DNA from: Hericium rajendrae
Lineage: Eukaryota > Basidiomycota > Agaricomycetes > Russulales > Hericiaceae
DNA: 64,000 nucleotides
Reading direction: 5' to 3'
Assembly (NCBI GenBank): GCA_033439255.1
Contig: JAVRDV010000018.1
Coordinates: 248,001 to 312,000, forward strand
A model generated the notes under the pieces. It saw only the letters and a list, made by a program, of their open reading frames with translations. It was not told the DNA's origin and ran no database searches. Below, in pieces: positions 1-64,000 of the stretch. Both the position numbers and the translations under genes were made by a program. Numbering within the stretch: position 1 is the first letter of the stretch; every line of letters starts with the position of its first letter.

Positions 1-680
1 AGCAGGTCCTCTTTCAAAAACAGACCAGCAAGGCTCATAGGAAGAATCTGACTGAGATACGACACTGTAGGAATGATTTTGGTGCACATCACAACACCCA
101 TATCGTGCATGCCTGGTGGTGAAACACATAGCAGGTTGGTCATGATGTTGAGGCTCAAGTCTTGAATATGGTGGAGTTTGTCATGTAGCTTGAGGCCTGC
201 TATCAGTACCAGGGCATAGATAGATCCTGAAATTGAATGAGCCACGGTGGCAACAACAGTCACATGAAACAACCACTCACCTCTGGATGCAATTGTAGCA
301 TATTTGCTGCCCTTGCTGTACCATTCAAGGAAAGTGTTGTAGGTGATAAGCAAATCAGATTCTGCAGCCATGAACTGTCTCCAAAATGCGAGCCTGTCAG
401 GAAGCCCATGTTGCTTTTGAAGGCTAGATAAGGATAAGAGCTCAGCATATTTTGATGACCAGAGCACGAATACTCACTTCTGAACCTACACCACAAGCAT
501 CATAAAGCTTACTATTGTGGTGAAGCTCAATCCAACTTGCCTGCTGGTGATCAACCAGCAGTCTTGAAGGGCTGCACAAAACCCCCCTGCAATGCAGCCT
601 CTCTCCAACTCCAAGCAGATGTCTTGAGCCCATTGCTCCAGTCTGCTGAAATCTAGTGCCTCGAACAATGCCCCAGACAA
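1..680 (-). CDS. Unidentified multi-exon gene, 3' part (runs off left edge)
   Basis: Read on the minus strand, three exons join into one open frame: about 680-490, 423-281 and 226-1. The first intron (489-424) has a GTAGGT donor and TCTAG acceptor. The second (280-227) has a GTGAGT donor and TTTCAG acceptor; it is 54 nt, has no in-frame stop and could be retained. The protein includes LEQWAQDICLELERGC, the join MMLVV/LQKQHGLPDRL, then SIYALVLIAGLKLHDKL and GMHDMGVVMCTKIIPTV. Hydrophobic stretches occur but I recognise no family. The reading frame has no stop to the window edge, unlike the decayed LINE next door, so it may be a functional gene or a domesticated element gene. The true start lies upstream, probably in 753-1367. 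Intron choice is inferred. Confidence 0.45.
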
Positions 681-752
681 AGACTCTCCCTTTCACGACT
701 GATGTACACTGATACCAACTTGGTCTCACACACCGAGCATGACGATAAAGCC

Positions 753-1367
753 TTATGCATCTCTGGTCACGACCCATGCTGGGTCATTATTGATGATCCA
801 TATTGGAACTCTCCCTTGATGGCAGCCATCATGCCAGAGGTGCTGAACATCAAGACTGCCCTCACCTCCTCCATCTCCACTGCTCATGTTGCCTTCTTCA
901 CCTGCACCACCCTCACCAAACAGCAGCTGCCCCTCCATGTCAATCTCTGATTCTCCATTGGAATCGGGCTCTCTCGAGTCCCTCAGGTTGTGCAGGTTGA
1001 ATGGAGGCATGCACAGGAGTGGTGTGAGTGAGTTCAGAGAGTTGAAGAGGGAGAGGGCATGCTTGCCCAATGGCGACATATGTGGGCAGGTGGGATCAGC
1101 CTCAGTTGGGCAGGTAACATGGTTGTCAGAGCAAAGAGAGCTGTGTACAGGGCTTTCCTGGGCCAGACAGGTGAGTTGCAGAAGGAGCTGCAACATACCA
1201 CCCCTCAAAGATTCTGAAGTCCAGGACTCTATGGTCTCAAGGTGTGAAAGAGCCTGCAACATATCTTGCAGCACATTCACAGGGATTTCGATGGGGTTCA
1301 TTGAGGAGAAGGCCAGGCATAGAAAGTGAAGCAATGAGCAGAAGGCATGCAGGATACAAAAGCACAT
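753..1367 (-). CDS. Acidic low-complexity ORF, possible 5' exon of the gene at 1-680
   Basis: A 204-codon minus-strand frame. It contains NPIEIPVNVLQDMLQALSHL, then a segment rich in Pro, Ser and Leu and an acidic Gly-rich stretch (GEGGAGEEGNMSSGDGGG). It lies just upstream of the spliced gene at 1-680 in the same orientation, so it may be the N-terminal exon, but no clear splice junction was found between 753 and 680. Product unknown. It could also be a chance frame, because CpG-depleted DNA here has few stops on some frames. Confidence 0.25.
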   Translation of the reverse strand: MCFCILHAFCSLLHFLCLAFSSMNPIEIPVNVLQDMLQALSHLETIESWTSESLRGGMLQLLLQLTCLAQESPVHSSLCSDNHVTCPTEADPTCPHMSPLGKHALSLFNSLNSLTPLLCMPPFNLHNLRDSREPDSNGESEIDMEGQLLFGEGGAGEEGNMSSGDGGGEGSLDVQHLWHDGCHQGRVPIWIINNDPAWVVTRDA

Positions 1368-1409
1368 TCAAGGCAGTGACACAACATGGTGAGCATTATG
1401 CAGGGGCCA

Positions 1410-1442
1410 TGGAAAATGTTTGGCTGTAGCCAAACATTTCTT
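1410..1442. repeat. Solitary GCTGCAGC-type palindrome (decayed)
   Basis: An imperfect palindrome, with arms reading AAATGTTTGGCT and AGCCAAACATTT around a GTAG-like centre. It matches the 36-bp palindromes at 35674-35708 and 39774-39809, which mark the leader end of IH elements. No IH leader or body follows, so this is a lone end or a remnant. It lies close to the 5' end of the LINE at 1627. Confidence 0.55.
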
Positions 1443-1626
1443 GTGACCCATAAAAGTCCCCCTGCTTGTAAATTTTTCTACCTAACAAAGTCATAAAGTT
1501 CATTATTCAACTTGGGCCACTTTGGCCAGGACTAAACACATGTAAAACAAGCAGGAGGGGGCCTGTACCTGTAATGCTGGAAACACTACGTGTTGGGGAC
1601 ACCTCCACGTCACCAAAGCAAATCTT

Positions 1627-2720
1627 ATGCTCAAACAAATCAATGAGTATTACGAGGATGCAGGCAATAGTTCACACTTCATTGTGTGCTGTAAGTTGTT
1701 TAATGGAGAAATCATGCTGGAGGCCTCAAACAAGAGTGTCATAGACAAAATTCAGAAGTCAAACACACGAGAAGCCTTTCTGACAGTGCTCAGTGAATGG
1801 TTTGCTAAGATTAAAGAGAACTCATACCTCCTCATCCTCAAATTCATACCTGTTGAAGCTGATCTACATGAAACAGCTACTTTACAAGAGATCAAACACA
1901 CTCATGGTTGAGATCAAGGGTCATTCATTTCAGCATGATGGATCAAGGCTCCCGAGTGTCGCACGCCAGGCCAGTGAGTAGCAACAATGATGCTAAGATT
2001 CCACAACCTATGGACAGCCAATGAAGTGCTATAATCAGGCTTCATCTATGACTGTCAATGATACTTCTCATCAAAACCTGAACCCGAGCCCACACATTGC
2101 TTCAAGTGCAACAAAATCAGCAACCACTTCATGAAGGCATGCAACAGTAAGGAGGTTATGTGGTACATGTGGGAAAGAGGAACATGAATCGAAGAATTGC
2201 ACAGTCATTGATCCCCAGGAACACTGGTGCATAAATTGTCATACCAAAGGCCATGCATCCTGGAATCACTCTTGCCCTGCTCTCACTTGAGCGAAGACTA
2301 ACCATACACAGTACCACCCTGAATCCCAATACCAATACTTCCCTATGGCAGAGCAGGAGTGGATGTGGGAGCAGACAGGAGGTAATGTACAAGCACATTA
2401 CCAAACTGAGCATGTCCTGTCTTTGAGCAAGGCTGCCACCTTCCGAGCACTGTATGCCAACCAAAAGCAAGCATGACAGGGCAGCCCTAACCCACCCATG
2501 GGACAGTGCGATCATGGCTACCAACAACGTGATATTCTCCAACCTGGTACACAATGTACTATCAAGCAGACCCAATCCCAACCATCTGGGAAATCTGCTA
2601 GTGCAGGATCAGATCACTTTTGGCAGACCGTTGAAGGGACAGGACCTCCAGAGGAGTCGATGATCGAAGAGGTGGAAGTCGAAGATCACATCGAGGACAC
2701 CTCCAGTGAGAATTTATAAA
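1627..2720 (+). pseudogene. LINE ORF1 (gag-like, zinc knuckles), decayed
   Basis: The first frame (1627-1911) opens with LKQINEYYEDAGNSSHF and gives a small alpha/beta domain typical of the region before LINE ORF1 knuckles. Downstream, after several stops, three Cys/His knuckles follow at about 2098-2290: CFKCNKISNHFMKAC, CGTCGKEEHESKNC and CINCHTKGHASWNHSC. Only the second has perfect CX2CX4HX4C spacing. The region then becomes Gln/Ser-rich and ends at 2719. ORF1 proteins of this class bind the element RNA and chaperone target-primed reverse transcription. Multiple stops make it inactive. CpG is almost absent, consistent with long methylation-driven decay. Confidence 0.75.
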
Positions 2721-2745
2721 TACTGAACCTACTAACCAAACACCT

Positions 2746-4234
2746 CTGCGACTTAGGATTTGGCAACAGAATGTAAACAACAGTAACATTGTCCAACAGA
2801 TAATGCTCGAAACAGTGGCAGAAGAAGATATTGATGTGGTATGCATTCAAGAACCATATATAGACTTTAGAGATCTTTCAAGGGTGAATGCCCATTGGTA
2901 TCCAAGTTATCCATCTTCTCCTAAATGCATTGATGATAAAGCACTGCACTCCTTAATGCTTATTAATGTGCACTTCGCTACAGGTGCATGGAAACACATT
3001 CCTATCCCATCCTTAAACATAACCACCATGCAATTCACTAGTGCCCAATGCATGCTCGTCATTGTTAATGCATATGTTGATCAAGACAATGACCACACAT
3101 TTGATGCAATATGTGATTTCATGCAAGATTTCCCGAGGTGACTGGACTTTGCAGCAGATAAGATGCACTTCGTCATGTTAGGTGACTTCAATCATCATTG
3201 CTTAGTCTGGGATGATCCAAAGGACATGCATCTGTTCACGAATCAGAACAATAAAAGGACAGAGGTTCTTCTCAACCTTGCATCTGACTGTGATTTAAAA
3301 ATGATGTTACCTAGATATGTTTCCACTCTGCAGCACTTTGTTACTAAAAAGTTTTCATGCCCAGATAATGTTTGGGTCTCATCATCCTTAATGCCCCAAA
3401 TTGACCAATGCATGATGTGATGCCCACAACAACTGCCCAATACTGATCACTTCCTGATACTTATGCAACTTCACCTTGCCTTTAAGCAAACCCCCTCAGA
3501 ACTGCAGTGCAATTACCATGCAATGGATTGGAAAGCATTTAGAGAGACATTGAGAGGCAAGCTGAGAGCAATGGAAGATCCGAGGGAATATAAACTAGGT
3601 GAGCTCGAATGCTTTAAAGCTGACCTTTTATTTTTCAATGCAGCCATCACCTGCACTGTTGAGACATTAGTTCCAATGAGCAAACTGACTCCTTACTCGA
3701 AGAGGTGGTGGATGCACGAGCTCACTGAGCTGTGCACAAAAGTGTGCACAATTGACCGTCAGTTGGAATGTCATCATGACAATCTGACACACCCCTCACA
3801 TGCCAACTTCTAAGAACTCAAGAAGCAGTATGTAAGCACAATCAAGAAGGAGAAGAAAGAGCATTGGAAGGATTTCCTGGAGGAATTGGATGAGCACCCA
3901 GAGTTGGTATGGGCACTGCACAAAGTAATATCAGCAGATCTGACAGATGTGGAACAATCACAGATACTGATATTGGTTCATAAACTAGAGGGCAAGGAAA
4001 GAAGGTCTTCAAGGACATTTACCCCTCTGCAAAATACTCTTTCATTCCACCCACTGACCTCACCATTCTTCACGCTATCAATAAACTCCATGCATGCAAA
4101 GCACCTGGCCTGGATGGAACACAAAACATGCTGTGGATCAAGTGCAAAGTGGACATTATACCATGGCTAGGAGTGTTCTACCATGCTACTTTCACACTCG
4201 AATACCACCCCCCAGAGTGGAAGGATTCAGTCAT
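2746..4234 (+). pseudogene. LINE ORF2 5' half: AP-like endonuclease and linker, interrupted by chromovirus
   Basis: The frame starts LRIWQQNVNNSNIVQQ, the usual opening of an exonuclease-endonuclease-phosphatase domain in fungal LINEs. It continues with DVVCIQEPYID, VMLGDFNHHCLVWDD (GDFN motif) and NTDHFLIL (the TDH motif near the domain end). In-frame stops separate these blocks, several of them TGA where Arg or Trp is expected. The linker (KRWWMHELTELC) leads to a region that normally precedes reverse transcriptase (EYHPPEWKDSVI). There the sequence is cut at 4234 by the 5' LTR, and the same ORF resumes at 12918. The endonuclease nicks target DNA in intact relatives; this copy is dead. Confidence 0.8.
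4230..4234. repeat. Chromovirus target-site duplication, left (GTCAT)
   Basis: GTCAT lies directly before the LTR start TGTCAC and recurs directly after the right LTR at 12913-12917. Five-base duplications are normal for Ty3 integrases. Removing the element and one copy rejoins the LINE reading frame across the site (DSVI/MAILYKPRKPDY). Confidence 0.9.
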
Positions 4235-4642
4235 TGTCACGGATCGCTCCATTTCTCTCTGCCTTCTTCTCTGCCATCAAGGCATCACGTCGGTCATGTG
4301 CTCCAGCAGCCCCATCACATGTTCACTTCCTCACATGACCTGGGGCTATCCTTCACCCATGCCCTTGTTCCCCTTTGGGACATCCTATTGTTCTCCTTTT
4401 GGCCACCATTGTTCTCACTCTATTGTTTGACCCATTATGGTGTCCATTGTTCTTTTCCCATTGTCGTTCCAGTACTTATAGGCTTCCTGTCACTTGCCTA
4501 TTTCCCTAGATTGTCCATTTCGTCTGTACCATACTGTACCTCCAATACAGGTCACTGCGCTGCTAGTCGCCCTCTGCTCTCTCACTCTCATCATTGCTGG
4601 TGACTTGGGTGGTTCTCTGCTGTCTACAACCGAGTCTTGACA
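4235..4642 (+). repeat. Chromovirus 5' LTR
   Basis: Starts TGTCACGGATCGC and ends GTCTTGACA (TG...CA). It contains CTTGTTCCCCTTTGGGACAT, also present in the TRIM LTRs at 36700 and 37364, and a TATA-like ACTTATAGGC near 4476. It lacks a 15-bp internal segment found in the 3' LTR. Confidence 0.92.
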
Positions 4643-4664
4643 CCTGGACAATCTCTCATACACC
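4643..4664 (+). promoter_or_regulatory. Putative primer-binding region of the chromovirus
   Basis: The bases right after the 5' LTR read CCTGGACAATCTCTCATACA. The TRIM at 36700 has TTTGGACAAACTCTCATACA at the same place, so this stretch is conserved between the two elements, as a primer-binding site would be. I cannot assign the tRNA; a self-primed mechanism, as in the Tf1 type, has not been excluded. Confidence 0.5.
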
Positions 4665-5195
4665 CGTCTCACCTCCCTACTATCGCCCATCATACCTCTC
4701 TTCTTTGAACCCTTCACCGTCGACATCTTCACTGTATCTTGACATCCATTCCATCAACCTCATCTCCCCTTCCCCATCGCCAACACCATCGAGGGCAGTG
4801 CACTCATTCCCCTCCTCCGCTATTGTGCTGTGAAGCGTTGGGAAGCCGAAGGAGTTTGGTTTCGATTGAGATCATGGAAACCACGCGCAGGTGCTATCTC
4901 CATTGCCTTATACATTCGAATTTGAGTTGCTTTTGACGTCGACTTGCAAGAATTCATGTTTGGTGCCTCGGACATCACCTACCACTGTCGCCAACCCAAC
5001 CGAGGATCCCCTGCAAGCATCCTGCCATCGACCTCATTCCCTTTTTGCACACTAGGTTTCTTCACCCCAGAACCCTCGCCTGAGCCTGTGTAGGCCAGAG
5101 AATGCCTCGGCCACCGATTCCTCAGAACCCCGTACTCCACCACCTTGTACCCTCGTGCCCTTGGATGTCATCCAGTTGTGGCAGACTTCTTGTAG

Positions 5196-5640
5196 GTTGT
5201 CACCATTGATTCCACCAACCCCCACTTCCAGACCACTGCACCCTTCTCACTCGGGATCTTCAAGTCCCTTGGAGACTACCACGTTTACACCCTTGCTGGC
5301 ATCGCCCGGATCCACTTTTCTCACCAAGACCCTGCCACCCGTCAGTGGTACTTCACTGAGCACGAAGACTTCCCTTACCTCGAACTCGTCGACTTCGATG
5401 TTGCCAGAGAAGAACACCACCACCTACACCCAGCCACTCCACCGCTCCCCATCGTTGCCCCTCCTAGTATCGACTCCCCTCCTGCCCGCACCGAACCCCT
5501 CTTTGTACCAACAGGTATCATCTTCAACGCTGTTACCAGGAAGTACTACACATACCGTTCCAACTCTCGACGCCTAGTCGTTGGCTGGAGACCAAACCTA
5601 GTAGAAGGAAGAGATCAGTGGTTTTGGCAGAAGCCCGCGA
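5196..5640 (+). pseudogene. Leader/N-terminal gag domain, out of frame with gag
   Basis: This frame (codons starting at multiples of 3) is open from 5196. It encodes a plausible folded domain with FSLGIFKSLGDYHVYTLAG, TRQWYFTEHEDFPYLEL and NAVTRKYYTYRSNSRRLVVG. Its overlap with gag at 5618-5640 is in a different frame, so either a frameshift mutation separates it from gag or ribosomal frameshifting once joined them. No start codon could be fixed: a TAG at 5193-5195 closes the frame upstream. Conserved leader domains before gag are known in basidiomycete Ty3 elements, but the function is not established here. Confidence 0.5.
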
Positions 5641-6802
5641 GCAAGAGCGAGTTGCCCGGCTCACAGTCCTCCGCTCACCACTACCCCCTCGCATCCCAAC
5701 CCCGATACCAGTCCCCTCACCCACTCCACCTGTCACCACTGTTACATCCACATCCACCGTCAACGTCAAACCGATCATCGCCCCAGCTCCCCCTGTTCAG
5801 CCGCCCGACGACATGTCCAACCCCGAGATCGGCGTCAAACCTGCTCCCTTTGAGGGAGATCGTTCCAAGTCCAAGGAGTTCCAGTTGTGTATTCGCTTAT
5901 TCCTTCATGCCAACTCTGTCCAGTATAAAGAAGATACCGCCCAGATCTCCCTCTTCCTCGACCTCTGCCAGGGCCCTATTGCTGGCCAGTGGACCACCCA
6001 GCATGTCGAGGAGATCCTTGAGGATGACGATCTCGTGGCTGCAAACACATCTCCAGCTCATGTCCCTTGCTATGCCAACCTCGCTGCCCTTCGAACTCGC
6101 TTCAATTTGGACTTCTCCCCCCTTGATGACTCCAAGGACGCCTCTCATGCCATCCAGACCCTCCAGATGGGTACGCGCCCAGTAGTCGACTACATCACCA
6201 AGTTCGAGTCCTTCACTCCTCGCACCGGCTACAACGATGTGGCCCTGATTGATTGGTTCCTGCATGGCCTCAACAGCACCTTGCGGGATGATTGCCAGCA
6301 CAGCTACCCCATGCCCACCACCCTGGATGAGTGGAAGGCAAGGGCCTGTGACAGGAATGCTGCCTACCTTATGCGCACCCGGTTCCAGAGTCCCCGCCCT
6401 ACAACTGGGCACACCTCGGTGAGCACTCGCTCCCCTCAGTCCACATCTACTGGCCGATCCCGCACAGTTGCTGCTACAGATGCCCCACTGCCCAAACTCT
6501 TGGAGCCTGACCATGAGCATCTCAGGCGTAAGGGTGGTTGCTTCTGCTGCTGCCAGAAGGGCCATGGCTTCCGTGACTGCCCCCTCAATGCCGACTCCAA
6601 CCCCCGTGCCCCAATCCCTCATGTCCGAGTGCTAGAAACTGGCTCTGCCCCAGGAGTAGCTCCAGAAGATGCAGCCGTCGCCCTCACTGTCCCCGCCATC
6701 AACAGGTCCATCGCCGACTTGTCATCACAGTTGAAGGACTTGAGCGAGGAAGAGAGGGAAGAGGCAAAAGCTGCATTAAAGGATATGGTTGAGGGTTTTT
6801 AA
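5618..6802 (+). CDS. gag: Chromovirus Gag (capsid and nucleocapsid)
   Basis: A 394-codon frame. The N-terminus is Pro-rich (PIPVPSPTPPVTTV). The retrotransposon gag domain runs from about residue 70 to 250, with FEGDRSKSKEFQLCIRLFLH, DLCQGPIAGQW, and the conserved motifs RFNLDFSPLDDSKDA and VVDYITKFESFT. The nucleocapsid knuckle CFCCCQKGHGFRDC (CX2CX4HX4C) lies at about residues 308-321. The C-terminus is acidic and helical (LSEEEREEAKAALKDMVEGF) and ends at TAA 6800-6802. Pol continues in the same frame after this stop, so Gag-Pol would need stop readthrough, or the stop is a mutation. Gag forms the virus-like particle in the cytoplasm. The start codon is uncertain because GTG precedes the first clear gag motif. 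Confidence 0.85.
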   Translation: MVLAEAREQERVARLTVLRSPLPPRIPTPIPVPSPTPPVTTVTSTSTVNVKPIIAPAPPVQPPDDMSNPEIGVKPAPFEGDRSKSKEFQLCIRLFLHANSVQYKEDTAQISLFLDLCQGPIAGQWTTQHVEEILEDDDLVAANTSPAHVPCYANLAALRTRFNLDFSPLDDSKDASHAIQTLQMGTRPVVDYITKFESFTPRTGYNDVALIDWFLHGLNSTLRDDCQHSYPMPTTLDEWKARACDRNAAYLMRTRFQSPRPTTGHTSVSTRSPQSTSTGRSRTVAATDAPLPKLLEPDHEHLRRKGGCFCCCQKGHGFRDCPLNADSNPRAPIPHVRVLETGSAPGVAPEDAAVALTVPAINRSIADLSSQLKDLSEEEREEAKAALKDMVEGF

Positions 6803-8374
6803 AGCGCCCCCCCAGTCACGTCATCCGTGGGTGGCAAGAAACATTTCTTTGATCTGTCAAATCGCTTCTCTGTACTATCCGACCCCTGTGAGCAATTGTA
6901 TCCATCATCTTTGCGCATGTCCGCTATCATGCCCAACCGTCAGACACCGTCCATTACGCTCCAGGCCAAGATTATCACTGCCCCGATCAAGAAACAAATC
7001 GACGCTGAGGCACTTCTCGATAGTGGTGCAGAAGGCATCATTATGCACCCCGAGTTTGCCAAGAAACACCAGTTTCCCCTCAAGAAACTCCCTAAACCCT
7101 TTCCCGTTCGCAATGTGGACAACTCTGAAAACATCATGGGCTGGGTTCGCTATTCTGTCAACCAGAACATCTGCATTTATGCCAAGGACTCGATGTCCTT
7201 CCATGAGGAGACAGCTGAGTTCTACCTCGTTGACATTGGTGACTACGACATCATCCTTGGGACCGATTGGTTACAGGAGCACAACCCTGAAATTGATTGG
7301 GTCTCTCGTCGTGTTGACATGACTCACTGCCCTCCCTCTTGCACTCTGAATAAACCCCCGGTCAAGAACCTGTCCACTCGCACTGAAGGCTGCCAGTCAG
7401 CGCCTCATCCACCAGTCCTCAGCGCTGCTGCCGTGCTGCTCCCCCCACCTTGCCCCCCTCCATTGCTCCCACTGCCCTCACCATTTGTTGCTGCTCCACT
7501 TCCCAAATACGTGATCCCTGCCTGCCGAGTCCAAGGTGTCTGCCTTTGTCGCATCCACCTGTCCAAAGTCCCTGCATGCCTATTCACTGAGGATGATGAC
7601 CCCCGACCTAATGTCGATGACGACTGGGTTGAAGAGGGTCTTCGCCTAGCTGGTGTTCTCCCTGACTGGGACACACCACCCCCTCCAGATGACGACCCCG
7701 ACTACCAACACACCATCCGTATCTGTTGCTCTTTCACAAATGCTCAGAAACTGGCTGAGCGTGTGGCCACTCGTGTTGCAGAGAAGTCCTTTGCTGAGAT
7801 GGTTCCCCCTCAGTATCAGGATTTCCAACCTGTCTTCGATGAGGAATCCTCCCATCGCCTCCCTGAACATCGCCCTTGGGATCATGCCATTGACCTGAAA
7901 GATGGTTTTGAACCCTGCTCCTGCAAGGTCTATCCCATGGCCCCTACTGAGCAGGAGGACCTTGATTCATTCCTTGATGACCAGATCAAGAAAGGCTACA
8001 TCCGTCCTTCCAAATCCCTTATGGCGAGTCCCTTCTTCTTTATCAAGAAAAAAGATGGAAAACTACGCCCCGTCCAGGACTATTGCACCCTCAACAAAGG
8101 CACCATCAAGAATGAATATCCCCTGCCCCTCATCTCTGAACTCGTTGACAAGCTCAAGGGTGCCAAAGTCTTCTCCAAGATGGATGTTCGTTGGGGTTAC
8201 AACAACGTTCGCATCAAGGAGGGCGATGAATGGAAAGCTGCCTTCAAAACCAACCATGGTCTCTTTGAACCCCTGGTGATGTTTTTTGGTCTTACAAACT
8301 CCCCTGCCACATTCCAAGGAATGATGAATGAACTTTTCAAGGATCTCATCGATACGGGCAAAGTCGTCATCTAC
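6803..8374 (+). pseudogene. pol: Chromovirus Pol, 5' part: protease and first half of reverse transcriptase
   Basis: The frame is the same as gag. The aspartic protease carries ALLDSGAEGIIMHP (catalytic DSG) and YDIILGTDWLQEHNP (the C-terminal hydrophobic-GTDW motif). A Pro-rich linker follows at about 7400-7500. Reverse transcriptase begins near 7870 with DHAIDLKDGFEP and continues with VQDYCTLNKGTIKNEYPLPL, FSKMDVRWGYNNVRI (first catalytic Asp) and MFFGLTNSPATFQGMMNELF. The coding sequence is cut after VVIY at 8374 by element T. The motif order and sequence are clearly those of Ty3 elements. A protein ending here would lack YMDD and could not polymerise. Confidence 0.9.
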
Positions 8375-8595
8375 TTGGGGGAAGAGGGCCGATGCTCTGC
8401 ACGGCAATACGATTCCTTTTGAATTGTTCTAACTTTGTAGTGTTATGCTCACAGAATTAATAAGATAAAAGAGAATTGAATATACTAGTATTGTAATGCT
8501 GCAAAGATCTCCATCTTCAAAGTATATTGTTTTACACTTATCTCTTATTTTTAAACTTTGTTACCAGCAAGAGTTGAACTAATGACAAAATAATA

Positions 8596-8641
8596 GTCAC
8601 GTGCAATAGCAAGCCTGGTCAGGCTTGCTGTTGCATGTGAC
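8596..8641. repeat. Element T hairpin 1, copy 1
   Basis: GTCACGTGCAATAGCAAGCC pairs with GGCTTGCTGTTGCATGTGAC around a short TGGTCA centre. In copy 2 (34172-34217) the same arms read with CG where this copy has TG or CA, on both sides, so pairing is kept. Confidence 0.85.
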
Positions 8642-8958
8642 CTCTCAAAAATTGTGTTTACATTTATGAAGTACATAAGTGGGGCCTTTGAAGGTCTGTC
8701 AACTGTTGTATGTTGCCTAGATTGATTTTATTTTTGCCTTCTAGGGGTCTGAATCAGTAATTTGGCTATATCTCTGTCAATTCTCTAGCTATAAACATAA
8801 ACTCAAGTGTTTCTGAATAGTACTATCAATGGCCATATTAACACGATTTTTACTGATTTTTTATGCTACTCAGTATTTGTCTATTCTCAGATGATTTGAT
8901 GATTTGCCCTAGACTTGAATGATTTTTTCGATTTTTTCCTGCTTATAAATCGCTTATG

Positions 8959-9048
8959 TAATCTGCAGCACGGGCAAAATGACGTACTCCCGTCCCATGA
9001 CATCATGAGGGGGACAGGAGTATGTCATTTTGCCCGTGCTGTGGATTA
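8959..9048. repeat. Element T hairpin 2, copy 1 (loop orientation 1)
   Basis: About 38-bp arms: GCAGCACGGGCAAAATGACG on the left and its near complement (TCATTTTGCCCGTGCTG) on the right. The loop reads ATGACATCATGAG. In copy 2 (34536-34625) the arms keep the same orientation but the loop is reverse-complemented. Confidence 0.9.
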
Positions 9049-9892
9049 TGTAAAACCTTGAAAATAGTCAAATAGGAGGTTTTGTGATAATTCGAGTGTA
9101 CCTCCTTAAGTACTGGAGATAGCACCAGTCCCTTTATTGCGTCAGAAAGCTCTTTATTATACCTTTCCAACGATGCTAGGTACATTACAATTGGATGAGT
9201 CGATAAAAAGATATGACCTCAACAAGTTTGCCCCTACCTCTAACACCAACCCTTCAGTAATCGCTACCGTGTTTTCTCAATACTTATCCGATCGTCTTGT
9301 ATAATATGCCGTTGGAAAGGTACGGATCAGACCTTTTCAGTGGTATCTTTAGCGTGTAAATAGCACCACTCATTGCTCCACTACAATGCAATCACTATGA
9401 TCTCCTTCTCAAGGATATCTTTTGAAGTGATTTGCTCATATCTCAGTGATTTCTGGACCTATTGTTATGAAAACAAATGTTCTGAGGAGGTAAGATTTGC
9501 TCTCATTATATTACCATACATCACACTCACTTACATTAATAAAAAGATACAGACTTTACTATGAAGTACATTTATCCCCTATCTTGTAACAAGTTTGCAC
9601 TTTTTCATACTGAGAGCTTCTGGTCCTAATATAACTAGCATTGACTTACATATGCATATAGTCTAACAATGATTCAGTTAAATTTAAAAGACTGAATATC
9701 TCTAAGAAATATCCAAAATTATAAGAATGGCAATTGGCAGAATCAAACTTATAACCTCACTTTATATAAGAAATTAGTTAGAGTAAATGATTCCAAAAAA
9801 TTATAATGAGATATAAATGTTATGTATAATGATTGTGAACAGTGACAGTGAGATATGTTGATTGTAAAATGAAATAAAAGAATCCAAGGTTG

Positions 9893-9985
9893 AACTAGAA
9901 TTGAACCTGCAAACTCGTCAGATTGTTGACTTGTGATTATATAAGCCAACTGCCAAATGGGGATGGTCATCGTTTTGGTGTCATT
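9893..9985 (-). other. tRNA-like segment in the right end of element T
   Basis: On the minus strand the segment reads TTTGGCAGTTGGCTTATATA, then about 35 nt later GTTTGCAGGTTCAATTCT, which resemble an internal box A and a box B (GGTTCRANNCY). The same layout is present at 24060-24130, with GCAGGTTCAACTCC, and a partial one at 35300-35325. The anticodon arm is not canonical (no T33-like loop), so this is not a working tRNA. It looks like a tRNA-derived pol III promoter region. Confidence 0.45.
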
Positions 9986-10033
9986 TTCGATAGGAAAAGC
10001 CAGTATAGAGTAAACGATTCTAAGGAATCGTAA

Positions 10034-12593
10034 CATGGACGATATCCTCATTTTCACCGAAACCCTCGAAGAACATTGCGACCTTGTGTGCAAGGTCCTC
10101 CAATGCCTCCAGGACAATGACCTCTTCCTCAAACCAGAGAAGTGCTCTTTCGAGCAGCCCTCAGTTGAGTTCCTCGGTCTCATCGTCTCCCATAACATGC
10201 TCGCCATGGACCCCGTCAAGGTTGCAGGCATTGCTGAATGGCCTGCCCCCCGTAACGTCAAGGACGTCCAGTCCTTCGTTGGCTTTGGCAACTTCTATCG
10301 ACGCTTTATCCAGGACTTCTCCAAGGTCGCTCGTCCCATGTTTGATCTTACCAAGAAAGACCATCCTCGGGCCTGGTCCGCTGAATGTCAACATGCCTTT
10401 GAGACTCTTAAAGCTGCGTTCACCTCGTCCCCAGTCCTTATCATGCCTGACCCATCCAAACCCTACCTGGTTGAGGTCAATGCCTCAGACTATGCCACAG
10501 GAGGTATCCTATCCCAGCGCGGAGAGGATGAGCAATGGCACCCTGTTGCTTACATCTCCAAGGCCTTCACTGCCCCTGAACGCAACTACGACATCTACGA
10601 CAAGGAACTCCTGGCCATCATCCGTGCCCTCGAAGCCTGGCGCCACTACCTGGAAGGTTCTCCCCATACTGTGTAGATCTGGACCGACCATAAGAACCTG
10701 GAATACTTCAAGTCTGCCCAAAAGCTGAGTCGTCGTCAGGCTCGCTGGGCTCTCTTTCTCACTCGTTTCGACTTCACCCTGATCCACAAACCCGGTATTC
10801 ATCACCGGCCCAACACTATGTCGAGACGACCTGACCATAGAGAGGGGGTGGATGACGACAACTCCGATCGTGTCCTCCTCGACCCCAAGTACTTCCAGAT
10901 CCATGCTACACGTTCAGCTGCTGTCAAGTCCATTGGCAATGCTGATCTTTGCCAATGCATTCGCAATGCCAAGACCAAGGACATTGAGGTTGTTCAAGCC
11001 CTTGATGTGATCCTGAACAATGGTCCTCGCTCCCTCGTCAAGAACCTCCAAGAATGGAACTACGAGGATGGCCTCATCCTCTTTCGTGGCAAAGTCTACA
11101 TCCCTGCTGACAAGGACCTTCGTCGGGACATCGTCAAGCTGCATCATGACACCCCCATGGCTGGTCACCCAGGATGCTACAAGACCTATGAGCTCCTCAG
11201 TTGCAACTACTGGTGGCCCGGTATGTCTGTCTTCATTCGTGATTATGTTGATGGCTGTGCTACCTGCCAGGCCACCAAGGTTCAAAATTACCGCCCTCAT
11301 GTTGAAACAATTCCCAATGCCATCCCTACCCGTCCCTTCCAAGACATCACCTCAGACTTCATCGTCAAACTCCCAGAATGCCAAGGCTATGACTCCATCA
11401 ATGTGGTCGTTGACCATTTTACAAAGCACGTCTCCTTCACTCCTTGTAAAGAGACCATTACCAGTGATGGCACAGTCAACATCCTTTTTGACAGGATTTA
11501 TCGGAACTACGGCCTCTGGGAACGTCTCATCTCTGATCGTGGCCCACAGTATGCAGGCAAAGTCATGCGTGGCGTCTTTGACAAACTTGGTATCAAGTCC
11601 TCCCTCAGCACCGCCTATCATCCACAGACTGACGACGAGTCAGAACGCATCAATCAAGAACTCGAGCAGTTCCTTCGTACCTTCTGCAACTACCGTCAGG
11701 ATGATTGGGTCCAATGGCTCCCTTACGCTGAGTTCTCGCACAACCACTGTATCCACAGTGCCACTAACCGAGCTCCATTTGAAATGCTCCTCGGCTATAT
11801 TCCCACTGCCATCCCCACTGTCAACCCCACATCGTCTACACCCACCATCGAGGATTGTTTCCGTCACCTCGAACAACTTCGCACTGAGGTCCAAGCCAGC
11901 CTTCAAACAGCTGCTGATCTCATGAAGCGCAACAACCAGGACCATATGCACGACACCATCCACTTCCAGGTTGGTGACAAGGTCTGGCTCGATGGCAAGA
12001 ACATCAAAACCACACGACCCAAAGCTAAGCTTGCTGATCGACGCCTGGGACCTTTTGAAATCACTGACGTCCTGGGCCCAGTCTCTTATCGACTGGAGCT
12101 ACCACCCACCTGGCGTATCCACCCAGTGTTCCACACGTCCCTGTTGTTCCCTTACAAGGAAACCGATGCTCATGGTCCCAACTTCCCTGCACCACCACCT
12201 GACCTTGTGGAGGGCAAGGAAGAGTACAAAGTTGAGTCTGTCCTCGATGCTCGTCTCACCCAGAACAAACATGGCATTGAATATCTCGTCAGATGGGCAG
12301 GCTACCCTGATTCAGAAAATCAGTGGCTTTCACGTACCTCCTTTTCCAATACCCATGGTGCAATCACCGACTTCTACACCCGCCATCTGCATGCACTCAA
12401 AGCTCCCAATCTTCGTGGACTCATCTACCTCGACCCCGTCCATGCTCATCACGCACTCCAGGTGAAAGTGCATCTTAGAGAGGGGGTGATGTCATGGATC
12501 GCTCCATTTCTCTCTGCCTTCTTCTCTGCCATCAAGGCATCGTGTCAGTCATGTGCTCCAGCAGCCCCATCACATGTTCACTTCCTCACATGA
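10034..12593 (+). pseudogene. pol: Chromovirus Pol, 3' part: YMDD, RNase H, integrase, chromodomain
   Basis: Resumes with MDDILIFTETLEEH and continues through the thumb region (FVGFGNFYRRFIQDFSKVA). RNase H opens with VEVNASDYATGGILSQ; relatives have Asp where this copy has Asn (codon AAT), so a metal-binding residue is lost. An in-frame TAG at 10674-10676 interrupts SPHTV/IWTDHKNL. Integrase has a zinc-binding H-H-C-C domain (HPGCYKTYELL, CATCQATK) and a D,D,E core (SDFIVKL, LISDRGPQYAG, TDDESERINQELE). A chromodomain follows near 12226-12400 (EYLVRWAGYPDSENQWLSR); such domains direct integration to methylated histone H3K9 chromatin in characterised chromoviruses. The frame ends within the 3' LTR. 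Confidence 0.92.
12476..12489 (+). promoter_or_regulatory. Chromovirus polypurine tract
   Basis: TAGAGAGGGGGTGA lies immediately before the 3' LTR start. The TRIM has AAAGAGGGGGTAA in the same place (37351-37363). It is the expected plus-strand primer for reverse transcription. Confidence 0.8.
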
Positions 12594-12912
12594 CCTGGGG
12601 CTATCCTTCACCCATGCCCTTGTTCCCCTTTGGGACATCCTATTGTTCTCCTTCCCATTGTTCTTCTTTTGGCCACCATTGTTCTCACTCTATTGTTCGA
12701 CCCATTATGGTGTCCATTGTTCTTTTCCCATTGTCGTCCCAGTACTTATAGGCTCCCTGTCGCTCACCTATTTTCCTAGATTGTCCATTTTGTCTGTACC
12801 GTACTGTACCTCCAATACAGGTCACTGCGCTGCTAGTTGCTCTCTGCTCTCTCGCTCTTATCATCGCTGGTGACTTGAGTGGTTCTTTGCTGTCTACGAC
12901 CGAGTCTTGACA
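12490..12912 (+). repeat. Chromovirus 3' LTR
   Basis: Starts TGTCATGGATCGC and ends GTCTTGACA, followed by the target duplication GTCAT at 12913-12917. Compared with the 5' LTR it carries an extra CTTCCCATTGTTCTT segment near 12650 and several CG-to-TG or CA changes, so the insertion is not recent. Confidence 0.92.
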
Positions 12913-12917
12913 GTCAT

Positions 12918-15350
12918 GGCCATCCTGTACAAACCCAGAAAACCTGATTACACGAAAGTGGGAGCTTGAAGACCTATCACGCTACTCAACACCATCAGCA
13001 AAATCCTCTCTTTAGTAGTTGCTGATGACCTCATGATGACCACTGAGTGCCTTGGTCTCGTCCCAGCCAACCACTTCAGATGCCAAATTGGAAGAAGCAT
13101 CTCAGATGCCCTACACTACATTGTGAACTTCACAGCCAAGGTGAACAAACAGGAGAAATTTGCATGGGGACTTTTTCTGGATATCAAAGGTGCCTTTCTG
13201 AGCATGAATATAGATCAACTAGCATACAATCTGTGCAGTACAGGAATTCCAAAGACACTCACTGATTGGATTCAATGCAAGCTATGTGATTGACACACAA
13301 TTTTAATGTTCAATGAATTCTGATCTCAGCTGTTTACCCTCAACTGCAGAGAAGATCAAGACTACCTACCTCGGGTCTTTTCTTCCAATTTTATGATGCT
13401 GGCCTGCTAGATATCCTAGATTGGACTACAGGAGAAGATGACATCACATTTGTAGATGACACCACATACCTCACAAAAGGTGACACCCTGGAAGAAGCCA
13501 TGCAGAAGGCAGAGAACTTAATAAACAAGGCAGGTGGAGCATTCGACTGGGCCATGTTGCACATGTGCAAATTTAGTGTGGACAAATTTGGCCTAGTCTT
13601 CTTCACATGGAAGCACGAACACTACAACAAATACTCCAAACTCCTTATGCCCAAAGGCAGCCCGCGACCAGCCAAAGGTGACACAGGATACTAACTGCTC
13701 CTCAGACCATTGATCATGCTCAGAGGTCTCACTATCCCACCATCCAAGTCGCATAAAGTCCTTGGCATGCACTTGGACCAAGAGCTCACCTTCAAGGAGC
13801 ACTCTGCATTTACATACAAGAAAGGGCAGAAATGGGTTGACACATTTAGGAGGCTCTCTAAACAATCTATGGGCATCGCATCATGGTACAGAAGACAATA
13901 TTACAAGGCAATCCCAGCTGCAAAAATGCTATATGCAGCTGACATCTTCCTATCCCCCCCATCCTTGAGAGTAAAAGCCTCTAAGGGTATCATCAACAGG
14001 TTAGTGACAGTTCAATGCATAGCAGCTATCAGTATCATGGGCACCCTTCAATCCACTCCAATGAAAGCCCTTAATGCATATGCAGACTTACTGCCATTTG
14101 AACTCTTGGTTGATGAGGCATGCCACGATGTGTTTACATGACTCGCAACAGTCCTGCTGTCCCACCCACTTCATGCATGCATTAAGAGTTCATTTTACAC
14201 ATCGAATTACCAGTGCACAGCTCAAGCACCTCTCGATCGACTAGTACATGCATTTCACACAGATCCAAACTGATGCGAGACAATACCAATAGCATGGAGA
14301 CATGCTGCCTGAACACTGGCTTTTCCTATTTCTATAGCAGCCAACAAGGATGCTGCCATCAAAGTGGAGGCTGAGAACTGAGACAAATGGAAGGTTTACT
14401 CAGATGGATCCTTGATAGATGGTCAGGTGAGCATGAGTGTGGTTCTGTATCACAGAGGACAAAAGCAGATGGAGCTGCAGAAGCACTTAGGGGAAGAGGG
14501 CCACAATACCATCTATGAAGTGGAAATCATTGGTATGATTCTAGCTGTTCGACTACTAAAATGCTTTTGGACCTCAGACTCCATGTCCATTGGCACTGAT
14601 AATGTCACTGCTATCCAAGTCATGCACAACCTCAAATGCAAATTGGGCAGTTACCTTATGGACACACTGCATGACGAAGTAGAAGGACTGATGGAGGTGA
14701 AAGGAGCAGAAGTGAGGTTCAGCATATGATGGGTACCAGGACACAAGGACATTCCAAGAAATGAGAATAGCAATAAGGCAGTGAAAAGAGTGACACAAAG
14801 GCAGGAGGAATTCAGACAAGAAGGCGAAATGGCACTCCCCATGGTGATTTGAGGTATATTGCCATATGGATGATCAGCACTAAGACAAATTTTTCAGACA
14901 GGGCTACAAAAGCATGCAACAGTCGAATTTGAAGAATGAGACCCCTGCACAGGAGTAACATCTGAGCTATGCCGTCGCCTCCAGCACATAGATCCACATA
15001 CCCCCTCCGTGACTTACCATCATCTAGTCATTAAACACAACCTCACACAACATCAGATGGCTCTACTCATCCAATTACACACCGACCACATACCACTTCA
15101 AGCATACTTTCACCGCATTTACAAAGAGAATTCTCCACAGTGCCCAGCATGTGGCGAGCGCTTAAAAACTGTGTTCCACTACATGATGGTATGCTTAGCA
15201 TACAACTGTTGTTGAGACCGACTGAGACAGGCAGTCGGTTACAACAACTTCAAGTTAGAGCAACTCTTAACATGGGGACAATTACTTCTCAAACTCTTTC
15301 AATTCATACATGACTCAAAGTGCTTCGAAGGCACTGCTGGCAAAATTGTC
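12918..15350 (+). pseudogene. LINE ORF2 3' half: reverse transcriptase and RNase H, decayed
   Basis: Continues the ORF cut at 4234. Recognisable blocks are RPITLLNTISKIL, FLDIKGAFLSMNIDQLA (motif A), FVDDTTYLTKGD (motif C, usually FADD or YVDD), LGMHLDQELTFKEH and YSDGSLIDGQVSMSVVLYHR (RNase H). They are followed by YEVEIIGMILAVRLL, IGTDNVTAIQVM and WVPGHKDIPRNEN, and a C-terminal Cys motif, CPACGERLKTVFHYMMVCL. Many in-frame stops occur, several of them TGA where Arg (CGA) is expected, as in RFSI/WVPGH. That pattern fits CpG deamination. The 3' end of the LINE is not defined; the last similarity is near 15350. Confidence 0.82.
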
Positions 15351-15660
15351 TGAAGGTCGATTGAATGGGGCATGCAAGACCTCTCACAGTGAACAGGTGG
15401 TAGATGGTGACAGACACAAAGAGGACAAGGGGCGAGAGGCAGACAGAGTGCTCAACAATGGAGAGAAGGACAGAATGAGTGGATTCAGCATGGATGGCTC
15501 ATCCTGAGGATGTAAGTCCTCGCCCAGCGATGCAGCCAAAAATTTATCTTTCGATCGGGGTGTCCCACCCCAAATGACCTTTTCAACTTCCAATCAGTCA
15601 TGCACAACCTGAATCTGACCAGATGAATGACTCAGAGCCACCACAACTGACCTGCACAAA
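15351..15660. other. LINE-gene boundary, nothing recognised
   Basis: Probably the LINE 3' tail followed by upstream sequence of the EG-repeat gene. No poly(A) tract, promoter or RNA gene could be recognised. Confidence 0.3.
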
Positions 15661-16318
15661 TTGCCCAGTGTAGATGTGCACCATGCATCACACACCAGCT
15701 CTCTCACCTCACACACACACGTCGAGACAATGTGTGACATTTCAGATCTGCCCACCAGCATTTTGTGCTCATGCAACACTGCTAACAAGAGGGAGAATGA
15801 GAAGAGCACCTGCAGAGAGGGCTTGGATGGTGTGCACGATGAGTACACACCCTATGTGCCCCATAGCCCCATTCATATGCATCACATATTCTCTGCCACC
15901 TCTCTGTCCTCATTCCATGATGCACCATCAGCACTGAGTGTGGCTCATGGCTCTCTGCCCAACATTTTCACTGTCACCAAGCAGCCCAATGGCCCTGAGC
16001 ATGATTTGTGTGCCTTGCTCATCACCTCAACTGGCCTCATGACCACACTCACAGCCCTCATAGTGTGTATCCCCATCCACAGCCCACCCAATGTCTTCAT
16101 CACATCCTATGTCCCTGTTTTTGCCCACTCTGACTCCCACATTGACACCACATGTGATATTGCTGACATGCCTGAGAACCTGGAGCCCAAGATGGACACA
16201 CACAAGCCAACCAAGTGCCGAGCAATGATGATTAAGGAGATCGATGAATGGCTCCTCACATAGATACACAAAGACATGACAGAACAAGGCTGGCAGGAGG
16301 GATGGGATGCAGGCACAT
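15661..16318 (+). pseudogene. EG-repeat protein gene, 5' half (interrupted)
   Basis: A 200-codon frame ends at TAG 16261-16263. It contains ETMCDISDLPTSILCSCN, HIDTTCDIADMPENLEP and KPTKCRAMMIKEIDEWLL. Past the stop the same frame reads HKDMTEQGWQEGWDAG, where the large insertion begins. Joining GATGCAGGCA to the sequence after 26698 gives WDAGSIGAYREGFEAMKLE in frame, a continuation of the GW.EG pattern. I therefore treat 15661-16318 and 26698-27709 as halves of one gene. The function is unknown; proteins with spaced EG pairs form amphipathic helices. The start codon is not certain. Confidence 0.5.
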
Positions 16319-17142
16319 CATCTGAGAAATTTACCACTGGTATATAAGGCTATGTAAGCTATATAGCTTTCCTAGGTCCATAGCTGTCCTCTTTTCTACA
16401 TAGCAGTCTCATAGCAGTCAAGTAATCTATGCATAGCTCATAGCTTGCCATAGCTGTCATAGCATAGGGTGTAAGATATCATAGCTGTCATAGCTTTTAT
16501 AGTATAAGATAGCTATAGAAGCTATATCAACTATATACTATATCTTCATTATCATATTATATCTAGCTAGTAAGGCTACTATCTACTCTATGTCACCTGT
16601 ATCAAATATGTTGTTTCAACACACTTGGTGGAAGAGGACCAATGCTGTGCATGGCAAAATGATTCCTTTTTTTTATCATCAATGAAGGTATATAAATTAC
16701 TGTCATATATGGCCATGTACAGGTATACTGACATCTTGCATGCAGGCCTGTACCTCATGCCTTATACTTGGCATGTAGTATTGTGCTGGGGCCAGTGCCT
16801 CATGCATGCCTGCTACACCTCATGCCAGCTCACTATGCCTTATGTTCACTGGTCACACCTTATGCTGGTCTACCACATCTCGATGTACCTTGTGGATGGG
16901 CCAATGACAGCTTAGAGATGACTACAGCTGAATATGAGCATGTCAGCCAGCACAACTATATACATGCATTGTATGTTGCTATGTGCAGGTGTGTCCAACT
17001 ACTGTTATGATAGCTATGATAGGCCTCATACTGTCTTACATAGTTGAGAACTGTGGTAGCATAAATAGTGATAGACCTTATAGTGCTATGATAAAACATA
17101 TAGATCAATACTGGGCTATATGAAATTTCAATTTTTCAGATG
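16319..17142. repeat. Palindrome-tiled unit E0 with CATCTGA ends
   Basis: Runs from CATCTGAGAAATTT to TTTTTCAGATG. The left 250 bp are tiled with ATAGCT, CATAGCT and AGCTATA words (e.g. GTCATAGCTTTTATAG). Such words are self-complementary, so the segment can fold into many small hairpins. The right half has TATAGTGCTATG and CTGGGCTATATG before the end. Spurious ORFs (e.g. 16625-16915) are not supported by any motif. Confidence 0.5.
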
Positions 17143-17664
17143 ATACACACTACACCAACTCATATATGCACTCTTGACTCACATTTTTTGACCTATGCAT
17201 ACTTTTGTTGATCTGCTTACACATGTATCAACCTATAAGCATCACAACAAACTTATGTATGCTTCTACTACCTTATACATTTCCTGTTAGCCTGTGCACC
17301 TTCTATTGATTTGTATGCATTGCTGCTAACACCAAAGGCAGAATTTAATTTCTATATTTGGATTTTTTTTTCTGACTTTTACAAAAAATAATATAAATCA
17401 TATCAGTTTTTTTTTTTAATAGAGCTTATATCTCTTCAATGTATAATCTAGTCAGTATTTTTCTATTTTACATGCATAAAATACTATTAAAATTGAATTC
17501 TTACCTTCAAACCATATTTTGTATACTGGCAGAAATTAGTGACCAAATATAGCAACTACTTTCTGATAAAATTGCCTGTCAATTAGCATGAAGATCTAGA
17601 GTAACAAAAAACTTATACAAATGCATGAGAGCATCAATTGTTCAAACATCACTTTAAGTATATA
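17143..17664. other. AT-rich spacer, no gene seen
   Basis: AT-rich sequence with T tracts at 17365-17372 and 17406-17416. No coding frame, RNA gene or repeat structure recognised. Confidence 0.4.
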
Positions 17665-17689
17665 AGGGTTCAACACAAGTGTACTCGTG

Positions 17690-17830
17690 GGTGACCTGGA
17701 TCTGAACTCGCAGGTATTCTATCTGTCGAAGATGCTGACCTGGATCCATGCAGATTTGCACCACTGGGTGATCTGGAGCTGCAGGTCAGGTATCTGTGAC
17801 ATCACAGGTCACTTGCAGGTCAGTTGGTCT
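17690..17830. repeat. CAGGTCA/TGACCTG palindrome-tiled cluster, left side of F
   Basis: Repeated GGTGACCTGGATCTG, GATCTGGAGCTGCAGGTCAG and CACAGGTCACTTGCAGGTCA. A matching cluster lies at 22065-22210. Confidence 0.65.
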
Positions 17831-18569
17831 TAAAGTTGTGTCTCACTTTTACGATGCCCTCTTCTTTGTTTCTTCATCTTAATCCTCCCCTTTTCACCAT
17901 ATCTCCTCAATTCAATGGCAGGATGGGTGTTATGGAGATTTGAGAGACTTCTAGGTGAGTCCAAAAGCCTTTTATTTCATTGTACTGTACTGATCTTAGG
18001 AGTCTCACTTGATAACAGGCGAGGCTCTCATTTTTCACTGTTCTTCGACAGGTTTTATGATGTTTGATGGGTTTTATGACATCCCACCATTTTTTGACAT
18101 CATCCACCATATCTCGTGTACCATCTGTGCTTCTCCCATCATCCTCATCAACAGGTCAACTAACCAACTGGCCCTCACCCATCTTTGACAACCAGCACTC
18201 ATGTGCACCAGAGATTTAATTCCCACTCACAACGGTAAGAGCATGCACAGTGCCAGTCTAGCACTGCAACTGCAAGGCCCACAATGCCTGTTAGGTCTTG
18301 TTGCTACAGCATTGTTGCTACAACAGCAAGGCTTGACATCTTTTTGCTGATCATCTGAGCAGTGCCTAGCATGCCTCAACAATGCACAGTTGTCCACAAA
18401 CAGCTTTGCATATCCTTGCATGTCTGAGACAGTGTGCATCTACCAATACATGCCTTGTCAGCATACACATTTTTGACTGCATGCTCCCACCATCCCATAG
18501 TCCATTGCTCAAACTACATGTGTGCATTCGTGCCCATGGACATCACACCATCAGAAAAATATGCAGGTC

Positions 18570-18800
18570 CTACATAGTTCTACATATCTTATATAGAAGT
18601 TATAGGCCCATAGCACCTCCCTTTACTACATAGCTCTCATAGCCCAAAGGGAGAGCTATGGAGTGCTATGAGATGCTATAGAGCTAAAGAGGGTGCTATG
18701 AACTGCTATCATAGCTACCATAGCTGACTATGAAGCTATTATAGGATGCCTAGCTATTCAATCTATCAGAGCTATTAGAGCTATATTATCTATTTATGCT
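18570..18800. repeat. CATAGCTATG-word cluster, left edge of E1
   Basis: Dense short self-complementary words: CTCATAGCCCAAAGGGAGAG, GAGTGCTATGAGATGCTATA, ATCATAGCTACCATAGCTG. Not a simple tandem repeat: the spacing varies. Clusters of the same words lie at 16330-16520, 21340-21550 and 26480-26670. Confidence 0.65.
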
Positions 18801-19254
18801 ACACTCAATATGTAGATATAACATATCTATCAACACAATAGAATCTATCAACACTATCAGTATCATAGCCTAGTTATAAAGTAAATCATTGCAAAATATA
18901 TAAACAGATAATCTCAAAAATAATTGATCAATTTAAATTATATTGAATGCTAATTTATTACAACATTTATTAGACTATTATAATCTAATACAACACTTTA
19001 TAATCAACTACAATAATATGTACTAACAACTCTAGAAAGATAACAAGTCAATAAAAGAAGACTACTAAATATCTGAGGTCAACTTACACTAAAAAGCAAA
19101 AATCTATAAACAAGATAATAGATAACAAGATAACAAAAGATCAACACACCTTGACTTGAGATAACAGAGACTTAATTGACTAAAGGCAACATTAGTAAAG
19201 AACATATAACATTGATAATAGAACCAACATACCTTAGAGATAATAGATCAAAGT

Positions 19255-19396
19255 GACAACGAGCAAAGGAAAAGACAACGACGAGCAAAAGAGGAATAAC
19301 GGCGAGCAAAGGAGAAACAACAGCGAGCAAGGGAGAAACAACAGCGAGCAAGGGAGAAACAACGGCGAGCAAGGGAGAAACAACGGCGAGCAAGGA
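19255..19396 (+). repeat. 21-bp tandem repeat upstream of IH copy 1
   Basis: Units close to GAGCAAGGGAGAAACAACGG follow one another about six times, with small changes. Because 21 is a multiple of three the array makes a long plus frame (NSEQGRNN-like), which I consider non-coding. A shorter related array (GACAACGAGCAATAGACAGT) precedes IH copy 2 at 24608-24660. Confidence 0.75.
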
Positions 19397-19474
19397 ACGA
19401 CGACGCGGACGTGGCAAGAGATGGTGGGGGTTAGAGAGCAAGAGGGATCGCGCGTCGCGCGAGCCTTATATACG

Positions 19475-19496
19475 AATCTCGGGCGAAGCCGAGAAT
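19475..19496 (+). repeat. Leader hairpin of IH copy 1
   Basis: AATCTCGG GCGAAG CCGAGAAT. In copy 2 (24772-24793) it reads AATCCCGG GCGGAG CCGGGATT, with paired changes on the two arms. Confidence 0.55.
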
Positions 19497-19869
19497 CGTG
19501 GCTGCCGGGCACTGCCGAGCGCCGCGTCAGGGACTGGGCCGGTAGATTTAACTACGTTGATATTGTTGCTCAGAGATGCATAGTACAGTATGTACATACT
19601 GTTCTCATGGATTTTAATCTCGTGTATCATTTATCATTGTAGTCGTTTTTTCTGAATTTATACGATTTGTTTTGTTTTGTTGACGCTCGAGCAAGATAGC
19701 TACGCTCGTTCGGTGGCTGAAGCATCAAAGGCGCGTCGACTTGTACTATACTTCGACACTTCATCTCACTCCTCCTCGTTGTCTCCGTTCCCTCGCAACC
19801 TCCCTCAATTACCCCGCGGTCGTCAACTTCGAAGGTTTAGAGGGTCGTAAGTAAGCAGAGTGCTACCAG

Positions 19870-19914
19870 GTAAGCAAATAACGACTTATCTTTCTTGTTT
19901 TCGCACTAATTCAG
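19870..19914 (+). other. Predicted intron of IH copy 1
   Basis: Donor AG/GTAAGC, branch-like CACTAAT and acceptor TCAG, 45 nt. The acceptor abuts the hairpin that begins AGAGTATCGC. Six more copies of this arrangement exist in the window. The splicing prediction rests on sequence signals only. Confidence 0.65.
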
Positions 19915-19946
19915 AGAGTATCGCTCGTATTTCGGGCGATACTCTC
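19915..19946 (+). repeat. IH hairpin, copy 1
   Basis: AGAGTATCGCTCG pairs with CGGGCGATACTCTC around TATTT. It starts exactly at the predicted 3' splice site. Confidence 0.85.
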
Positions 19947-21339
19947 GATGTGCTTCGTCACTCGACCCTCCGCGACCCCTTCGCATCCTCCACGTCCCAC
20001 TGCATCCCCCGCGCCCCGTCCATGCTCGTCCGCACCTCGTGCACAGTCCTATACCCCGCGCGCGGCTCCAACACCCCCACGACACTTGCGCGCGACCTCA
20101 ACGACGCACAAGCCCCCGTCTGCGCTTTGTCAACGGCGTGTGCCCGTGGGCCACGTCATTGCCCGTGCCCTCGACGTCCTCGCAAGTGGGCGCCGTCGTG
20201 TCCCGTTGCCCTGGCAACGGGACTCGGATGTGTTCCCGTCGTGCTCGCCAGGCCTCAAGCACCTCGTCTGACTCCCTCCACGCTCCCGCTGTGTCATCAG
20301 TGCAGCGAACGGCCCAGCACCGAAGACCCACGCCTCGTGCGCTCGCCTTACTCGCCGCACGCTCGCCTTACTCGCCACACGCTTGCGCAATGCCGCGCCC
20401 TACGCCTCGGACACGCACGCAACGCCTCGAGACGCGCGCGCCGCCTCGACACGCGCGCGCAGCCCCCTCACGCGCACGGCGTCAACAACACGTGCACGCA
20501 TCCGGCAGCATGTGCACCAGCCCGCGTGTGGTTCTGGCTGCCGTGCATGGCCGTGCGCGGACGGCCCTAACAGACCTCCGTCCCCTCCACGCTGCGTCCA
20601 GACCCCCCTTCAGCGCCGCTTCTACGTGCCCAGCGCCGCGTCTGCATCCTCCGCGCCGTGCCTCCGTCCTCCGCGCCGTGCCTGCCGTTATCTTGCCCTA
20701 TGCGCCGCCTCCGCGCCCTCCGCACCACGCCGACGCCCTCCGTGCCGCATCTGCGCCCTCAATGCCGCGTCTGCGCCCTCAACGCCGCGTTTGGATCCTC
20801 AACGCCGCGTCTGCGTACTCCGCGCCGCGTCTGTGCCACCGCGCGGCCATCGGTGCGCTCCCCGCTGCCTGTGCACTCCCCGCCGCATCCCCGCTATCCC
20901 CGCCGCTTCCACGCTATCCCCGCCGCCTCCACGCTATCGCGCCACGTCCACGCTATCCGCGCCACGTCCACGCGCTCTGCGCCGTCCGGGCCGTGTCTGT
21001 GCCGTCCGGGTCGTGTCCGCGCCATTCGCGTCGTATCCGCGCCGTCTGCGCCGTGTCCGCACTCTCTCGCCCTCCGCTTCACCTCGCACGCATTGTCACC
21101 ATCTACGCGCGACCTAGCGCTAAGCGCACGGGCGTCGGCAGCCCCCTTTGAAGCAGCAGCAGGCAGCAGCTCGTGCGCGACCCGTCACGACCCGTCGCCA
21201 TGTGCATAACATCAGTGCGGCGTGCATGGCTGCCTAAGAATTTGTTTTTGGCATAAGTAGTTACTATAAGATTCCTTGTACCAACGATGATTTAGATATA
21301 ATAAAATTTAAATTTTTGACTTCTCATTATGGGGTCTAC

Positions 21340-21560
21340 CATACCTGATATAGGGCTGATAGAGTCCATAGCAAGGCTATGATGGTACATAGCTCTGATA
21401 GCAATGGCTTTTAGCTACATAGGCCTATATATCTTCTGCCTGCTGCTATGAAGGCTATCATAATGTGCATAGCTCTACATAGGTGCAAGGGTGGCTATAT
21501 AGATCTCATAGCACTATGCTAGGACACATACTTTAGTACTGAGCTATATAAATTTCTAAT
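21340..21560. repeat. CATAGC-word cluster, right edge of E1
   Basis: GATGGTACATAGCTCTGATA, GGCTATCATAATGTGCATAG and similar words, then CTAATTTTTCAGATG. Mirrors the cluster at 18570-18800. Confidence 0.6.
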
Positions 21561-22233
21561 TTTTCAGATGACATGCCACTATACATGCTGTCATATCATT
21601 TGTCTGACAGAAGCCCAATGTGAGGCAAGTTTTATATGCCATCAGTGCTATTCAACAATCAAAATGCACCCTCCCCAGTCTCATTCTCAATTTCCATCCA
21701 AGCTAGTGATGTCATTTGTGTGTGCATGCCCACAGCTATGCCAGTACACCAGCACCCACACATCCTCCCCTCGCACATGTGCCAGCCCATGTGCATACAC
21801 ATACTCAAGGCTGCCCCACCGGCATGCACATGCCCATGTCGATGCCACAAGTATGTCGCATGCAGCCTTTTGAATCCATGCCTTGTTTGTAGACTTTATA
21901 CACTTCATGGGTATGACAAGATATAGTGATAATGGGCATATGTGATTGGAGCTGTAAGTTAGTGTTGGCAGATGGCATATAGTATGTAGTTAGTTAGAGA
22001 TCACGACATATAGATTTGAACTTTGCAATATAATATGTTAACCAAAATAAAGTTTGGATAGCAGGTTACCCACAGGTCACTCACAGGTCAATGGGTTTGA
22101 GCACAACCTTGATCTGGATTTGTACAGGTCTCAGCCACCAGGTGATCTGGATCTACAAGTTAGATACCTGCAGGTCAATTTCATGGGCATACCCGTGTTG
22201 ACCTACAGGTGACTCTGACTCATGTCGAACCCT

Positions 22234-24044
22234 AAAGCATTTAAAAAAACACTATTTAATCTAATCTAATCATGAGTAGTTCAGCTCCTACCTCTGATAA
22301 CTCTACATTTTCTGCTATGTTATATATCTTAGTACCTTATTTTATATATAATCTGGTATGTAATACAGTACACACTTGTCATATCTTATTATACTCAGCT
22401 CGATATATGATATACACTATTATATATGCTTATATTATAGATACTTGTAATATCTACAATTATAGTAGTAGTCTAGTTGTATGTCTAATCAAACAAGATT
22501 CAAGATTGAATATATGATCAATGTCAAACATTGTATTGTTGAACAAAGCTAATGGCCAATCACATGATCAATAGCAGACCTTGTTCGGCCGCACAAGGTC
22601 TGATGGCTGTGCTTAGCTTATGCCAGCAGTAGTTGATGTTGCACTCTCTGCTCTCTCTTCTTTTCTTCAGATAGCTTTGAAGTCAGTATGATACTACCAG
22701 TAGTGCACACTAACTACAAGGCTTGGACACGCCCAGTCCCCATCTGCAGCGAGTTGCAGCTGAGGTGTCCAATGATGGTGTGGGGCCATCACCAACTTTC
22801 TGCTGATGATGTGGCATAGAGATCAGGCCATAGCTCTCTCAATACCACATCAATCAGAATGAGTTAAAGCTTGTTAGAATCAGATTTACAATAGCTCTAG
22901 AATAGTGCCACAAACAACAAAATAGCATGACAAAATGCTGACCTATTGGACTATATGTCTATGATGATGTGGCAGACTGTTTGCTTTATAGCTCTGCTGA
23001 TACTGCATCAATCATGATGTATGAGGGCTTGTTGAACTCAGATTTACAATAGCTTTCTAACAATATAGTGTACAACATCATAGCACTATTGGTTGTTGAG
23101 ATAGGAGACAATACTGTTTTGCTAATATAGCATATAAATCGAAGAATATCTCTGCTTACAGTGATCCCATTTTCATATTCTAAATTGGGTTGGAAAGATG
23201 TAATCCAAGGTATATGAACACAATTTACCGTTTGTCAATTGTTTGCTTTGTTGCAGAGCTATAAAGCAATCACTGTATACAGTGTATTGGCTCTCTAAGC
23301 GACTTATGCTTATGTAAGCGGGCACTAAGACCTTGTTCGGCTGCACAAGGTCTTGTAAGATCACATGACCGAGTCTCAGGACCCACTGCTACCGATAAAT
23401 TGCATTTTTTGCTCATTTTATCAATAAACAGTATGTACATTTGTTTGCTGTGTATCATTTTAGTGGCTGTATCTTTCTATAAGCAGTAAATTGTGTTGGA
23501 GACCAGCTTTCTGGTATATTTGGATGCATTTGAGAACAAGTGAATCGGTTGAGTACTGATTAAGTTAGCTGGAGTTCAAGCATTCTAGGGGGAAAATGCA
23601 GAAACAATTTCCATTCTGCGAGTTTTGTACCGATCCTAATGCCTAAGGTACCCTCAGAAAGCTATCAATAAGTAGATTCTGATGCATTTTAGAACGAGTA
23701 AATTGGTTGAGAATTGGCCTAGTTAGCTAGGGTTCAAGCATTTTAGAAGAGGAAAAAAAGAAATACTTTGCATTCTGTGAGTTCTTAACCGATTTGGATG
23801 CATGAAGTATGGTAGCAAAGCTATAAGCAAGTAGATTTAGACACATTTGAGAACAAGTAAATCGGTGAAGAATGGACTGAGTTAGCTCAAATTCAAGTGT
23901 TATAGAGGGGAAATGTAGAAATTCATTGCACTCTGTGACTTCTACACAGATCAGGATGTAAGAAATACTGTCAGAAAGTAATAAATGAGCAGATCCAGAT
24001 GCATTTGAGAACAGGTGAATTGGTTAAAAATTGATCAAGTTACA
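22234..24044. other. Repeat-derived DNA with two ACCTTGT hairpins, no gene seen
   Basis: Two related hairpins, GACCTTGT TCGGCYGC ACAAGGTC, stand at 22577-22603 and 23329-23356. They may be ends or internal parts of one 0.8-kb element, since ATCACATGA occurs next to both. Between 23480 and 24040, four loosely repeated blocks of about 130-170 bp share GCATTTGAGAACAAGTGAAT and GTTAGCTNGGGTTCAAGCAT-like phrases. No coding frame is convincing. Confidence 0.45.
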
Positions 24045-24208
24045 TTAAATCAAAAAAGTTCGGCCAGAGCTGGAGTTGAACCTGCAAACTCGTTAGATTG
24101 AAGATGTGTGATTATATAAGCCAACTGCCTAATGGGCATAGTCATTGTTTGCATGTCGTTTTCACTATGAAAAGGTGGTATAGAGTAAACGATTCTAAGG
24201 AATTGTAA
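24045..24208. mobile_element. Element T, right-end fragment (copy 3)
   Basis: Shares GAACCTGCAAACTCGT, TTATATAAGCCAACTGCC and the terminus AAACGATTCTAAGGAATTGT with the right end of copy 1. The left part is missing. The tRNA-like box B (GCAGGTTCAACTCC, minus strand) is best preserved here. Confidence 0.75.
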
Positions 24209-25179
24209 TAACAGAAAAATATCATAGACCCAATAATCTTATATCTTAAAAGTCATGATCATCAAAATTTGAAATATATTATATTTTTGAATACAATTTT
24301 ATTACAAAACATTACAGAGCTACAAAGATTACTACATAACTATAAAAGATAAGAGACTTATAATATCTACAAAAAGTGAAAATATAACAAAGAAAACAAG
24401 ACATTAGTATTAAAAGGTAACAAATGATACATAAATACTTACCAAGCCAATAAAAAAGTGAAAACCTAAAGACAACTTGAAAATATCAGTAAATATATAA
24501 AGCTTACCTAGTAGGACAAGAAATCTACTATAAGAAGTATGAACAATTAGTATTAGTATTAGTATAAGTTATGAGACGAAGAATTAAAGCCTTACCTTAA
24601 TAGAGACAGTGACAACGAGCAATAGACAGTGACAATGAGCAACAGACAGCAACGACGAAGGGAGCGATGACGATGAGTGAGCAAAGAACGACAACACAAG
24701 TGTTGACATGGCAAGGGATGATGGGAGGTAAAGAGCAAGAGGCAACGCACGTCGCGCGAGCCTTATATACGAATCCCGGGCGGAGCCGGGATTTGTGGTT
24801 GCCAGGCGCTTGCTGAGTGTCGCGTCAGAGACTGGGCACCAGACATTACTACGTTGATACTGCTGCTCAGAAATTCATGGTAAAGTAGATACATCGTGTT
24901 CTCATGTATTCTAATTTTGTGTATGATTTAGTACTGTAGTCTTTTTCTCTGATTTTATACGAGTTTATTTGATTTGCTGAAGCTCGAGCAATGGGGCTTC
25001 ACTCGTTCGGTGACTAAAGCACCGAACGCGCATCGAAGTTCAACTTATACCACCATCACTACCACCACTCCCCCTTCCTCATCTCCTTTCCTCTCCTCTC
25101 TCTTCCCTCTCCTCTCTCTTCTCTCTTTCTCATCAAACTGAAATCTGAAGGAGGGTGACAGGATGTCGAGGGCCCTCAG

Positions 25180-25223
25180 GTGAGTAAAAGAAAGTCTTAT
25201 TGTCTTCATTCATACTAACATAG
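25180..25223 (+). other. Predicted intron of IH copy 2
   Basis: Donor AG/GTGAGT, branch ACTAAC, acceptor ATAG, 44 nt. The acceptor abuts hairpin 25224-25252. Confidence 0.65.
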
Positions 25224-25252
25224 AGAGTATCGCTCGAACGAGCGATACTCTC
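25224..25252 (+). repeat. IH hairpin, copy 2
   Basis: AGAGTATCGCTCGA/ACGAGCGATACTCT is a near-perfect palindrome with 13-14-bp arms and almost no loop. Confidence 0.9.
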
Positions 25253-26479
25253 GACTTCTTTCCCACTCCCGTGCCTCTCCTTCCCTCTCGCCTCCCACCG
25301 CCGCCTCCTGCTCGTCGACCCACCCCTCGATAATGCCGTCAAGCTCCAGAAGCTAGCGCACTGTCTCCAACGACTGCAACTGCATGCACTGGTGCATGCA
25401 CACCACCGACGACACGTATGCGTGCCCGTCGCCCCACGCACGGGCTTCATCCCTCCCGCATGACCCCGCCGTCCCGCGAACGACACTGTTGCCTGGTGCA
25501 CAGGCCAGACACGCAGCGTGTGGTCACCCCATCTCATGCAGGGGCCAATGCATTGTGCGTGACCCCGCCGAGGTCCGTACGCATGGCCAGTGGATGGCCA
25601 TAGCCGCGCACGGATGCCAGCACGCACGATGTGTGCACGATCAGGGTGGTAATGCCAGCGCAGCAGGACATGGAATGTGGCATGCGCGTGGCCGGTGCAC
25701 CTCATGCATAGGCTTGCCGCATCGTGTACGAGCACGCAGCAGTACAGCAACTTGTGCACGCCCTATGCGCCTTGTGTGCTCTCCCTCTGCACCTCGCGTG
25801 CCCCTCTCATGCCTCGCGCTTCCGGCGCGCAGATCCTCCATGTCATGCTGCTACATTGCATATGGCCCCGTGCCTCATGCATAGAACCCGCTGCAGCCCA
25901 ACACTTCGCGCACACCCGCGGGCCTCGTGCACCCACCGCGTGCCTTGTGCTGCCCCACGAGTCTGGTGCCTGCCTCAAGCCTCGCACCTGCCCGCCACAT
26001 ATTGCACATCCCCAGCCCTCCCGCCTCTGGCGCGCAGGCTTATCACATCGCAGACATGCTCTGCCACGTCGCACATGCCTTGCATGCCCATCTCCCCTGC
26101 CTCACGCTTCGTGCACGGGTCCACCGCTGTCCACCCCCATCTCGCACCACCTTTGATGCCCCAAGCCTGGCCCCCATGCCTCTCGTGTGTGCCTTGCTGC
26201 CCCGAGCGCAGCGCCTCTAGCTGCCCATCGACGTCTCGCCGTGCCTGGCGCTCTCCCCGTGTGCTCTCCCCACGTGCACTCCTAGTGCACCTCGCGCACG
26301 ACTGTCGCATTGTGCATGATTGACTGCCGCGCCGCACCACGCCTCGTGCGTGTATGCACCTTGTTGGACCTTGCCACTTGTAGTGTACTTATTTGTAGTA
26401 GTAATCATATTAAATATAAATTTGAATTTTGCATATCTCGTACCTAATTACCTGGTTGACTTGACATAATACTAGTAGC

Positions 26480-26670
26480 ACTAATAGTAGCCATAGCTCA
26501 CCTTACTGAGTATGATAGCATATGATAGTGCTATATATCTCAAACTGCTGGCTATGGAAGCTATGATAACATCATATAACTGACACTAATAGCTATGGAA
26601 GCTATGAAAACTCTCATAGCTCTACATAGCTCTGATAGCTCAGTCATAGCACCCATAATCTAACCTGAAG
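26480..26670. repeat. CATAGCTATG-word cluster, right edge of E2
   Basis: GCTATGGAAGCTATGATAAC, CTCATAGCTCTACATAGCTC and GATAGCTCAGTCATAGCACC, followed by the terminus TTTTCTCAGATG. Confidence 0.65.
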
Positions 26671-26697
26671 CTATATAAAATTGAGTTTTCTCAGATG

Positions 26698-27709
26698 ATT
26701 GCATGGCAGCATAGGTGCATATCGCGAGGGTTTTGAGGCCATGAAGCTTGAGGTAAGCACCATGGGTAGTGTCCCCAATGGCACCCCCTCAGTCAATCCC
26801 TCCCTATCACCCATGGCATCTTTGCCACCCCATTTTGACTCTACGCACTCTGCTCCATGTCTCATGCTGACCACACAATCACTCGCCCCCAGATTTAAAC
26901 TGGGGCTGCCTCCCACACCCTCCATGGTTGAGCCATGTGAGGCGCTTGGCACGAAGGCGAATTGTGTATCCACCTCGAATGATGTCCAGTCACAGTGGGC
27001 CACATTGTTATTTGAACTCAATTCCAAGTTATTTCACAAGATTCTGGACCAAGACAAGTGCAAAGGATGGAAGGCAGGAAGGATTGAGGGCCAAGAGGAA
27101 GGATACAAAGAAGGCCATGAAGAGGGTTTGAAGGAGGGGCTTGCACGTGTGACAGAGGGAAGAGAGGAAGATTTTCGTGAGGGATTGGAGGCAGAGAAGA
27201 AGATGGGGATGCTTGAAGGCCAAGAGCAGGGGTTTGTGAAAGGGAAGTCAGTTGGGTTGAAGACCAGCCATGCACTGATGCTCGCAGAAGTTTGTAATGT
27301 CTCCCTCATAAGTGCTGCCATTCAGATGGCCCTGCAATGCCTGACTACCTGTGCCGACTTCGTGTTGCAAATGGAGTCCCTGCCCCTCATTCAACAGTCA
27401 TCTGCACTGACTTGCACTGATTTCACAACACAAACATTCATCTCCAACAATGTGCCTGCTTCAAATATGGCCTTCACTATCCACAACTCAATTAAAAACA
27501 TGAAAACTCTATCAAATTCACATCTGGATCATGATACGCACAAGTCTACAGGTTGTAATTTCATGCAAGACCCTCAAATGCCAGTCATTGCTCATTATTT
27601 TATTCCACCTATCACTACCATTCATATTTCTTCAGCATCTGCACCATTCTCATGGGCAGATAATGCAGACTCTCTTTCTACCTCGGGACTTCTCAGTCCT
27701 CCAATCTAA
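26698..27709 (+). pseudogene. EG-repeat protein gene, 3' half
   Basis: The frame reads SIGAYREGFEAMKLEVSTMG, then a Pro/Ser-rich stretch, then QSQWATLLFELNSKLFHKIL. About 110 residues of EG repeats follow (WKAGRIEGQEEGYKEGHEEG, EGREEDFREGLEAEKKMG, EGQEQGFVKGKSVGLKTSHA). The C-terminus has SAAIQMALQCLTTCADFVLQ and ends ADSLSTSGLLSPPI at TAA/TAA-like 27707-27709. There are no stops inside 336 codons, so this half was coding until recently. The regular EG spacing suggests amphipathic helices or a coiled coil. No enzyme motif is visible, and I do not recognise the family. Confidence 0.6.
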
Positions 27710-29820
27710 CTCTGTTGCTCTGACATTCAGTTCTCTCCAGTGCTAGGCCTAGTGTTCTCATAGACATGTTGTGTAGGTTCCTCAGTCCCGATAGTCTCAA
27801 TGTTTGCCATCATCCAGATCATCCTGGCACTTATCTACACATGACAATTCTGATCTGGACTGAGAGTGTGATCCACACCTTTCCAAACTTGGTCATGTCT
27901 TACAAGGCCTTGGATGGGTTCATTCACCTGTAGGTTGAGGTCTTCCAGGGGTGACAAGGATGTTGCCATGTTTGGTGGGGGTACATGGAGTAGGGAGCCT
28001 GGAGGTCCCTACAGTGTCAGAGGGCAGGATCAGCCAGGATTTGTCAGCTGCTTATTCAGCATAGCCATAGAGTAGCCAGCATCCTCATGTAGTAGACTTG
28101 ATCCTGTTATCACCTCAGGGCTTGCTATAGTGTCCCCTCAACCTGGTCCAACAGGTGAGAGGAAGCCCTCTGATCTGTGTCAATGGAGAAAATATGCAAG
28201 TACAGTTACGTGCACATGATTGCTGCTCACACTTGTGACTGACACATCTGGCACATCCACCCTGCAAGTCATCTCCATGTTCTTGATCCACTATAGACCC
28301 TACCCATATTTCAAGTATTCTATAGACTCCCAAGAATACAGCATCATCAATTCTGCTCTCCAAGGTCTTGGAAGAAACTATCTTCCACTTGTCTTCAAAG
28401 ATCGAAGATGGACACAGAAACTCCTGCAACCATCTCGCTACAGCCCTGCATACAAAGAAAGACAAGAGTGAAGGCTTCAAAGATGATATCAGCACATGTG
28501 TGCATCACATGGGCATCACTGAGTGCACCTCCTGCACTGGAACACACCTGACCTCGACATATCATATGTGTGCCTCTGCACTCTTCCCTCATTTCTGAAG
28601 TCACTAACAAGATAGTCTGCAGTACAGCCCTGGTGACAGTGGACCACAGCACAAAGCCTGTAGCAGAGCATCCTGTGTGAGCACTTTTTATGCAGTGGCG
28701 ACCTGTATGCATCAAGCAGCAGCTCATTTGATGCCAGGATCGAGTGTGGGTGGACAGATGGGCACATGGTGGATGTGCAGGAGTTGTGAACAAATACATG
28801 CATGGTGAATAGATGAGTATGAGGGCATATGCTGGCAGGCATGTGTGTAGGCATGCTGTGTATGTCTGGGCAGACCTGCCCAGCAGATGTGTACGATGCT
28901 CTGGCATGCATGCAGCAGACATCCAGGAAGGCATGCTGCATGTGTGTGTGCATGCATAAGTGCACACCTGTGTACACTGAGGGTGTTTGGGGACAGATGT
29001 GAGGTGCAGAGGGGTGGGCATATGTCAGCCCAACATGGCAAATGAGATGGAGTCATGCACGTGCACAATGCTATGGGAAGACAGGGCTGGTGGACATGCA
29101 GATCACTGACAATGCTGCTTCAACCACCTCCATGAACGAGACCACACTGCCCACGATCCCCAAGCTCACATCCTCATCAAGCCATGCCCTCTTCCTGAAT
29201 GAGTACACATTGGCACATAAGCATGTGATGTCGATGCTCAGGTACATGCATGTCCTCAAGCACATTGTTCATGACATCATCGCAGGCATGGCTGCACATG
29301 CTCGCTATAGCAGGTGGAGACTGTGGCATAACATGCTGTCTCATGCTATGTGTGATCTACCTTCAGGAGGGAGCATTGGCTTTCTTTACTTGCTCACCTC
29401 TGCATGTAAGGTGTCACACTGCTGTACCTTTGCCCATCACCACCTGTTTGGCAATGTTGCAAAGACCAAGAGCAGTGACCATGTAAAAGGTACAAGGCCT
29501 TGATATTTTGTTGCTAATTTGCTAGGATTAAGACTGTCCTGGAGCATCTTCATGATGTATGCTTTTGGAGTGATCTTTGACTCTGGGTCATTAATGATGC
29601 TATCCCTCTCCGCAAGGACAATCTCCTCAGTGCATGGCTCAACAAGTAACTCATGAAGATGTGGTCAGCTTATAAAGGTTCAGATATGTCATGTCTGGTA
29701 GACCTCAGCAGGCACAAGAGGCATCATTGAGGATGCTCTGTAGGCAAGGAAGAGACCTACCTCTTGTTGAATGGCTGGTATATTGGTCTCGAATATGAAA
29801 AACAGGAAGTCTTGGACATC
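27710..29820. other. CATG/TGCA-rich DNA, no gene recognised
   Basis: Contains overlapping frames on both strands (28395-29068 minus, 29042-29503 plus) that are Cys/His/Met-rich through repeated TGCATG and CACATG words. I see no protein motif. 28680-29060 looks like a CpG-decayed low-complexity body similar to those of IH elements, but no intron-hairpin is attached. Confidence 0.35.
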
Positions 29821-29824
29821 AGTA

Positions 29825-30060
29825 AAATGGTCAGAAGGGCTCAAAAGCTCCAAGAGAGCTCAAGTGCTTGGGGCTGCTTGAAGCTCATTGAAGGCTCTTG
29901 CAAGCTATCATGAAATTTGGCTCTTTCCTAAAGAGTCTGATGTCGTTCAGTTTTGATTTCATCCTAGTTTGGATGTGGCAGTCTCTCTTTTCAAGAGCTT
30001 GCAAGAGGCCCTCAAGATATTGACTAAACTAGGTATTTGTCAAATGACCTCAGGCAACTC
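29825..30060. repeat. CAAGAGCTCTTG-word cluster
   Basis: Words CTCAAAAGCTCCAAGAGAGC, GAAGGCTCTTGCAAGC and TCAAGAGCTTGCAAGAGG recur at irregular spacing. The same words flank the Tc1 element (31120-31250 and 43166-43225). It resembles the other palindrome-tiled clusters in design but with a different word. Confidence 0.5.
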
Positions 30061-31261
30061 TAAAGTTCAATGACTTGTACCATTTCTGTTCATCTTTCTT
30101 CTCACACCACTACTAACTGCTCTATCATACAGGACCACACCCATGCTCGAACCCATATCCAAATGTGTGATCTCAACTTTCACTCACTGGCTGTGCAGAG
30201 CTCAAAGAGAGAAGGAGGTTATGTGTGAGGCACTCATGAGGTGGGCTGCTGCATATGAGCTGTGGGCACAACTTGCTGTGAAGTGAAGGAAGGGCAGCAA
30301 CTTATTGGTGAGCAAACATCATGATTTATACCTGTTCTGACAAATGCTCAGTCTTCAGCATCATGACAACAGCAATGTGCAACATAGCTCACCTGCTCTC
30401 TGTGCAACCTGCTCTTTCTATTCTCGCATGCCATCACAGCAAAGAGTAAGATTCTTGCGTACACATCACAGCATCTGCATGCATGTATGGGTATGCTGAG
30501 TGGCACCAGCTCACCGCTCAGCACTTAGCTGTTGCAGCTCACATCATGCAGGCTGGTGCAGGTGAGCACAAAGTGCCTGCACAGTGCACCGCCACAGAAC
30601 TGGCAGTTTGACAACACGTGGTAGTTTGCACAGATCTCGAGCATGACATGTATCTGGTGTCTCTCATTCACCGCAGTCTTCTCCTTGATCTGGATGTGCA
30701 TGAGCAGCTGCTGCAGGTGCAGCAACTGCACCTGTAGTGCGGTGCATGTTTTGATGTTCATGAGTGACATCATGCCAGGTGACAGTGAGAGTGGGATGTA
30801 ATGTGCAGTGCAATACAACGAGGCTGCAAGACATGTGTATGCTCACTGTACCTCCCACAGGCTACAGCACACCCCACAATGCTGCACAGCCTCCCGTCCA
30901 TCATGTGCTGCTTGCAGAAGATCTACAAGCCCACATTTTTCAGTACACTCTGTGGCATGCATGAGGCTCAGTGCATGCACATATGGCTCAAATGCAGGGC
31001 TGGTGAGGACCTAGGCACAAAGGGATGGTCTTTGCTTTTGAGTCACAATTTCTTCTCTGGTGTATATAGTGTAGTCTATGTATTATCAAGAATATAATGC
31101 TGTTTTTCAAACTATATGTCATCTCAAGTGCCTTCAAGAGCCCTCAAGAGCCTGCAACTGCTGTGTTAGGTGCTCTTCCAGATTTGGAAAGACATGTCTT
31201 GACAGCTCTTGCAAGCGCTCAAAAAGAGCATTCAAGCTTGATTGCAACTATCCAGAACATA
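30061..31261. other. No gene recognised
   Basis: Mixed-complexity DNA with short frames on both strands (e.g. 30801-31097) lacking motifs. GCAGCTGCTGCAGGTGCAGC near 30700 is a local GCAGCTGC-rich patch. Confidence 0.3.
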
Positions 31262-31505
31262 CAGAGGTATGCGAAAAGAATGCTTGCACTGCAACTTTCA
31301 TGAAAAAGTGATCATTGAAGTCAATTGAGTCAGTATTGTAGAATGTTCAGTAAATAGATCTGGTAGCTATACATGTAAAGATTGTGTACAAAAAAAATGG
31401 AGAAATTTTGCCAAGCATTAGATGAGATATCGACAAAGATGTGCTGCACGACCACGTGATGTCGTACTTGATGTGTTGCATCATCACAATTTAATGAACT
31501 TGTAG
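31262..31505. repeat. Tc1 long terminal inverted repeat, left
   Basis: About 240 bp, complementary to 42920-43163. Includes CTATACATGTAAAGATTGTG and CGACCACGTGATGTCGTACT. The right copy differs by scattered substitutions and small indels. Confidence 0.8.
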
Positions 31506-31587
31506 GATATTTAAAAAAATGCGAAAAATGGGAAAAAAAAAATTAGTAATGTGTAGGACCCCCCTTAGCTTCCTTCAGTGCTTTAAC

Positions 31588-31860
31588 CTAGTCAGGAAGT
31601 GAGGCATAAAGCTTCTGAATGACCTTGATATCCAACTTCTCCCATTCCTCCTTCAAAATAAGCCACAGCTCCTCTATGTTGTGTGGACAGACTGGTCGGT
31701 GACAAAGAGCTCTACAAGATCCCATGCATGTTTGATGATGTTCATGTCTGGTGAAGAGGGAGCTCAGGGGAGTAAAGTGATATGATTCTTGGCAAACCAT
31801 TGTGCAGCAAGGTGAGAGGTGTGTTTGGGATCAAGATCCTGCTGATATATGATGGTGGAG
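31588..31860 (-). pseudogene. Tc1 transposase, C-terminal part
   Basis: The minus strand reads CSTIIYQQDLDPKHTSHLAA (second catalytic Asp in QQDxDPKH), then WFAKNHITLL, then after a shift of frame SPDMNIIKHAWD. Tc1 transposases have Glu or Asp where this copy has Lys in NIIKHAW, so the third catalytic acid seems lost. The tail NIEELWLILKEEWEKLDIKV is typical of the C-terminus. The fragment stops at 31861, the left edge of the insertion. It is inactive because of the split, a frameshift and the changed acid. Confidence 0.82.
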
Positions 31861-31899
31861 CATCTGAAAAAAGTGTCCACACTATTTTAGCCTACAGTA

Positions 31900-32130
31900 G
31901 AAAATATGGTCTACAGTAGCTATAATAGATTATATATTTTCTGTAGCATCTGTTGATAGGTGGGTCTCTATTACAACTACAGGTAGCCATCTGTAGCCAT
32001 CTGTAGTGATCCGTAGCAGTCTGTAGATGGTATATCTACTATAGCTTATGTTAGCTACTGTAGCTTATGTTAGCCACTGTAGCTCATGTTAGCTACTGGA
32101 GTGCTATATTACAGTATGTGAGATTCAGTA
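31900..32130. repeat. CTGTAGC/GCTACAG-word cluster, left edge of E3
   Basis: CTACAGTAGCTATAATAG, TCTGTAGCCATCTGTAGTGA, CTATAGCTTATGTTAGCTAC and similar. The mirrored cluster lies at 41590-42120. Confidence 0.65.
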
Positions 32131-32290
32131 TGATATATAATCCACAATAGTCCCTCGTATCACCTCTCCAACAATATATCATGCAAAACATTTTAATTTT
32201 ACTAGTTACAACTGTACACTAATAGTATAGTACTGATACATAAAATCTTCCCCTCTATATCCTTCTACACCCACAGCACCCAAGCCCTCA

Positions 32291-32324
32291 TGGGAACTGT
32301 TTTGCTGCAGCAAAACAGTTCCCA
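32291..32324. repeat. IH end palindrome, copy 3 body end
   Basis: Arms GGGAACTGTTTTGCTG and CAGCAAAACAGTTCCC form a perfect palindrome. Further copies are at 38087-38119, 38430-38463 and 41383-41417. Confidence 0.9.
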
Positions 32325-33853
32325 CACACTACAGAATGCAATATGAGCACATAGGGGGTCAGTGTAGGCATGGAGAAGTTGGTGGGGGTGTGCAGGAGGT
32401 CGCAGGGGTGCGCAGGGGTCAGCATGGGTGCACAACATCAATATGGGCCCATGGGCACACAAGTCCATGCAGGTGCACACAAGTCCGCGCAGCACGAGTG
32501 AGGTGGCAAGGGCATGCTAGAGATGGCACGGGTGTTCTGGAGGCAGCAAGGGGGCGTGCGAGTCCATGTGGAGGCATAGCGAGTCAGTGGGGACACACGC
32601 GAATCCGCACAGATGTGTGCAAGTCTGCACTGGCATGCTGGAGTCCGTGCAGGTGCGCTGGAGGCTGCGCAGAGCATGGGAGGCAGTGAGAGAGGGTGCA
32701 GGAGGTGGCATGGGGCATGTTGGCATCGGTGAGGGGGCATGGGAGGTGGCACCAGTATGATCGAGTTGGCGGGGGTGCACAGGAGTCAGCACGGGCACAA
32801 GGGAGTGCCGGAGCATCAGCGGGTGTGCACGAGTCAGCAGGGGGCATGCACGAGTCAGCGCGGGGGCATGCACGAGTCAGCGCGGGGGTGCGAGAGGTGG
32901 CATGTGGGTGCAGAAGGTGGCGCAGGGGTCACTACAGGGTTGAAAGGTGGGGCATGAATGGCATGCACACTCACAAGGTGCTGGTTCCATGCACAAGGCA
33001 TGGTGAGCATGCAAACAGCATGGTGGCCATGCGTGCCGGCATCAGACTGTGGCAAATCTGTATGCGAGGTGCAGCAGAGCACGGCATGCATGTGCGAGGC
33101 ATTGAGCCCATGTGCAAGGTGCAGTGGGGCGCAGAGGCCATGCGCAATGTGCAGCAGGCATGCATGGGGTGACAGGTGCGTGCAAGGCATGGCAGACGTA
33201 CGTGAGGTGCAGTGGGCGTTGCAGGGCCTGAGGCTGCTGCGGGCTTGTGTGTGAGGCACGGTGGGCATAAGAGAGGTGCGATGAGCATGGGCAAGGTGTG
33301 GCGAATGTGAGCGAGGCGCGATGAGCGGGCGCGGGGTGCTGGGCTGCCACGGCCCAATGCGTGAGGTGCAACAGGTGTCTGCAAGGTAAGACGGGCATTG
33401 CAGGGTGTTGCAGCATTGTGGGGCATTGCAGTGTTGCAGGGCATCAGGCTCGTGAAGCATGGAGTTGTGGTGAGGCACGGTGGGTGTGTGTGAGGCACTG
33501 AGCCTGAGCATGACACAGCAGGCCTGAGCAATGAGGCACGAGGCATGACGTATGAGGCTCGCATGCAAAGTGTCAGCATGCCTGCACATGAGCACGCACA
33601 ATGTGCGTGTGTGTGTGTGCCAGCTGGCATACCCACGTGCTGCTGTGGCCATCTGCCAGCTGTGCATGTGCTGGCATGCACAGCATAATGGGGTTGCACG
33701 CAGCACCTGGGCCCGTGCATGAGACGGGGAGGCAGTGAGTAGCAGGCTGCCATGTGCATCGTGCCGCAGTATGCATGGTGGCAGAATCGGGGGTGGGTCA
33801 ATGGGGAAGAGGCAGCAGCGGGAGGTGAGTGGACAGGAGAGACCAACGAAGGT

Positions 33854-33882
33854 GAGAGTATTGCTCATTCGAGCAATACTCC
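33854..33882 (-). repeat. IH hairpin, copy 3
   Basis: GAGAGTATTGCTC pairs with GAGCAATACTCC. The CG pair of other copies is TG on one arm and CA on the other, so base pairing is kept. Confidence 0.85.
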
Positions 33883-33927
33883 CTATGTTAGCATGAAGAA
33901 GCAAGAGGAAAGACTTTTTTTACTCAC
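33883..33927 (-). other. Predicted intron of IH copy 3
   Basis: Minus strand: donor CAG/GTGAGT, branch GCTAAC, acceptor ATAG, 45 nt, abutting the hairpin. Confidence 0.65.
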
Positions 33928-33950
33928 CTGACGGGCCCTTGTCACCTTAC

Positions 33951-35433
33951 TTGGGGGAAGAGGGCCGATGCTCTGCACGGCAATACGATTCCTTTTGAAT
34001 TGTTCTAACTTTGTAGTGTTATTCTCACAGAATTAATAAGATAACAGAAAATTGAATATACTAGTATTGTAATGCTGCAAAGATCTCTATCTTCAAAGTA
34101 TATTGTTTTACACTTATCTCTTATTTTTAAACTTTGTTACCAGCAAAAGTTGAACTAATGACAAAATAATGGTCACGTGCAACAGCGAGCCCGGTCAGGC
34201 TCGCTGTTGCACGTGACTTCTCAAAAATTGTGTTTACATTTATGAAGTACATAAGTGTGACCTTTGAAAGTCTGTCAACTGTTGTATGTTGCCTAGATTG
34301 ATTTTATTTTTGCCTTCTAAGGGCCTGAATCAGTAAATTGGCTATATCTCTGTCAATTCTCCAGCTATAAACATCAACCCAAGTGTTTCTGAATAGTACT
34401 ATCAATGGCCATATTAACACAATTTTTACTGATTTTGTATGCTACTCAGTATGTGTCTATTCTCAGATGATTTGATGATTTGCCTCTAGACTTGACTGAT
34501 TTTTTCGATTTTTTTCTGCTTATAAATTGCTTATGTAATCCGCAGCACGGGCAAAATGACGTACTCCCGTCCCTCTCATGATGTCATGGGACAGGAGTAT
34601 GTCATTTTGCCCGTGCTGCGGATTATGTAAGACCTTGAAAATAGTCAAATAGGAGGTTTTGTGATAATTCGAGTGTACCTCCTTAAATACTGGAGATATC
34701 ATTGGTCCCTTGATTGCGTCAGAAAGATCTCTATTATACCTTTTCAACGACGCTAGGTACACTACAATTGGATGAGTCAATAAAAAGATATGGCCTCAAC
34801 AAGTTTGTTCCTACCTCTAATATCAACCCTTCAGTAATCGCTACCGCGTTTTCTCAATACGTATCCGATCGTCTTGTACAATATACCGTTGGAACGGTAC
34901 GAATCAGATCTTTCCAACGGTATCTTTAGCATGTAAATAGCACCACTCGTTGCGCCGCTACGATGTAATCACTATGATCTTCTCCTCAAAGGTATCTTTT
35001 GAAGTGATTTGCTCATATCTCAGTCATTTCTGAACCTATTCTCATAAAAAAAAATGTTCTGACTAGGTAAAATCTGCCTTTATCATATTATCATAAACCA
35101 CACTAACTTACATCAATGACAAGGTGCAGAATATCCTATTAAATATCTGTTATCTCAACAAGTTTGCACTTTCTTATACTAAAATCTTTCAGTTCTAATA
35201 AGACTAGCATTAATTTACATATGCATATAGTTTAACACTAATCGAATTTGATTTAGTAGACTGATATCTCTCAGAAACATTTAAAATCACAAGAATGACA
35301 ATTGCCAGAATTGAACCTACAACCTTACTTTAAGATGTGAGAAATTATTACTATAAAAGGCATTACATTGGCTGGGTGTCATCTTTTTTGAGTTGAAAAG
35401 CGGGTTAGAGTAAACGATTCTAAGGAATCGTAA
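33951..35433. mobile_element. Element T copy 2
   Basis: Closely similar to 8375-9800 over most of its length, and ends with the same AAACGATTCTAAGGAATCGT. Flanked by TTAC on both sides (33947-33950 and 35434-35437), a possible 4-bp duplication. It lies in the leader of IH copy 3. Hairpin 1 is at 34172-34217. Hairpin 2 (34536-34625) has its loop inverted relative to copy 1. It retains CpGs in hairpin 1 that are TG or CA in copy 1. Confidence 0.82.
34536..34625. repeat. Element T hairpin 2, copy 2 (loop orientation 2)
   Basis: The arms are the same as in copy 1, in the same orientation. The loop (34574-34587) reads TCTCATGATGTCAT, the reverse complement of the loop in copy 1 (ATGACATCATGAG). 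Confidence 0.9.
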
Positions 35434-35575
35434 TTACCATCCTTCGGTATTCGATTTGACAAGAGACGACAGAGGGAGGGGGAGGAGTGGTGGTGGGAGG
35501 AGTAAGTGGAAGGAGGTGGAAGATAACATGACAAACAAGTCAACCACATGCCGCATGGAGCCGCATGGCCCGATG

Positions 35576-35607
35576 CATTTTTATTGACCATATATGGGCA
35601 ATAAAAA
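35576..35607. repeat. CCATATATGG leader palindrome, IH copy 3
   Basis: TTTTTATTGACCATATATGG followed by GCAATAAAAAA. A longer, cleaner version lies at 39877-39914 in IH copy 5, at the same place relative to the end palindrome. Confidence 0.75.
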
Positions 35608-35673
35608 AGCACAGTGCATGGCGGGCCATGCCTGCACAGTTCGACTTTGAACAAAAAAAGTGCAGGGGGCATA

Positions 35674-35708
35674 TGGGAAACATTTGGCTGCAGCCAAATG
35701 CTTCCCAC
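35674..35708. repeat. IH end palindrome, leader side of copy 3
   Basis: GGGAAACATTTGGCTG and CAGCCAAATGCTTCCC form an imperfect palindrome. Same GCTGCAGC centre as the body-end palindromes but with TTTGG in place of TTTTG. Confidence 0.85.
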
Positions 35709-36694
35709 CCCCAAGTTTGAAATCTTCGCCTTGCTTGTGCCTACCTCCCGCCTAACTTGCACAGCACCCCACCCACTCACGCAAGCACCTGCTGACTTGA
35801 AATGGCCCCCGTGGCTGCGAAAGCAGATGCATATGCATCATCTTGTGCATGCCGGCACCATCCTCCCTGCATCCCCTGCCACCTCCTGCCATCTTCTGCA
35901 TGCCTGTATCACCTCGTGCCTGCCGCCATCTCCTGCATGCCCATGTCGCCTCGCGCACCCCTGCATCACCTTCCCCATGCATCCGTGCTGTCTCCCACAT
36001 GCCTGTGCTGTCTCGCCTGTGTGGGTGCCATCTTCCCCGCATGCCTGCTGTCTCCCATACCCCACACCATCTCCCGCGCATCTGTGTGGACTCACGCACC
36101 ACTGCACCACCTCCAGCACACCCATGCTGACTTGTGCGTGCCCACGCAGACTCGCACGCACCCGTGCCATCTCCCATGTGCCCACATTGCCTCCTGCCTG
36201 CTCACGCCATCTTCCCAGCATCTGCCCCATGTCGGGCACACTGGAGCTGTCTTCCTCACACTGCTGACCCCTCCCCAGCACTCCCTACCACCTCCTGCAT
36301 GCCCGTGTCATCTCCCGTGCACCAACATTGTCTCCCCCCTGCTCGTGCTGTCTCCCCAGCGTCTGTGCCATGTCGCGCATGCTGGCACTATCTTCCTTGC
36401 ACTGCTGATCCCTCCCCAGTGCTCCCTACTGCCTTCCCCATGCCCCTGCCATCTCCCACATGCCTGCTTGCCTTGTGCAGGTCAGCATCATCTTCCTCGC
36501 ACATGCTGGTGCTCTCTCTGATGCATCCGTGCTGCCTTGCGCATGGCAGTGCCATTTCCCCCCTGTCCGTGCCACCTTGCCCGCACCTGCGACACCTCGC
36601 GCACACCTGTACCGCCTCCCCCATGCTGGCACTGCCTTGCGCGTGTCCGCGCTGCCTCCCCCACACACATGCACACCTTCTGCATGTGCATGCC

Positions 36695-36699
36695 CCTCC
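36695..36699. repeat. TRIM target duplication, left (CCTCC)
   Basis: CCTCC precedes the left LTR and recurs at 37724-37728 after the right LTR. The body repeat is continuous if the element and one copy are removed. Confidence 0.85.
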
Positions 36700-36769
36700 T
36701 GTCATGAATCGCCCATTGGTCTTCTTCATTCCCTTTGTTCCCTATATGGACACTCCCTTGTTATATCCC

Positions 36770-36900
36770 CTTGTTCCCTGTTAGGATATCCCTTGTTCCC
36801 CTTTAGGATATCCCTTGTTCCCCTTTGGGACATCCCTTGTTCCCCTTCCCCTTGTTCTCCTTTCAGGATATCCCTTGTTCCCCTTTGGGCTATCCTTCCA
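36770..36900 (+). repeat. Tandem TTCCCCTTTAGGATATCCC units in the TRIM LTR
   Basis: About five units of 21-23 bp (e.g. CTTGTTCCCCTTTAGGATAT) stand upstream of the TATA box. The second LTR has fewer. Repeats in U3 often bear regulatory sites; that role is inferred. Confidence 0.65.
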
Positions 36901-37081
36901 GTATATATAGGGCTACCTTCCTGACTGGCTTCCTCAGTTTGTCCACTTGACTCTCCAGTCCCATTGTACCCTAGACATTCTCAGCCTGTCTCTACTCTCT
37001 ATGACATCCTCTGCTCTTTGATCCTTGATCTCTTGGGGTGACTTGGATGGCTTCACTGTTCCCCTGAACCCAGTCTTGACA

Positions 37082-37363
37082 TTTGGACAAACTCTCATAC
37101 ATCCACCTCACCCACCCCTGTCCATTGGATTCTTACCCTCCCACCTAGTCCTTGAACCCACTGCCCACTGCCCAGCCATGACCCCATGATCACCAGATGA
37201 GTTGACACCATTGCTTGCAAAAACCCACAGAACCACAGACCACAGAACACAGAACACAGACCCACTTGCAAGGTGGTTGTCAGTCTCAGACTCAAGATTC
37301 CATGTAGATGTTGGATAGGTGTTGGTGTGCTCCAGGTGCAAGCACACCTTAAAGAGGGGGTAA
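37082..37363 (+). other. TRIM internal region
   Basis: 282 bp with a primer-site-like start and polypurine tract at the end. CCACAGAACCACAGACCACA-type short repeats lie at 37225-37262. No ORF. Confidence 0.75.
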
Positions 37364-38086
37364 TGTCATGAATCACCCATTGGTCTTCTTCATTCCCTTT
37401 GTTCCCTATATGGACACTCCCTTGTTATGTCCCCTTGTTCCCCTTTAGGATATCCCTTGTTCCCCTTTGAGACATCTCTTGTTCCCCTTCCCCTTGTTCC
37501 CCTTTCAGGATATCCCTTGTTCCCCTTTGGGCTATCCTTCCAGTATATATAGGGCTACCTTTCTGACTGGCTTCCTCAGTTTGTCCACTTGACTCTCCAG
37601 TCCCATTGTACCCTAGACATTCTCAGCCTGTCTCTACTCTCTATGACATCCTCTGCTCTTTGATCCTTGATCCCTTGGGGTGACTTGGATGGCTTCACTG
37701 TTCCCCTGAACCCAGTCTTGACACCTCCCGCGTGTCCTTGCTGTCTCCTCTGTGCCTGCATCATCTCGCACGCATGCCCACATCATCTCGCGCACATGCC
37801 CACATCATCTCACATGCATGCCCGCATTGCCTCGCACGCATGCATGCTATCTCCGCCGTGCCCCTGCCATCTCCTCCGTCTCCACACTGCCACGTGCATG
37901 TCCGTGCTGTCTCCTCCACAGCGGTACCACCTCTCCCCCATGCTGCCACCTCCTGTACATTCGCACTGCCACCTTCCACGCTGCTTTGCAGATGCTGATG
38001 CTACCTTGTTCACACCCGCACCCAGTCCCTCCTGCCTGTGCCAAGTCATGCATGCTCTCACCAACTCCCCTACAGATGCAAAATGT

Positions 38087-38119
38087 GAGAACTGTTTTGC
38101 TGCAGCAAAACAGTTCCCA
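38087..38119. repeat. IH end palindrome (end of headless body)
   Basis: GAGAACTGTTTTGCTG and CAGCAAAACAGTTCCC, nearly perfect. Confidence 0.88.
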
Positions 38120-38429
38120 TGCTCAGATACTTCGAAGGAGACATTAGAATCTTGTACATTCATCTGGAAAAATGGGTTTTTGGTTGATAGCCAGGGTCTT
38201 GCTATAGTAACCGCTGCCAGCTACAAATAGAAGACTTCTGAACTATGATTGCTGATGATTAGATATTGATGGAAGCATCTTGGTATGTAATATGCGACCC
38301 AGCTACAGTACCATCTATAGCAGTCATATTTCTCAGGGAGAAATCAAGTCATATATTCAAAATAAAGCTACCAATTATATTATATTATGACTCTACTTTA
38401 CAAGGTAATAGTATGTCTCCTTCTGAGCA
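38120..38429. other. 310-bp unique spacer between two end palindromes
   Basis: AT-rich. It is flanked by inverted sequence: AGATACTTCGAAGGAGACAT next to the left palindrome and ATAGTATGTCTCCTTCTGAG next to the right one. The spacer may thus be an inverted-repeat element of its own, or the sequence into which both IH units inserted. Confidence 0.45.
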
Positions 38430-38463
38430 TGGGAACTGTCTTGCTGCAGCAAAACAGTTCCCA
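38430..38463. repeat. IH end palindrome, copy 4 body end
   Basis: GGGAACTGTCTTGCTG and CAGCAAAACAGTTCCC; one mismatch. Confidence 0.88.
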
Positions 38464-39579
38464 CATTTTGCATCCGTGGGGGAGTGGGTGAGAGTACAAG
38501 CGGCGGCAAGCATGTGCGACTCCTCAGCACAGGCAGGAGGGACTGGGCATGGGCATGCACGACTCAGTGCAGGTGCGAGCAAGGCAGCAGGGGGGCGGGC
38601 AAGGCGTTGTGGGCACGGGGGAGGCAGCACAGGCATGCGTGAGATGGCATGGGCACGGGGGAGACGGCGCAGGCGTGAGAGAGGCTGCGCGAAAGTGCGC
38701 GAGGTGGCGTCAGCGTGTGCAAGGCGGCACGAATGCGCGGGAGGCGGTATGGACACACAGGATGTGGCGCGAACATGCGGGAGGTGGCAGCGGCACGGGG
38801 GAGATGGCACGCACGCGGGGGAGACGGCGCGAGCAGAAGGGAGGTGATATGGGCACGGGGGAGGCGGCAGGGGCATGCATGAGAAGGTGGGAGATGGCGC
38901 AGGTGCGCAGGAGATGGCACCGGCGCGCGGGAGACGGCGCGGATGTGCGAGGAAGATGACGCGGGTGCGCAGGAGACAGGAGGGGTGCACAGGAGGCGGC
39001 AGAGGACCAGAGAGACAGAGTTGACGTGCACGAGGCGGCGGTGGCATGGGGGAGGCGGCGGCGGCATGGAGGAGGCAGCACCGGTGTGGGGGAGACGACA
39101 GGTGCGCAGGAGATGGCAAGGGCATGTGGAAAGCGACGCGGGCGCGCGAAGGCGATGCAGCATGTCTGAGACGGTGAGAGGCACGCGGGAGGCGGCAGGG
39201 GGTGCGCGGGAGGCGGCATGGACACACGGGAGACAGCGCGGGTGCGCACGAGGCGATGCAGGTGCGGGGAAAATGGCGCCGGCGCGAAGGAGGCGGGAGG
39301 GGTGCACGGGAGGCAGCAGGGGCACGGGGAAGACGGCAGGGGCACGGGGAAGACGGCGCCGATGCGCACGAGACGGCGGTGGTGTGAGGGAGACAGCACC
39401 AGCGTGGAGAAGACGACGCGGGCATGCAGGAGACGATGCGGGTGCGCGGGAGACGGGGGCATCCGCCACTCGACGGCGACACGTGCGGGGGGTCGGCAAT
39501 GCGAAAGGGTCAGCGAAGGGGGGCGCGTGTCGGTGGAGGCGTGTGCAAGGGTGACGTGCTGGATGCGCAGAGTAAAAAC

Positions 39580-39614
39580 GAGAGTATCGCCCAAATTCGA
39601 ACAGGCGATACTCT
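39580..39614 (-). repeat. IH hairpin, copy 4
   Basis: GAGAGTATCGCC pairs with GGCGATACTCTC around AAATTCGAACA. Confidence 0.85.
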
Positions 39615-39657
39615 CTGAATTAGTGGTGAACAAGGTCAATAAGATATATTCACTCAC
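39615..39657 (-). other. Predicted intron of IH copy 4
   Basis: Minus strand: donor GTGAGT, branch CACTAAT, acceptor TCAG, 43 nt, abutting the hairpin. Confidence 0.65.
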
Positions 39658-39773
39658 CGTGTAGCCATCTGCAGCTCCTCCCTGTATTGAGTCCAGCTCG
39701 GAATACCTGAGAAAAATGTGTTAGTTGTCCATTGATAGAGGGAAACGTACCTTGCAAGTATGAAAAAACGGCT

Positions 39774-39809
39774 GTGGGACGTGTTTGGCTGCAGCCAAAC
39801 ATTTCCCAC
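39774..39809. repeat. IH end palindrome, shared by copies 4 and 5
   Basis: GGGACGTGTTTGGCTG and CAGCCAAACATTTCCC. It stands between the divergent copies. Confidence 0.85.
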
Positions 39810-39876
39810 GCGCCCCCCACATTTTTTTTGTTCAAAGTCGACGCGCGAGCTGCGCGTCATGGCCCACCGCGCACCA

Positions 39877-39914
39877 TTTCGTTTGAATGACCATATATGG
39901 TCATTCAAATGAAA
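39877..39914. repeat. CCATATATGG leader palindrome, IH copy 5
   Basis: TTTCGTTTGAATGACCATA and TATGGTCATTCAAATGAAA form an almost perfect 38-bp palindrome. The centre resembles a CArG-like CCATATATGG box; whether a MADS-type factor binds it is untested. Confidence 0.8.
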
Positions 39915-40072
39915 CGGGCCGCGCGGCTCCGTGCGCTCGACTTGCACATGACGACTTTTACCTGCCACGTCGTCTTCCTTCCACCCACCCCTTCCTTCCC
40001 CTTCCTTACGGTGGAATTTTTTCTGTAAGTGTCTCTTGATCTTTTTTGATTCTTGTGGGGCTGGGAATAAAG

Positions 40073-40117
40073 GTGAGTAGCCACAGTTTCTTGTGTAGCT
40101 TCGTTGTACTAATCAAG
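40073..40117 (+). other. Predicted intron of IH copy 5
   Basis: Donor AAG/GTGAGT, branch ACTAAT, acceptor CAAG, 45 nt, abutting the hairpin. Confidence 0.65.
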
Positions 40118-40151
40118 AGAGTATCGCTCGACGTTGTCGAGCGATACTCTC
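40118..40151 (+). repeat. IH hairpin, copy 5
   Basis: AGAGTATCGCTCGAC and GTCGAGCGATACTCT pair fully around GTT. Confidence 0.9.
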
Positions 40152-41382
40152 ATTTTGTACACTCCGCACGCCCCTGCCGACCAGCGCATGCCCTCATTGA
40201 CTCCCGTTCCCCCACTTCGCCTCGCGCTTGCCAACGCCGACTCCCGCACGGCTTCGTCGCCTCCTGCCAACTCCCGCGTGCCTGTGCCGCCTTGCGCATG
40301 CCCGCACCATTTCTCGCGGGCCCCCATCCACTCTCCCACGTCCTCACCCTCCCGTGCCCTCACCTACTCCCCTGTGCCTGCGCCATCTTGCTTGTGCACG
40401 CCCATATTGCCTCGCGCACGCCCGCGGCCGTGCCGGCTCGCAATGCCCGCGCTGACTCGTGCCTGCTCGTGTGCCCTCTCGCACGCATACGTGCCCGTGC
40501 CCCTGTGCTGACTCCTGCGCGACACCCGTGCCAACTCGCTCGCGACGCCCATGCCGACTCGCACCCACCTGCATGGCCTCTCGCATGCCCGCACGGCCGC
40601 CCGCACGCCTGTGTGCCCTCTCGCACTCCCGCACCGCACGGCCTCCCACATGACGGCGCCACCTCGTGCACGCTCGCACCTGTGCCCGTGCCGCCTCACG
40701 CCCGTGCGACGCCCGTGCCAACTCCCTCGCGCTTGCGCCGCTTTGCCTGCGTCCGCACTGACTCGCGCCCGTGCACCCTCTCGCATACCCGTGCCCGCGC
40801 GCCCGTGTGCCTGCGCCGAGTCCTGTGTGATGCCCGTGCTGACTCACTTGCACCCGCGCCACCTGACCGTGCCCGTGCGCCCTCTCGCACACCCGCGTCC
40901 ACGCTGACTCACTCGCGCCCGCCCCGACTCGCTTGCGCCCGCCCCGACTCACTCGCTCGCGCCCGCGCCACCTGACCACGCCCGCGCCACCTGACCACGC
41001 CCGCACGCCCTCTCGCACACCCGCGCCCATGCGGCCTCCCACGCGACGGTGCGGCCTCGCTCGCGCGCCACCTCCCGCGCGACGGTGCCGCCTTGCTCAC
41101 GACGCCTGTCCCACCTTGCTCGCTCCAGTGCAGACTCGTGCCCACCCGCACGGCCTCTCGCGTGCCACGCCTCCCGTGTGCCTGTGCCGCCTCGTTCACG
41201 CCCCCACTGACTCCCGCATGCCCACGCCAACTCCCACCGCGCACCTGCGTCGACCTGCCCATGCCTGTCCCGATGCCATCGCACCAATGCCGATTCCCGT
41301 GCACCCCTGCCACCTACACACCGGCACCAACCCAAGTGTGCCCTCTGCCACCTCCCGCATGGCCCCGCATGGATGGAATGTG

Positions 41383-41417
41383 TGGGAACTGTTTTGCTGC
41401 AGCAAAACATTTCCCAC
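41383..41417. repeat. IH end palindrome, copy 5 body end
   Basis: GGGAACTGTTTTGCTG and CAGCAAAACATTTCCC, one mismatch. Confidence 0.88.
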
Positions 41418-41589
41418 GAGGCATTAAGTGCTGTAGGTGCAGAAGATTATGGACTGGGAGATGTACTACTAGTGTATAAGATGTAATTAGCCAGAAATAT
41501 AGTATTTTCTGTGGTATACTGCCAGGGATCTGATATAAGAGATTACCATGGATGATAACAAACTATACATAACTATAGGTGGAATGAAG

Positions 41590-42120
41590 CTACCAAAGGG
41601 TATAAACTCTGTTGTAGGTGCACTGTAGGTACTGTATCTTTAAGCAGCTATGGTAGATTTGGCCATCTACAGACCTGCTACAGACTGCTACAGACTGCTA
41701 TAGATCAGCTACAGGTAGCAAATATAGGGACCCACTTGTCACCAAGAGCTACACAATCTATGGAACCTTTTTCAGCTACTATAGATTAATATTGCTACTA
41801 TAGATCCCTGTAGAATCTATGCCTTTTCCAGATGTTAGATTATATTTGTAACTACGTGTAGGTCCAATGAGAATTATTGTAAACATCTATAGTGAAATCA
41901 AAGGATAATTTGGGCATTTAAGCATGCTTTTGAGAGTGCAGAATAGCTCAGAGTGAACATTTTATTTTTGTGATATACCAGTGCTACAGGAAGTACAGTA
42001 GCTGTACTTCTGGCTTTGTAAGATTGCCGGGTCTCCGGATATCAAACTGGTGGCTTACAGTAGCCAAGGCTCGGTTACTACAGCCAAGGCTTGGCTACCG
42101 TAGCCATACCTCAGCTATCA
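41590..42120. repeat. CTACAG/CTGTAG-word cluster, right edge of E3
   Basis: CAGACTGCTACAGACTGCTA, CAGCTACTATAGATTAAT, GGCTACCGTAGCC and similar words up to the terminus TTTTTCCTGATG. Confidence 0.65.
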
Positions 42121-42144
42121 CCCAAAAAAATGTTTTTCCTGATG

Positions 42145-42841
42145 AGGGATCCAGCTGATGATTAGAGAGAGAGCCCTTGAGGGACTCTTCCAGTATGGCA
42201 CAAAACTGGGCTACATTCATTCGTCCTTCCACCTGATGAAGCTGACCTGTCCCCTGTGCTGTCAAGCAGCCCTAGACCTGCAATGATCCTCCTCCATGCT
42301 TGACCGTTTTCTCCAGGTTCCTATCCAAAAATTGCTCACCAGGCTTCCTCCTGCGATAATGCCTCCCATCTGAGAACCAAAGATTGAATTTGGACTCATC
42401 AGAGAACACAACCTGCTGCCAATCCTTCAAGGTCCAATCAACATGTGACTCAGCCCAAATGTGATGCTTGCGACAGTGAATCTTGGAGAGAAATGGCTTG
42501 TGTCAGTGCACGTGACCATAGAGCCCAAGGCGAATGAACATTCTGCAAATTGTCATGGGATGAAGATGGGGAAACAGCTGGCACTAAGCATCTGTTGCAT
42601 CAAACACATTGCCATTGGCAATAGCTCGAGCTGCACAATGCTCAGAATGAGGGCTCACAGCCTGCGGACAGCCTGGGATTGGAACCCAGTAGTATGGATC
42701 GGGGTTCTTCTGCAACTGTCGATAATTGCATCACACCGTAGTTTGGTCGATTCTGAGCTGCTTGCCAATTTCAGTGTAGGTGAGGCCTTGTTGTCGATAA
42801 TCGACAATTCGAGCACGTTTAGTGGGTGTGCAGACCACCAT
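42145..42841 (-). pseudogene. Tc1 transposase, N-terminal part
   Basis: Starts MVVCTPTKRARIVDYRQQ with GLTYTEIGKQLRIDQTTV, the first helix-turn-helix that binds the inverted repeats. Then come PYYWVPIPGCPQAVSPH, NGNVFDATDA, PMTICRMFIRLGLYGH, HHIWAESHVDWTLKDW and VFSDESKFNLWFSDGRHY (first catalytic Asp in SDES). RKPGEQFLDRNLEKTVKHGG and MNVAQFCAILEESLKGSLSN follow. The fragment ends at HQLDPSS, where the insertion begins. A few stops and small frameshifts are present. The enzyme class cuts and pastes DNA at TA; this copy is inactive. Confidence 0.85.
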
Positions 42842-42919
42842 GAGTGGTGAATGATAAGATGAGGATGGTATAAGAGTGTATGCAGAAATTGGGGGGGTAT
42901 AATGTGGAAATGACAGTGA

Positions 42920-43163
42920 TGTGTTCAAAAAAAATTCAATGATGTGACACGTCAAGTACGACATCACGTGGTCATGCAGCACATCTTCATCGATATCTCA
43001 TCTAATGCTTGGCAAAATTCCTTCATTTTTTTTTTGTACACAATCTTTACATGTATAGCTACCAGATCTATTTACTGAACATTCTATGATACTAACTCAA
43101 TTAACTTCAATGATCACTTTTTTGCAAAAGTTGCGGTGCGAGCATTCTTTTTGCATGCCTCTG
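42920..43163. repeat. Tc1 long terminal inverted repeat, right
   Basis: Complement of 31262-31505. Contains GTACGACATCACGTGGTC and TACACAATCTTTACATGTAT, and ends TTGCATGCCTCTG before TA. Confidence 0.8.
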
Positions 43164-43165
43164 TA

Positions 43166-44105
43166 AGAGTCCTTGAACGTGCTTGGGCTCTTGAGCCTCT
43201 TGCAAGACACTTCAAGGACTTGTCTGTTCTACTGATGGATAAATAGTTTAAGAAAGACAAGCAGAGAGAATACAAAGTGGCACTGAACTTGAGGGCTCTC
43301 GAAGTCAGATTTTGACTGGATCTGCCATTGAGAGAGGACAAGGCTCCAGTCTGGGATAGCAATGAAGTTTTCTGAGGACAACACACCATGAAGATACTGC
43401 TCAAGTTGAGCGTGGCACTAGTGAGACATGTTATGTCATGCATCTTGTCACTGTGACATGCCAATCCCTTCTCCTCTTTGAAAGCTTTTCAAGACAGTTA
43501 CACAATCATAACTCCTGTATAAATAGCTCATCACATTGAATGGATATGAGAGACAGTTCATGGATTTTTCTCACCTTCAAAGACCATGATTTGATGAAAT
43601 GAGGGCTATATCTTTGCCAGTGCACCAGTCCCCGAGTTTCTGCCTGATTGACTTAGATACCATCCAAAATTTAGAAAAAAAAGTTGATATTTGCATTCAA
43701 CATGATCTCAGGTAATGATACACAAAAAATAAGAAGCAGTTTGATACATGAGTGAAAGAGATATGAGGAGATTCTCAAGCCCATCTGCTTTAGGCAGTCT
43801 GAAGCAAGCCTCTTCAGTCGAAGGTTGCTTGCAGCTGAGTGAGCTTGCACCAAGCCTATAATTAAGGATGGAGTATGGCTGCAACTGCAAGAAAAGTTGG
43901 GTACCAGCATAGCAAACCACACTGTGCACATAGCAAATCACTGATTCATAAAATAATGGCCACTGACTAATCAATGTTTCATCTTGGAGGAGAGAAGTTT
44001 GACGCTGCCATAGAGCCTCTGATCAGTGTTAAGGATCCTAAGCAAAACCCTGAATGAGAAGGTCAGCTTGTAGGACACGGCATACAGGATGAGCATATAA
44101 ATGTA
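43166..44105. other. No gene recognised; CTTGCAAGAGC words at left
   Basis: 43166-43225 repeats TCTTGAGCCTCTTGCAAGAC-like words that match the flank left of the Tc1 (31120-31250). These flanks were contiguous before Tc1 inserted. Beyond that, AT-rich DNA with short frames. Confidence 0.35.
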
Positions 44106-46021
44106 CTACAATATCTTCTTATTTATCGCCATTATGCAACTGGCAGAGCATATCAAGCTCTTTATGGACATACTTCCAGAAGCCAGACTCCTTTGAGTTG
44201 CTCGACTTCGTAGCTGCAGTAGACTTTGAGTATGTGACATGAGCATGATGCTGCAGACAGGCTCTACATGAGCCTCTTCAAAAACAAGAAAGATTGTTCC
44301 AGTGCTTACCAGGAATGCAATGTGACTGAGCATGTTGATGTCGGGCTCTTTCTCAAGCACATTCTTGTGTTTAGACTTGATATCATGACATAGCTCCAAG
44401 ATATCGACAGTGTTGCTATTCATAGGATTCGTAGAACCTTCTGCGGCATCTGATGGTACTCCGATTGACTCGTTGATCTGTATAGAAGCATTAGCATGGC
44501 ATCACTTGCACCTAAAAGATAAATGCTGTTGTGATGCACTGCTTGCTTGATGATGTAGTGTCAGCTGGTCAGCTGTGTGCAAACACACTTGACAACAGCC
44601 CTCCATTTCTTGGGATCGTCCTTCATGCTGAGGATTTTCCAAGTCTCCTTTGTGATGAGGATGCTCTGACAAGTTTCTGAATCATTCACAACTAAGATGG
44701 GAGACATACTACAATACAAACCATGATAAGCTTGACTGGATGATCCTTTGAAATGTATGCTGATAGGTCGGGGCATGTGATAACCTTGAAGGCCTCCAAA
44801 TCTATGAATTTCTATGGAAAAAGATACAATGAGCAAGGCAGCAAGAGCAGTATCGTGAACTTATCATGAGTCCATCTGTCACTTTGAATGCAGCTTCCAC
44901 AGGTTGGATCTTGTCAAGTTGTTCATTTATCTTGAACATCACAGCACATAGAATGATATCTCACTCTGTTTGGTCAAGCTGACATGAACCGAAGGAACGT
45001 CAGTCAGTGGCCCTCACAAGAAACAAAAATGAACCAAAGAAAACTTCAATAATGACTCTCAATTCTCATTACAGAGCTTCTTACTTCGTGCTACTGCTGT
45101 AGCAAACTGGGTCCAGTCTTCAGATGGTTGCTTCTGGAAAGTGCACAAAAACTGGGATGCTGACACGTCACCATTGGCTTCACTGGCAATGCTGCTTGCT
45201 GTATCCTCATCCTTATTTGACAAGGTTGACTCTGTGCTTGAACAGTCTGCAGACAAAGTACTGGGGCTTCTGGTGCTTTCAGAAGACTCCGGGGATGATG
45301 AGGATGACAACTCAGGCAGGAAATATTCTGGGTCAATATCTGAGTCAGACATAACTGAAGCACAAGCTGTCACCAAACGAGTGCCAGAATATTAACCCGA
45401 GCAGAGAGCCTGTTGAAAACAGAGGGATAAATGAATGTGTGGGAGACAAAGAAGGAGATGGAAAGAAAGGACAGTGTGTTCCACTGGTGGTTGACAACAA
45501 CATGTCAGCACCTCAATTTGCTGCACCTTGATCGACCACCGTCACATGTGGGGCTTGGCCTTGATGTGTGTGACTTCAGCTTCATCCATTGCAGTCCATT
45601 TGTTATAATGCAACTGCTAATGCTCAAAGCACACTCTGAAAAAAAAGAACCAAGATGAATCAGTAAATGCAGAAAGGTTGAAGACTGCAATAAACTCACA
45701 TGACAAATAGGTTCCGAGAAGATTCCTAACACACCAGGGTTCTTAAAATGGTCCTTATTTGTTCAGATCAATATGGGCAAGAAAAGAGAGTAAAAGACTC
45801 TTACTGTTGGTGTTATAAGTAAGTAAACAGACTGAATGCAATCCTCCCACCATGTTATGCACTGCATCATCATGTGCTCCTTTTCCACACATCGTGCAAC
45901 TTCCTTTTACAGATGTGTTGCATCCTTTGTCTAAGTCGAAGCAAAAGGAGGGCCCATCTGGCTGAGTTCTGTGCATGGGGAGGGCACAGATAAATACGAA
46001 TAATGTTCTATGATGTGCCAA
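44106..46021 (-). pseudogene. Unidentified multi-exon gene with Cys-rich and acidic Ser-rich exons
   Basis: Minus-strand frames in order: 46021-45755 (HHRTLFVFICALPMHRTQ, then CNTSVKGSCTMCGKGAHDDA); 45376-45059 (acidic and Ser-rich, SDSDIDPEYFLPELSSSSS, ending QPSEDWTQFATAVARSKKLC); 44836-44561 (HGLYCSMSPILVVNDSETCQ, then DDPKKWRAVVKCVCTQL); and 44423-44106 (NTVDILELCHDIKSKHKNVL). Their order, orientation and spacing suggest exons of one gene, but I could not fix the splice sites. The first exon exists again, inverted and with CpGs intact, at 46926-47118. No family is recognised. It may be decayed, because its CpGs are lost. Confidence 0.4.
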
Positions 46022-46680
46022 GGCAATTTACAGCCATTTGTAGAAAGGATGACAGGTTGCACCGTGGTGAGAATTCTCATGGCATTATCACGACTTTCAG
46101 TGAATCAGGCATTCGACACCCGGTGATGCCTATCACCACCATGCTACATGCTGTAGATATTGTCTAAAAGCCTCAGTGTTCATCAGAGCATGATGAAGTG
46201 ATATCTCATCACTCTGATACCATATATTTCCTATTTTCTGAGTGAATCTGAGGCCCTTTTCCTCTCACTTCAGTCGAGATCCTAGCCTCTGGCAAGCTCA
46301 AGGCATCAGCACTAATTTTTGGAAGGGCATGGTCGTTCTATATATGCCAGGTCAAATAGATAGTGATTAGACAAGGCAGTTATACAATCACTAGAGCAGG
46401 AAGATGGACAGTACTACAGTGGGGGAAGAGCTAGAGACACATGAATGCCCAATTCAGTAATGCCATGAGACTTCATTGCCGCATCAGAGACTGTCATCAT
46501 TTTCTCAAATGGCTGTAAAAGCCTTCTGTAGAAGAAAAATGAGATATTCACCATTGGAATCACATAAATTAAATTTCTATTGAGGGACAGTCGAATCAGG
46601 ACAAAGATCAATTGTTGGGGGCCTCAGAGATCTACAGAAACCAGATCATGAAAAACAGAAGATAAAAAAGAGGAAAGTTC
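45829..46680. repeat. Inverted repeat, left arm (CpG-decayed, with MITE)
   Basis: Pairs with 46760-47118, including CAATTGTTGGGGGCCTCAGA and TGAGATATTCACCATTGGAA. A MITE at 46031-46515 interrupts it. The loop between the arms is only about 80 bp. Confidence 0.85.
46031..46515. mobile_element. 485-bp MITE with TA duplication
   Basis: Ends CAGCCATTTGTAGAAA and TTTTCTCAAATGGCTG are inverted; TA flanks both sides (46029-46030 and 46516-46517). The other arm of the inverted repeat shows the empty site: the complement of 46910-46926 reads GGCAATTTAAAAGCC, exactly the flanks joined with one TA. A Tc1/mariner-type source is likely from the TA duplication; no coding sequence. Confidence 0.85.
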
Positions 46681-46759
46681 TGGAGAGGGGTCTGTGGAAG
46701 GCATTCTAAGGGGCTAAAAGTCTATTTGTTGCTAATCTAGATGTTCTTGAATGGTTGAA

Positions 46760-47118
46760 CCTTATTTCTATCTTCTGTTTGTTCATATTCTGGTTTCTGT
46801 GGATCTCTGAGGCCCCCAACAATTGATCTTTGTCCTGATTCAACTGTCCCTCAATAGAAATTCAATTTATGTGATTTCAATGGTGAATATCTCATTTTTC
46901 TTCCACAGAAGGCTTTTAAATTGCCTTGGCACATCATAGAACATTATTTGTATTTATCTGTGCCCTCCTCATGCACAGAACTCAGCCAGACGGGCCCTCC
47001 TTTTGCTTCGACTTAGGCGGAGGATGCGACGCATCCGTAAAAGGAAGTTGCGCGACGCGCGGGAAAGGAGCACGTGACGATGCGGCGCATAACGTGGTGG
47101 GAGGATTGCATTCAGTAC
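46760..47118. repeat. Inverted repeat, right arm (CpG-rich)
   Basis: Complement of the left arm. From 47020 on it reads GGCGGAGGATGCGACGCATC and GTTGCGCGACGCGCGGG, where the left arm has AAAGGATGCAACACATC and GTTGCACGATGTGTGG. The match ends at GCATTCAGT (47118). Confidence 0.85.
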
Positions 47119-49000
47119 GCATGTCCACCCCTCGCACGCCTTCGTCCGTAACGTCCGCGCTCTAGCTGAAGAGTGAGGACGGCCCTGTATAAGGATGTCT
47201 TTCCTATCTAAATCAAGGTCGCAAGCATTGTAGCCGCAGGGACAGTTGCCATCCCGCATAGCTTTCAGACCCCTGAGCCCGTACGTCATAAGCGCGGGAT
47301 GGATGCCGCCGCACCGCTGAAGGACATGCTCCTGGCGGGCGTCACGACGGCGATTTTCTGGCGCGACAACGCGCATTCCTGCTCATGATGCTGCGCGAGT
47401 GGACGATGTAGTGGGACAAGCAGATGGATACGGCGATGCAGGCGGTATCGAAGTGACATCTTGGAAGATTTGATGCAGTGCTCGAGGATTGCTCTATGCT
47501 TGCCGCCCACGGATGTGAAGGTACGTCCTGTATACTCGAGACGTTTGTGATTTCCTATCTTGTGCCGTTGATTGCGATGCACGCGCAGGACGAGGAGTAT
47601 CGCCAGTCGACGGAGGCCATTTTTCGCCTCGTCCTGATGTCGTTCAAACGGACAGGCTAATGTTCGAGGGCACTGCTGAAACTACATCGTTCGAATCTTT
47701 CGTCCAGGATCTGACTGAGGAGAGGCACGTCATCAAAGCTCACCAATGCAATCGCGAACTCGCGAAGCACGTTACGCGCGGCAAGAGCCTCAAGATGTCT
47801 TCAATGTCGCATATCTCGCGACAGTCACCGACGTCGCTAACACTGCCCCCGAGCACGGCAAGACGATGATCGCGGTCGATCTACTCACATTCACGCGAAG
47901 ATGGCACAAATTCAGTCTTGTTTTACTTCATTGACGAGGCGGTGACCTCCGTGCTGGCCGAGTTCCCCGGGTTCTTAGTGACACACCCACGGCAGGAGAT
48001 CCACATAAGGTGAATGTGTACATGAGCCTGAGGACATCCGAGGGCTTTGCGTAGCGCGAAATGCAGGAGGGTTTCCTCCACATCGAGTCATGTCCTCCTC
48101 CGTCTTCAAGCTGCTCTTCAATGCGCGCCTGCACCAGGCACTCGAAAGCGTGCTCGCGGAGCTGGGCCAGGACGCCACACAGTGCCGCGATCCAGATAGA
48201 GTTAGATGACATTCGCAAGATGCCCGCTTAACTGCCCAGCGGGTGGGCTGCGACGGGCACAGGGTATCAGCGAGCAGAATGCGCAGTTCGCGATGATTCA
48301 ACGAGCGCGGCGCTGTAGGTGATGAGACGGCGAGAAGCATGAAAGGACGCCTGGCGGTGGCGCAGGCGACCTTACGTCCATCAGGTATGTGGAGATGGTT
48401 CGCGCTGCGAATTCTGTATGCTGTGGTCGGCGGCATCGATACTATCAAGTTGGGCCTCGTCTACTTAGAAGCCTATAATCGCGCGAGCGATCCGCATCGG
48501 CGCCAAGATCGTCACCATCAATGTGCAGTTCGGCCATACCGCCTCATATATGGCGGACGCGAACAACCGCGTGAGACGTTGCGTCGTTTCCGAGACGTTC
48601 GCATGCTACAGGATACGCACGTTGCGTTTGCCGTCAACTTCACAATCTGGCCCCAGATGGAGCGCAAGCTGCCCGTTGCAACGATAGAATGGACTACATG
48701 AAGGAGCTCGGCCTCGTCGGCAAGCCGGCCGCGTTCGTCTCCACTCGCATCTGACGAGCGTGAGCAGGAGCTGCTCTTTGCGGCTATGTGCAGTTCGGAC
48801 GTGCTCTGGGACGGTGCAGTAGTGGTGTAGTGGTGCAGTACAGCGCATTCACGTAGTAGTATATAGTCAGTGCACGCTGAAATGTTCCAGCATGGTGCCC
48901 GAGCATAGACCATGATGATGCCTCCGTAAACTGCAACACGTACTGTATTACAGGCATAGTCTGTTTTGTCGGCGATCGTGTTGGTAGTCATAATGATAAT
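47119..49000 (+). pseudogene. Degraded CpG-rich gene remnants, identity unknown
   Basis: Protein-like pieces appear in changing plus frames: RQRAFLLMMLREWTM and WDKQMDTAMQAVSK (about 47350-47455), DEEYRQSTEAIFRLVLMSFK (47600-47655), then FIDEAVTSVLAEFPGF, LVTHPRQEIHI, VYMSLRTSEGFA (47930-48050), IGAKIVTINVQFGHTASYM (48500-48560), and on to 48760. They are separated by stops and frameshifts, as in a decayed gene or one with several uncertain introns. I recognise no family. High CpG and the absence of repeat words set this apart from the DNA to the left. Confidence 0.3.
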
Positions 49001-49178
49001 GGATGACTTTCCGCGGCCTTAAATATATGGTATGATATTCCACAGGCCATTTTAAATGCCTCGCTTACGTCCAAAATGACCTCGTCATCCAATCAGGTCG
49101 CGCAAATCAGCGGACTCTGAATCTAAATGAGCTTCACAACATATTATAGAATTAAAAAAAGGCCGCGGAAAGTCATCC
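49001..49178. mobile_element. 178-bp MITE-like inverted-repeat element
   Basis: GGATGACTTTCCGCGGCCTT at the left end and AAGGCCGCGGAAAGTCATCC at the right end are perfect complements over 20 bp. The inside is non-coding. No target duplication was evident. Confidence 0.7.
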
Positions 49179-49796
49179 AGTTGTTGCCTTGGACTGCATC
49201 GATTATCGAAGGAACGAAAGAATGCCTCCAAAGCTATTCCCGCTATGGTGACAACAGCCCACTGTTTGCCTCGGACAACCGTGCCGCGGATCTGCAACCA
49301 GCGGATCTCAAGATGTCTGCATGCTCCATAAATCATTTCTAGGCGTGCGGCCTGTCGTTGCGTGACTACGCAATGAAGGAAGGTTTTGCATTAGATTTGC
49401 AGCCCACCGGGATCGAGATCGCCCAAGCGAATCAATTCAAGAAGGCTCATTGATCCAAGGCTCGATTTCCCTAGTTAAGTAAATGACACCGTACTAGCGT
49501 TCAAGAATGTTCTTCCGACACATATAGAAAACCAACGGCCAATGTCTTAAATGTCGTTCAGGCACGCGAAGATCTCGACCTTCCAGATTTCGAGACGCCT
49601 TCTCATAGCCAGACGTTGCATCAAGCAGGCAGTTTCTATTGTCAGCGTTTCGTCTTCTGTTGTCATTTTCTAGTGCTTGCATTAATTCGGACAGACTTGC
49701 CGACGCTGAACTTGCCCCAATCAATCGTATCCCCCTCCTCCACACTCCTAATCCTAGGCGTATTTCATATTACATCTTTCACATCTCTTCCTGCCG
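49179..49796. other. Upstream region of the Crypton gene, nothing recognised
   Basis: CpG-rich. Short frames lack motifs. The 5' boundary of the Crypton and its promoter were not located; a C/T-rich stretch (ATCCCCCTCCTCCACACTCC) at 49727-49750 precedes the start codon. Confidence 0.35.
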
Positions 49797-52137
49797 ATGA
49801 ATCCTGGAATCGACTCGCCATCACCTAAGAGAAAAAGATCAACCCAATCCTCGCCTGCAAATGTGAAGCGTCGTGCAAAAGGGGCAAAAGAAAGCAAAGG
49901 AACCACGGGCGGTACGTTGCTTTCTTTTTTGTATAAGCTCCTGGTTGATTTCTTTTTGAATCACAGATGTGACGACCGAAGGGCGGGGTGGTTCAACGCC
50001 GCCGCCCCTTTGCCCATCCTCTCTTAGCGCGGCTAGTTTGTTGGCTGAAGCTGACAAGACTACGCAAGAGTGGTTTCGCAGGCCCAGCACTAGGCATCAG
50101 TATGCTAATTATGTCAAAGCAGGGAAGCTGTGGCTTGAGTTGTGGATAGCCGGGGCGGATGATGAATCTGCCTCTGAAGGTGCCGCAAGCCTGGAGCCAC
50201 CTCCGGAGTATTCACCTGAGGATCGTCTCCGCTACCAAGGTGCCTTCGACTCGATCACCGAGTATACGCCACAGGCCCTTCAGTTTTTTACTGCCTGGAA
50301 ATGTGGCTTTCAAGGCAAGGGGTTCTCCACCGCAGAGGGAATCAGAGCTGCGTTCAAAGGCTACTTCGAGCAGTACGTTCTAACCTTATAATACTTATTT
50401 CATATGATTTCCTACGCAGATATCTAGAGCCCTAGGATGCAGTGGCAACAACACGTGGCATTGGGATGCATCCAAAGGGCAAGCCGAAGGAAATCCCGTC
50501 TTCGAACTATCGTATGCTCAGTATTACAAGTCTTTGCAAAAGCGAGAGAACCGAACAGTGGAGGTCGTCCATGCAAGAGCGATGTTCCCGGAAGATCTAG
50601 ATGAGCTATTCGCCTATTTAGATGACTCTAGCAACGACTCGAGCGCAGGCGAAGCAAAATTTTCCCCTGAGAAAATTCTGTTCTTCAAAGCGTTCTGCTC
50701 CCTATGCTTTCGGCTGTGGACCAGGTACGCGGGAGTTCTTCAGATATGATGTGCCAAATACTGATATAGAAATAACAGGTTCGAAGACCTAGCAATGATC
50801 AAGATGGAGAACCTTGCTCGCAAGGAGAAGCATGGCACTCCATTTTACGAGGTTGCCCTTGTCTTCACTAAAACCCGGCAGGATATCAACGACCGTGAGT
50901 GTGGTTTTTTATTTAACTTGTTTTCTTTCCGATTTACTATACGTGTTTCGAAAAATATATTCAACTAGGTCGCACTTTCAAATTCCCTCCTTTGCCGGAA
51001 TACCCTTCGATTGATTGCTACAGTCATCTCCAAGCTTGGCTGGTTTGTTACGAAAAAATGGCAGGGCGTAAACTTGGTCCTGACGATCCAGTGTTTCCGG
51101 GATGGACTAGAGATGGTATCGCAGTGGGTACACATGCGAAGTATCAGTTCTTCTCCACGCTTTTGGACGCTGTTATCAAAGCAAGCCGGTTCAATGACAC
51201 CCGCTTAGGTCGGAGTTCTACTCACTGCTTCCGACGAGCAGCGGCGCAGTGGCATCTAATGTGCATGCTCTGGAGTCTCAAGTCCGTTCGATACTGGGCG
51301 GGTTGGTCAACAAGTGTTGACGATGTACGTCCAGAGATTGAACCTTTCAACTGCGCATCGCCCTTGATTTTACTAATTCATATCCTGTAGAGTTCAACCC
51401 TTATGCGATATCTTCTGGATTCGTTAGGACAGTATGAGCAAGACTATGGCGATATGTGGATGCCGCCGCCTGCTGGTCGCCGCCAAGAGCGATCCATAAC
51501 AAACGATGGTGATGAGTTGAGAAGGCTCAGGGGTAAAGTTGATGACCTAAGCAAACGGATGGAAAATGGGCATGGTAAGCACATTTCGCAATCTTGCAAG
51601 GGTATGAATCTGACATGCATAGATACTCAAGGATCTAGCAGCCCGAACGCATCCGAATCAAGGTGCTATCCTGTATCTACACCATCCCAAGGATCTAGCG
51701 AACCGCGCTCGGTAACTGAGCCTGCGAGCCCCACGACCATACATCCTGAACCTATTATGAGCCCAGTCGAAGTTAGCCCAGCCGCACCTCCAGACAACGC
51801 GGTCCGCCTGATTATCCCGATCATGCGCAATCTTGACGATGTGATCAAATTTTGGGAAGAGGGCGACAGTCAACTCGGGTTGATGGTACCCCTCAGCCAA
51901 TGGAAGCCTAAATACTACAGCCAAGCGCCGCAGAATCAGAAAGTTAAATGGAGTAATGCTCATGCGTTATACCAGGAGTGGATTCGCCTTGAAAAGGACG
52001 ACGAGCGCTTCGAGAAGGAGTATCCCGGGTTGCGGCAAGAGTATACACACTTGCTGAAGAGCGTTCGAAAGAGGAGACAAGATATCGGGTTGGCAAAGGT
52101 GCGACGGAAAAAGGGGTCGACGAGCCAGGTGGACTGA
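49797..52137 (+). CDS. Crypton-type tyrosine recombinase, seven exons, apparently intact
   Basis: Exons 49797-49911, 49967-50372, 50428-50724, 50779-50894, 50969-51324, 51391-51574 and 51623-52137 give 1989 nt, 662 residues. Donors are GTACGT, GTACGC, GTGAGT or GTAAGC; acceptors end in AG. The last intron is 48 nt with no in-frame stop and may be retained. The N-terminus is basic (SPSPKRKRSTQ). A SAM-like core-binding domain spans about residues 50-230. The catalytic domain has WTR (Arg273), LVFTKTRQ, STHCFRR (His397, Arg400), WAGWS (Trp421-Trp424) and the nucleophile LMRYLLD (Tyr437). A GCR1_C-like DNA-binding domain follows at about 553-640 (LIIPIMRNLDDVIKFWEEG, QWKPKYYS). YR plus GCR1_C is the Crypton arrangement: such enzymes excise and integrate circular DNA without a transposase. 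Element ends were not found. Confidence 0.88.
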
Positions 52138-52577
52138 GGTTGAGAAGCCGTATAAGAGGTTACTCAGGCTAGTGGTATTTTACGATCGCAGAATGCAAAG
52201 AGAGTTGCTGGGCTTTGAGAAAACATGAGAACAACGTGTCTACACAAATCCAAATCCAAAAATAAATTGCAGACCGTGATATCAACACTAGCCCGATTAT
52301 ATGCGAGGCCAATATTTCCCGTTCCCGACACGAAGCTATTCTCCATTGTGCAAGGACACGTTATGCTGTCATCGCCTTTATATATATTGGAGTCAGGTGG
52401 GGTTTCAGGAGATCGGGAATGCGAAAACAGGCTGCACTAGCGGACTGTGAAGAAGGCGAATGGGGCTGGAGGTCGTCTGCGCGATGCAGGAGGCATCCAC
52501 ATTCAGGGTTATATGCGCCGCGCCGTCTGGACCCCCCACAACTAATGAACAGCCAAGCGTAGAGCAGTTCATGGCGC
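52138..52577. other. Region downstream of the Crypton gene
   Basis: AT-rich from 52170 to 52400, with AAATCCAAATCCAAAAATAA near 52245. The Crypton 3' boundary may lie here; I cannot define it. No gene seen. Confidence 0.3.
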
Positions 52578-53159
52578 CTAATGGTGACACAGGCGTGCCG
52601 ATCGAGCCACACTCCACGATGGCGCACGACTTGCGTTCGTCGGACGAGGAGGCCGAGCCACGGATGGACGTGCGCTCGGCTTGCGCTCACCCGAGGACAG
52701 CGTCAGGATCTCCAGCAAACGCCCACCCTCCGCCTCTGTCGCGCCGTCTTTGCTGAACAATGAGGTCATTCTGCCCGCACAGAATGCGACATACATACCG
52801 CAGAAGGTGCCCAACGCAATGAAGCGCATAGCGCTGATCCCGCCAAGCTCTTGTCTCTGAATATATTCCTGTGTTGTCATCGTCTCTCGCGGCCCACTAA
52901 AAGAGTAAGCTTGCTCAGGATGTCGCATGCTCGGCCCGGAGCATTCGTGGTCTCGTAGAGCCAGATCTCCCTCCGAGGCGGAGGCGATGGTTGATGGATG
53001 GGAGGCACGTAACAAGCGGCACAGGATGGAGGAGTGCTGCGAGTAAGAGTTCGGTGGCGTGGTGGAGAGCTGGCACGGGCGGCGACGGGGAGTGCCATTT
53101 GCAAGGAAGAGCACGTCGACTGCGTCGAGGCATGGTGCGCGTTTCATTGTCCGTGTCAT
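52578..53159 (-). CDS. Small ORF with one hydrophobic segment, unknown
   Basis: A 193-codon minus frame. The most protein-like part is MTTQEYIQRQELGGISAMRF followed by IALGTFCGMYVAFCAGRM, which could be a membrane anchor, then SLFSKDGATEAEGG. The N-terminal half (PRRRPCQLSTTPPNS) looks like upstream or intronic DNA, so the real start may be the Met at about 52880. No family recognised. Confidence 0.25.
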   Translation of the reverse strand: MTRTMKRAPCLDAVDVLFLANGTPRRRPCQLSTTPPNSYSQHSSILCRLLRASHPSTIASASEGDLALRDHECSGPSMRHPEQAYSFSGPRETMTTQEYIQRQELGGISAMRFIALGTFCGMYVAFCAGRMTSLFSKDGATEAEGGRLLEILTLSSGERKPSARPSVARPPRPTNASRAPSWSVARSARLCHH

Positions 53160-54290
53160 ATGGGTGGATCAACAACAGGCTGGGTTGGAATATTGAATGC
53201 AAGATGTGTGCATACGAGAAAAGACAGGCGAATCGGTATTCTCCAGATTTATTTTGTCGATCAGATTAATTCCCAATTCTTTGAGGCCGTCCAGGCAATT
53301 ATCTATTATGTTCTCATACTATAGAACCTTTACAAGATTATTCCTATATTTCAGCAGTTTGAAGTTGCCACACTTCGTATCCAACATGTTAGCGTGTGCG
53401 CACCACAGCAGAATCAACACTCAATACATTGAAGCAGGGGACCCGGAAGGGCTGTTGAACGTCGCCCTGAATCGGTATCTTCATGCTCTTGGATGGATTT
53501 GCAGCAGGCTGCGTCGGGACGCAGCGTATTGACAACGGGCGCATGATGTCGTGCCGCGCGCGTGGAGAAAATTGGACCTACGCGTAGATTGTGGGGTGCT
53601 GACGCTGTCGATTATGAGGGGAGCGCAATACGCACACCCTAAATGCCGTGCCTGCGTTGTCGACGGCGTGCATGGGATGCTGTGGCCGCGGGCGCTGCCA
53701 CGCTCATGCACATGTTGTTTTGGCCCTGCGGAGTGTCATGGCTGCTCCACGTACACACATTGCTGCTACTGTGCAGGTGCTGCGGCTGCTTCGAGCCATG
53801 TGCGAGATGTCCGTGTAGCCTGCGCCTTTCGGCTTTCGGAGACATGGCGACATGGAAAGGGAGACGGCAAGGTTGAGAAGCGCATGGCGGGGAGGCATTT
53901 ACAACAGGCCTAATAAAGAAAGATAAGACGAAGCAGAGTCATCCGTTATACAACATAACGGGCAGTGCTGTCATACTTAGGCAGAGCGAAAGCTCGTTCG
54001 AGCTGCTGGACTGCTATTTCAACGGAGACCCACCATATAGCCACCATATTGACAGCTGGTGATATACCTGCTTACAAATTACGATACGTCTCAAGCACAT
54101 GAAGGAATCAGGCTTACCACGTTGATCAAGAGAAACCATCTCCGATACCGAACCAAGTCAACGACATCAGCTTCAACATGGGAACCGCGCATCGACAATT
54201 CGGAATCGCTGTCGAACAGCCGTCCTGAAAGTCGGAGGAGCCACTCCATGCGATGGAGCGCGCGTGAGCTGTGAGACAATTAACAATCTA
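53160..54290. other. CpG-rich DNA without a recognisable gene
   Basis: Overlapping frames on both strands around 53550-53910 are Cys/Arg/Ala-rich and show no motif. CACATTGCTGCTACTGTGCA and similar TGCTG words recur at 53740-53800. Confidence 0.3.
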
Positions 54291-54291
54291 T

Positions 54292-55632
54292 TTATTTGGC
54301 AGCAAGCGCGCTCAAATACACAGCGCCGAATGAGAAATTATCCAACCGGCATGGGCACGGAAGTGGAGGAGAAATTGACCATTTGGATGGATCATCCAAG
54401 ATCTTCGCGAGATACCAAGCCATCAGCTCACCGACTTCGAGAGTAACAGCTACTGTTAAATTAGCATTATCACGACATGCGTATGTCTTGTTCGAAATGT
54501 CAACTTTGACCCCAGTCCAGTGGGCCCCAGGGTTGACGGGAGATCTGAGGGTATCAACGCACCCATCACATATGACAGAATCAAGAGATAACGAAGCGTT
54601 GAATTGATACGGCTCACCGAAAGGCTGCGTGCGCAAGGCGTGAAAAGGATCTAGAGGAAGAAGAAGAAAACCCCAACTGGCCACTCGTATACGAGTCTTA
54701 TCCCCAAGCTCATGCAGGATGTGTACAAAGCCCGCGTCATCTCGTCGTTGGGCTAATCTTCACTCAGAAGAGTCGCAAGGTAAGTTGTGTGTAAGCAGAC
54801 GGCACAGCCAAAGCCAAAAACTAGCGATCCCACGGGATCTCCTCCAAACGCTCCCGACATGCGGATATCAGATCGATTTCGGCATCGAGATATGACGGCC
54901 ATTCGATTTTCAGCAGCCACCCATCAGCTATACGCCATTGACAACAACAAATTTCTACCACCCATTGCATCATGGGCAGCCGCTTCTTCACCCAAAGAGA
55001 CCAGCGATAGTGAGAAACGGCCGGGAGGCGGAGCGACTGAGCTCCCGAAAGCCATGCATCATCGATACTGGTCGGTAAATAAGAGACAATGTCACAGCTA
55101 GCTGATGCAAGAAGCGCGGGACGGCATAAGTTGACTAGAAAGGCCTCGAGTCTGGTTGGTCGAGGTCGTCAGTTAAGAGATTGGGCTTCTCAGAAAGGTA
55201 CCAAGGCTGTTCGACAGAAAGAGATGCCGATGGGATATGTAGATGGAAACTCCGCCAGAATTGCCGAGACAGTCGTCGGTGAAGATGGAATCATATGGTC
55301 GATGACAGACGGTGGGACGCGTTGAGCAACGTTGCGTGCATGAAAAGCGTCTATATGTGAATCGTCGTCCGCGGCAGAAAGTTTGAGGATTGTTATCAGA
55401 GATCCATGATGTAAGGCTGCGACACCACCAGCCGCGCCGTCAAATAGTATGCGACGATAACGAGTCGAGTGGCTCTCCCAACAAGAATCGCGGTGCGTAT
55501 CATGCGAGGGAACATGTGAGAAAGGGGAAGGGAGTCGAGAGGATGTCCTTTCCAAGTATAAAGTCCACCCGGAACGAACGGTGCACCTTGAACTTGCTGA
55601 AAAATCACACGGCGAAGGCGGTAAAAGTGCAT
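54292..55632 (-). CDS. Possible exons of an unidentified minus-strand gene
   Basis: Minus frames include 55632-55396 (IFQQVQGAPFVPGGLYTWKG, then TAILVGRATRLVIVAYYLTA, a hydrophobic segment), about 55080-54790 (SVAPPPGRFSLSLVSLGEEA, SDIRMSGAFGGDPVGSLVFG) and 54684-54292 (ALRTQPFGEPYQFNASLSLD, then DVDISNKTY-like and AVTLEVGELMAWYLAKILDD). They could be exons of one secreted or membrane protein, but splice sites were not resolved and parts may be chance frames. Confidence 0.25.
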
Positions 55633-55728
55633 GTGGGAGAAATGAGTGTGACGATAGCGAAGGCGCTGAATAAATAGAAAAAGATCGAGGGGCGAATGAA
55701 TAAACTGTTGTTCAAATTGTTAGTACTC

Positions 55729-56609
55729 TCAACGTATACAAGAGGTTTCTAATGACCTAGGGTGCCAAGGAGGACGATAAGCTCGTTGATGGCAACAGCC
55801 ATGGAAAACACCACAGCCGATGTCGTGTTCTTCCAAGAGCGCCCAGAGAAAGCGGAGATACGCGAATATAAGCAATCCAGCCATGCCCAAAATGAGCACA
55901 AGGAAGCCGAAGAGTCGCCACGTCATCGTTGGTTGCGCGACGGAACGAGCGGCAATGGGCCTTAGGAGAGGCAGTACAGAATCTTGAACGCAAGGCGTAA
56001 AAAATTCGTCGGTGGATAAATAACTAGGTGCGTACCAACCTTTATTCTCTTTCATCGTGATGTGGGTTGGATATAAGACCGTGATCCGACGCAGGACGGG
56101 CAGATAGGTGGACAAGAGGAACAAGGGAGTGGGGGGATTCTTGAGCCCGACGGTCCAGTGTGACCTCTCAATCATGAAGGACAACCTGGGATGAAATTAG
56201 TTGACTAGGATATGGATCTGAAGATAGAGATTACCGAGAGATCTAGCAGGCGACTCCAGCCCGGATTCAGCGGGAGATGTGGGGCTCTACTGGCTGAAAT
56301 CAGCCAAATAAATCCACTGCCCGCACGGAAAGAAGATGATGACGACAGCAGAAGAGCAATCGACGCTGGGCATCGCTCGGGATGTTGAATGATGGCAAGG
56401 AGCGACGCTGTTGTGGAAGAGCAAGGCGCGTGGGGACGATAAAGGAATCATTCGCGGAGATGAAAACACGACGTTGAACAGGGCACAGAACGTAGCAACA
56501 AGGGCAGCGATGGAAGCAATGGACTGTAATAGTCTGAGGCCTGGCAATCTCATGAGCGTACTTCAAGGGTAACGCGGTCGACGCTTGTAAGGTGACTGGC
56601 AGATTCAAT
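55729..56609 (-). CDS. Possible membrane protein gene, minus strand
   Basis: A frame from 56553 begins MRLPGLRLLQ and has a hydrophobic segment, SIASIAALVATFCALFNVVF. After a likely intron (GTAATC donor, ACTAATTTCATCCCAG acceptor, 56235-56188 on the complement), the frame 56184-55729 reads MIERSHWTVGLKNPPTPLFL, then DSVLPLLRPIAARSVAQPTM and LFGFLVLILGMAGLLIFAYL, a second membrane segment. No family is recognised. It diverges from the REX4-like gene at 56796. Confidence 0.35.
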
Positions 56610-56795
56610 ATTCAAAATATTCAACCCTTGGCCATAACCAATCATATCACGCACGTTTGTCACAGATTCCAACACGGAATGAAGACCCTTGGGATCTTCG
56701 CGCTCCGGACGTCCGAGCGCATGTTCGGATCGTGCTGACTCAGATATCTGAGAGCCCGCTCGCCTTCGATGGCCGTGCAGCAACGCTTGCCCACC

Positions 56796-57748
56796 ATGTC
56801 AGCTACAACTAGTGCAGCAGCTCAAGAACAACCGCTCTTGAAAACCGATATCTCTGTGAAGTAAATCATTTACTAAATGACCTCGTTTTCCGGCATCGTG
56901 CTAAGGCTGTTCTGTTCGTTCCCCAGATACCTCGCTGTCTGCGCTCAAACGGTGCTTGTTGGCTCGCGCACTAAAAGCCCCATGGTCGCGTAAGTATCAA
57001 GCATCGTAATAGCCTGCGGATCCGGAACTCAAAGAATTAACCAACAGCCGTGTATCTATCACTGACTATCGAGGCGAAAAAATCTTCGACACATTTGTTC
57101 AACCAGGGTAAATCGTAGACTGTCTTTATCCGCAATTATTCCCTGAGTGTCTTTTCCAGGGAGCCTGTGACGTGTTACATGCGCTCAACTACTGGTCTCA
57201 CGGCCGAACATTTTTCAGACGGTAGACTTTCTGCGCTTAAGTCTAGCACATCCATGAATTATAGTTCATACAGCTCCGTCGTTCAGTGTCATCCAGCGCC
57301 AGGTTGCAGAGTTAATCCAAGGCAAGATCATTGTTGGATACAAGCTCTGGGATTTTTTATCTGTACGCAAACACATATTTTGAATTGTCCTATCCGTTGT
57401 TGAGTTGCTTTTCACCCCAAGTTGATGGACATACCACATCCAGCAATCGACACACGTGATGTTGCTGTGTTCATACCCTTCTGGCGCAACCTCAATTGTC
57501 AATCAGTAATACCATTGTCAGCCCTGGTTAGTCTGTTTATTGGGCGAAACATTGGTTATGGATATGATCACCCGGTAGGCAAACACACAAGATCATTCAT
57601 GTTGTCTAATCATCCATTTCAGCTTGAAAATGCACGAGCAGCTCTTGACCTTTTTTGCTGTTATGCAGAGATGTGGGAGGGTATAATACAATCAGGATCA
57701 TGGCCCTCCTTTACTCCGTCTAAACAATATGGTCATCTCTTTAGTTAA
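56796..57748 (+). CDS. REX4-like 3'-5' exonuclease family protein, altered active site
   Basis: Seven exons: 56796-56860, 56927-56989, 57048-57107, 57160-57221, 57274-57362, 57422-57574, 57623-57748; 618 nt, 205 residues. All introns are GT...AG. The fold is that of the DEDDh exonucleases typified by RNA exonuclease 4: KYLAVCAQTVLVGSRT, ARVSITDYRGEKIFDTFVQP, GEPVTCYMRSTTGLTAEH, QVAELIQGKIIVGYKLWDFL, DIPHPAIDTRDVAVF and HPLENARAALDLF. The first motif in active relatives is LDCEMVG; here Asp is Cys and Glu is Gln (VCAQTV), so two metal-binding acids are missing. The Asp residues in KLWDFL and TRDVAVF remain. The exon joins keep frame throughout, so it is not a simple pseudogene. A non-catalytic RNA-binding role is possible. 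Confidence 0.82.
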
Positions 57749-58185
57749 ATTCAGTGTAAAGCAGCTGTTGCTCCAGACTCCTTCTTGTGCACTCATTTGA
57801 GCCTATGGTGCACAATTATTAGGAAAATGAGATATGAGATATCTGAGTTTTCCTGTACACTTTTGATGTTAATCAAAAATTATGGTGCTTAGGCTTGAAG
57901 AGTGACTGGCACATTTTTTCCTCATGTAATATCTTCTCATTCCTTGTCAGAGCATTCTCAACAGTGCACATCACTTGAACATATTAGATAATGAGAAGAT
58001 CCCAAGTACCATCTGCCATCTCACATGAGTGCATAATGTGATATTCATGTACATATTTTTAGCAATTACATCATTGCCCACAGAGCATCTAACCTAAGAA
58101 GATTATCACACAATGAGAACATTGATGAATATTGTGACAAAATAATTGTAAGGTCAGGAGTCTTCACTATCATCAAGAACCCTCT
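57749..58185. other. AT-rich DNA downstream of the REX4-like gene
   Basis: No gene or repeat recognised. CATCTCACATGAGTGCATAA-like phrases are not repeated nearby. Confidence 0.35.
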
Positions 58186-58450
58186 CAACATTCTGAGCTG
58201 TCTGATTTTGTCTGAGCTGTCTGAGATTTGTCTGAAATCAGACACTCAGAACATCAGAAAATGTGTCTGAAATCAGACTTTAAGTTCTGTTATCAGATTG
58301 AATATCTGACTTCAGACAAGTTTCTGATTTCAGACACACTTTCTGATATCATAAGTATCTGATTTCATAAACTTTTCTGATTTCAGAAAATTTCCTACTT
58401 TCAAACTTTTTTTCTGATTGCAGACCAGTCAAACAACTATCAGATTAGAA
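58186..58450. repeat. TCTGAAATCAGA-word cluster
   Basis: More than ten words such as TGTCTGAAATCAGACA, TTTCTGATTTCAGACACA and ATCTGATTTCATAA. TCTGAAATCAGA is a perfect palindrome. Like the CATAGCTATG and CTGTAGC clusters, it is a tiled palindrome region with variable spacing. Confidence 0.75.
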
Positions 58451-59340
58451 TTTAAGATTAGACTAGAAATTCAAGTGAGACATTTCCCTGTAATACAGTA
58501 GTACTGCATACATACAGTTATCTACACTGGCTATGTACTACTATACCAACATCTCTCACATCTGTAGGCACAAGAGTTTATTACTCACACTATACAGCAT
58601 GCACAGCCTGTATGCAACATGACATGAATACACATGACATGCAAGGCTCATGTGAAAGATATCAGGATGCGATGGCCTATGCACTATGCAAGGGCCATGC
58701 AGGGGTGGACAGAGCCATGTACATGTCACACTGGCTTGCTGCTCATCTACTGACATGGCTGTCCATAGTGCACAGCTATTCTCATGTCATGCATACATGG
58801 ACACCAGCATGCATGCACTCATGGTACCACATGCACACATCCAGGGCCTTATGCAAGACAGCATGGTCACATACAATGTGGTGGGTCTCAGCCAGAGGCA
58901 ACAAGTCCAGGCACATAGGTGCAGAGGCCATACGGATGCCATGTGCCTAGCACAGAGGGCACAAAGGGTGCAATGGGCATGGGCATAGGGTGTGCAGCTA
59001 GCACTGGGATGCTGCACAATGCCACACAGAGGGTGCACGAGGGCACGCAGATGACATGCAGAGGGCATGCGAAAGATGTGCAAAGGACATGCATGGCATG
59101 GGCGGCCCATGCGTGATGGGTGGATATTTGTTCCTGGGTCATGTGCAGCTGTGTGGAGTCATCTAGAGTCATGAGCAGTGGTGCACACCCGTGCGAGGCC
59201 ATGCACGAGAAGGTGGAGGCATGCGAGGATTGCGCTGGGCCTGAGGGGGAGATGAAAGAAGAGGCCAATTAGGCGCAGGGTATGTAGCACAGAGGAGAAA
59301 GCGAGAGGGGCACCAAGCACAGGAGATGCAACGGAAAGAG
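58451..59340. other. CpG-decayed low-complexity body (IH copy 6 body), no gene
   Basis: From about 58600 the sequence is CATG/TGCA-rich (GCATGCGAAAGATGTGCAAA, GCATGGGCATAGGGTGTGC). It leads into the IH hairpin at 59358, as the body of a minus-strand IH copy would. Frames on both strands have no motifs. Confidence 0.45.
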
Positions 59341-59357
59341 GCAGAACGTTCAATGGG

Positions 59358-59390
59358 GAGTACTGCTCAGTTCGATAACGAGCAGTACTC
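59358..59390 (-). repeat. IH hairpin, copy 6
   Basis: GAGTACTGCTC pairs with GAGCAGTACTC around AGTTCGATAAC. Compared with copies 1, 2, 4 and 5 (TATCGC/GCGATA), both arms changed together to TACTGC/GCAGTA. Confidence 0.85.
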
Positions 59391-59436
59391 TGGCATTAGC
59401 ACGATAGACATGAACATAACAATAACATATACTTAC
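59390..59436 (-). other. Predicted intron of IH copy 6
   Basis: Minus strand: donor AAG/GTAAGT, branch GCTAAT, acceptor CCAG, 47 nt, abutting the hairpin. Confidence 0.6.
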
Positions 59437-59503
59437 CTTGGGGTCCTCTCAAACTTGGAAAAGGACATGGAAGACATGGGAGACATGGGAGACAGAGGAC
59501 ATA

Positions 59504-59533
59504 GAGTACTGTTCGATAATGAGCAGTACTCCC
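59504..59533 (-). repeat. IH hairpin, copy 7
   Basis: GAGTACTGTTCG...AATGAGCAGTACTC; TTCGATAATGA forms the loop. Confidence 0.8.
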
Positions 59534-60017
59534 AGAATCAGTATCATAGACAATATAATTGTATTTTGACTCACCTTTGCTTTTAGAAAGCCTCACGAGC
59601 CTTCGGTTCATTCCTTCAGCCTTCACTTCTGTGCAGGAGATGACAGGACCGTGCGCGCTCATCCGAGGTTGTGTGCATCTGTTCGGGGTCATACGGATGG
59701 GTGCAGAGGTTGTGTTGGGCATGAGGCAGGGGAGAGGCAGAGCCGGATCATGCACCAGGACAGGGGACAGGGAAGGCAAGGGATAGGAGAGGGAAGGCGA
59801 GCCCATTCAGTACTAATTCCTGTATGGGAATGGTGAGCCAAACTGACACCGTCACATTCTAGATTGGTGAGCTCACGTTGGCCAACGTCCTAGTGTAGTC
59901 ATAGTAGTATGGCCAGAATGACAATCTTGATTATCATACCGCGTTGCCCGAGAATGTTCGCCTATGCCCCTATACCTGACAGCATCAGGAAAAACCGGAG
60001 TTTCACTAAATCAGATG

Positions 60018-60085
60018 ATGTGCCTATAGAAGCATTGATGTGCCTATAGAAGCACTGATGTAGATATAGAAGCACTGATGGTAGC
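60018..60085. repeat. 20-bp tandem repeat (three copies)
   Basis: GATGTGCCTATAGAAGCATT, GATGTGCCTATAGAAGCACT, GATGTAGATATAGAAGCACT, next to the left end of E4. Confidence 0.75.
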
Positions 60086-60209
60086 TACCAGTGTTTTCCG
60101 GCTGATCCTGTAGCTCTTCTATTACATACTGTATGACTGCATTCAGGTCCCATAGCTTGTCTTGTCCTACCGTAGTCTCCTGTAGTTTTCTGTAGTGACA
60201 CTGTCTTTT

Positions 60210-61340
60210 TAATCCATTATATTGCTCAAAAGTCTTTCAAAAGTGATGTGAGACTTGTATTTCATCATATGATCTGCCAGTTTTGATTACTAATGTGCTA
60301 TCACCACTAGTGACATGTTACACACACATATGTGCCTCTAAGCAAGTCCTGCTCATACTGTGTGTCTGCATTTTTTTGCGGTTCCAAGGCAAGCAGGAAA
60401 TAACTCAGAACAAATGTGAGTGTATTAAAATACTCTTGACTAACACTTTTCAACAAGTCTAGGATAACACCCTTGTATAGACGACTTCAAGTTTCAAAAG
60501 GTATGTGTGGCTAACGCTTTGACACCATAGATTTTGATGTTGTGCACCAAGCACTACACCGATTTGCATGTATGTACATGCGTTCGAAGCTACTGATTGC
60601 CACTTTCTGGAACACCAGAAATGTTGCCGGTGCGTTCACTCATTGTAAAGATATCCTCAAAACATGTTCTTGCTGACAGGTTTTAGAGATTCTATTGTAG
60701 TGCCTCGAGTTTTTCACCCATCAGGGCGCACGATAACTCGTTCGAAAGCTCTTGATGAGCTCCTTTTAATGAGATAAAGTTTTTCGTGGTATGTCTAATA
60801 TTCGTCATGATATATCCAATTTTCGCTCATAGGGACGATTTTTAAATCTTCTCGGATCAGGTTGTGTAGGGCACCGTTCGAAAGCTACGCTCAACCGCAT
60901 TCAGGAATGTCTGAAACGTCAGCGGTGCGTGTTCTCGTTGTGAAGATATGCCAAAACTGCTGTTTGACCCCCATTTTCAGAGATTTTGCCACTGGTGCAC
61001 GAGTTCTGCACCTAACGTAGCATATGAGGGCTTGTTTGGACGCTACAAATAAGAACATTCAGATGAGCCAAGAAGATATGTGGTGCATGCAATATTCATA
61101 AAGTTATATCACTTTTTGTATCTACTAAATGTTACTTATAGCATTCTGGCCATAGTGCCTTTGATATCCAACAGATCATGGCGTACAAGGCATCGTTCGA
61201 AAGCGACGATTCGTCCGGCTCGGCCCATACTAGGTACGTGTTAATCAGATGAAAACTGATGTTTGTAGCAGAGAAATGCAGAACTCTCCAGGGGACCCGG
61301 ATACTCTCCCACGCTCCTTGCAGCTAAGGCGCACAATAGG
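60210..61340. other. Region with recurring GTTCGAAAGC words, no gene
   Basis: CGTTCGAAGCTA (60579), CGTTCGAAAGCTC (60740), CGTTCGAAAGCTACG (60873) and CGTTCGAAAGCGACG (61195) recur. They are combined with GGTGCGTTCACTCATTGTAA and GGTGCGTGTTCTCGTTGTGA. The blocks are separated by about 130-320 bp and suggest diverged repeats of unknown nature. Confidence 0.45.
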
Positions 61341-61485
61341 GCAGAACACAGATGGCCATATCTGGCAATCTGATTTCTGCCAGCATTGGACAAGTGTAAG
61401 TCAGTGTAGAGTTCATATCTATAAACACTGAAGGAAATTTTGTAAGTAATGTAACTTGCAATGTTTTTATTTTTCGTGCAGGAGC

Positions 61486-61523
61486 CAGAAACCAGATTGC
61501 CAAATATGGCAATCTGGTTTCTG
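61486..61523. repeat. Perfect 17-bp hairpin
   Basis: CAGAAACCAGATTGCCA and TGGCAATCTGGTTTCTG around AATA. A related half-site, TGGCAATCTGATTTCTGCC, lies at 61362-61380 in the same orientation as the right arm, so a small inverted-repeat element (about 61349-61523) is possible. Confidence 0.8.
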
Positions 61524-61779
61524 CCTTTGGTGTTGTTTGGCCTCAGGATTTGCCAGCAGCGCGTCGTCTTTGCCACTCTTTCTAAGTCTCTTCTCTCTCA
61601 CTCTCTCACTCTCTTACTTCTCTCTCTCTTGTTTTATTGTAAGTCTGTTATTCTTTTGTTCTCATCTCTTTTCAGGTTAGAAGGGTGTAAGAGAAGGCTA
61701 GAAGAGTGATACTGGTACATTGTATGTATGTTTGTTTTTATTTTATTGGTTGTTTCAGCGCTGACATGCTTGCTCATCT

Positions 61780-62130
61780 GCCTCCTACCTGCCCGCTCAC
61801 CCATGCAACCATCCACATGCATGTCTGCCTGCTTGCCTGCTCACTTGCCTGATGGCTTGTCCGCTTGCCCGATGGCTTGCCCGCTTGCCCGATGGCTTGT
61901 CTGCTTGCCCGATGGCTTGTCTGCTTGCCCGATGGCTTGCCCACAATCTGCTTGCCTGCCTGCTCATCTGCACACCTGCCTGCTCACCTATGTACCTTTT
62001 CACTTGTTCACATGCTCGTCTGCTCACCTGCTTGTTTGCATGCTCATCCACTCACCTGCTTGCCTACATGCCCACCTGCTCACTCACATGCCCACCTGCT
62101 CACTTGCATGTCTGTCTGACCTACGTATGT
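61780..62130. repeat. CTTGCCCGATGGCTTGTCTG tandem array and degenerate flank
   Basis: Five units of 20 bp at about 61848-61940, then looser CTGCTCACTTGCATGCC-type units to 62115. Frames through it are repeat artefacts. Confidence 0.75.
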
Positions 62131-62543
62131 ACTACAGTAGAGGGGACTGGTGTTTATATATCTGTGAGATGACAGCACAAGTGGCCTAATGTAGTACGGA
62201 GTAGTAATTAGCTAGCTCATGTTATGTAGTTATTCTTAAATAAAGTTTTTGAATGTTCTGATATATTGCAATTGAGTGAAATATAAGGATATCAACAGTT
62301 GTTTATACATTGAATTGTATAACTACTGTAAAGAGATTCATTGCTACAGTAGAGACATATTCACTACAGGTCACTACGGCTCACTATCGGAGCCACGGTA
62401 GTAGGGGGGGGTCCTACGAGTACTACAGGAGCTATGGGAGCTACAGGTCACTACGGTAGGATTCTAATCACTACTGTAGCTCATGGTAGCCCACTGTAGC
62501 TCTTCCTGTTTTTCCAGATGAGTTAGTTACCATGCAGTATTGT

Positions 62544-63955
62544 CTGGCCAAGTATACCATTTCTGCAATCGAATATGCCTGGCCAAGCACAAAATATGCC
62601 TCAGCCTACCGCGGCATATTGCGGCATATCAGTATGCTTGGCCAATATCCAATATGCCGCAAGGCTGCATGATCTTATGATTGGCCAATGTGCATATCCT
62701 TTCTGCACCAACATGCCGCTATGGTTGACCAACATCCCATATAATTATACGCTACCATTCTGGCTTGATTGACCAACCTCACATATCTTTAACTGCGGCA
62801 TGCCTCTGCGGTTGGCCAACGTCCCGTATATTCATACGGTGGCATTCCGGCTTGGTTGGCCAACGTCGCGCTGAAATAACTCAATCATGCCGCCATGGTT
62901 GGCCAATGTCCTACTGTATTTGACTCAACCATTCTGGCTTGGCTGGCCAGCGTCTGATATTATATACCCCACCATTGCGCCTTGGTTGGCCAGCCTCCGA
63001 CATATTTTACCGCGGCATGCCGCCATGGTTGGCCAAACACGTACATCCTGCCTGCATCATCATCCCGCTATGGTTGGCCAACATCCGAAGTACTATACCA
63101 TACCATGTGACGTTGGTTGGCCAACACAAATATTGGTTCTTTTGTGTCATGCCCGCATGGTTGGCCAACACAAATATTGGTTCTTCTGTGTCATGCCCGC
63201 ATGGTTGGCCAATGTCAGACATGGTTTACTGCACCATGCCCCTACGGTTGGCCAACATATGAAATAGTGTACCGTACCATGCTGGTATGGTTGGCCAATG
63301 CGGACATCCTGTCTGTGTTGTCATGCTGCTATGGTTGGCCAACTCGCATATTCTCTCTTCAGGACCATGCCCGCATGGTTGGCCAACAGCCGAAGATACT
63401 ATTATACTGTGTGACATTGGTTGGCCAATGCACGTATTATCTCTTCTGTACCGTGGCCGCATGGTTGGCCAATGTCTGACTCACTTTACCGCGGCATGCC
63501 CCTATGGTTGGCCAACATCTGACGGACCATGCTATACCGTGCGACATTGGTTGGCCAACCCACATGTTCATTCTCCTGTACCATGCCAGCATGGTTGGCC
63601 AATGTCTGACTCACGTTACCGCGGCATGCCCCTATGGTTGGCCAACATCTGACGGACCGTGCTATACCGTGCGACATTGGTTGGTCAACCCACATGTTCG
63701 TTCTCCTGTACCATGCCAGCATGGTTGGTCAATGTCTGACTCACGTTACCGCGGCATGCCCCTATGGTTGGCCAACATCTGACGGACCATACTATACCGT
63801 GCGACATTGGTTGGCCAACCCACATGTTCGTTCTCCTGTACCATGCCAGCATGGTTGGCCAATGTCTGACTCATTTTACCGCGGCATGCCCCTATGGTTG
63901 GTCAACATCTGAAATAGTATACCATACTATGCTGGTATGGTTGGCCAACACACAT
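62544..63955. repeat. TTGGCCAA tandem array with 130-bp higher-order unit
   Basis: Units contain ATGGTTGGCCAACATC or close variants. In the right part the TTGGCCAA sites stand at 63508, 63551, 63595 and 63638, so the monomer is 43-44 bp and three make a 130-bp unit that repeats from about 63500 to 63900. The left part has less regular spacing. The 130-bp unit shifts the reading frame each time, so the long frames across it are not a gene. The array ends near 63955. Confidence 0.9.
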
Positions 63956-64000
63956 TATAGATTGCACATGCTCATTTCTTAGCATACTACATACAATGTC

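Follow-up and report, generated by a model that had tools for sequence, protein, structure and literature searches.

The intron-like segment joined to a hairpin that recurs in this DNA probably forms the conserved core of a non-autonomous PlavakaB-type (CACTA-like) transposon family, in which the hairpin would lie inside the intron and a distant YAG would be used as the acceptor. An earlier note on the window (the whole 64,000-nt stretch of Hericium rajendrae DNA that was analyzed) had described seven segments, at 19870-19946 and 25180-25252 on the plus strand, 33927-33854 and 39657-39580 on the minus strand, 40073-40151 on the plus strand, and 59436-59358 and 59574-59504 on the minus strand, and all seven were found there. 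The layout ascribed to them, a GTRAG donor, a CTAAY branch motif and an AG abutting a hairpin, holds for the donor in every copy and for the branch motif in six of the seven, site 7 being the exception. The AG abuts the hairpin at sites 1 to 5 (in the triplets CAG, TAG, TAG, CAG, and AAG, respectively), but not at site 6, where it overlaps the stem (CCAG), nor at site 7. In the usual case, the G of this "acceptor" is base 1 of the 14-bp stem (GAGAGTATCGCTCG). The intron interiors are more divergent than the splice signals, as had been stated. The idea of a dispersed, probably transcribed repeat with linked signals stood up, but that of a hairpin at the exon junction of a 43- to 47-nt intron did not. 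Two features had been missed: the window copies lie inside larger elements bounded by inverted repeats, and a single element contains both site 4 and site 5 (Table 1).

A search of the 46.8-Mb genome with the 14-nt stem arm, allowing at most one mismatch, gave 349 forward and 360 reverse matches, compared with 4 and 3 for the reversed pattern used as a control. These correspond to about 350 hairpins only, because both arms of one hairpin can match. Genome-wide linkage of splice signals and hairpin had been named beforehand as a test of the earlier claim. In 20 regions picked by the stem arm alone (21 of about 69 hand-grouped places among the first 100 matches listed), 21 of 22 hairpins have a donor (GTRAG or its GC variant) 38 to 53 nt upstream together with a branch-like motif, loosened for this count to CTNAN or ACTTAT; the sole exception is L039:6932. 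No Rfam match within the window reached the gathering score, and the copy at L025 has a single match, below that score.

Computation establishes that the family is mobile. Many hairpins lie within non-autonomous DNA transposons of 2.6 to 3.7 kb. In a search for end pairs that covered 35 units, pairs with at least 11 matching bases out of 16 had identical 2-bp flanks in 14 of 22 cases, compared with 6 of 95 poorer pairs (1 in 16 is expected by chance). Counted by hand per element, 12 of the 16 readable elements have such a pair with identical flanks. By end match alone the number is 10 of 16, with one tie (L024), and at L034 the best-matching outer pair lacks identical 2-bp flanks. Five copies are 94 to 97% identical across about 2.7 kb and have sharp ends. 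There is also one empty site: a head-to-head composite (L019+L020) sits inside another copy, and when its flanks are joined and one AA is dropped, they reproduce the sequence of an unoccupied relative, with 1 difference in 78.

PlavakaB elements are described as ending in 5'-CATCA..TGATG-3' and having 2- to 3-bp target duplications (PMC12730594). Our elements share the CATC..GATG ends and have 2-bp duplications, within that range. The five close copies end in CATCAGA..TCTGATG (one has CATCAAA on the left). Many other copies start with CATCTG and not CATCAG, and end in CAGATG; since this variant is common, the strict PlavakaB termini are present only in part of the family. One subfamily ends in CAGA. 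The genome is rich in Plavaka transposase matches (at least 132, with 123 of 166 candidates scored), whose best relatives are in Agaricomycetes. None of the matches listed from the scored candidates lies in the window or at the L025 copy, and with the transposase match absent the family elements can only be non-autonomous members. Eight Plavaka loci, examined over about 4 kb each, lack the hairpin of the family; at one of them, L048, an end resembling those of the family (CATCTGAGAAATATG) faces outward, 1.4 kb past the Plavaka match. No autonomous copy with identical ends was found, which counts against the proposed class. The ends, and only the ends, suggest that transposase is supplied in trans. 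In contrast to PlavakaB as far as this source describes it, the family elements contain no recognized transposase or TET/JBP gene, and they have two divergent intron-bearing units, a hairpin intron, a 20-nt-periodic C-rich body, and several palindromes. A Helitron (5'-TC..CTRR-3', without target duplication) was ruled out by the 2-bp duplications and the inverted-repeat ends.

Table 1. Features of the window; introns and their acceptors are predicted, and rc denotes reverse complement
Feature	Position	Strand	Remarks
Element A, non-autonomous DNA transposon that contains site 1	18549..21570	+	Ends CATCAGAAAAAT / rc CATCTGAAAAAT; target duplication AC
Site 1, predicted whole intron, 177 nt	19870..20046	+	Donor 19870; branch motif 19906-19910; first YAG ends at 20046
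Site 1 hairpin, stem core and loop	19916..19944	+
Promoter palindrome upstream of site 2	25005-25027
Site 2, predicted whole intron, 170 nt to first YAG	25180..25349	+	Stem core 25225-25250; AAG 6 nt ahead of first YAG; 26697 may be an element 3' end
Site 3, predicted whole intron, 181 nt	33747..33927	-	Stem core 33856-33881
Element D, single transposon whose two divergent units (sites 4 and 5) stand head to head	38161..41834	.	11-bp identical ends CATCTGGAAAA / TTTTCCAGATG; target duplication TT
Site 4, predicted whole intron, 99 nt	39559..39657	-	Branch, hairpin (stem core 39582-39613), T-rich tract, CAG as predicted acceptor
Palindrome, center of element D	39774..39809	.	Core GTTTGGCTGCAGCCAAAC
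Site 5, predicted whole intron, 112 nt	40073..40184	+	Stem core 40119-40149, CAG as predicted acceptor
C-rich, A-poor body of site 5	40185..41383	+	20-nt periodicity
3' palindrome ending the C-rich body of site 5	41384..41415	.	One mismatch from GGGAACTGTTTTGCTGCAGCAAAACAGTTCCC
Relatives of the 3' palindrome	38431-38462; 32292-32323; 38087-38118		Behind site 4; behind site 3; just outside element D
Site 6, predicted whole intron, 196 nt	59241..59436	-	Stem core 59358-59390; CTCCCCCTCAG follows after 115 nt that lack AG
Site 7, degenerate copy immediately upstream of site 6	59504..59574	-	Branch CTGAT; no AG before the stem

The position of the hairpin relative to the branch motif is nearly invariant. 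The stem begins 3 nt past the motif in 44 of 46 units, the loops vary from 2 to 12 nt, and a 14-bp stem was predicted in all 11 folds made. In 43 of 46 units, the AG that the earlier note had taken for the acceptor stands 2 nt past the branch motif. The partner strand of these elements has candidate introns too; in them the first AG comes at 10 nt or later in 20 of 24 and at 3 to 7 nt in 4, and when near AGs are ignored it still lies at 34 to 134 nt in 5 of the 24, although this calibration set is weak, its introns having been found by motif and not from transcripts. Past the hairpin, the 24 units of subfamily 1 have a zone of about 90 nt with 4 AG versus 55 GA (AG observed/expected, 0.12), compared with a ratio of 0.62 to 0.74 further downstream. 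A pyrimidine-rich promoter stretch from 21 of the units, used as a control, gave 0.92. In a comparison with shuffles that covered 21 of the 24, the shuffles contained 27.5 ± 4.6 AG versus the 4 observed, and units compared in pairs have a median identity of 46% in this zone. TA is also depleted there (0.24 versus 0.38 to 0.64 elsewhere), so AG is the most strongly depleted dinucleotide, yet not the sole one. The first YAG comes 91 to 126 nt past the hairpin in 19 of the 24 units, and at this position the purine share climbs from 0.20-0.26 to about 0.4; the median distance from the hairpin to the first AG of any kind is 101 nt. No preference for YAG was seen at this first AG, which is preceded by C in 12, T in 3, A in 3, and G in 3 of 21 units, a C share like that of AGs elsewhere in the body (0.53). 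In subfamily 2, the first AG lies at 21 to 33 nt (as CAG) in 4 of 12 units and at 69 to 531 nt in 8; the AG ratio is 0.19 at 0 to 90 nt and 0.37 at 200 to 500 nt, so that AG is scarce over 500 nt, and the acceptor position is not conserved.

The units therefore have a stable stem between the branch motif and a predicted acceptor, and those of subfamily 1 have the AG exclusion zone of distant-branch-point introns. Since the AG stands closer to the branch motif than in most partner-strand candidates, and an AG-poor zone and a distant first YAG follow the hairpin, the hairpin most likely lies inside an intron of about 170 to 200 nt, between the branch point and the acceptor, and the earlier splice model is probably wrong. 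Published work indicates that AGs within 12 to 15 nt of the branch point can be bypassed (PMC1431707), that stems between branch point and acceptor have been reported in Saccharomyces (PMC12350175), and that in fission yeast spacings of 21 nt or more already require helper factors (PMC9508853), so about 100 nt past the hairpin would be far for a fungus, a point against this reading.

We propose that the element is a pair of divergent, intron-bearing, apparently noncoding transcription units, with the hairpin intron in one or both. This intron would consist, in order, of the donor, about 45 nt, the branch motif CTAAY, 3 nt, the 14-bp hairpin, an AG-free pyrimidine tract, and YAG. The hairpin would tie up the AGs standing right after the branch point and would itself be looped out between branch point and acceptor, and the spliceosome would thus take a free YAG downstream, about 20 to 35 nt past the hairpin in some copies and about 100 nt past it in most of subfamily 1. 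Exon 1 would thereby be joined to the C-rich, 20-nt-periodic RNA body. It is conceivable, if doubtful, that a stem-gated, very distant acceptor has become the best-conserved piece of these transposons, that a hairpin 3 nt from the branch point, as the gate, slows or prevents step two so that each element yields released exon 1, lariat intermediate, and spliced C-rich RNA in measured proportions for its own regulation, and that the CpG-rich, periodic body, as RNA or DNA, acts as a sink for methylation or silencing factors; the gate and the sink are independent steps. Some PlavakaB elements of other fungi are reported to encode 5-methylcytosine dioxygenases (PMC12730594).

The stem is conserved in sequence, beyond pairing alone, and this counts against our explanation, since pure looping-out would not need it; the 23 G-T and 12 A-C combinations at 294 stem positions are only a weak hint of RNA-level selection. 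The conserved sequence speaks instead for a DNA palindrome that binds a transposon or host protein and whose position beside intron signals is a relic. Other palindromes are conserved in these elements as well (GTTCGGTG..CACCGAAC, with 102 forward matches, and GGGAACTG..CAGTTCCC, with 76 matches; 0 in the control for each). We nevertheless consider such a binding site unlikely, because the fixed branch-to-stem spacing and the strand-specific, one-sided AG exclusion point to RNA. Another rival is a module for step one only, as in fission yeast telomerase RNA: the donor would be cut and a lariat formed at CTAAY, the hairpin and the AG-free stretch would bar step two, and exon 1 would be released as a finished 3' end or the transcript discarded. 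The donor and branch signals are strong, the first AG lacks a YAG preference, and it lies past the usual yeast reach at the median of subfamily 1 and in the eight distant units of subfamily 2. However, YAG returns at a similar distance in subfamily 1 with an exon-start-like rise in purines, and four subfamily 2 units have CAG close behind the hairpin, which makes this module improbable.

Splicing of a 43- to 47-nt intron at the AG ahead of the hairpin, which would then open exon 2, as the earlier note had it, is quite improbable. An AG does stand at that place in nearly all units, the length is close to that of host introns (roughly 50 to 57 nt, by reading), and one of seven EF-1alpha-family introns has an AG right after a branch-like CTTAAT, which is perhaps not its true branch. 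But a distance of 2 nt is far below that in most partner-strand candidates and in the other six EF-1alpha-family introns (about 10 nt or more, by eye), the triplet is AAG in several subfamilies and L038 has no AG before the stem, the acceptor G would be the first base of the stem, and the AG-poor stretch past the hairpin would go unexplained.

The C-rich body behind the hairpin looks noncoding. Among the five close copies it has decayed as noncoding DNA, with 101 variable sites, of which 100 are transitions and 94 lie at CpG, spread equally over codon positions (37/34/30), and with indels of 1, 2, 16, 16, 19, and 20 nt. Its long open frames, which at site 4 occupy all three phases of one strand, might suggest a protein-coding exon with the intron as the ordinary 5' intron of a gene family; these frames follow from the scarcity of A, however, and none of the six long frames of the window bodies has a Pfam match, so a coding body is very improbable. 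Least probable of all is an introner-like element, in which the intron itself would be the mobile unit: hundreds of similar introns do occur in this genome, and introners, known in some fungi, are in part described with inverted repeats and target duplications (PMC4457414; PMC9860276), but here the ends and duplications, where found, bound the 2.6- to 3.7-kb element, of which the intron is an inner part.

CACTA-like non-autonomous transposons, stems between branch point and acceptor, and AG exclusion zones are each known singly. Here all three are united in hundreds of dispersed copies of one fungal genome, and no description of such a family was found in searches of the open-licence literature. 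The Saccharomyces introns (PMC12350175) likewise have a hairpin between branch point and acceptor, the latter being predicted in our case; they differ in that here the branch-to-stem gap is fixed at 3 nt, the nearest AGs are covered, copies number in the hundreds, and in subfamily 1 about 100 nt more would lead to the acceptor. Distant-branch-point introns share the AG-free stretch before the acceptor and the bypass of AGs beside the branch point, which here is presumed, whereas those in PMC1431707 belong to human exons and to no mobile family. The family is in effect a natural mutation series on acceptor choice steered by a branch-adjacent stem, in which the branch-to-stem spacing is constant while loops, tract, and acceptor distance vary. 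It could allow the reach of the fungal spliceosome to be tested in vivo, and it could show why a protein-less transposon retains an intron.

The copies in the window differ in preservation. At site 3, only about 20 nt separate the donor from the start of an upstream repeat (33948-35347), and the promoter of this unit may therefore be gone. Site 6 is an old copy, with a CpG observed/expected ratio of 0.23 behind it, and site 7 seems to have arisen by tandem duplication of the exon together with intron and hairpin.

The hairpin units of the window probably belong to a family of non-autonomous transposons in which the hairpin lies inside an intron, between the branch motif CTAAY and a downstream YAG. 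All seven intron-hairpin segments (7/7) were found in the window as the earlier note had described them; donor, branch motif, stem and AGs were located with a coordinate script, and the stem position of site 7 was taken from separate analyses. In the 46.8-Mb assembly (19 contigs, the window being C18:248001-312000), the 14-nt stem arm has, with at most 1 mismatch, 349 forward and 360 reverse matches, whereas its reversal, used as a control, has 4 and 3. The proposed linkage of splice-like signals to the hairpin was borne out. Among 20 regions, taken in listing order with the stem arm as the sole criterion, a correctly spaced donor and a branch-like motif accompany 21 of 22 hairpins. The distance from branch motif to stem start is 3 nt in 44 of 46 units and 2 nt in the other two; these 46 are what is left of 48 oriented units after removal of two that repeat other loci, and close copies remain among them.

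Two subfamilies were separated by hand. Subfamily 2, exemplified by the window transposon with sites 4 and 5 (element D), has two units in head-to-head orientation. Each comprises a hairpin intron, a body rich in C (about 1.1 to 1.3 kb), and a 32-nt 3' palindrome. Across the genome, this palindrome was matched 76 times on the forward strand, against 0 for the control, and it is present also behind site 3. A hairpin unit lies within 3 kb at 12 of the 15 loci fetched with it (L010 to L021), and none was seen in the 3 kb of L009, L022, and L023. Subfamily 1 has the hairpin intron in one unit and, on the opposite strand, a partner unit with candidate ordinary introns in some copies. Upstream of many subfamily-1 units there is a promoter palindrome like GTTCGGTGGCTGAAGCACCGAAC; the genome contains 102 matches to it on the forward strand and 92 on the reverse strand (control, 0). 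The palindromes at the center and 3' end of subfamily 2 (window 39774-39809 and 41384-41415) have a common core, GTTT(T/G)GCTGCAGC(A/C)AAAC. Sites 6 and 7, adjacent on the minus strand (window 59358-59574), lie in an old copy, where exon, intron, and hairpin seem to have been duplicated in tandem, perhaps with a 17-nt exon in between.

The earlier note had placed the acceptor AG directly before the hairpin, and this is where we depart from it. The distance from the end of the branch motif to that AG is 2 nt in 43 of the 46 units (3, 4, and 6 nt in the remaining 3), and the G of this AG is base 1 of the stem, whereas partner-strand candidate introns, identified by motif, mostly have 10 to 24 nt. 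In these candidates, the first AG falls at 10 to 24 nt in 16/24, at 34 to 134 nt in 4, and at 3 to 7 nt in 4; when AGs at less than 8 nt are disregarded, the figures are 19/24 at 10 to 24 nt and 5/24 at 34 to 134 nt. The near AG of one of them, L007, is a single change relative to the homologous L029 and L033, in which the usual AG, at 23 nt, is retained. Introns of two host genes of the EF-1alpha family, read by eye, are roughly 50 to 57 nt long (n = 7). One study of acceptor choice states that AGs near the branch point are skipped and that scanning otherwise uses the first AG (PMC1431707).

Downstream of the hairpin, AG is nearly excluded in subfamily 1. For the first AG after the hairpin, we used 36 units (12 in all were removed from the 48), divided by hand into 24 of subfamily 1, including the less certain sites 3 and 6, L011, and L041, and 12 of subfamily 2. 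The first 90 nt after the hairpin in the 24 units contain 4 AG (observed/expected, 0.12) versus 55 GA (1.71), and the AG ratio is 0.62, 0.69, and 0.74 at 90 to 180, 200 to 500, and 500 to 800 nt; the units are related and hence not independent, and these ratios carry no probability. TA is also depleted in the zone (0.24 versus 0.38 to 0.64 elsewhere). For 21 of the 24 units, shuffling gave 27.5 ± 4.6 AGs where 4 are observed, compared to 18.7 ± 3.8 where 17 are observed in a pyrimidine-rich promoter stretch used as a control (observed/expected, 0.92). Median pairwise identity in the zone is 46% in these 21 units, so common descent alone explains the scarcity of AG poorly. The first YAG after the hairpin lies at 91 to 126 nt in 19/24 units (at 7, 60, 148, 167, and 324 nt in the others) and is CAG in 18 of these 19, and the purine fraction climbs there from 0.20-0.26 to about 0.4. 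No preference for YAG as such is visible: when the first AG is taken regardless of type, C precedes it in 12/21 units, and C precedes AGs elsewhere in the body at a similar fraction, 0.53. In subfamily 2, the first AG follows the hairpin by 21 to 33 nt in 4/12 units, including both units of element D, and by 69 to 531 nt in the other 8. On balance, the first YAG downstream of the hairpin in subfamily 1 looks like the end of the intron.

Linkage, branch-to-stem spacing, exclusion of AG, and the noncoding decay of the body are results of computation. In the mechanism that we propose, two divergent promoters would drive transcription, CTAAY would serve as the branch point, the stem would mask three AGs, and exon 1 would be spliced to the body at a free YAG. 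A serious rival is that the second step of splicing is slow or blocked, and telomerase RNA is the comparison for splicing that ends after step one. This rival takes its weight from the distance of about 100 nt to the acceptor in subfamily 1, which is long for fungi; in fission yeast, spacings of at least 21 nt already require helpers (PMC9508853).

Alternatively, the hairpin could be a putative DNA binding site, for which it speaks that the letters of the stem are kept besides its pairing. Of the 294 stem positions in 21 distinct arm pairs, 251 are Watson-Crick, 23 are G-T, and 20 are mismatched, 12 of them A-C; the gauge of selection on RNA versus DNA, G-T against A-C, thus stands at 23 to 12. 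Compensated changes are present (e.g., pair 9 changes from C-G to T-A in 4/21), and loop length ranges from 2 to 12 nt. Structure and letters of the stem are therefore both conserved. One exact form of the hairpin, with a 5-nt loop, gave no match in a scan of viral contigs. Among the open-licence papers listed for Plavaka, the stem letters, non-autonomous elements, and fungal CACTA, intron, or noncoding transcripts, we found no description of the hairpin family.

The C-rich body has a period of 20 nt (z 20 in subfamily 1, z 40 in subfamily 2), and several reading frames are open across it. In five close copies, 100 of 101 variable sites are transitions, 94 of them at CpG; variation has no preference for codon position, and the indels measure 1, 2, 16, 16, 19, and 20 nt. 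No Pfam match at E 0.01 was obtained for any of six long frames taken from the bodies in the window. A protein-coding body was dropped on this variation pattern and the lack of a Pfam match, and the body looks noncoding. The decay is as expected of methylated CpG, which suggests that the elements are CpG methylated.

Mobility of the elements, too, is a result of computation. Five copies (L025, L028, L034, L037, and L039) are 94 to 97% identical across about 2.7 kb, with sharp borders. With the ends of L025 as the query, the 40 places scored, out of 227 candidates, include 11 left/right pairs that lie 2.6 to 2.7 kb apart and 1 that lies 5.7 kb apart. An end pair agreeing at 11/16 or more positions was found for 19 of the 35 units searched, with element D and L040 each counted twice and the right flank of L008 outside its locus. 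Identical 2-bp flanks accompany 14/22 pairs with this level of match versus 6/95 poorer ones. Per element, 12 of 16 readable elements combine a good pair with such a duplication (L024, L028, L030, L031, L033, L034, L035, L037, L038, L043, element D, and element A, which holds site 1), and L025, L040, L042, and site 3 do not. If the pair is picked on end match alone, 10/16 have the duplication; L024 is tied, and L034 has another, outer pair (-1631 and +2177 from the hairpin) with 15/16 matching bases and unequal flanks, perhaps a nested second element. In the composite of L019 and L020, joining the flanks and removing one AA gives a sequence that differs from an unoccupied relative at 1 of 78 bases. 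A Helitron, considered for the 5' TC and 3' CTGA of the first ends seen, was dropped on the 2-bp duplications and other ends (CAGA), and an introner was dropped on the element ends and target duplications.

A Plavaka transposase piece from the genome, used as a protein query, gave 1,769 matches; among the best 120, the top one is full length with 54% identity, and the named ones belong to genera of Agaricomycetes. The genome has at least 132 Plavaka matches. For PlavakaB, ends of 5'-CATCA..TGATG-3' and duplications of 2 or 3 bp were reported in 2025 in work on DNA transposons of fungi (PMC12730594). As the ends and duplications here fit those published and Plavaka matches occur in the genome, the family is classed as probably non-autonomous PlavakaB type, assigned by its ends; no autonomous partner was recognized among the Plavaka loci compared. 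No element ends were found where similarity starts at the Plavaka loci. One match near a family end, on the contig of the window, was considered as an autonomous element and rejected, the short stretch there being an ordinary hairpin element. At L048, a family-like end lies 1.4 kb past a Plavaka match.

Other features of the window, with coordinates and basis
Feature	Window position	Basis or identity
Ty3-type retroelement frames	4235-12912	frames by eye and self-comparison
Direct repeats at both retroelement ends	4235-4642 and 12490-12912	91% identical
1.4-kb repeat	8372-9776 and 33948-35347	89% identical
Duplicated tandem arrays, CCCTTGTTCCCCTTTAGGA-like units	36700-37081 and 37364-37723	92% identical
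Putative tyrosine recombinase frames, Crypton-type element	49960-52137	frames by eye
Long tandem array, 43-44 bp units, TGGTTGGCCAAC core	62668-63955	

The first copy of the 1.4-kb repeat lies inside the retroelement. The second begins about 20 nt upstream of the site 3 donor and may separate site 3 from its promoter.
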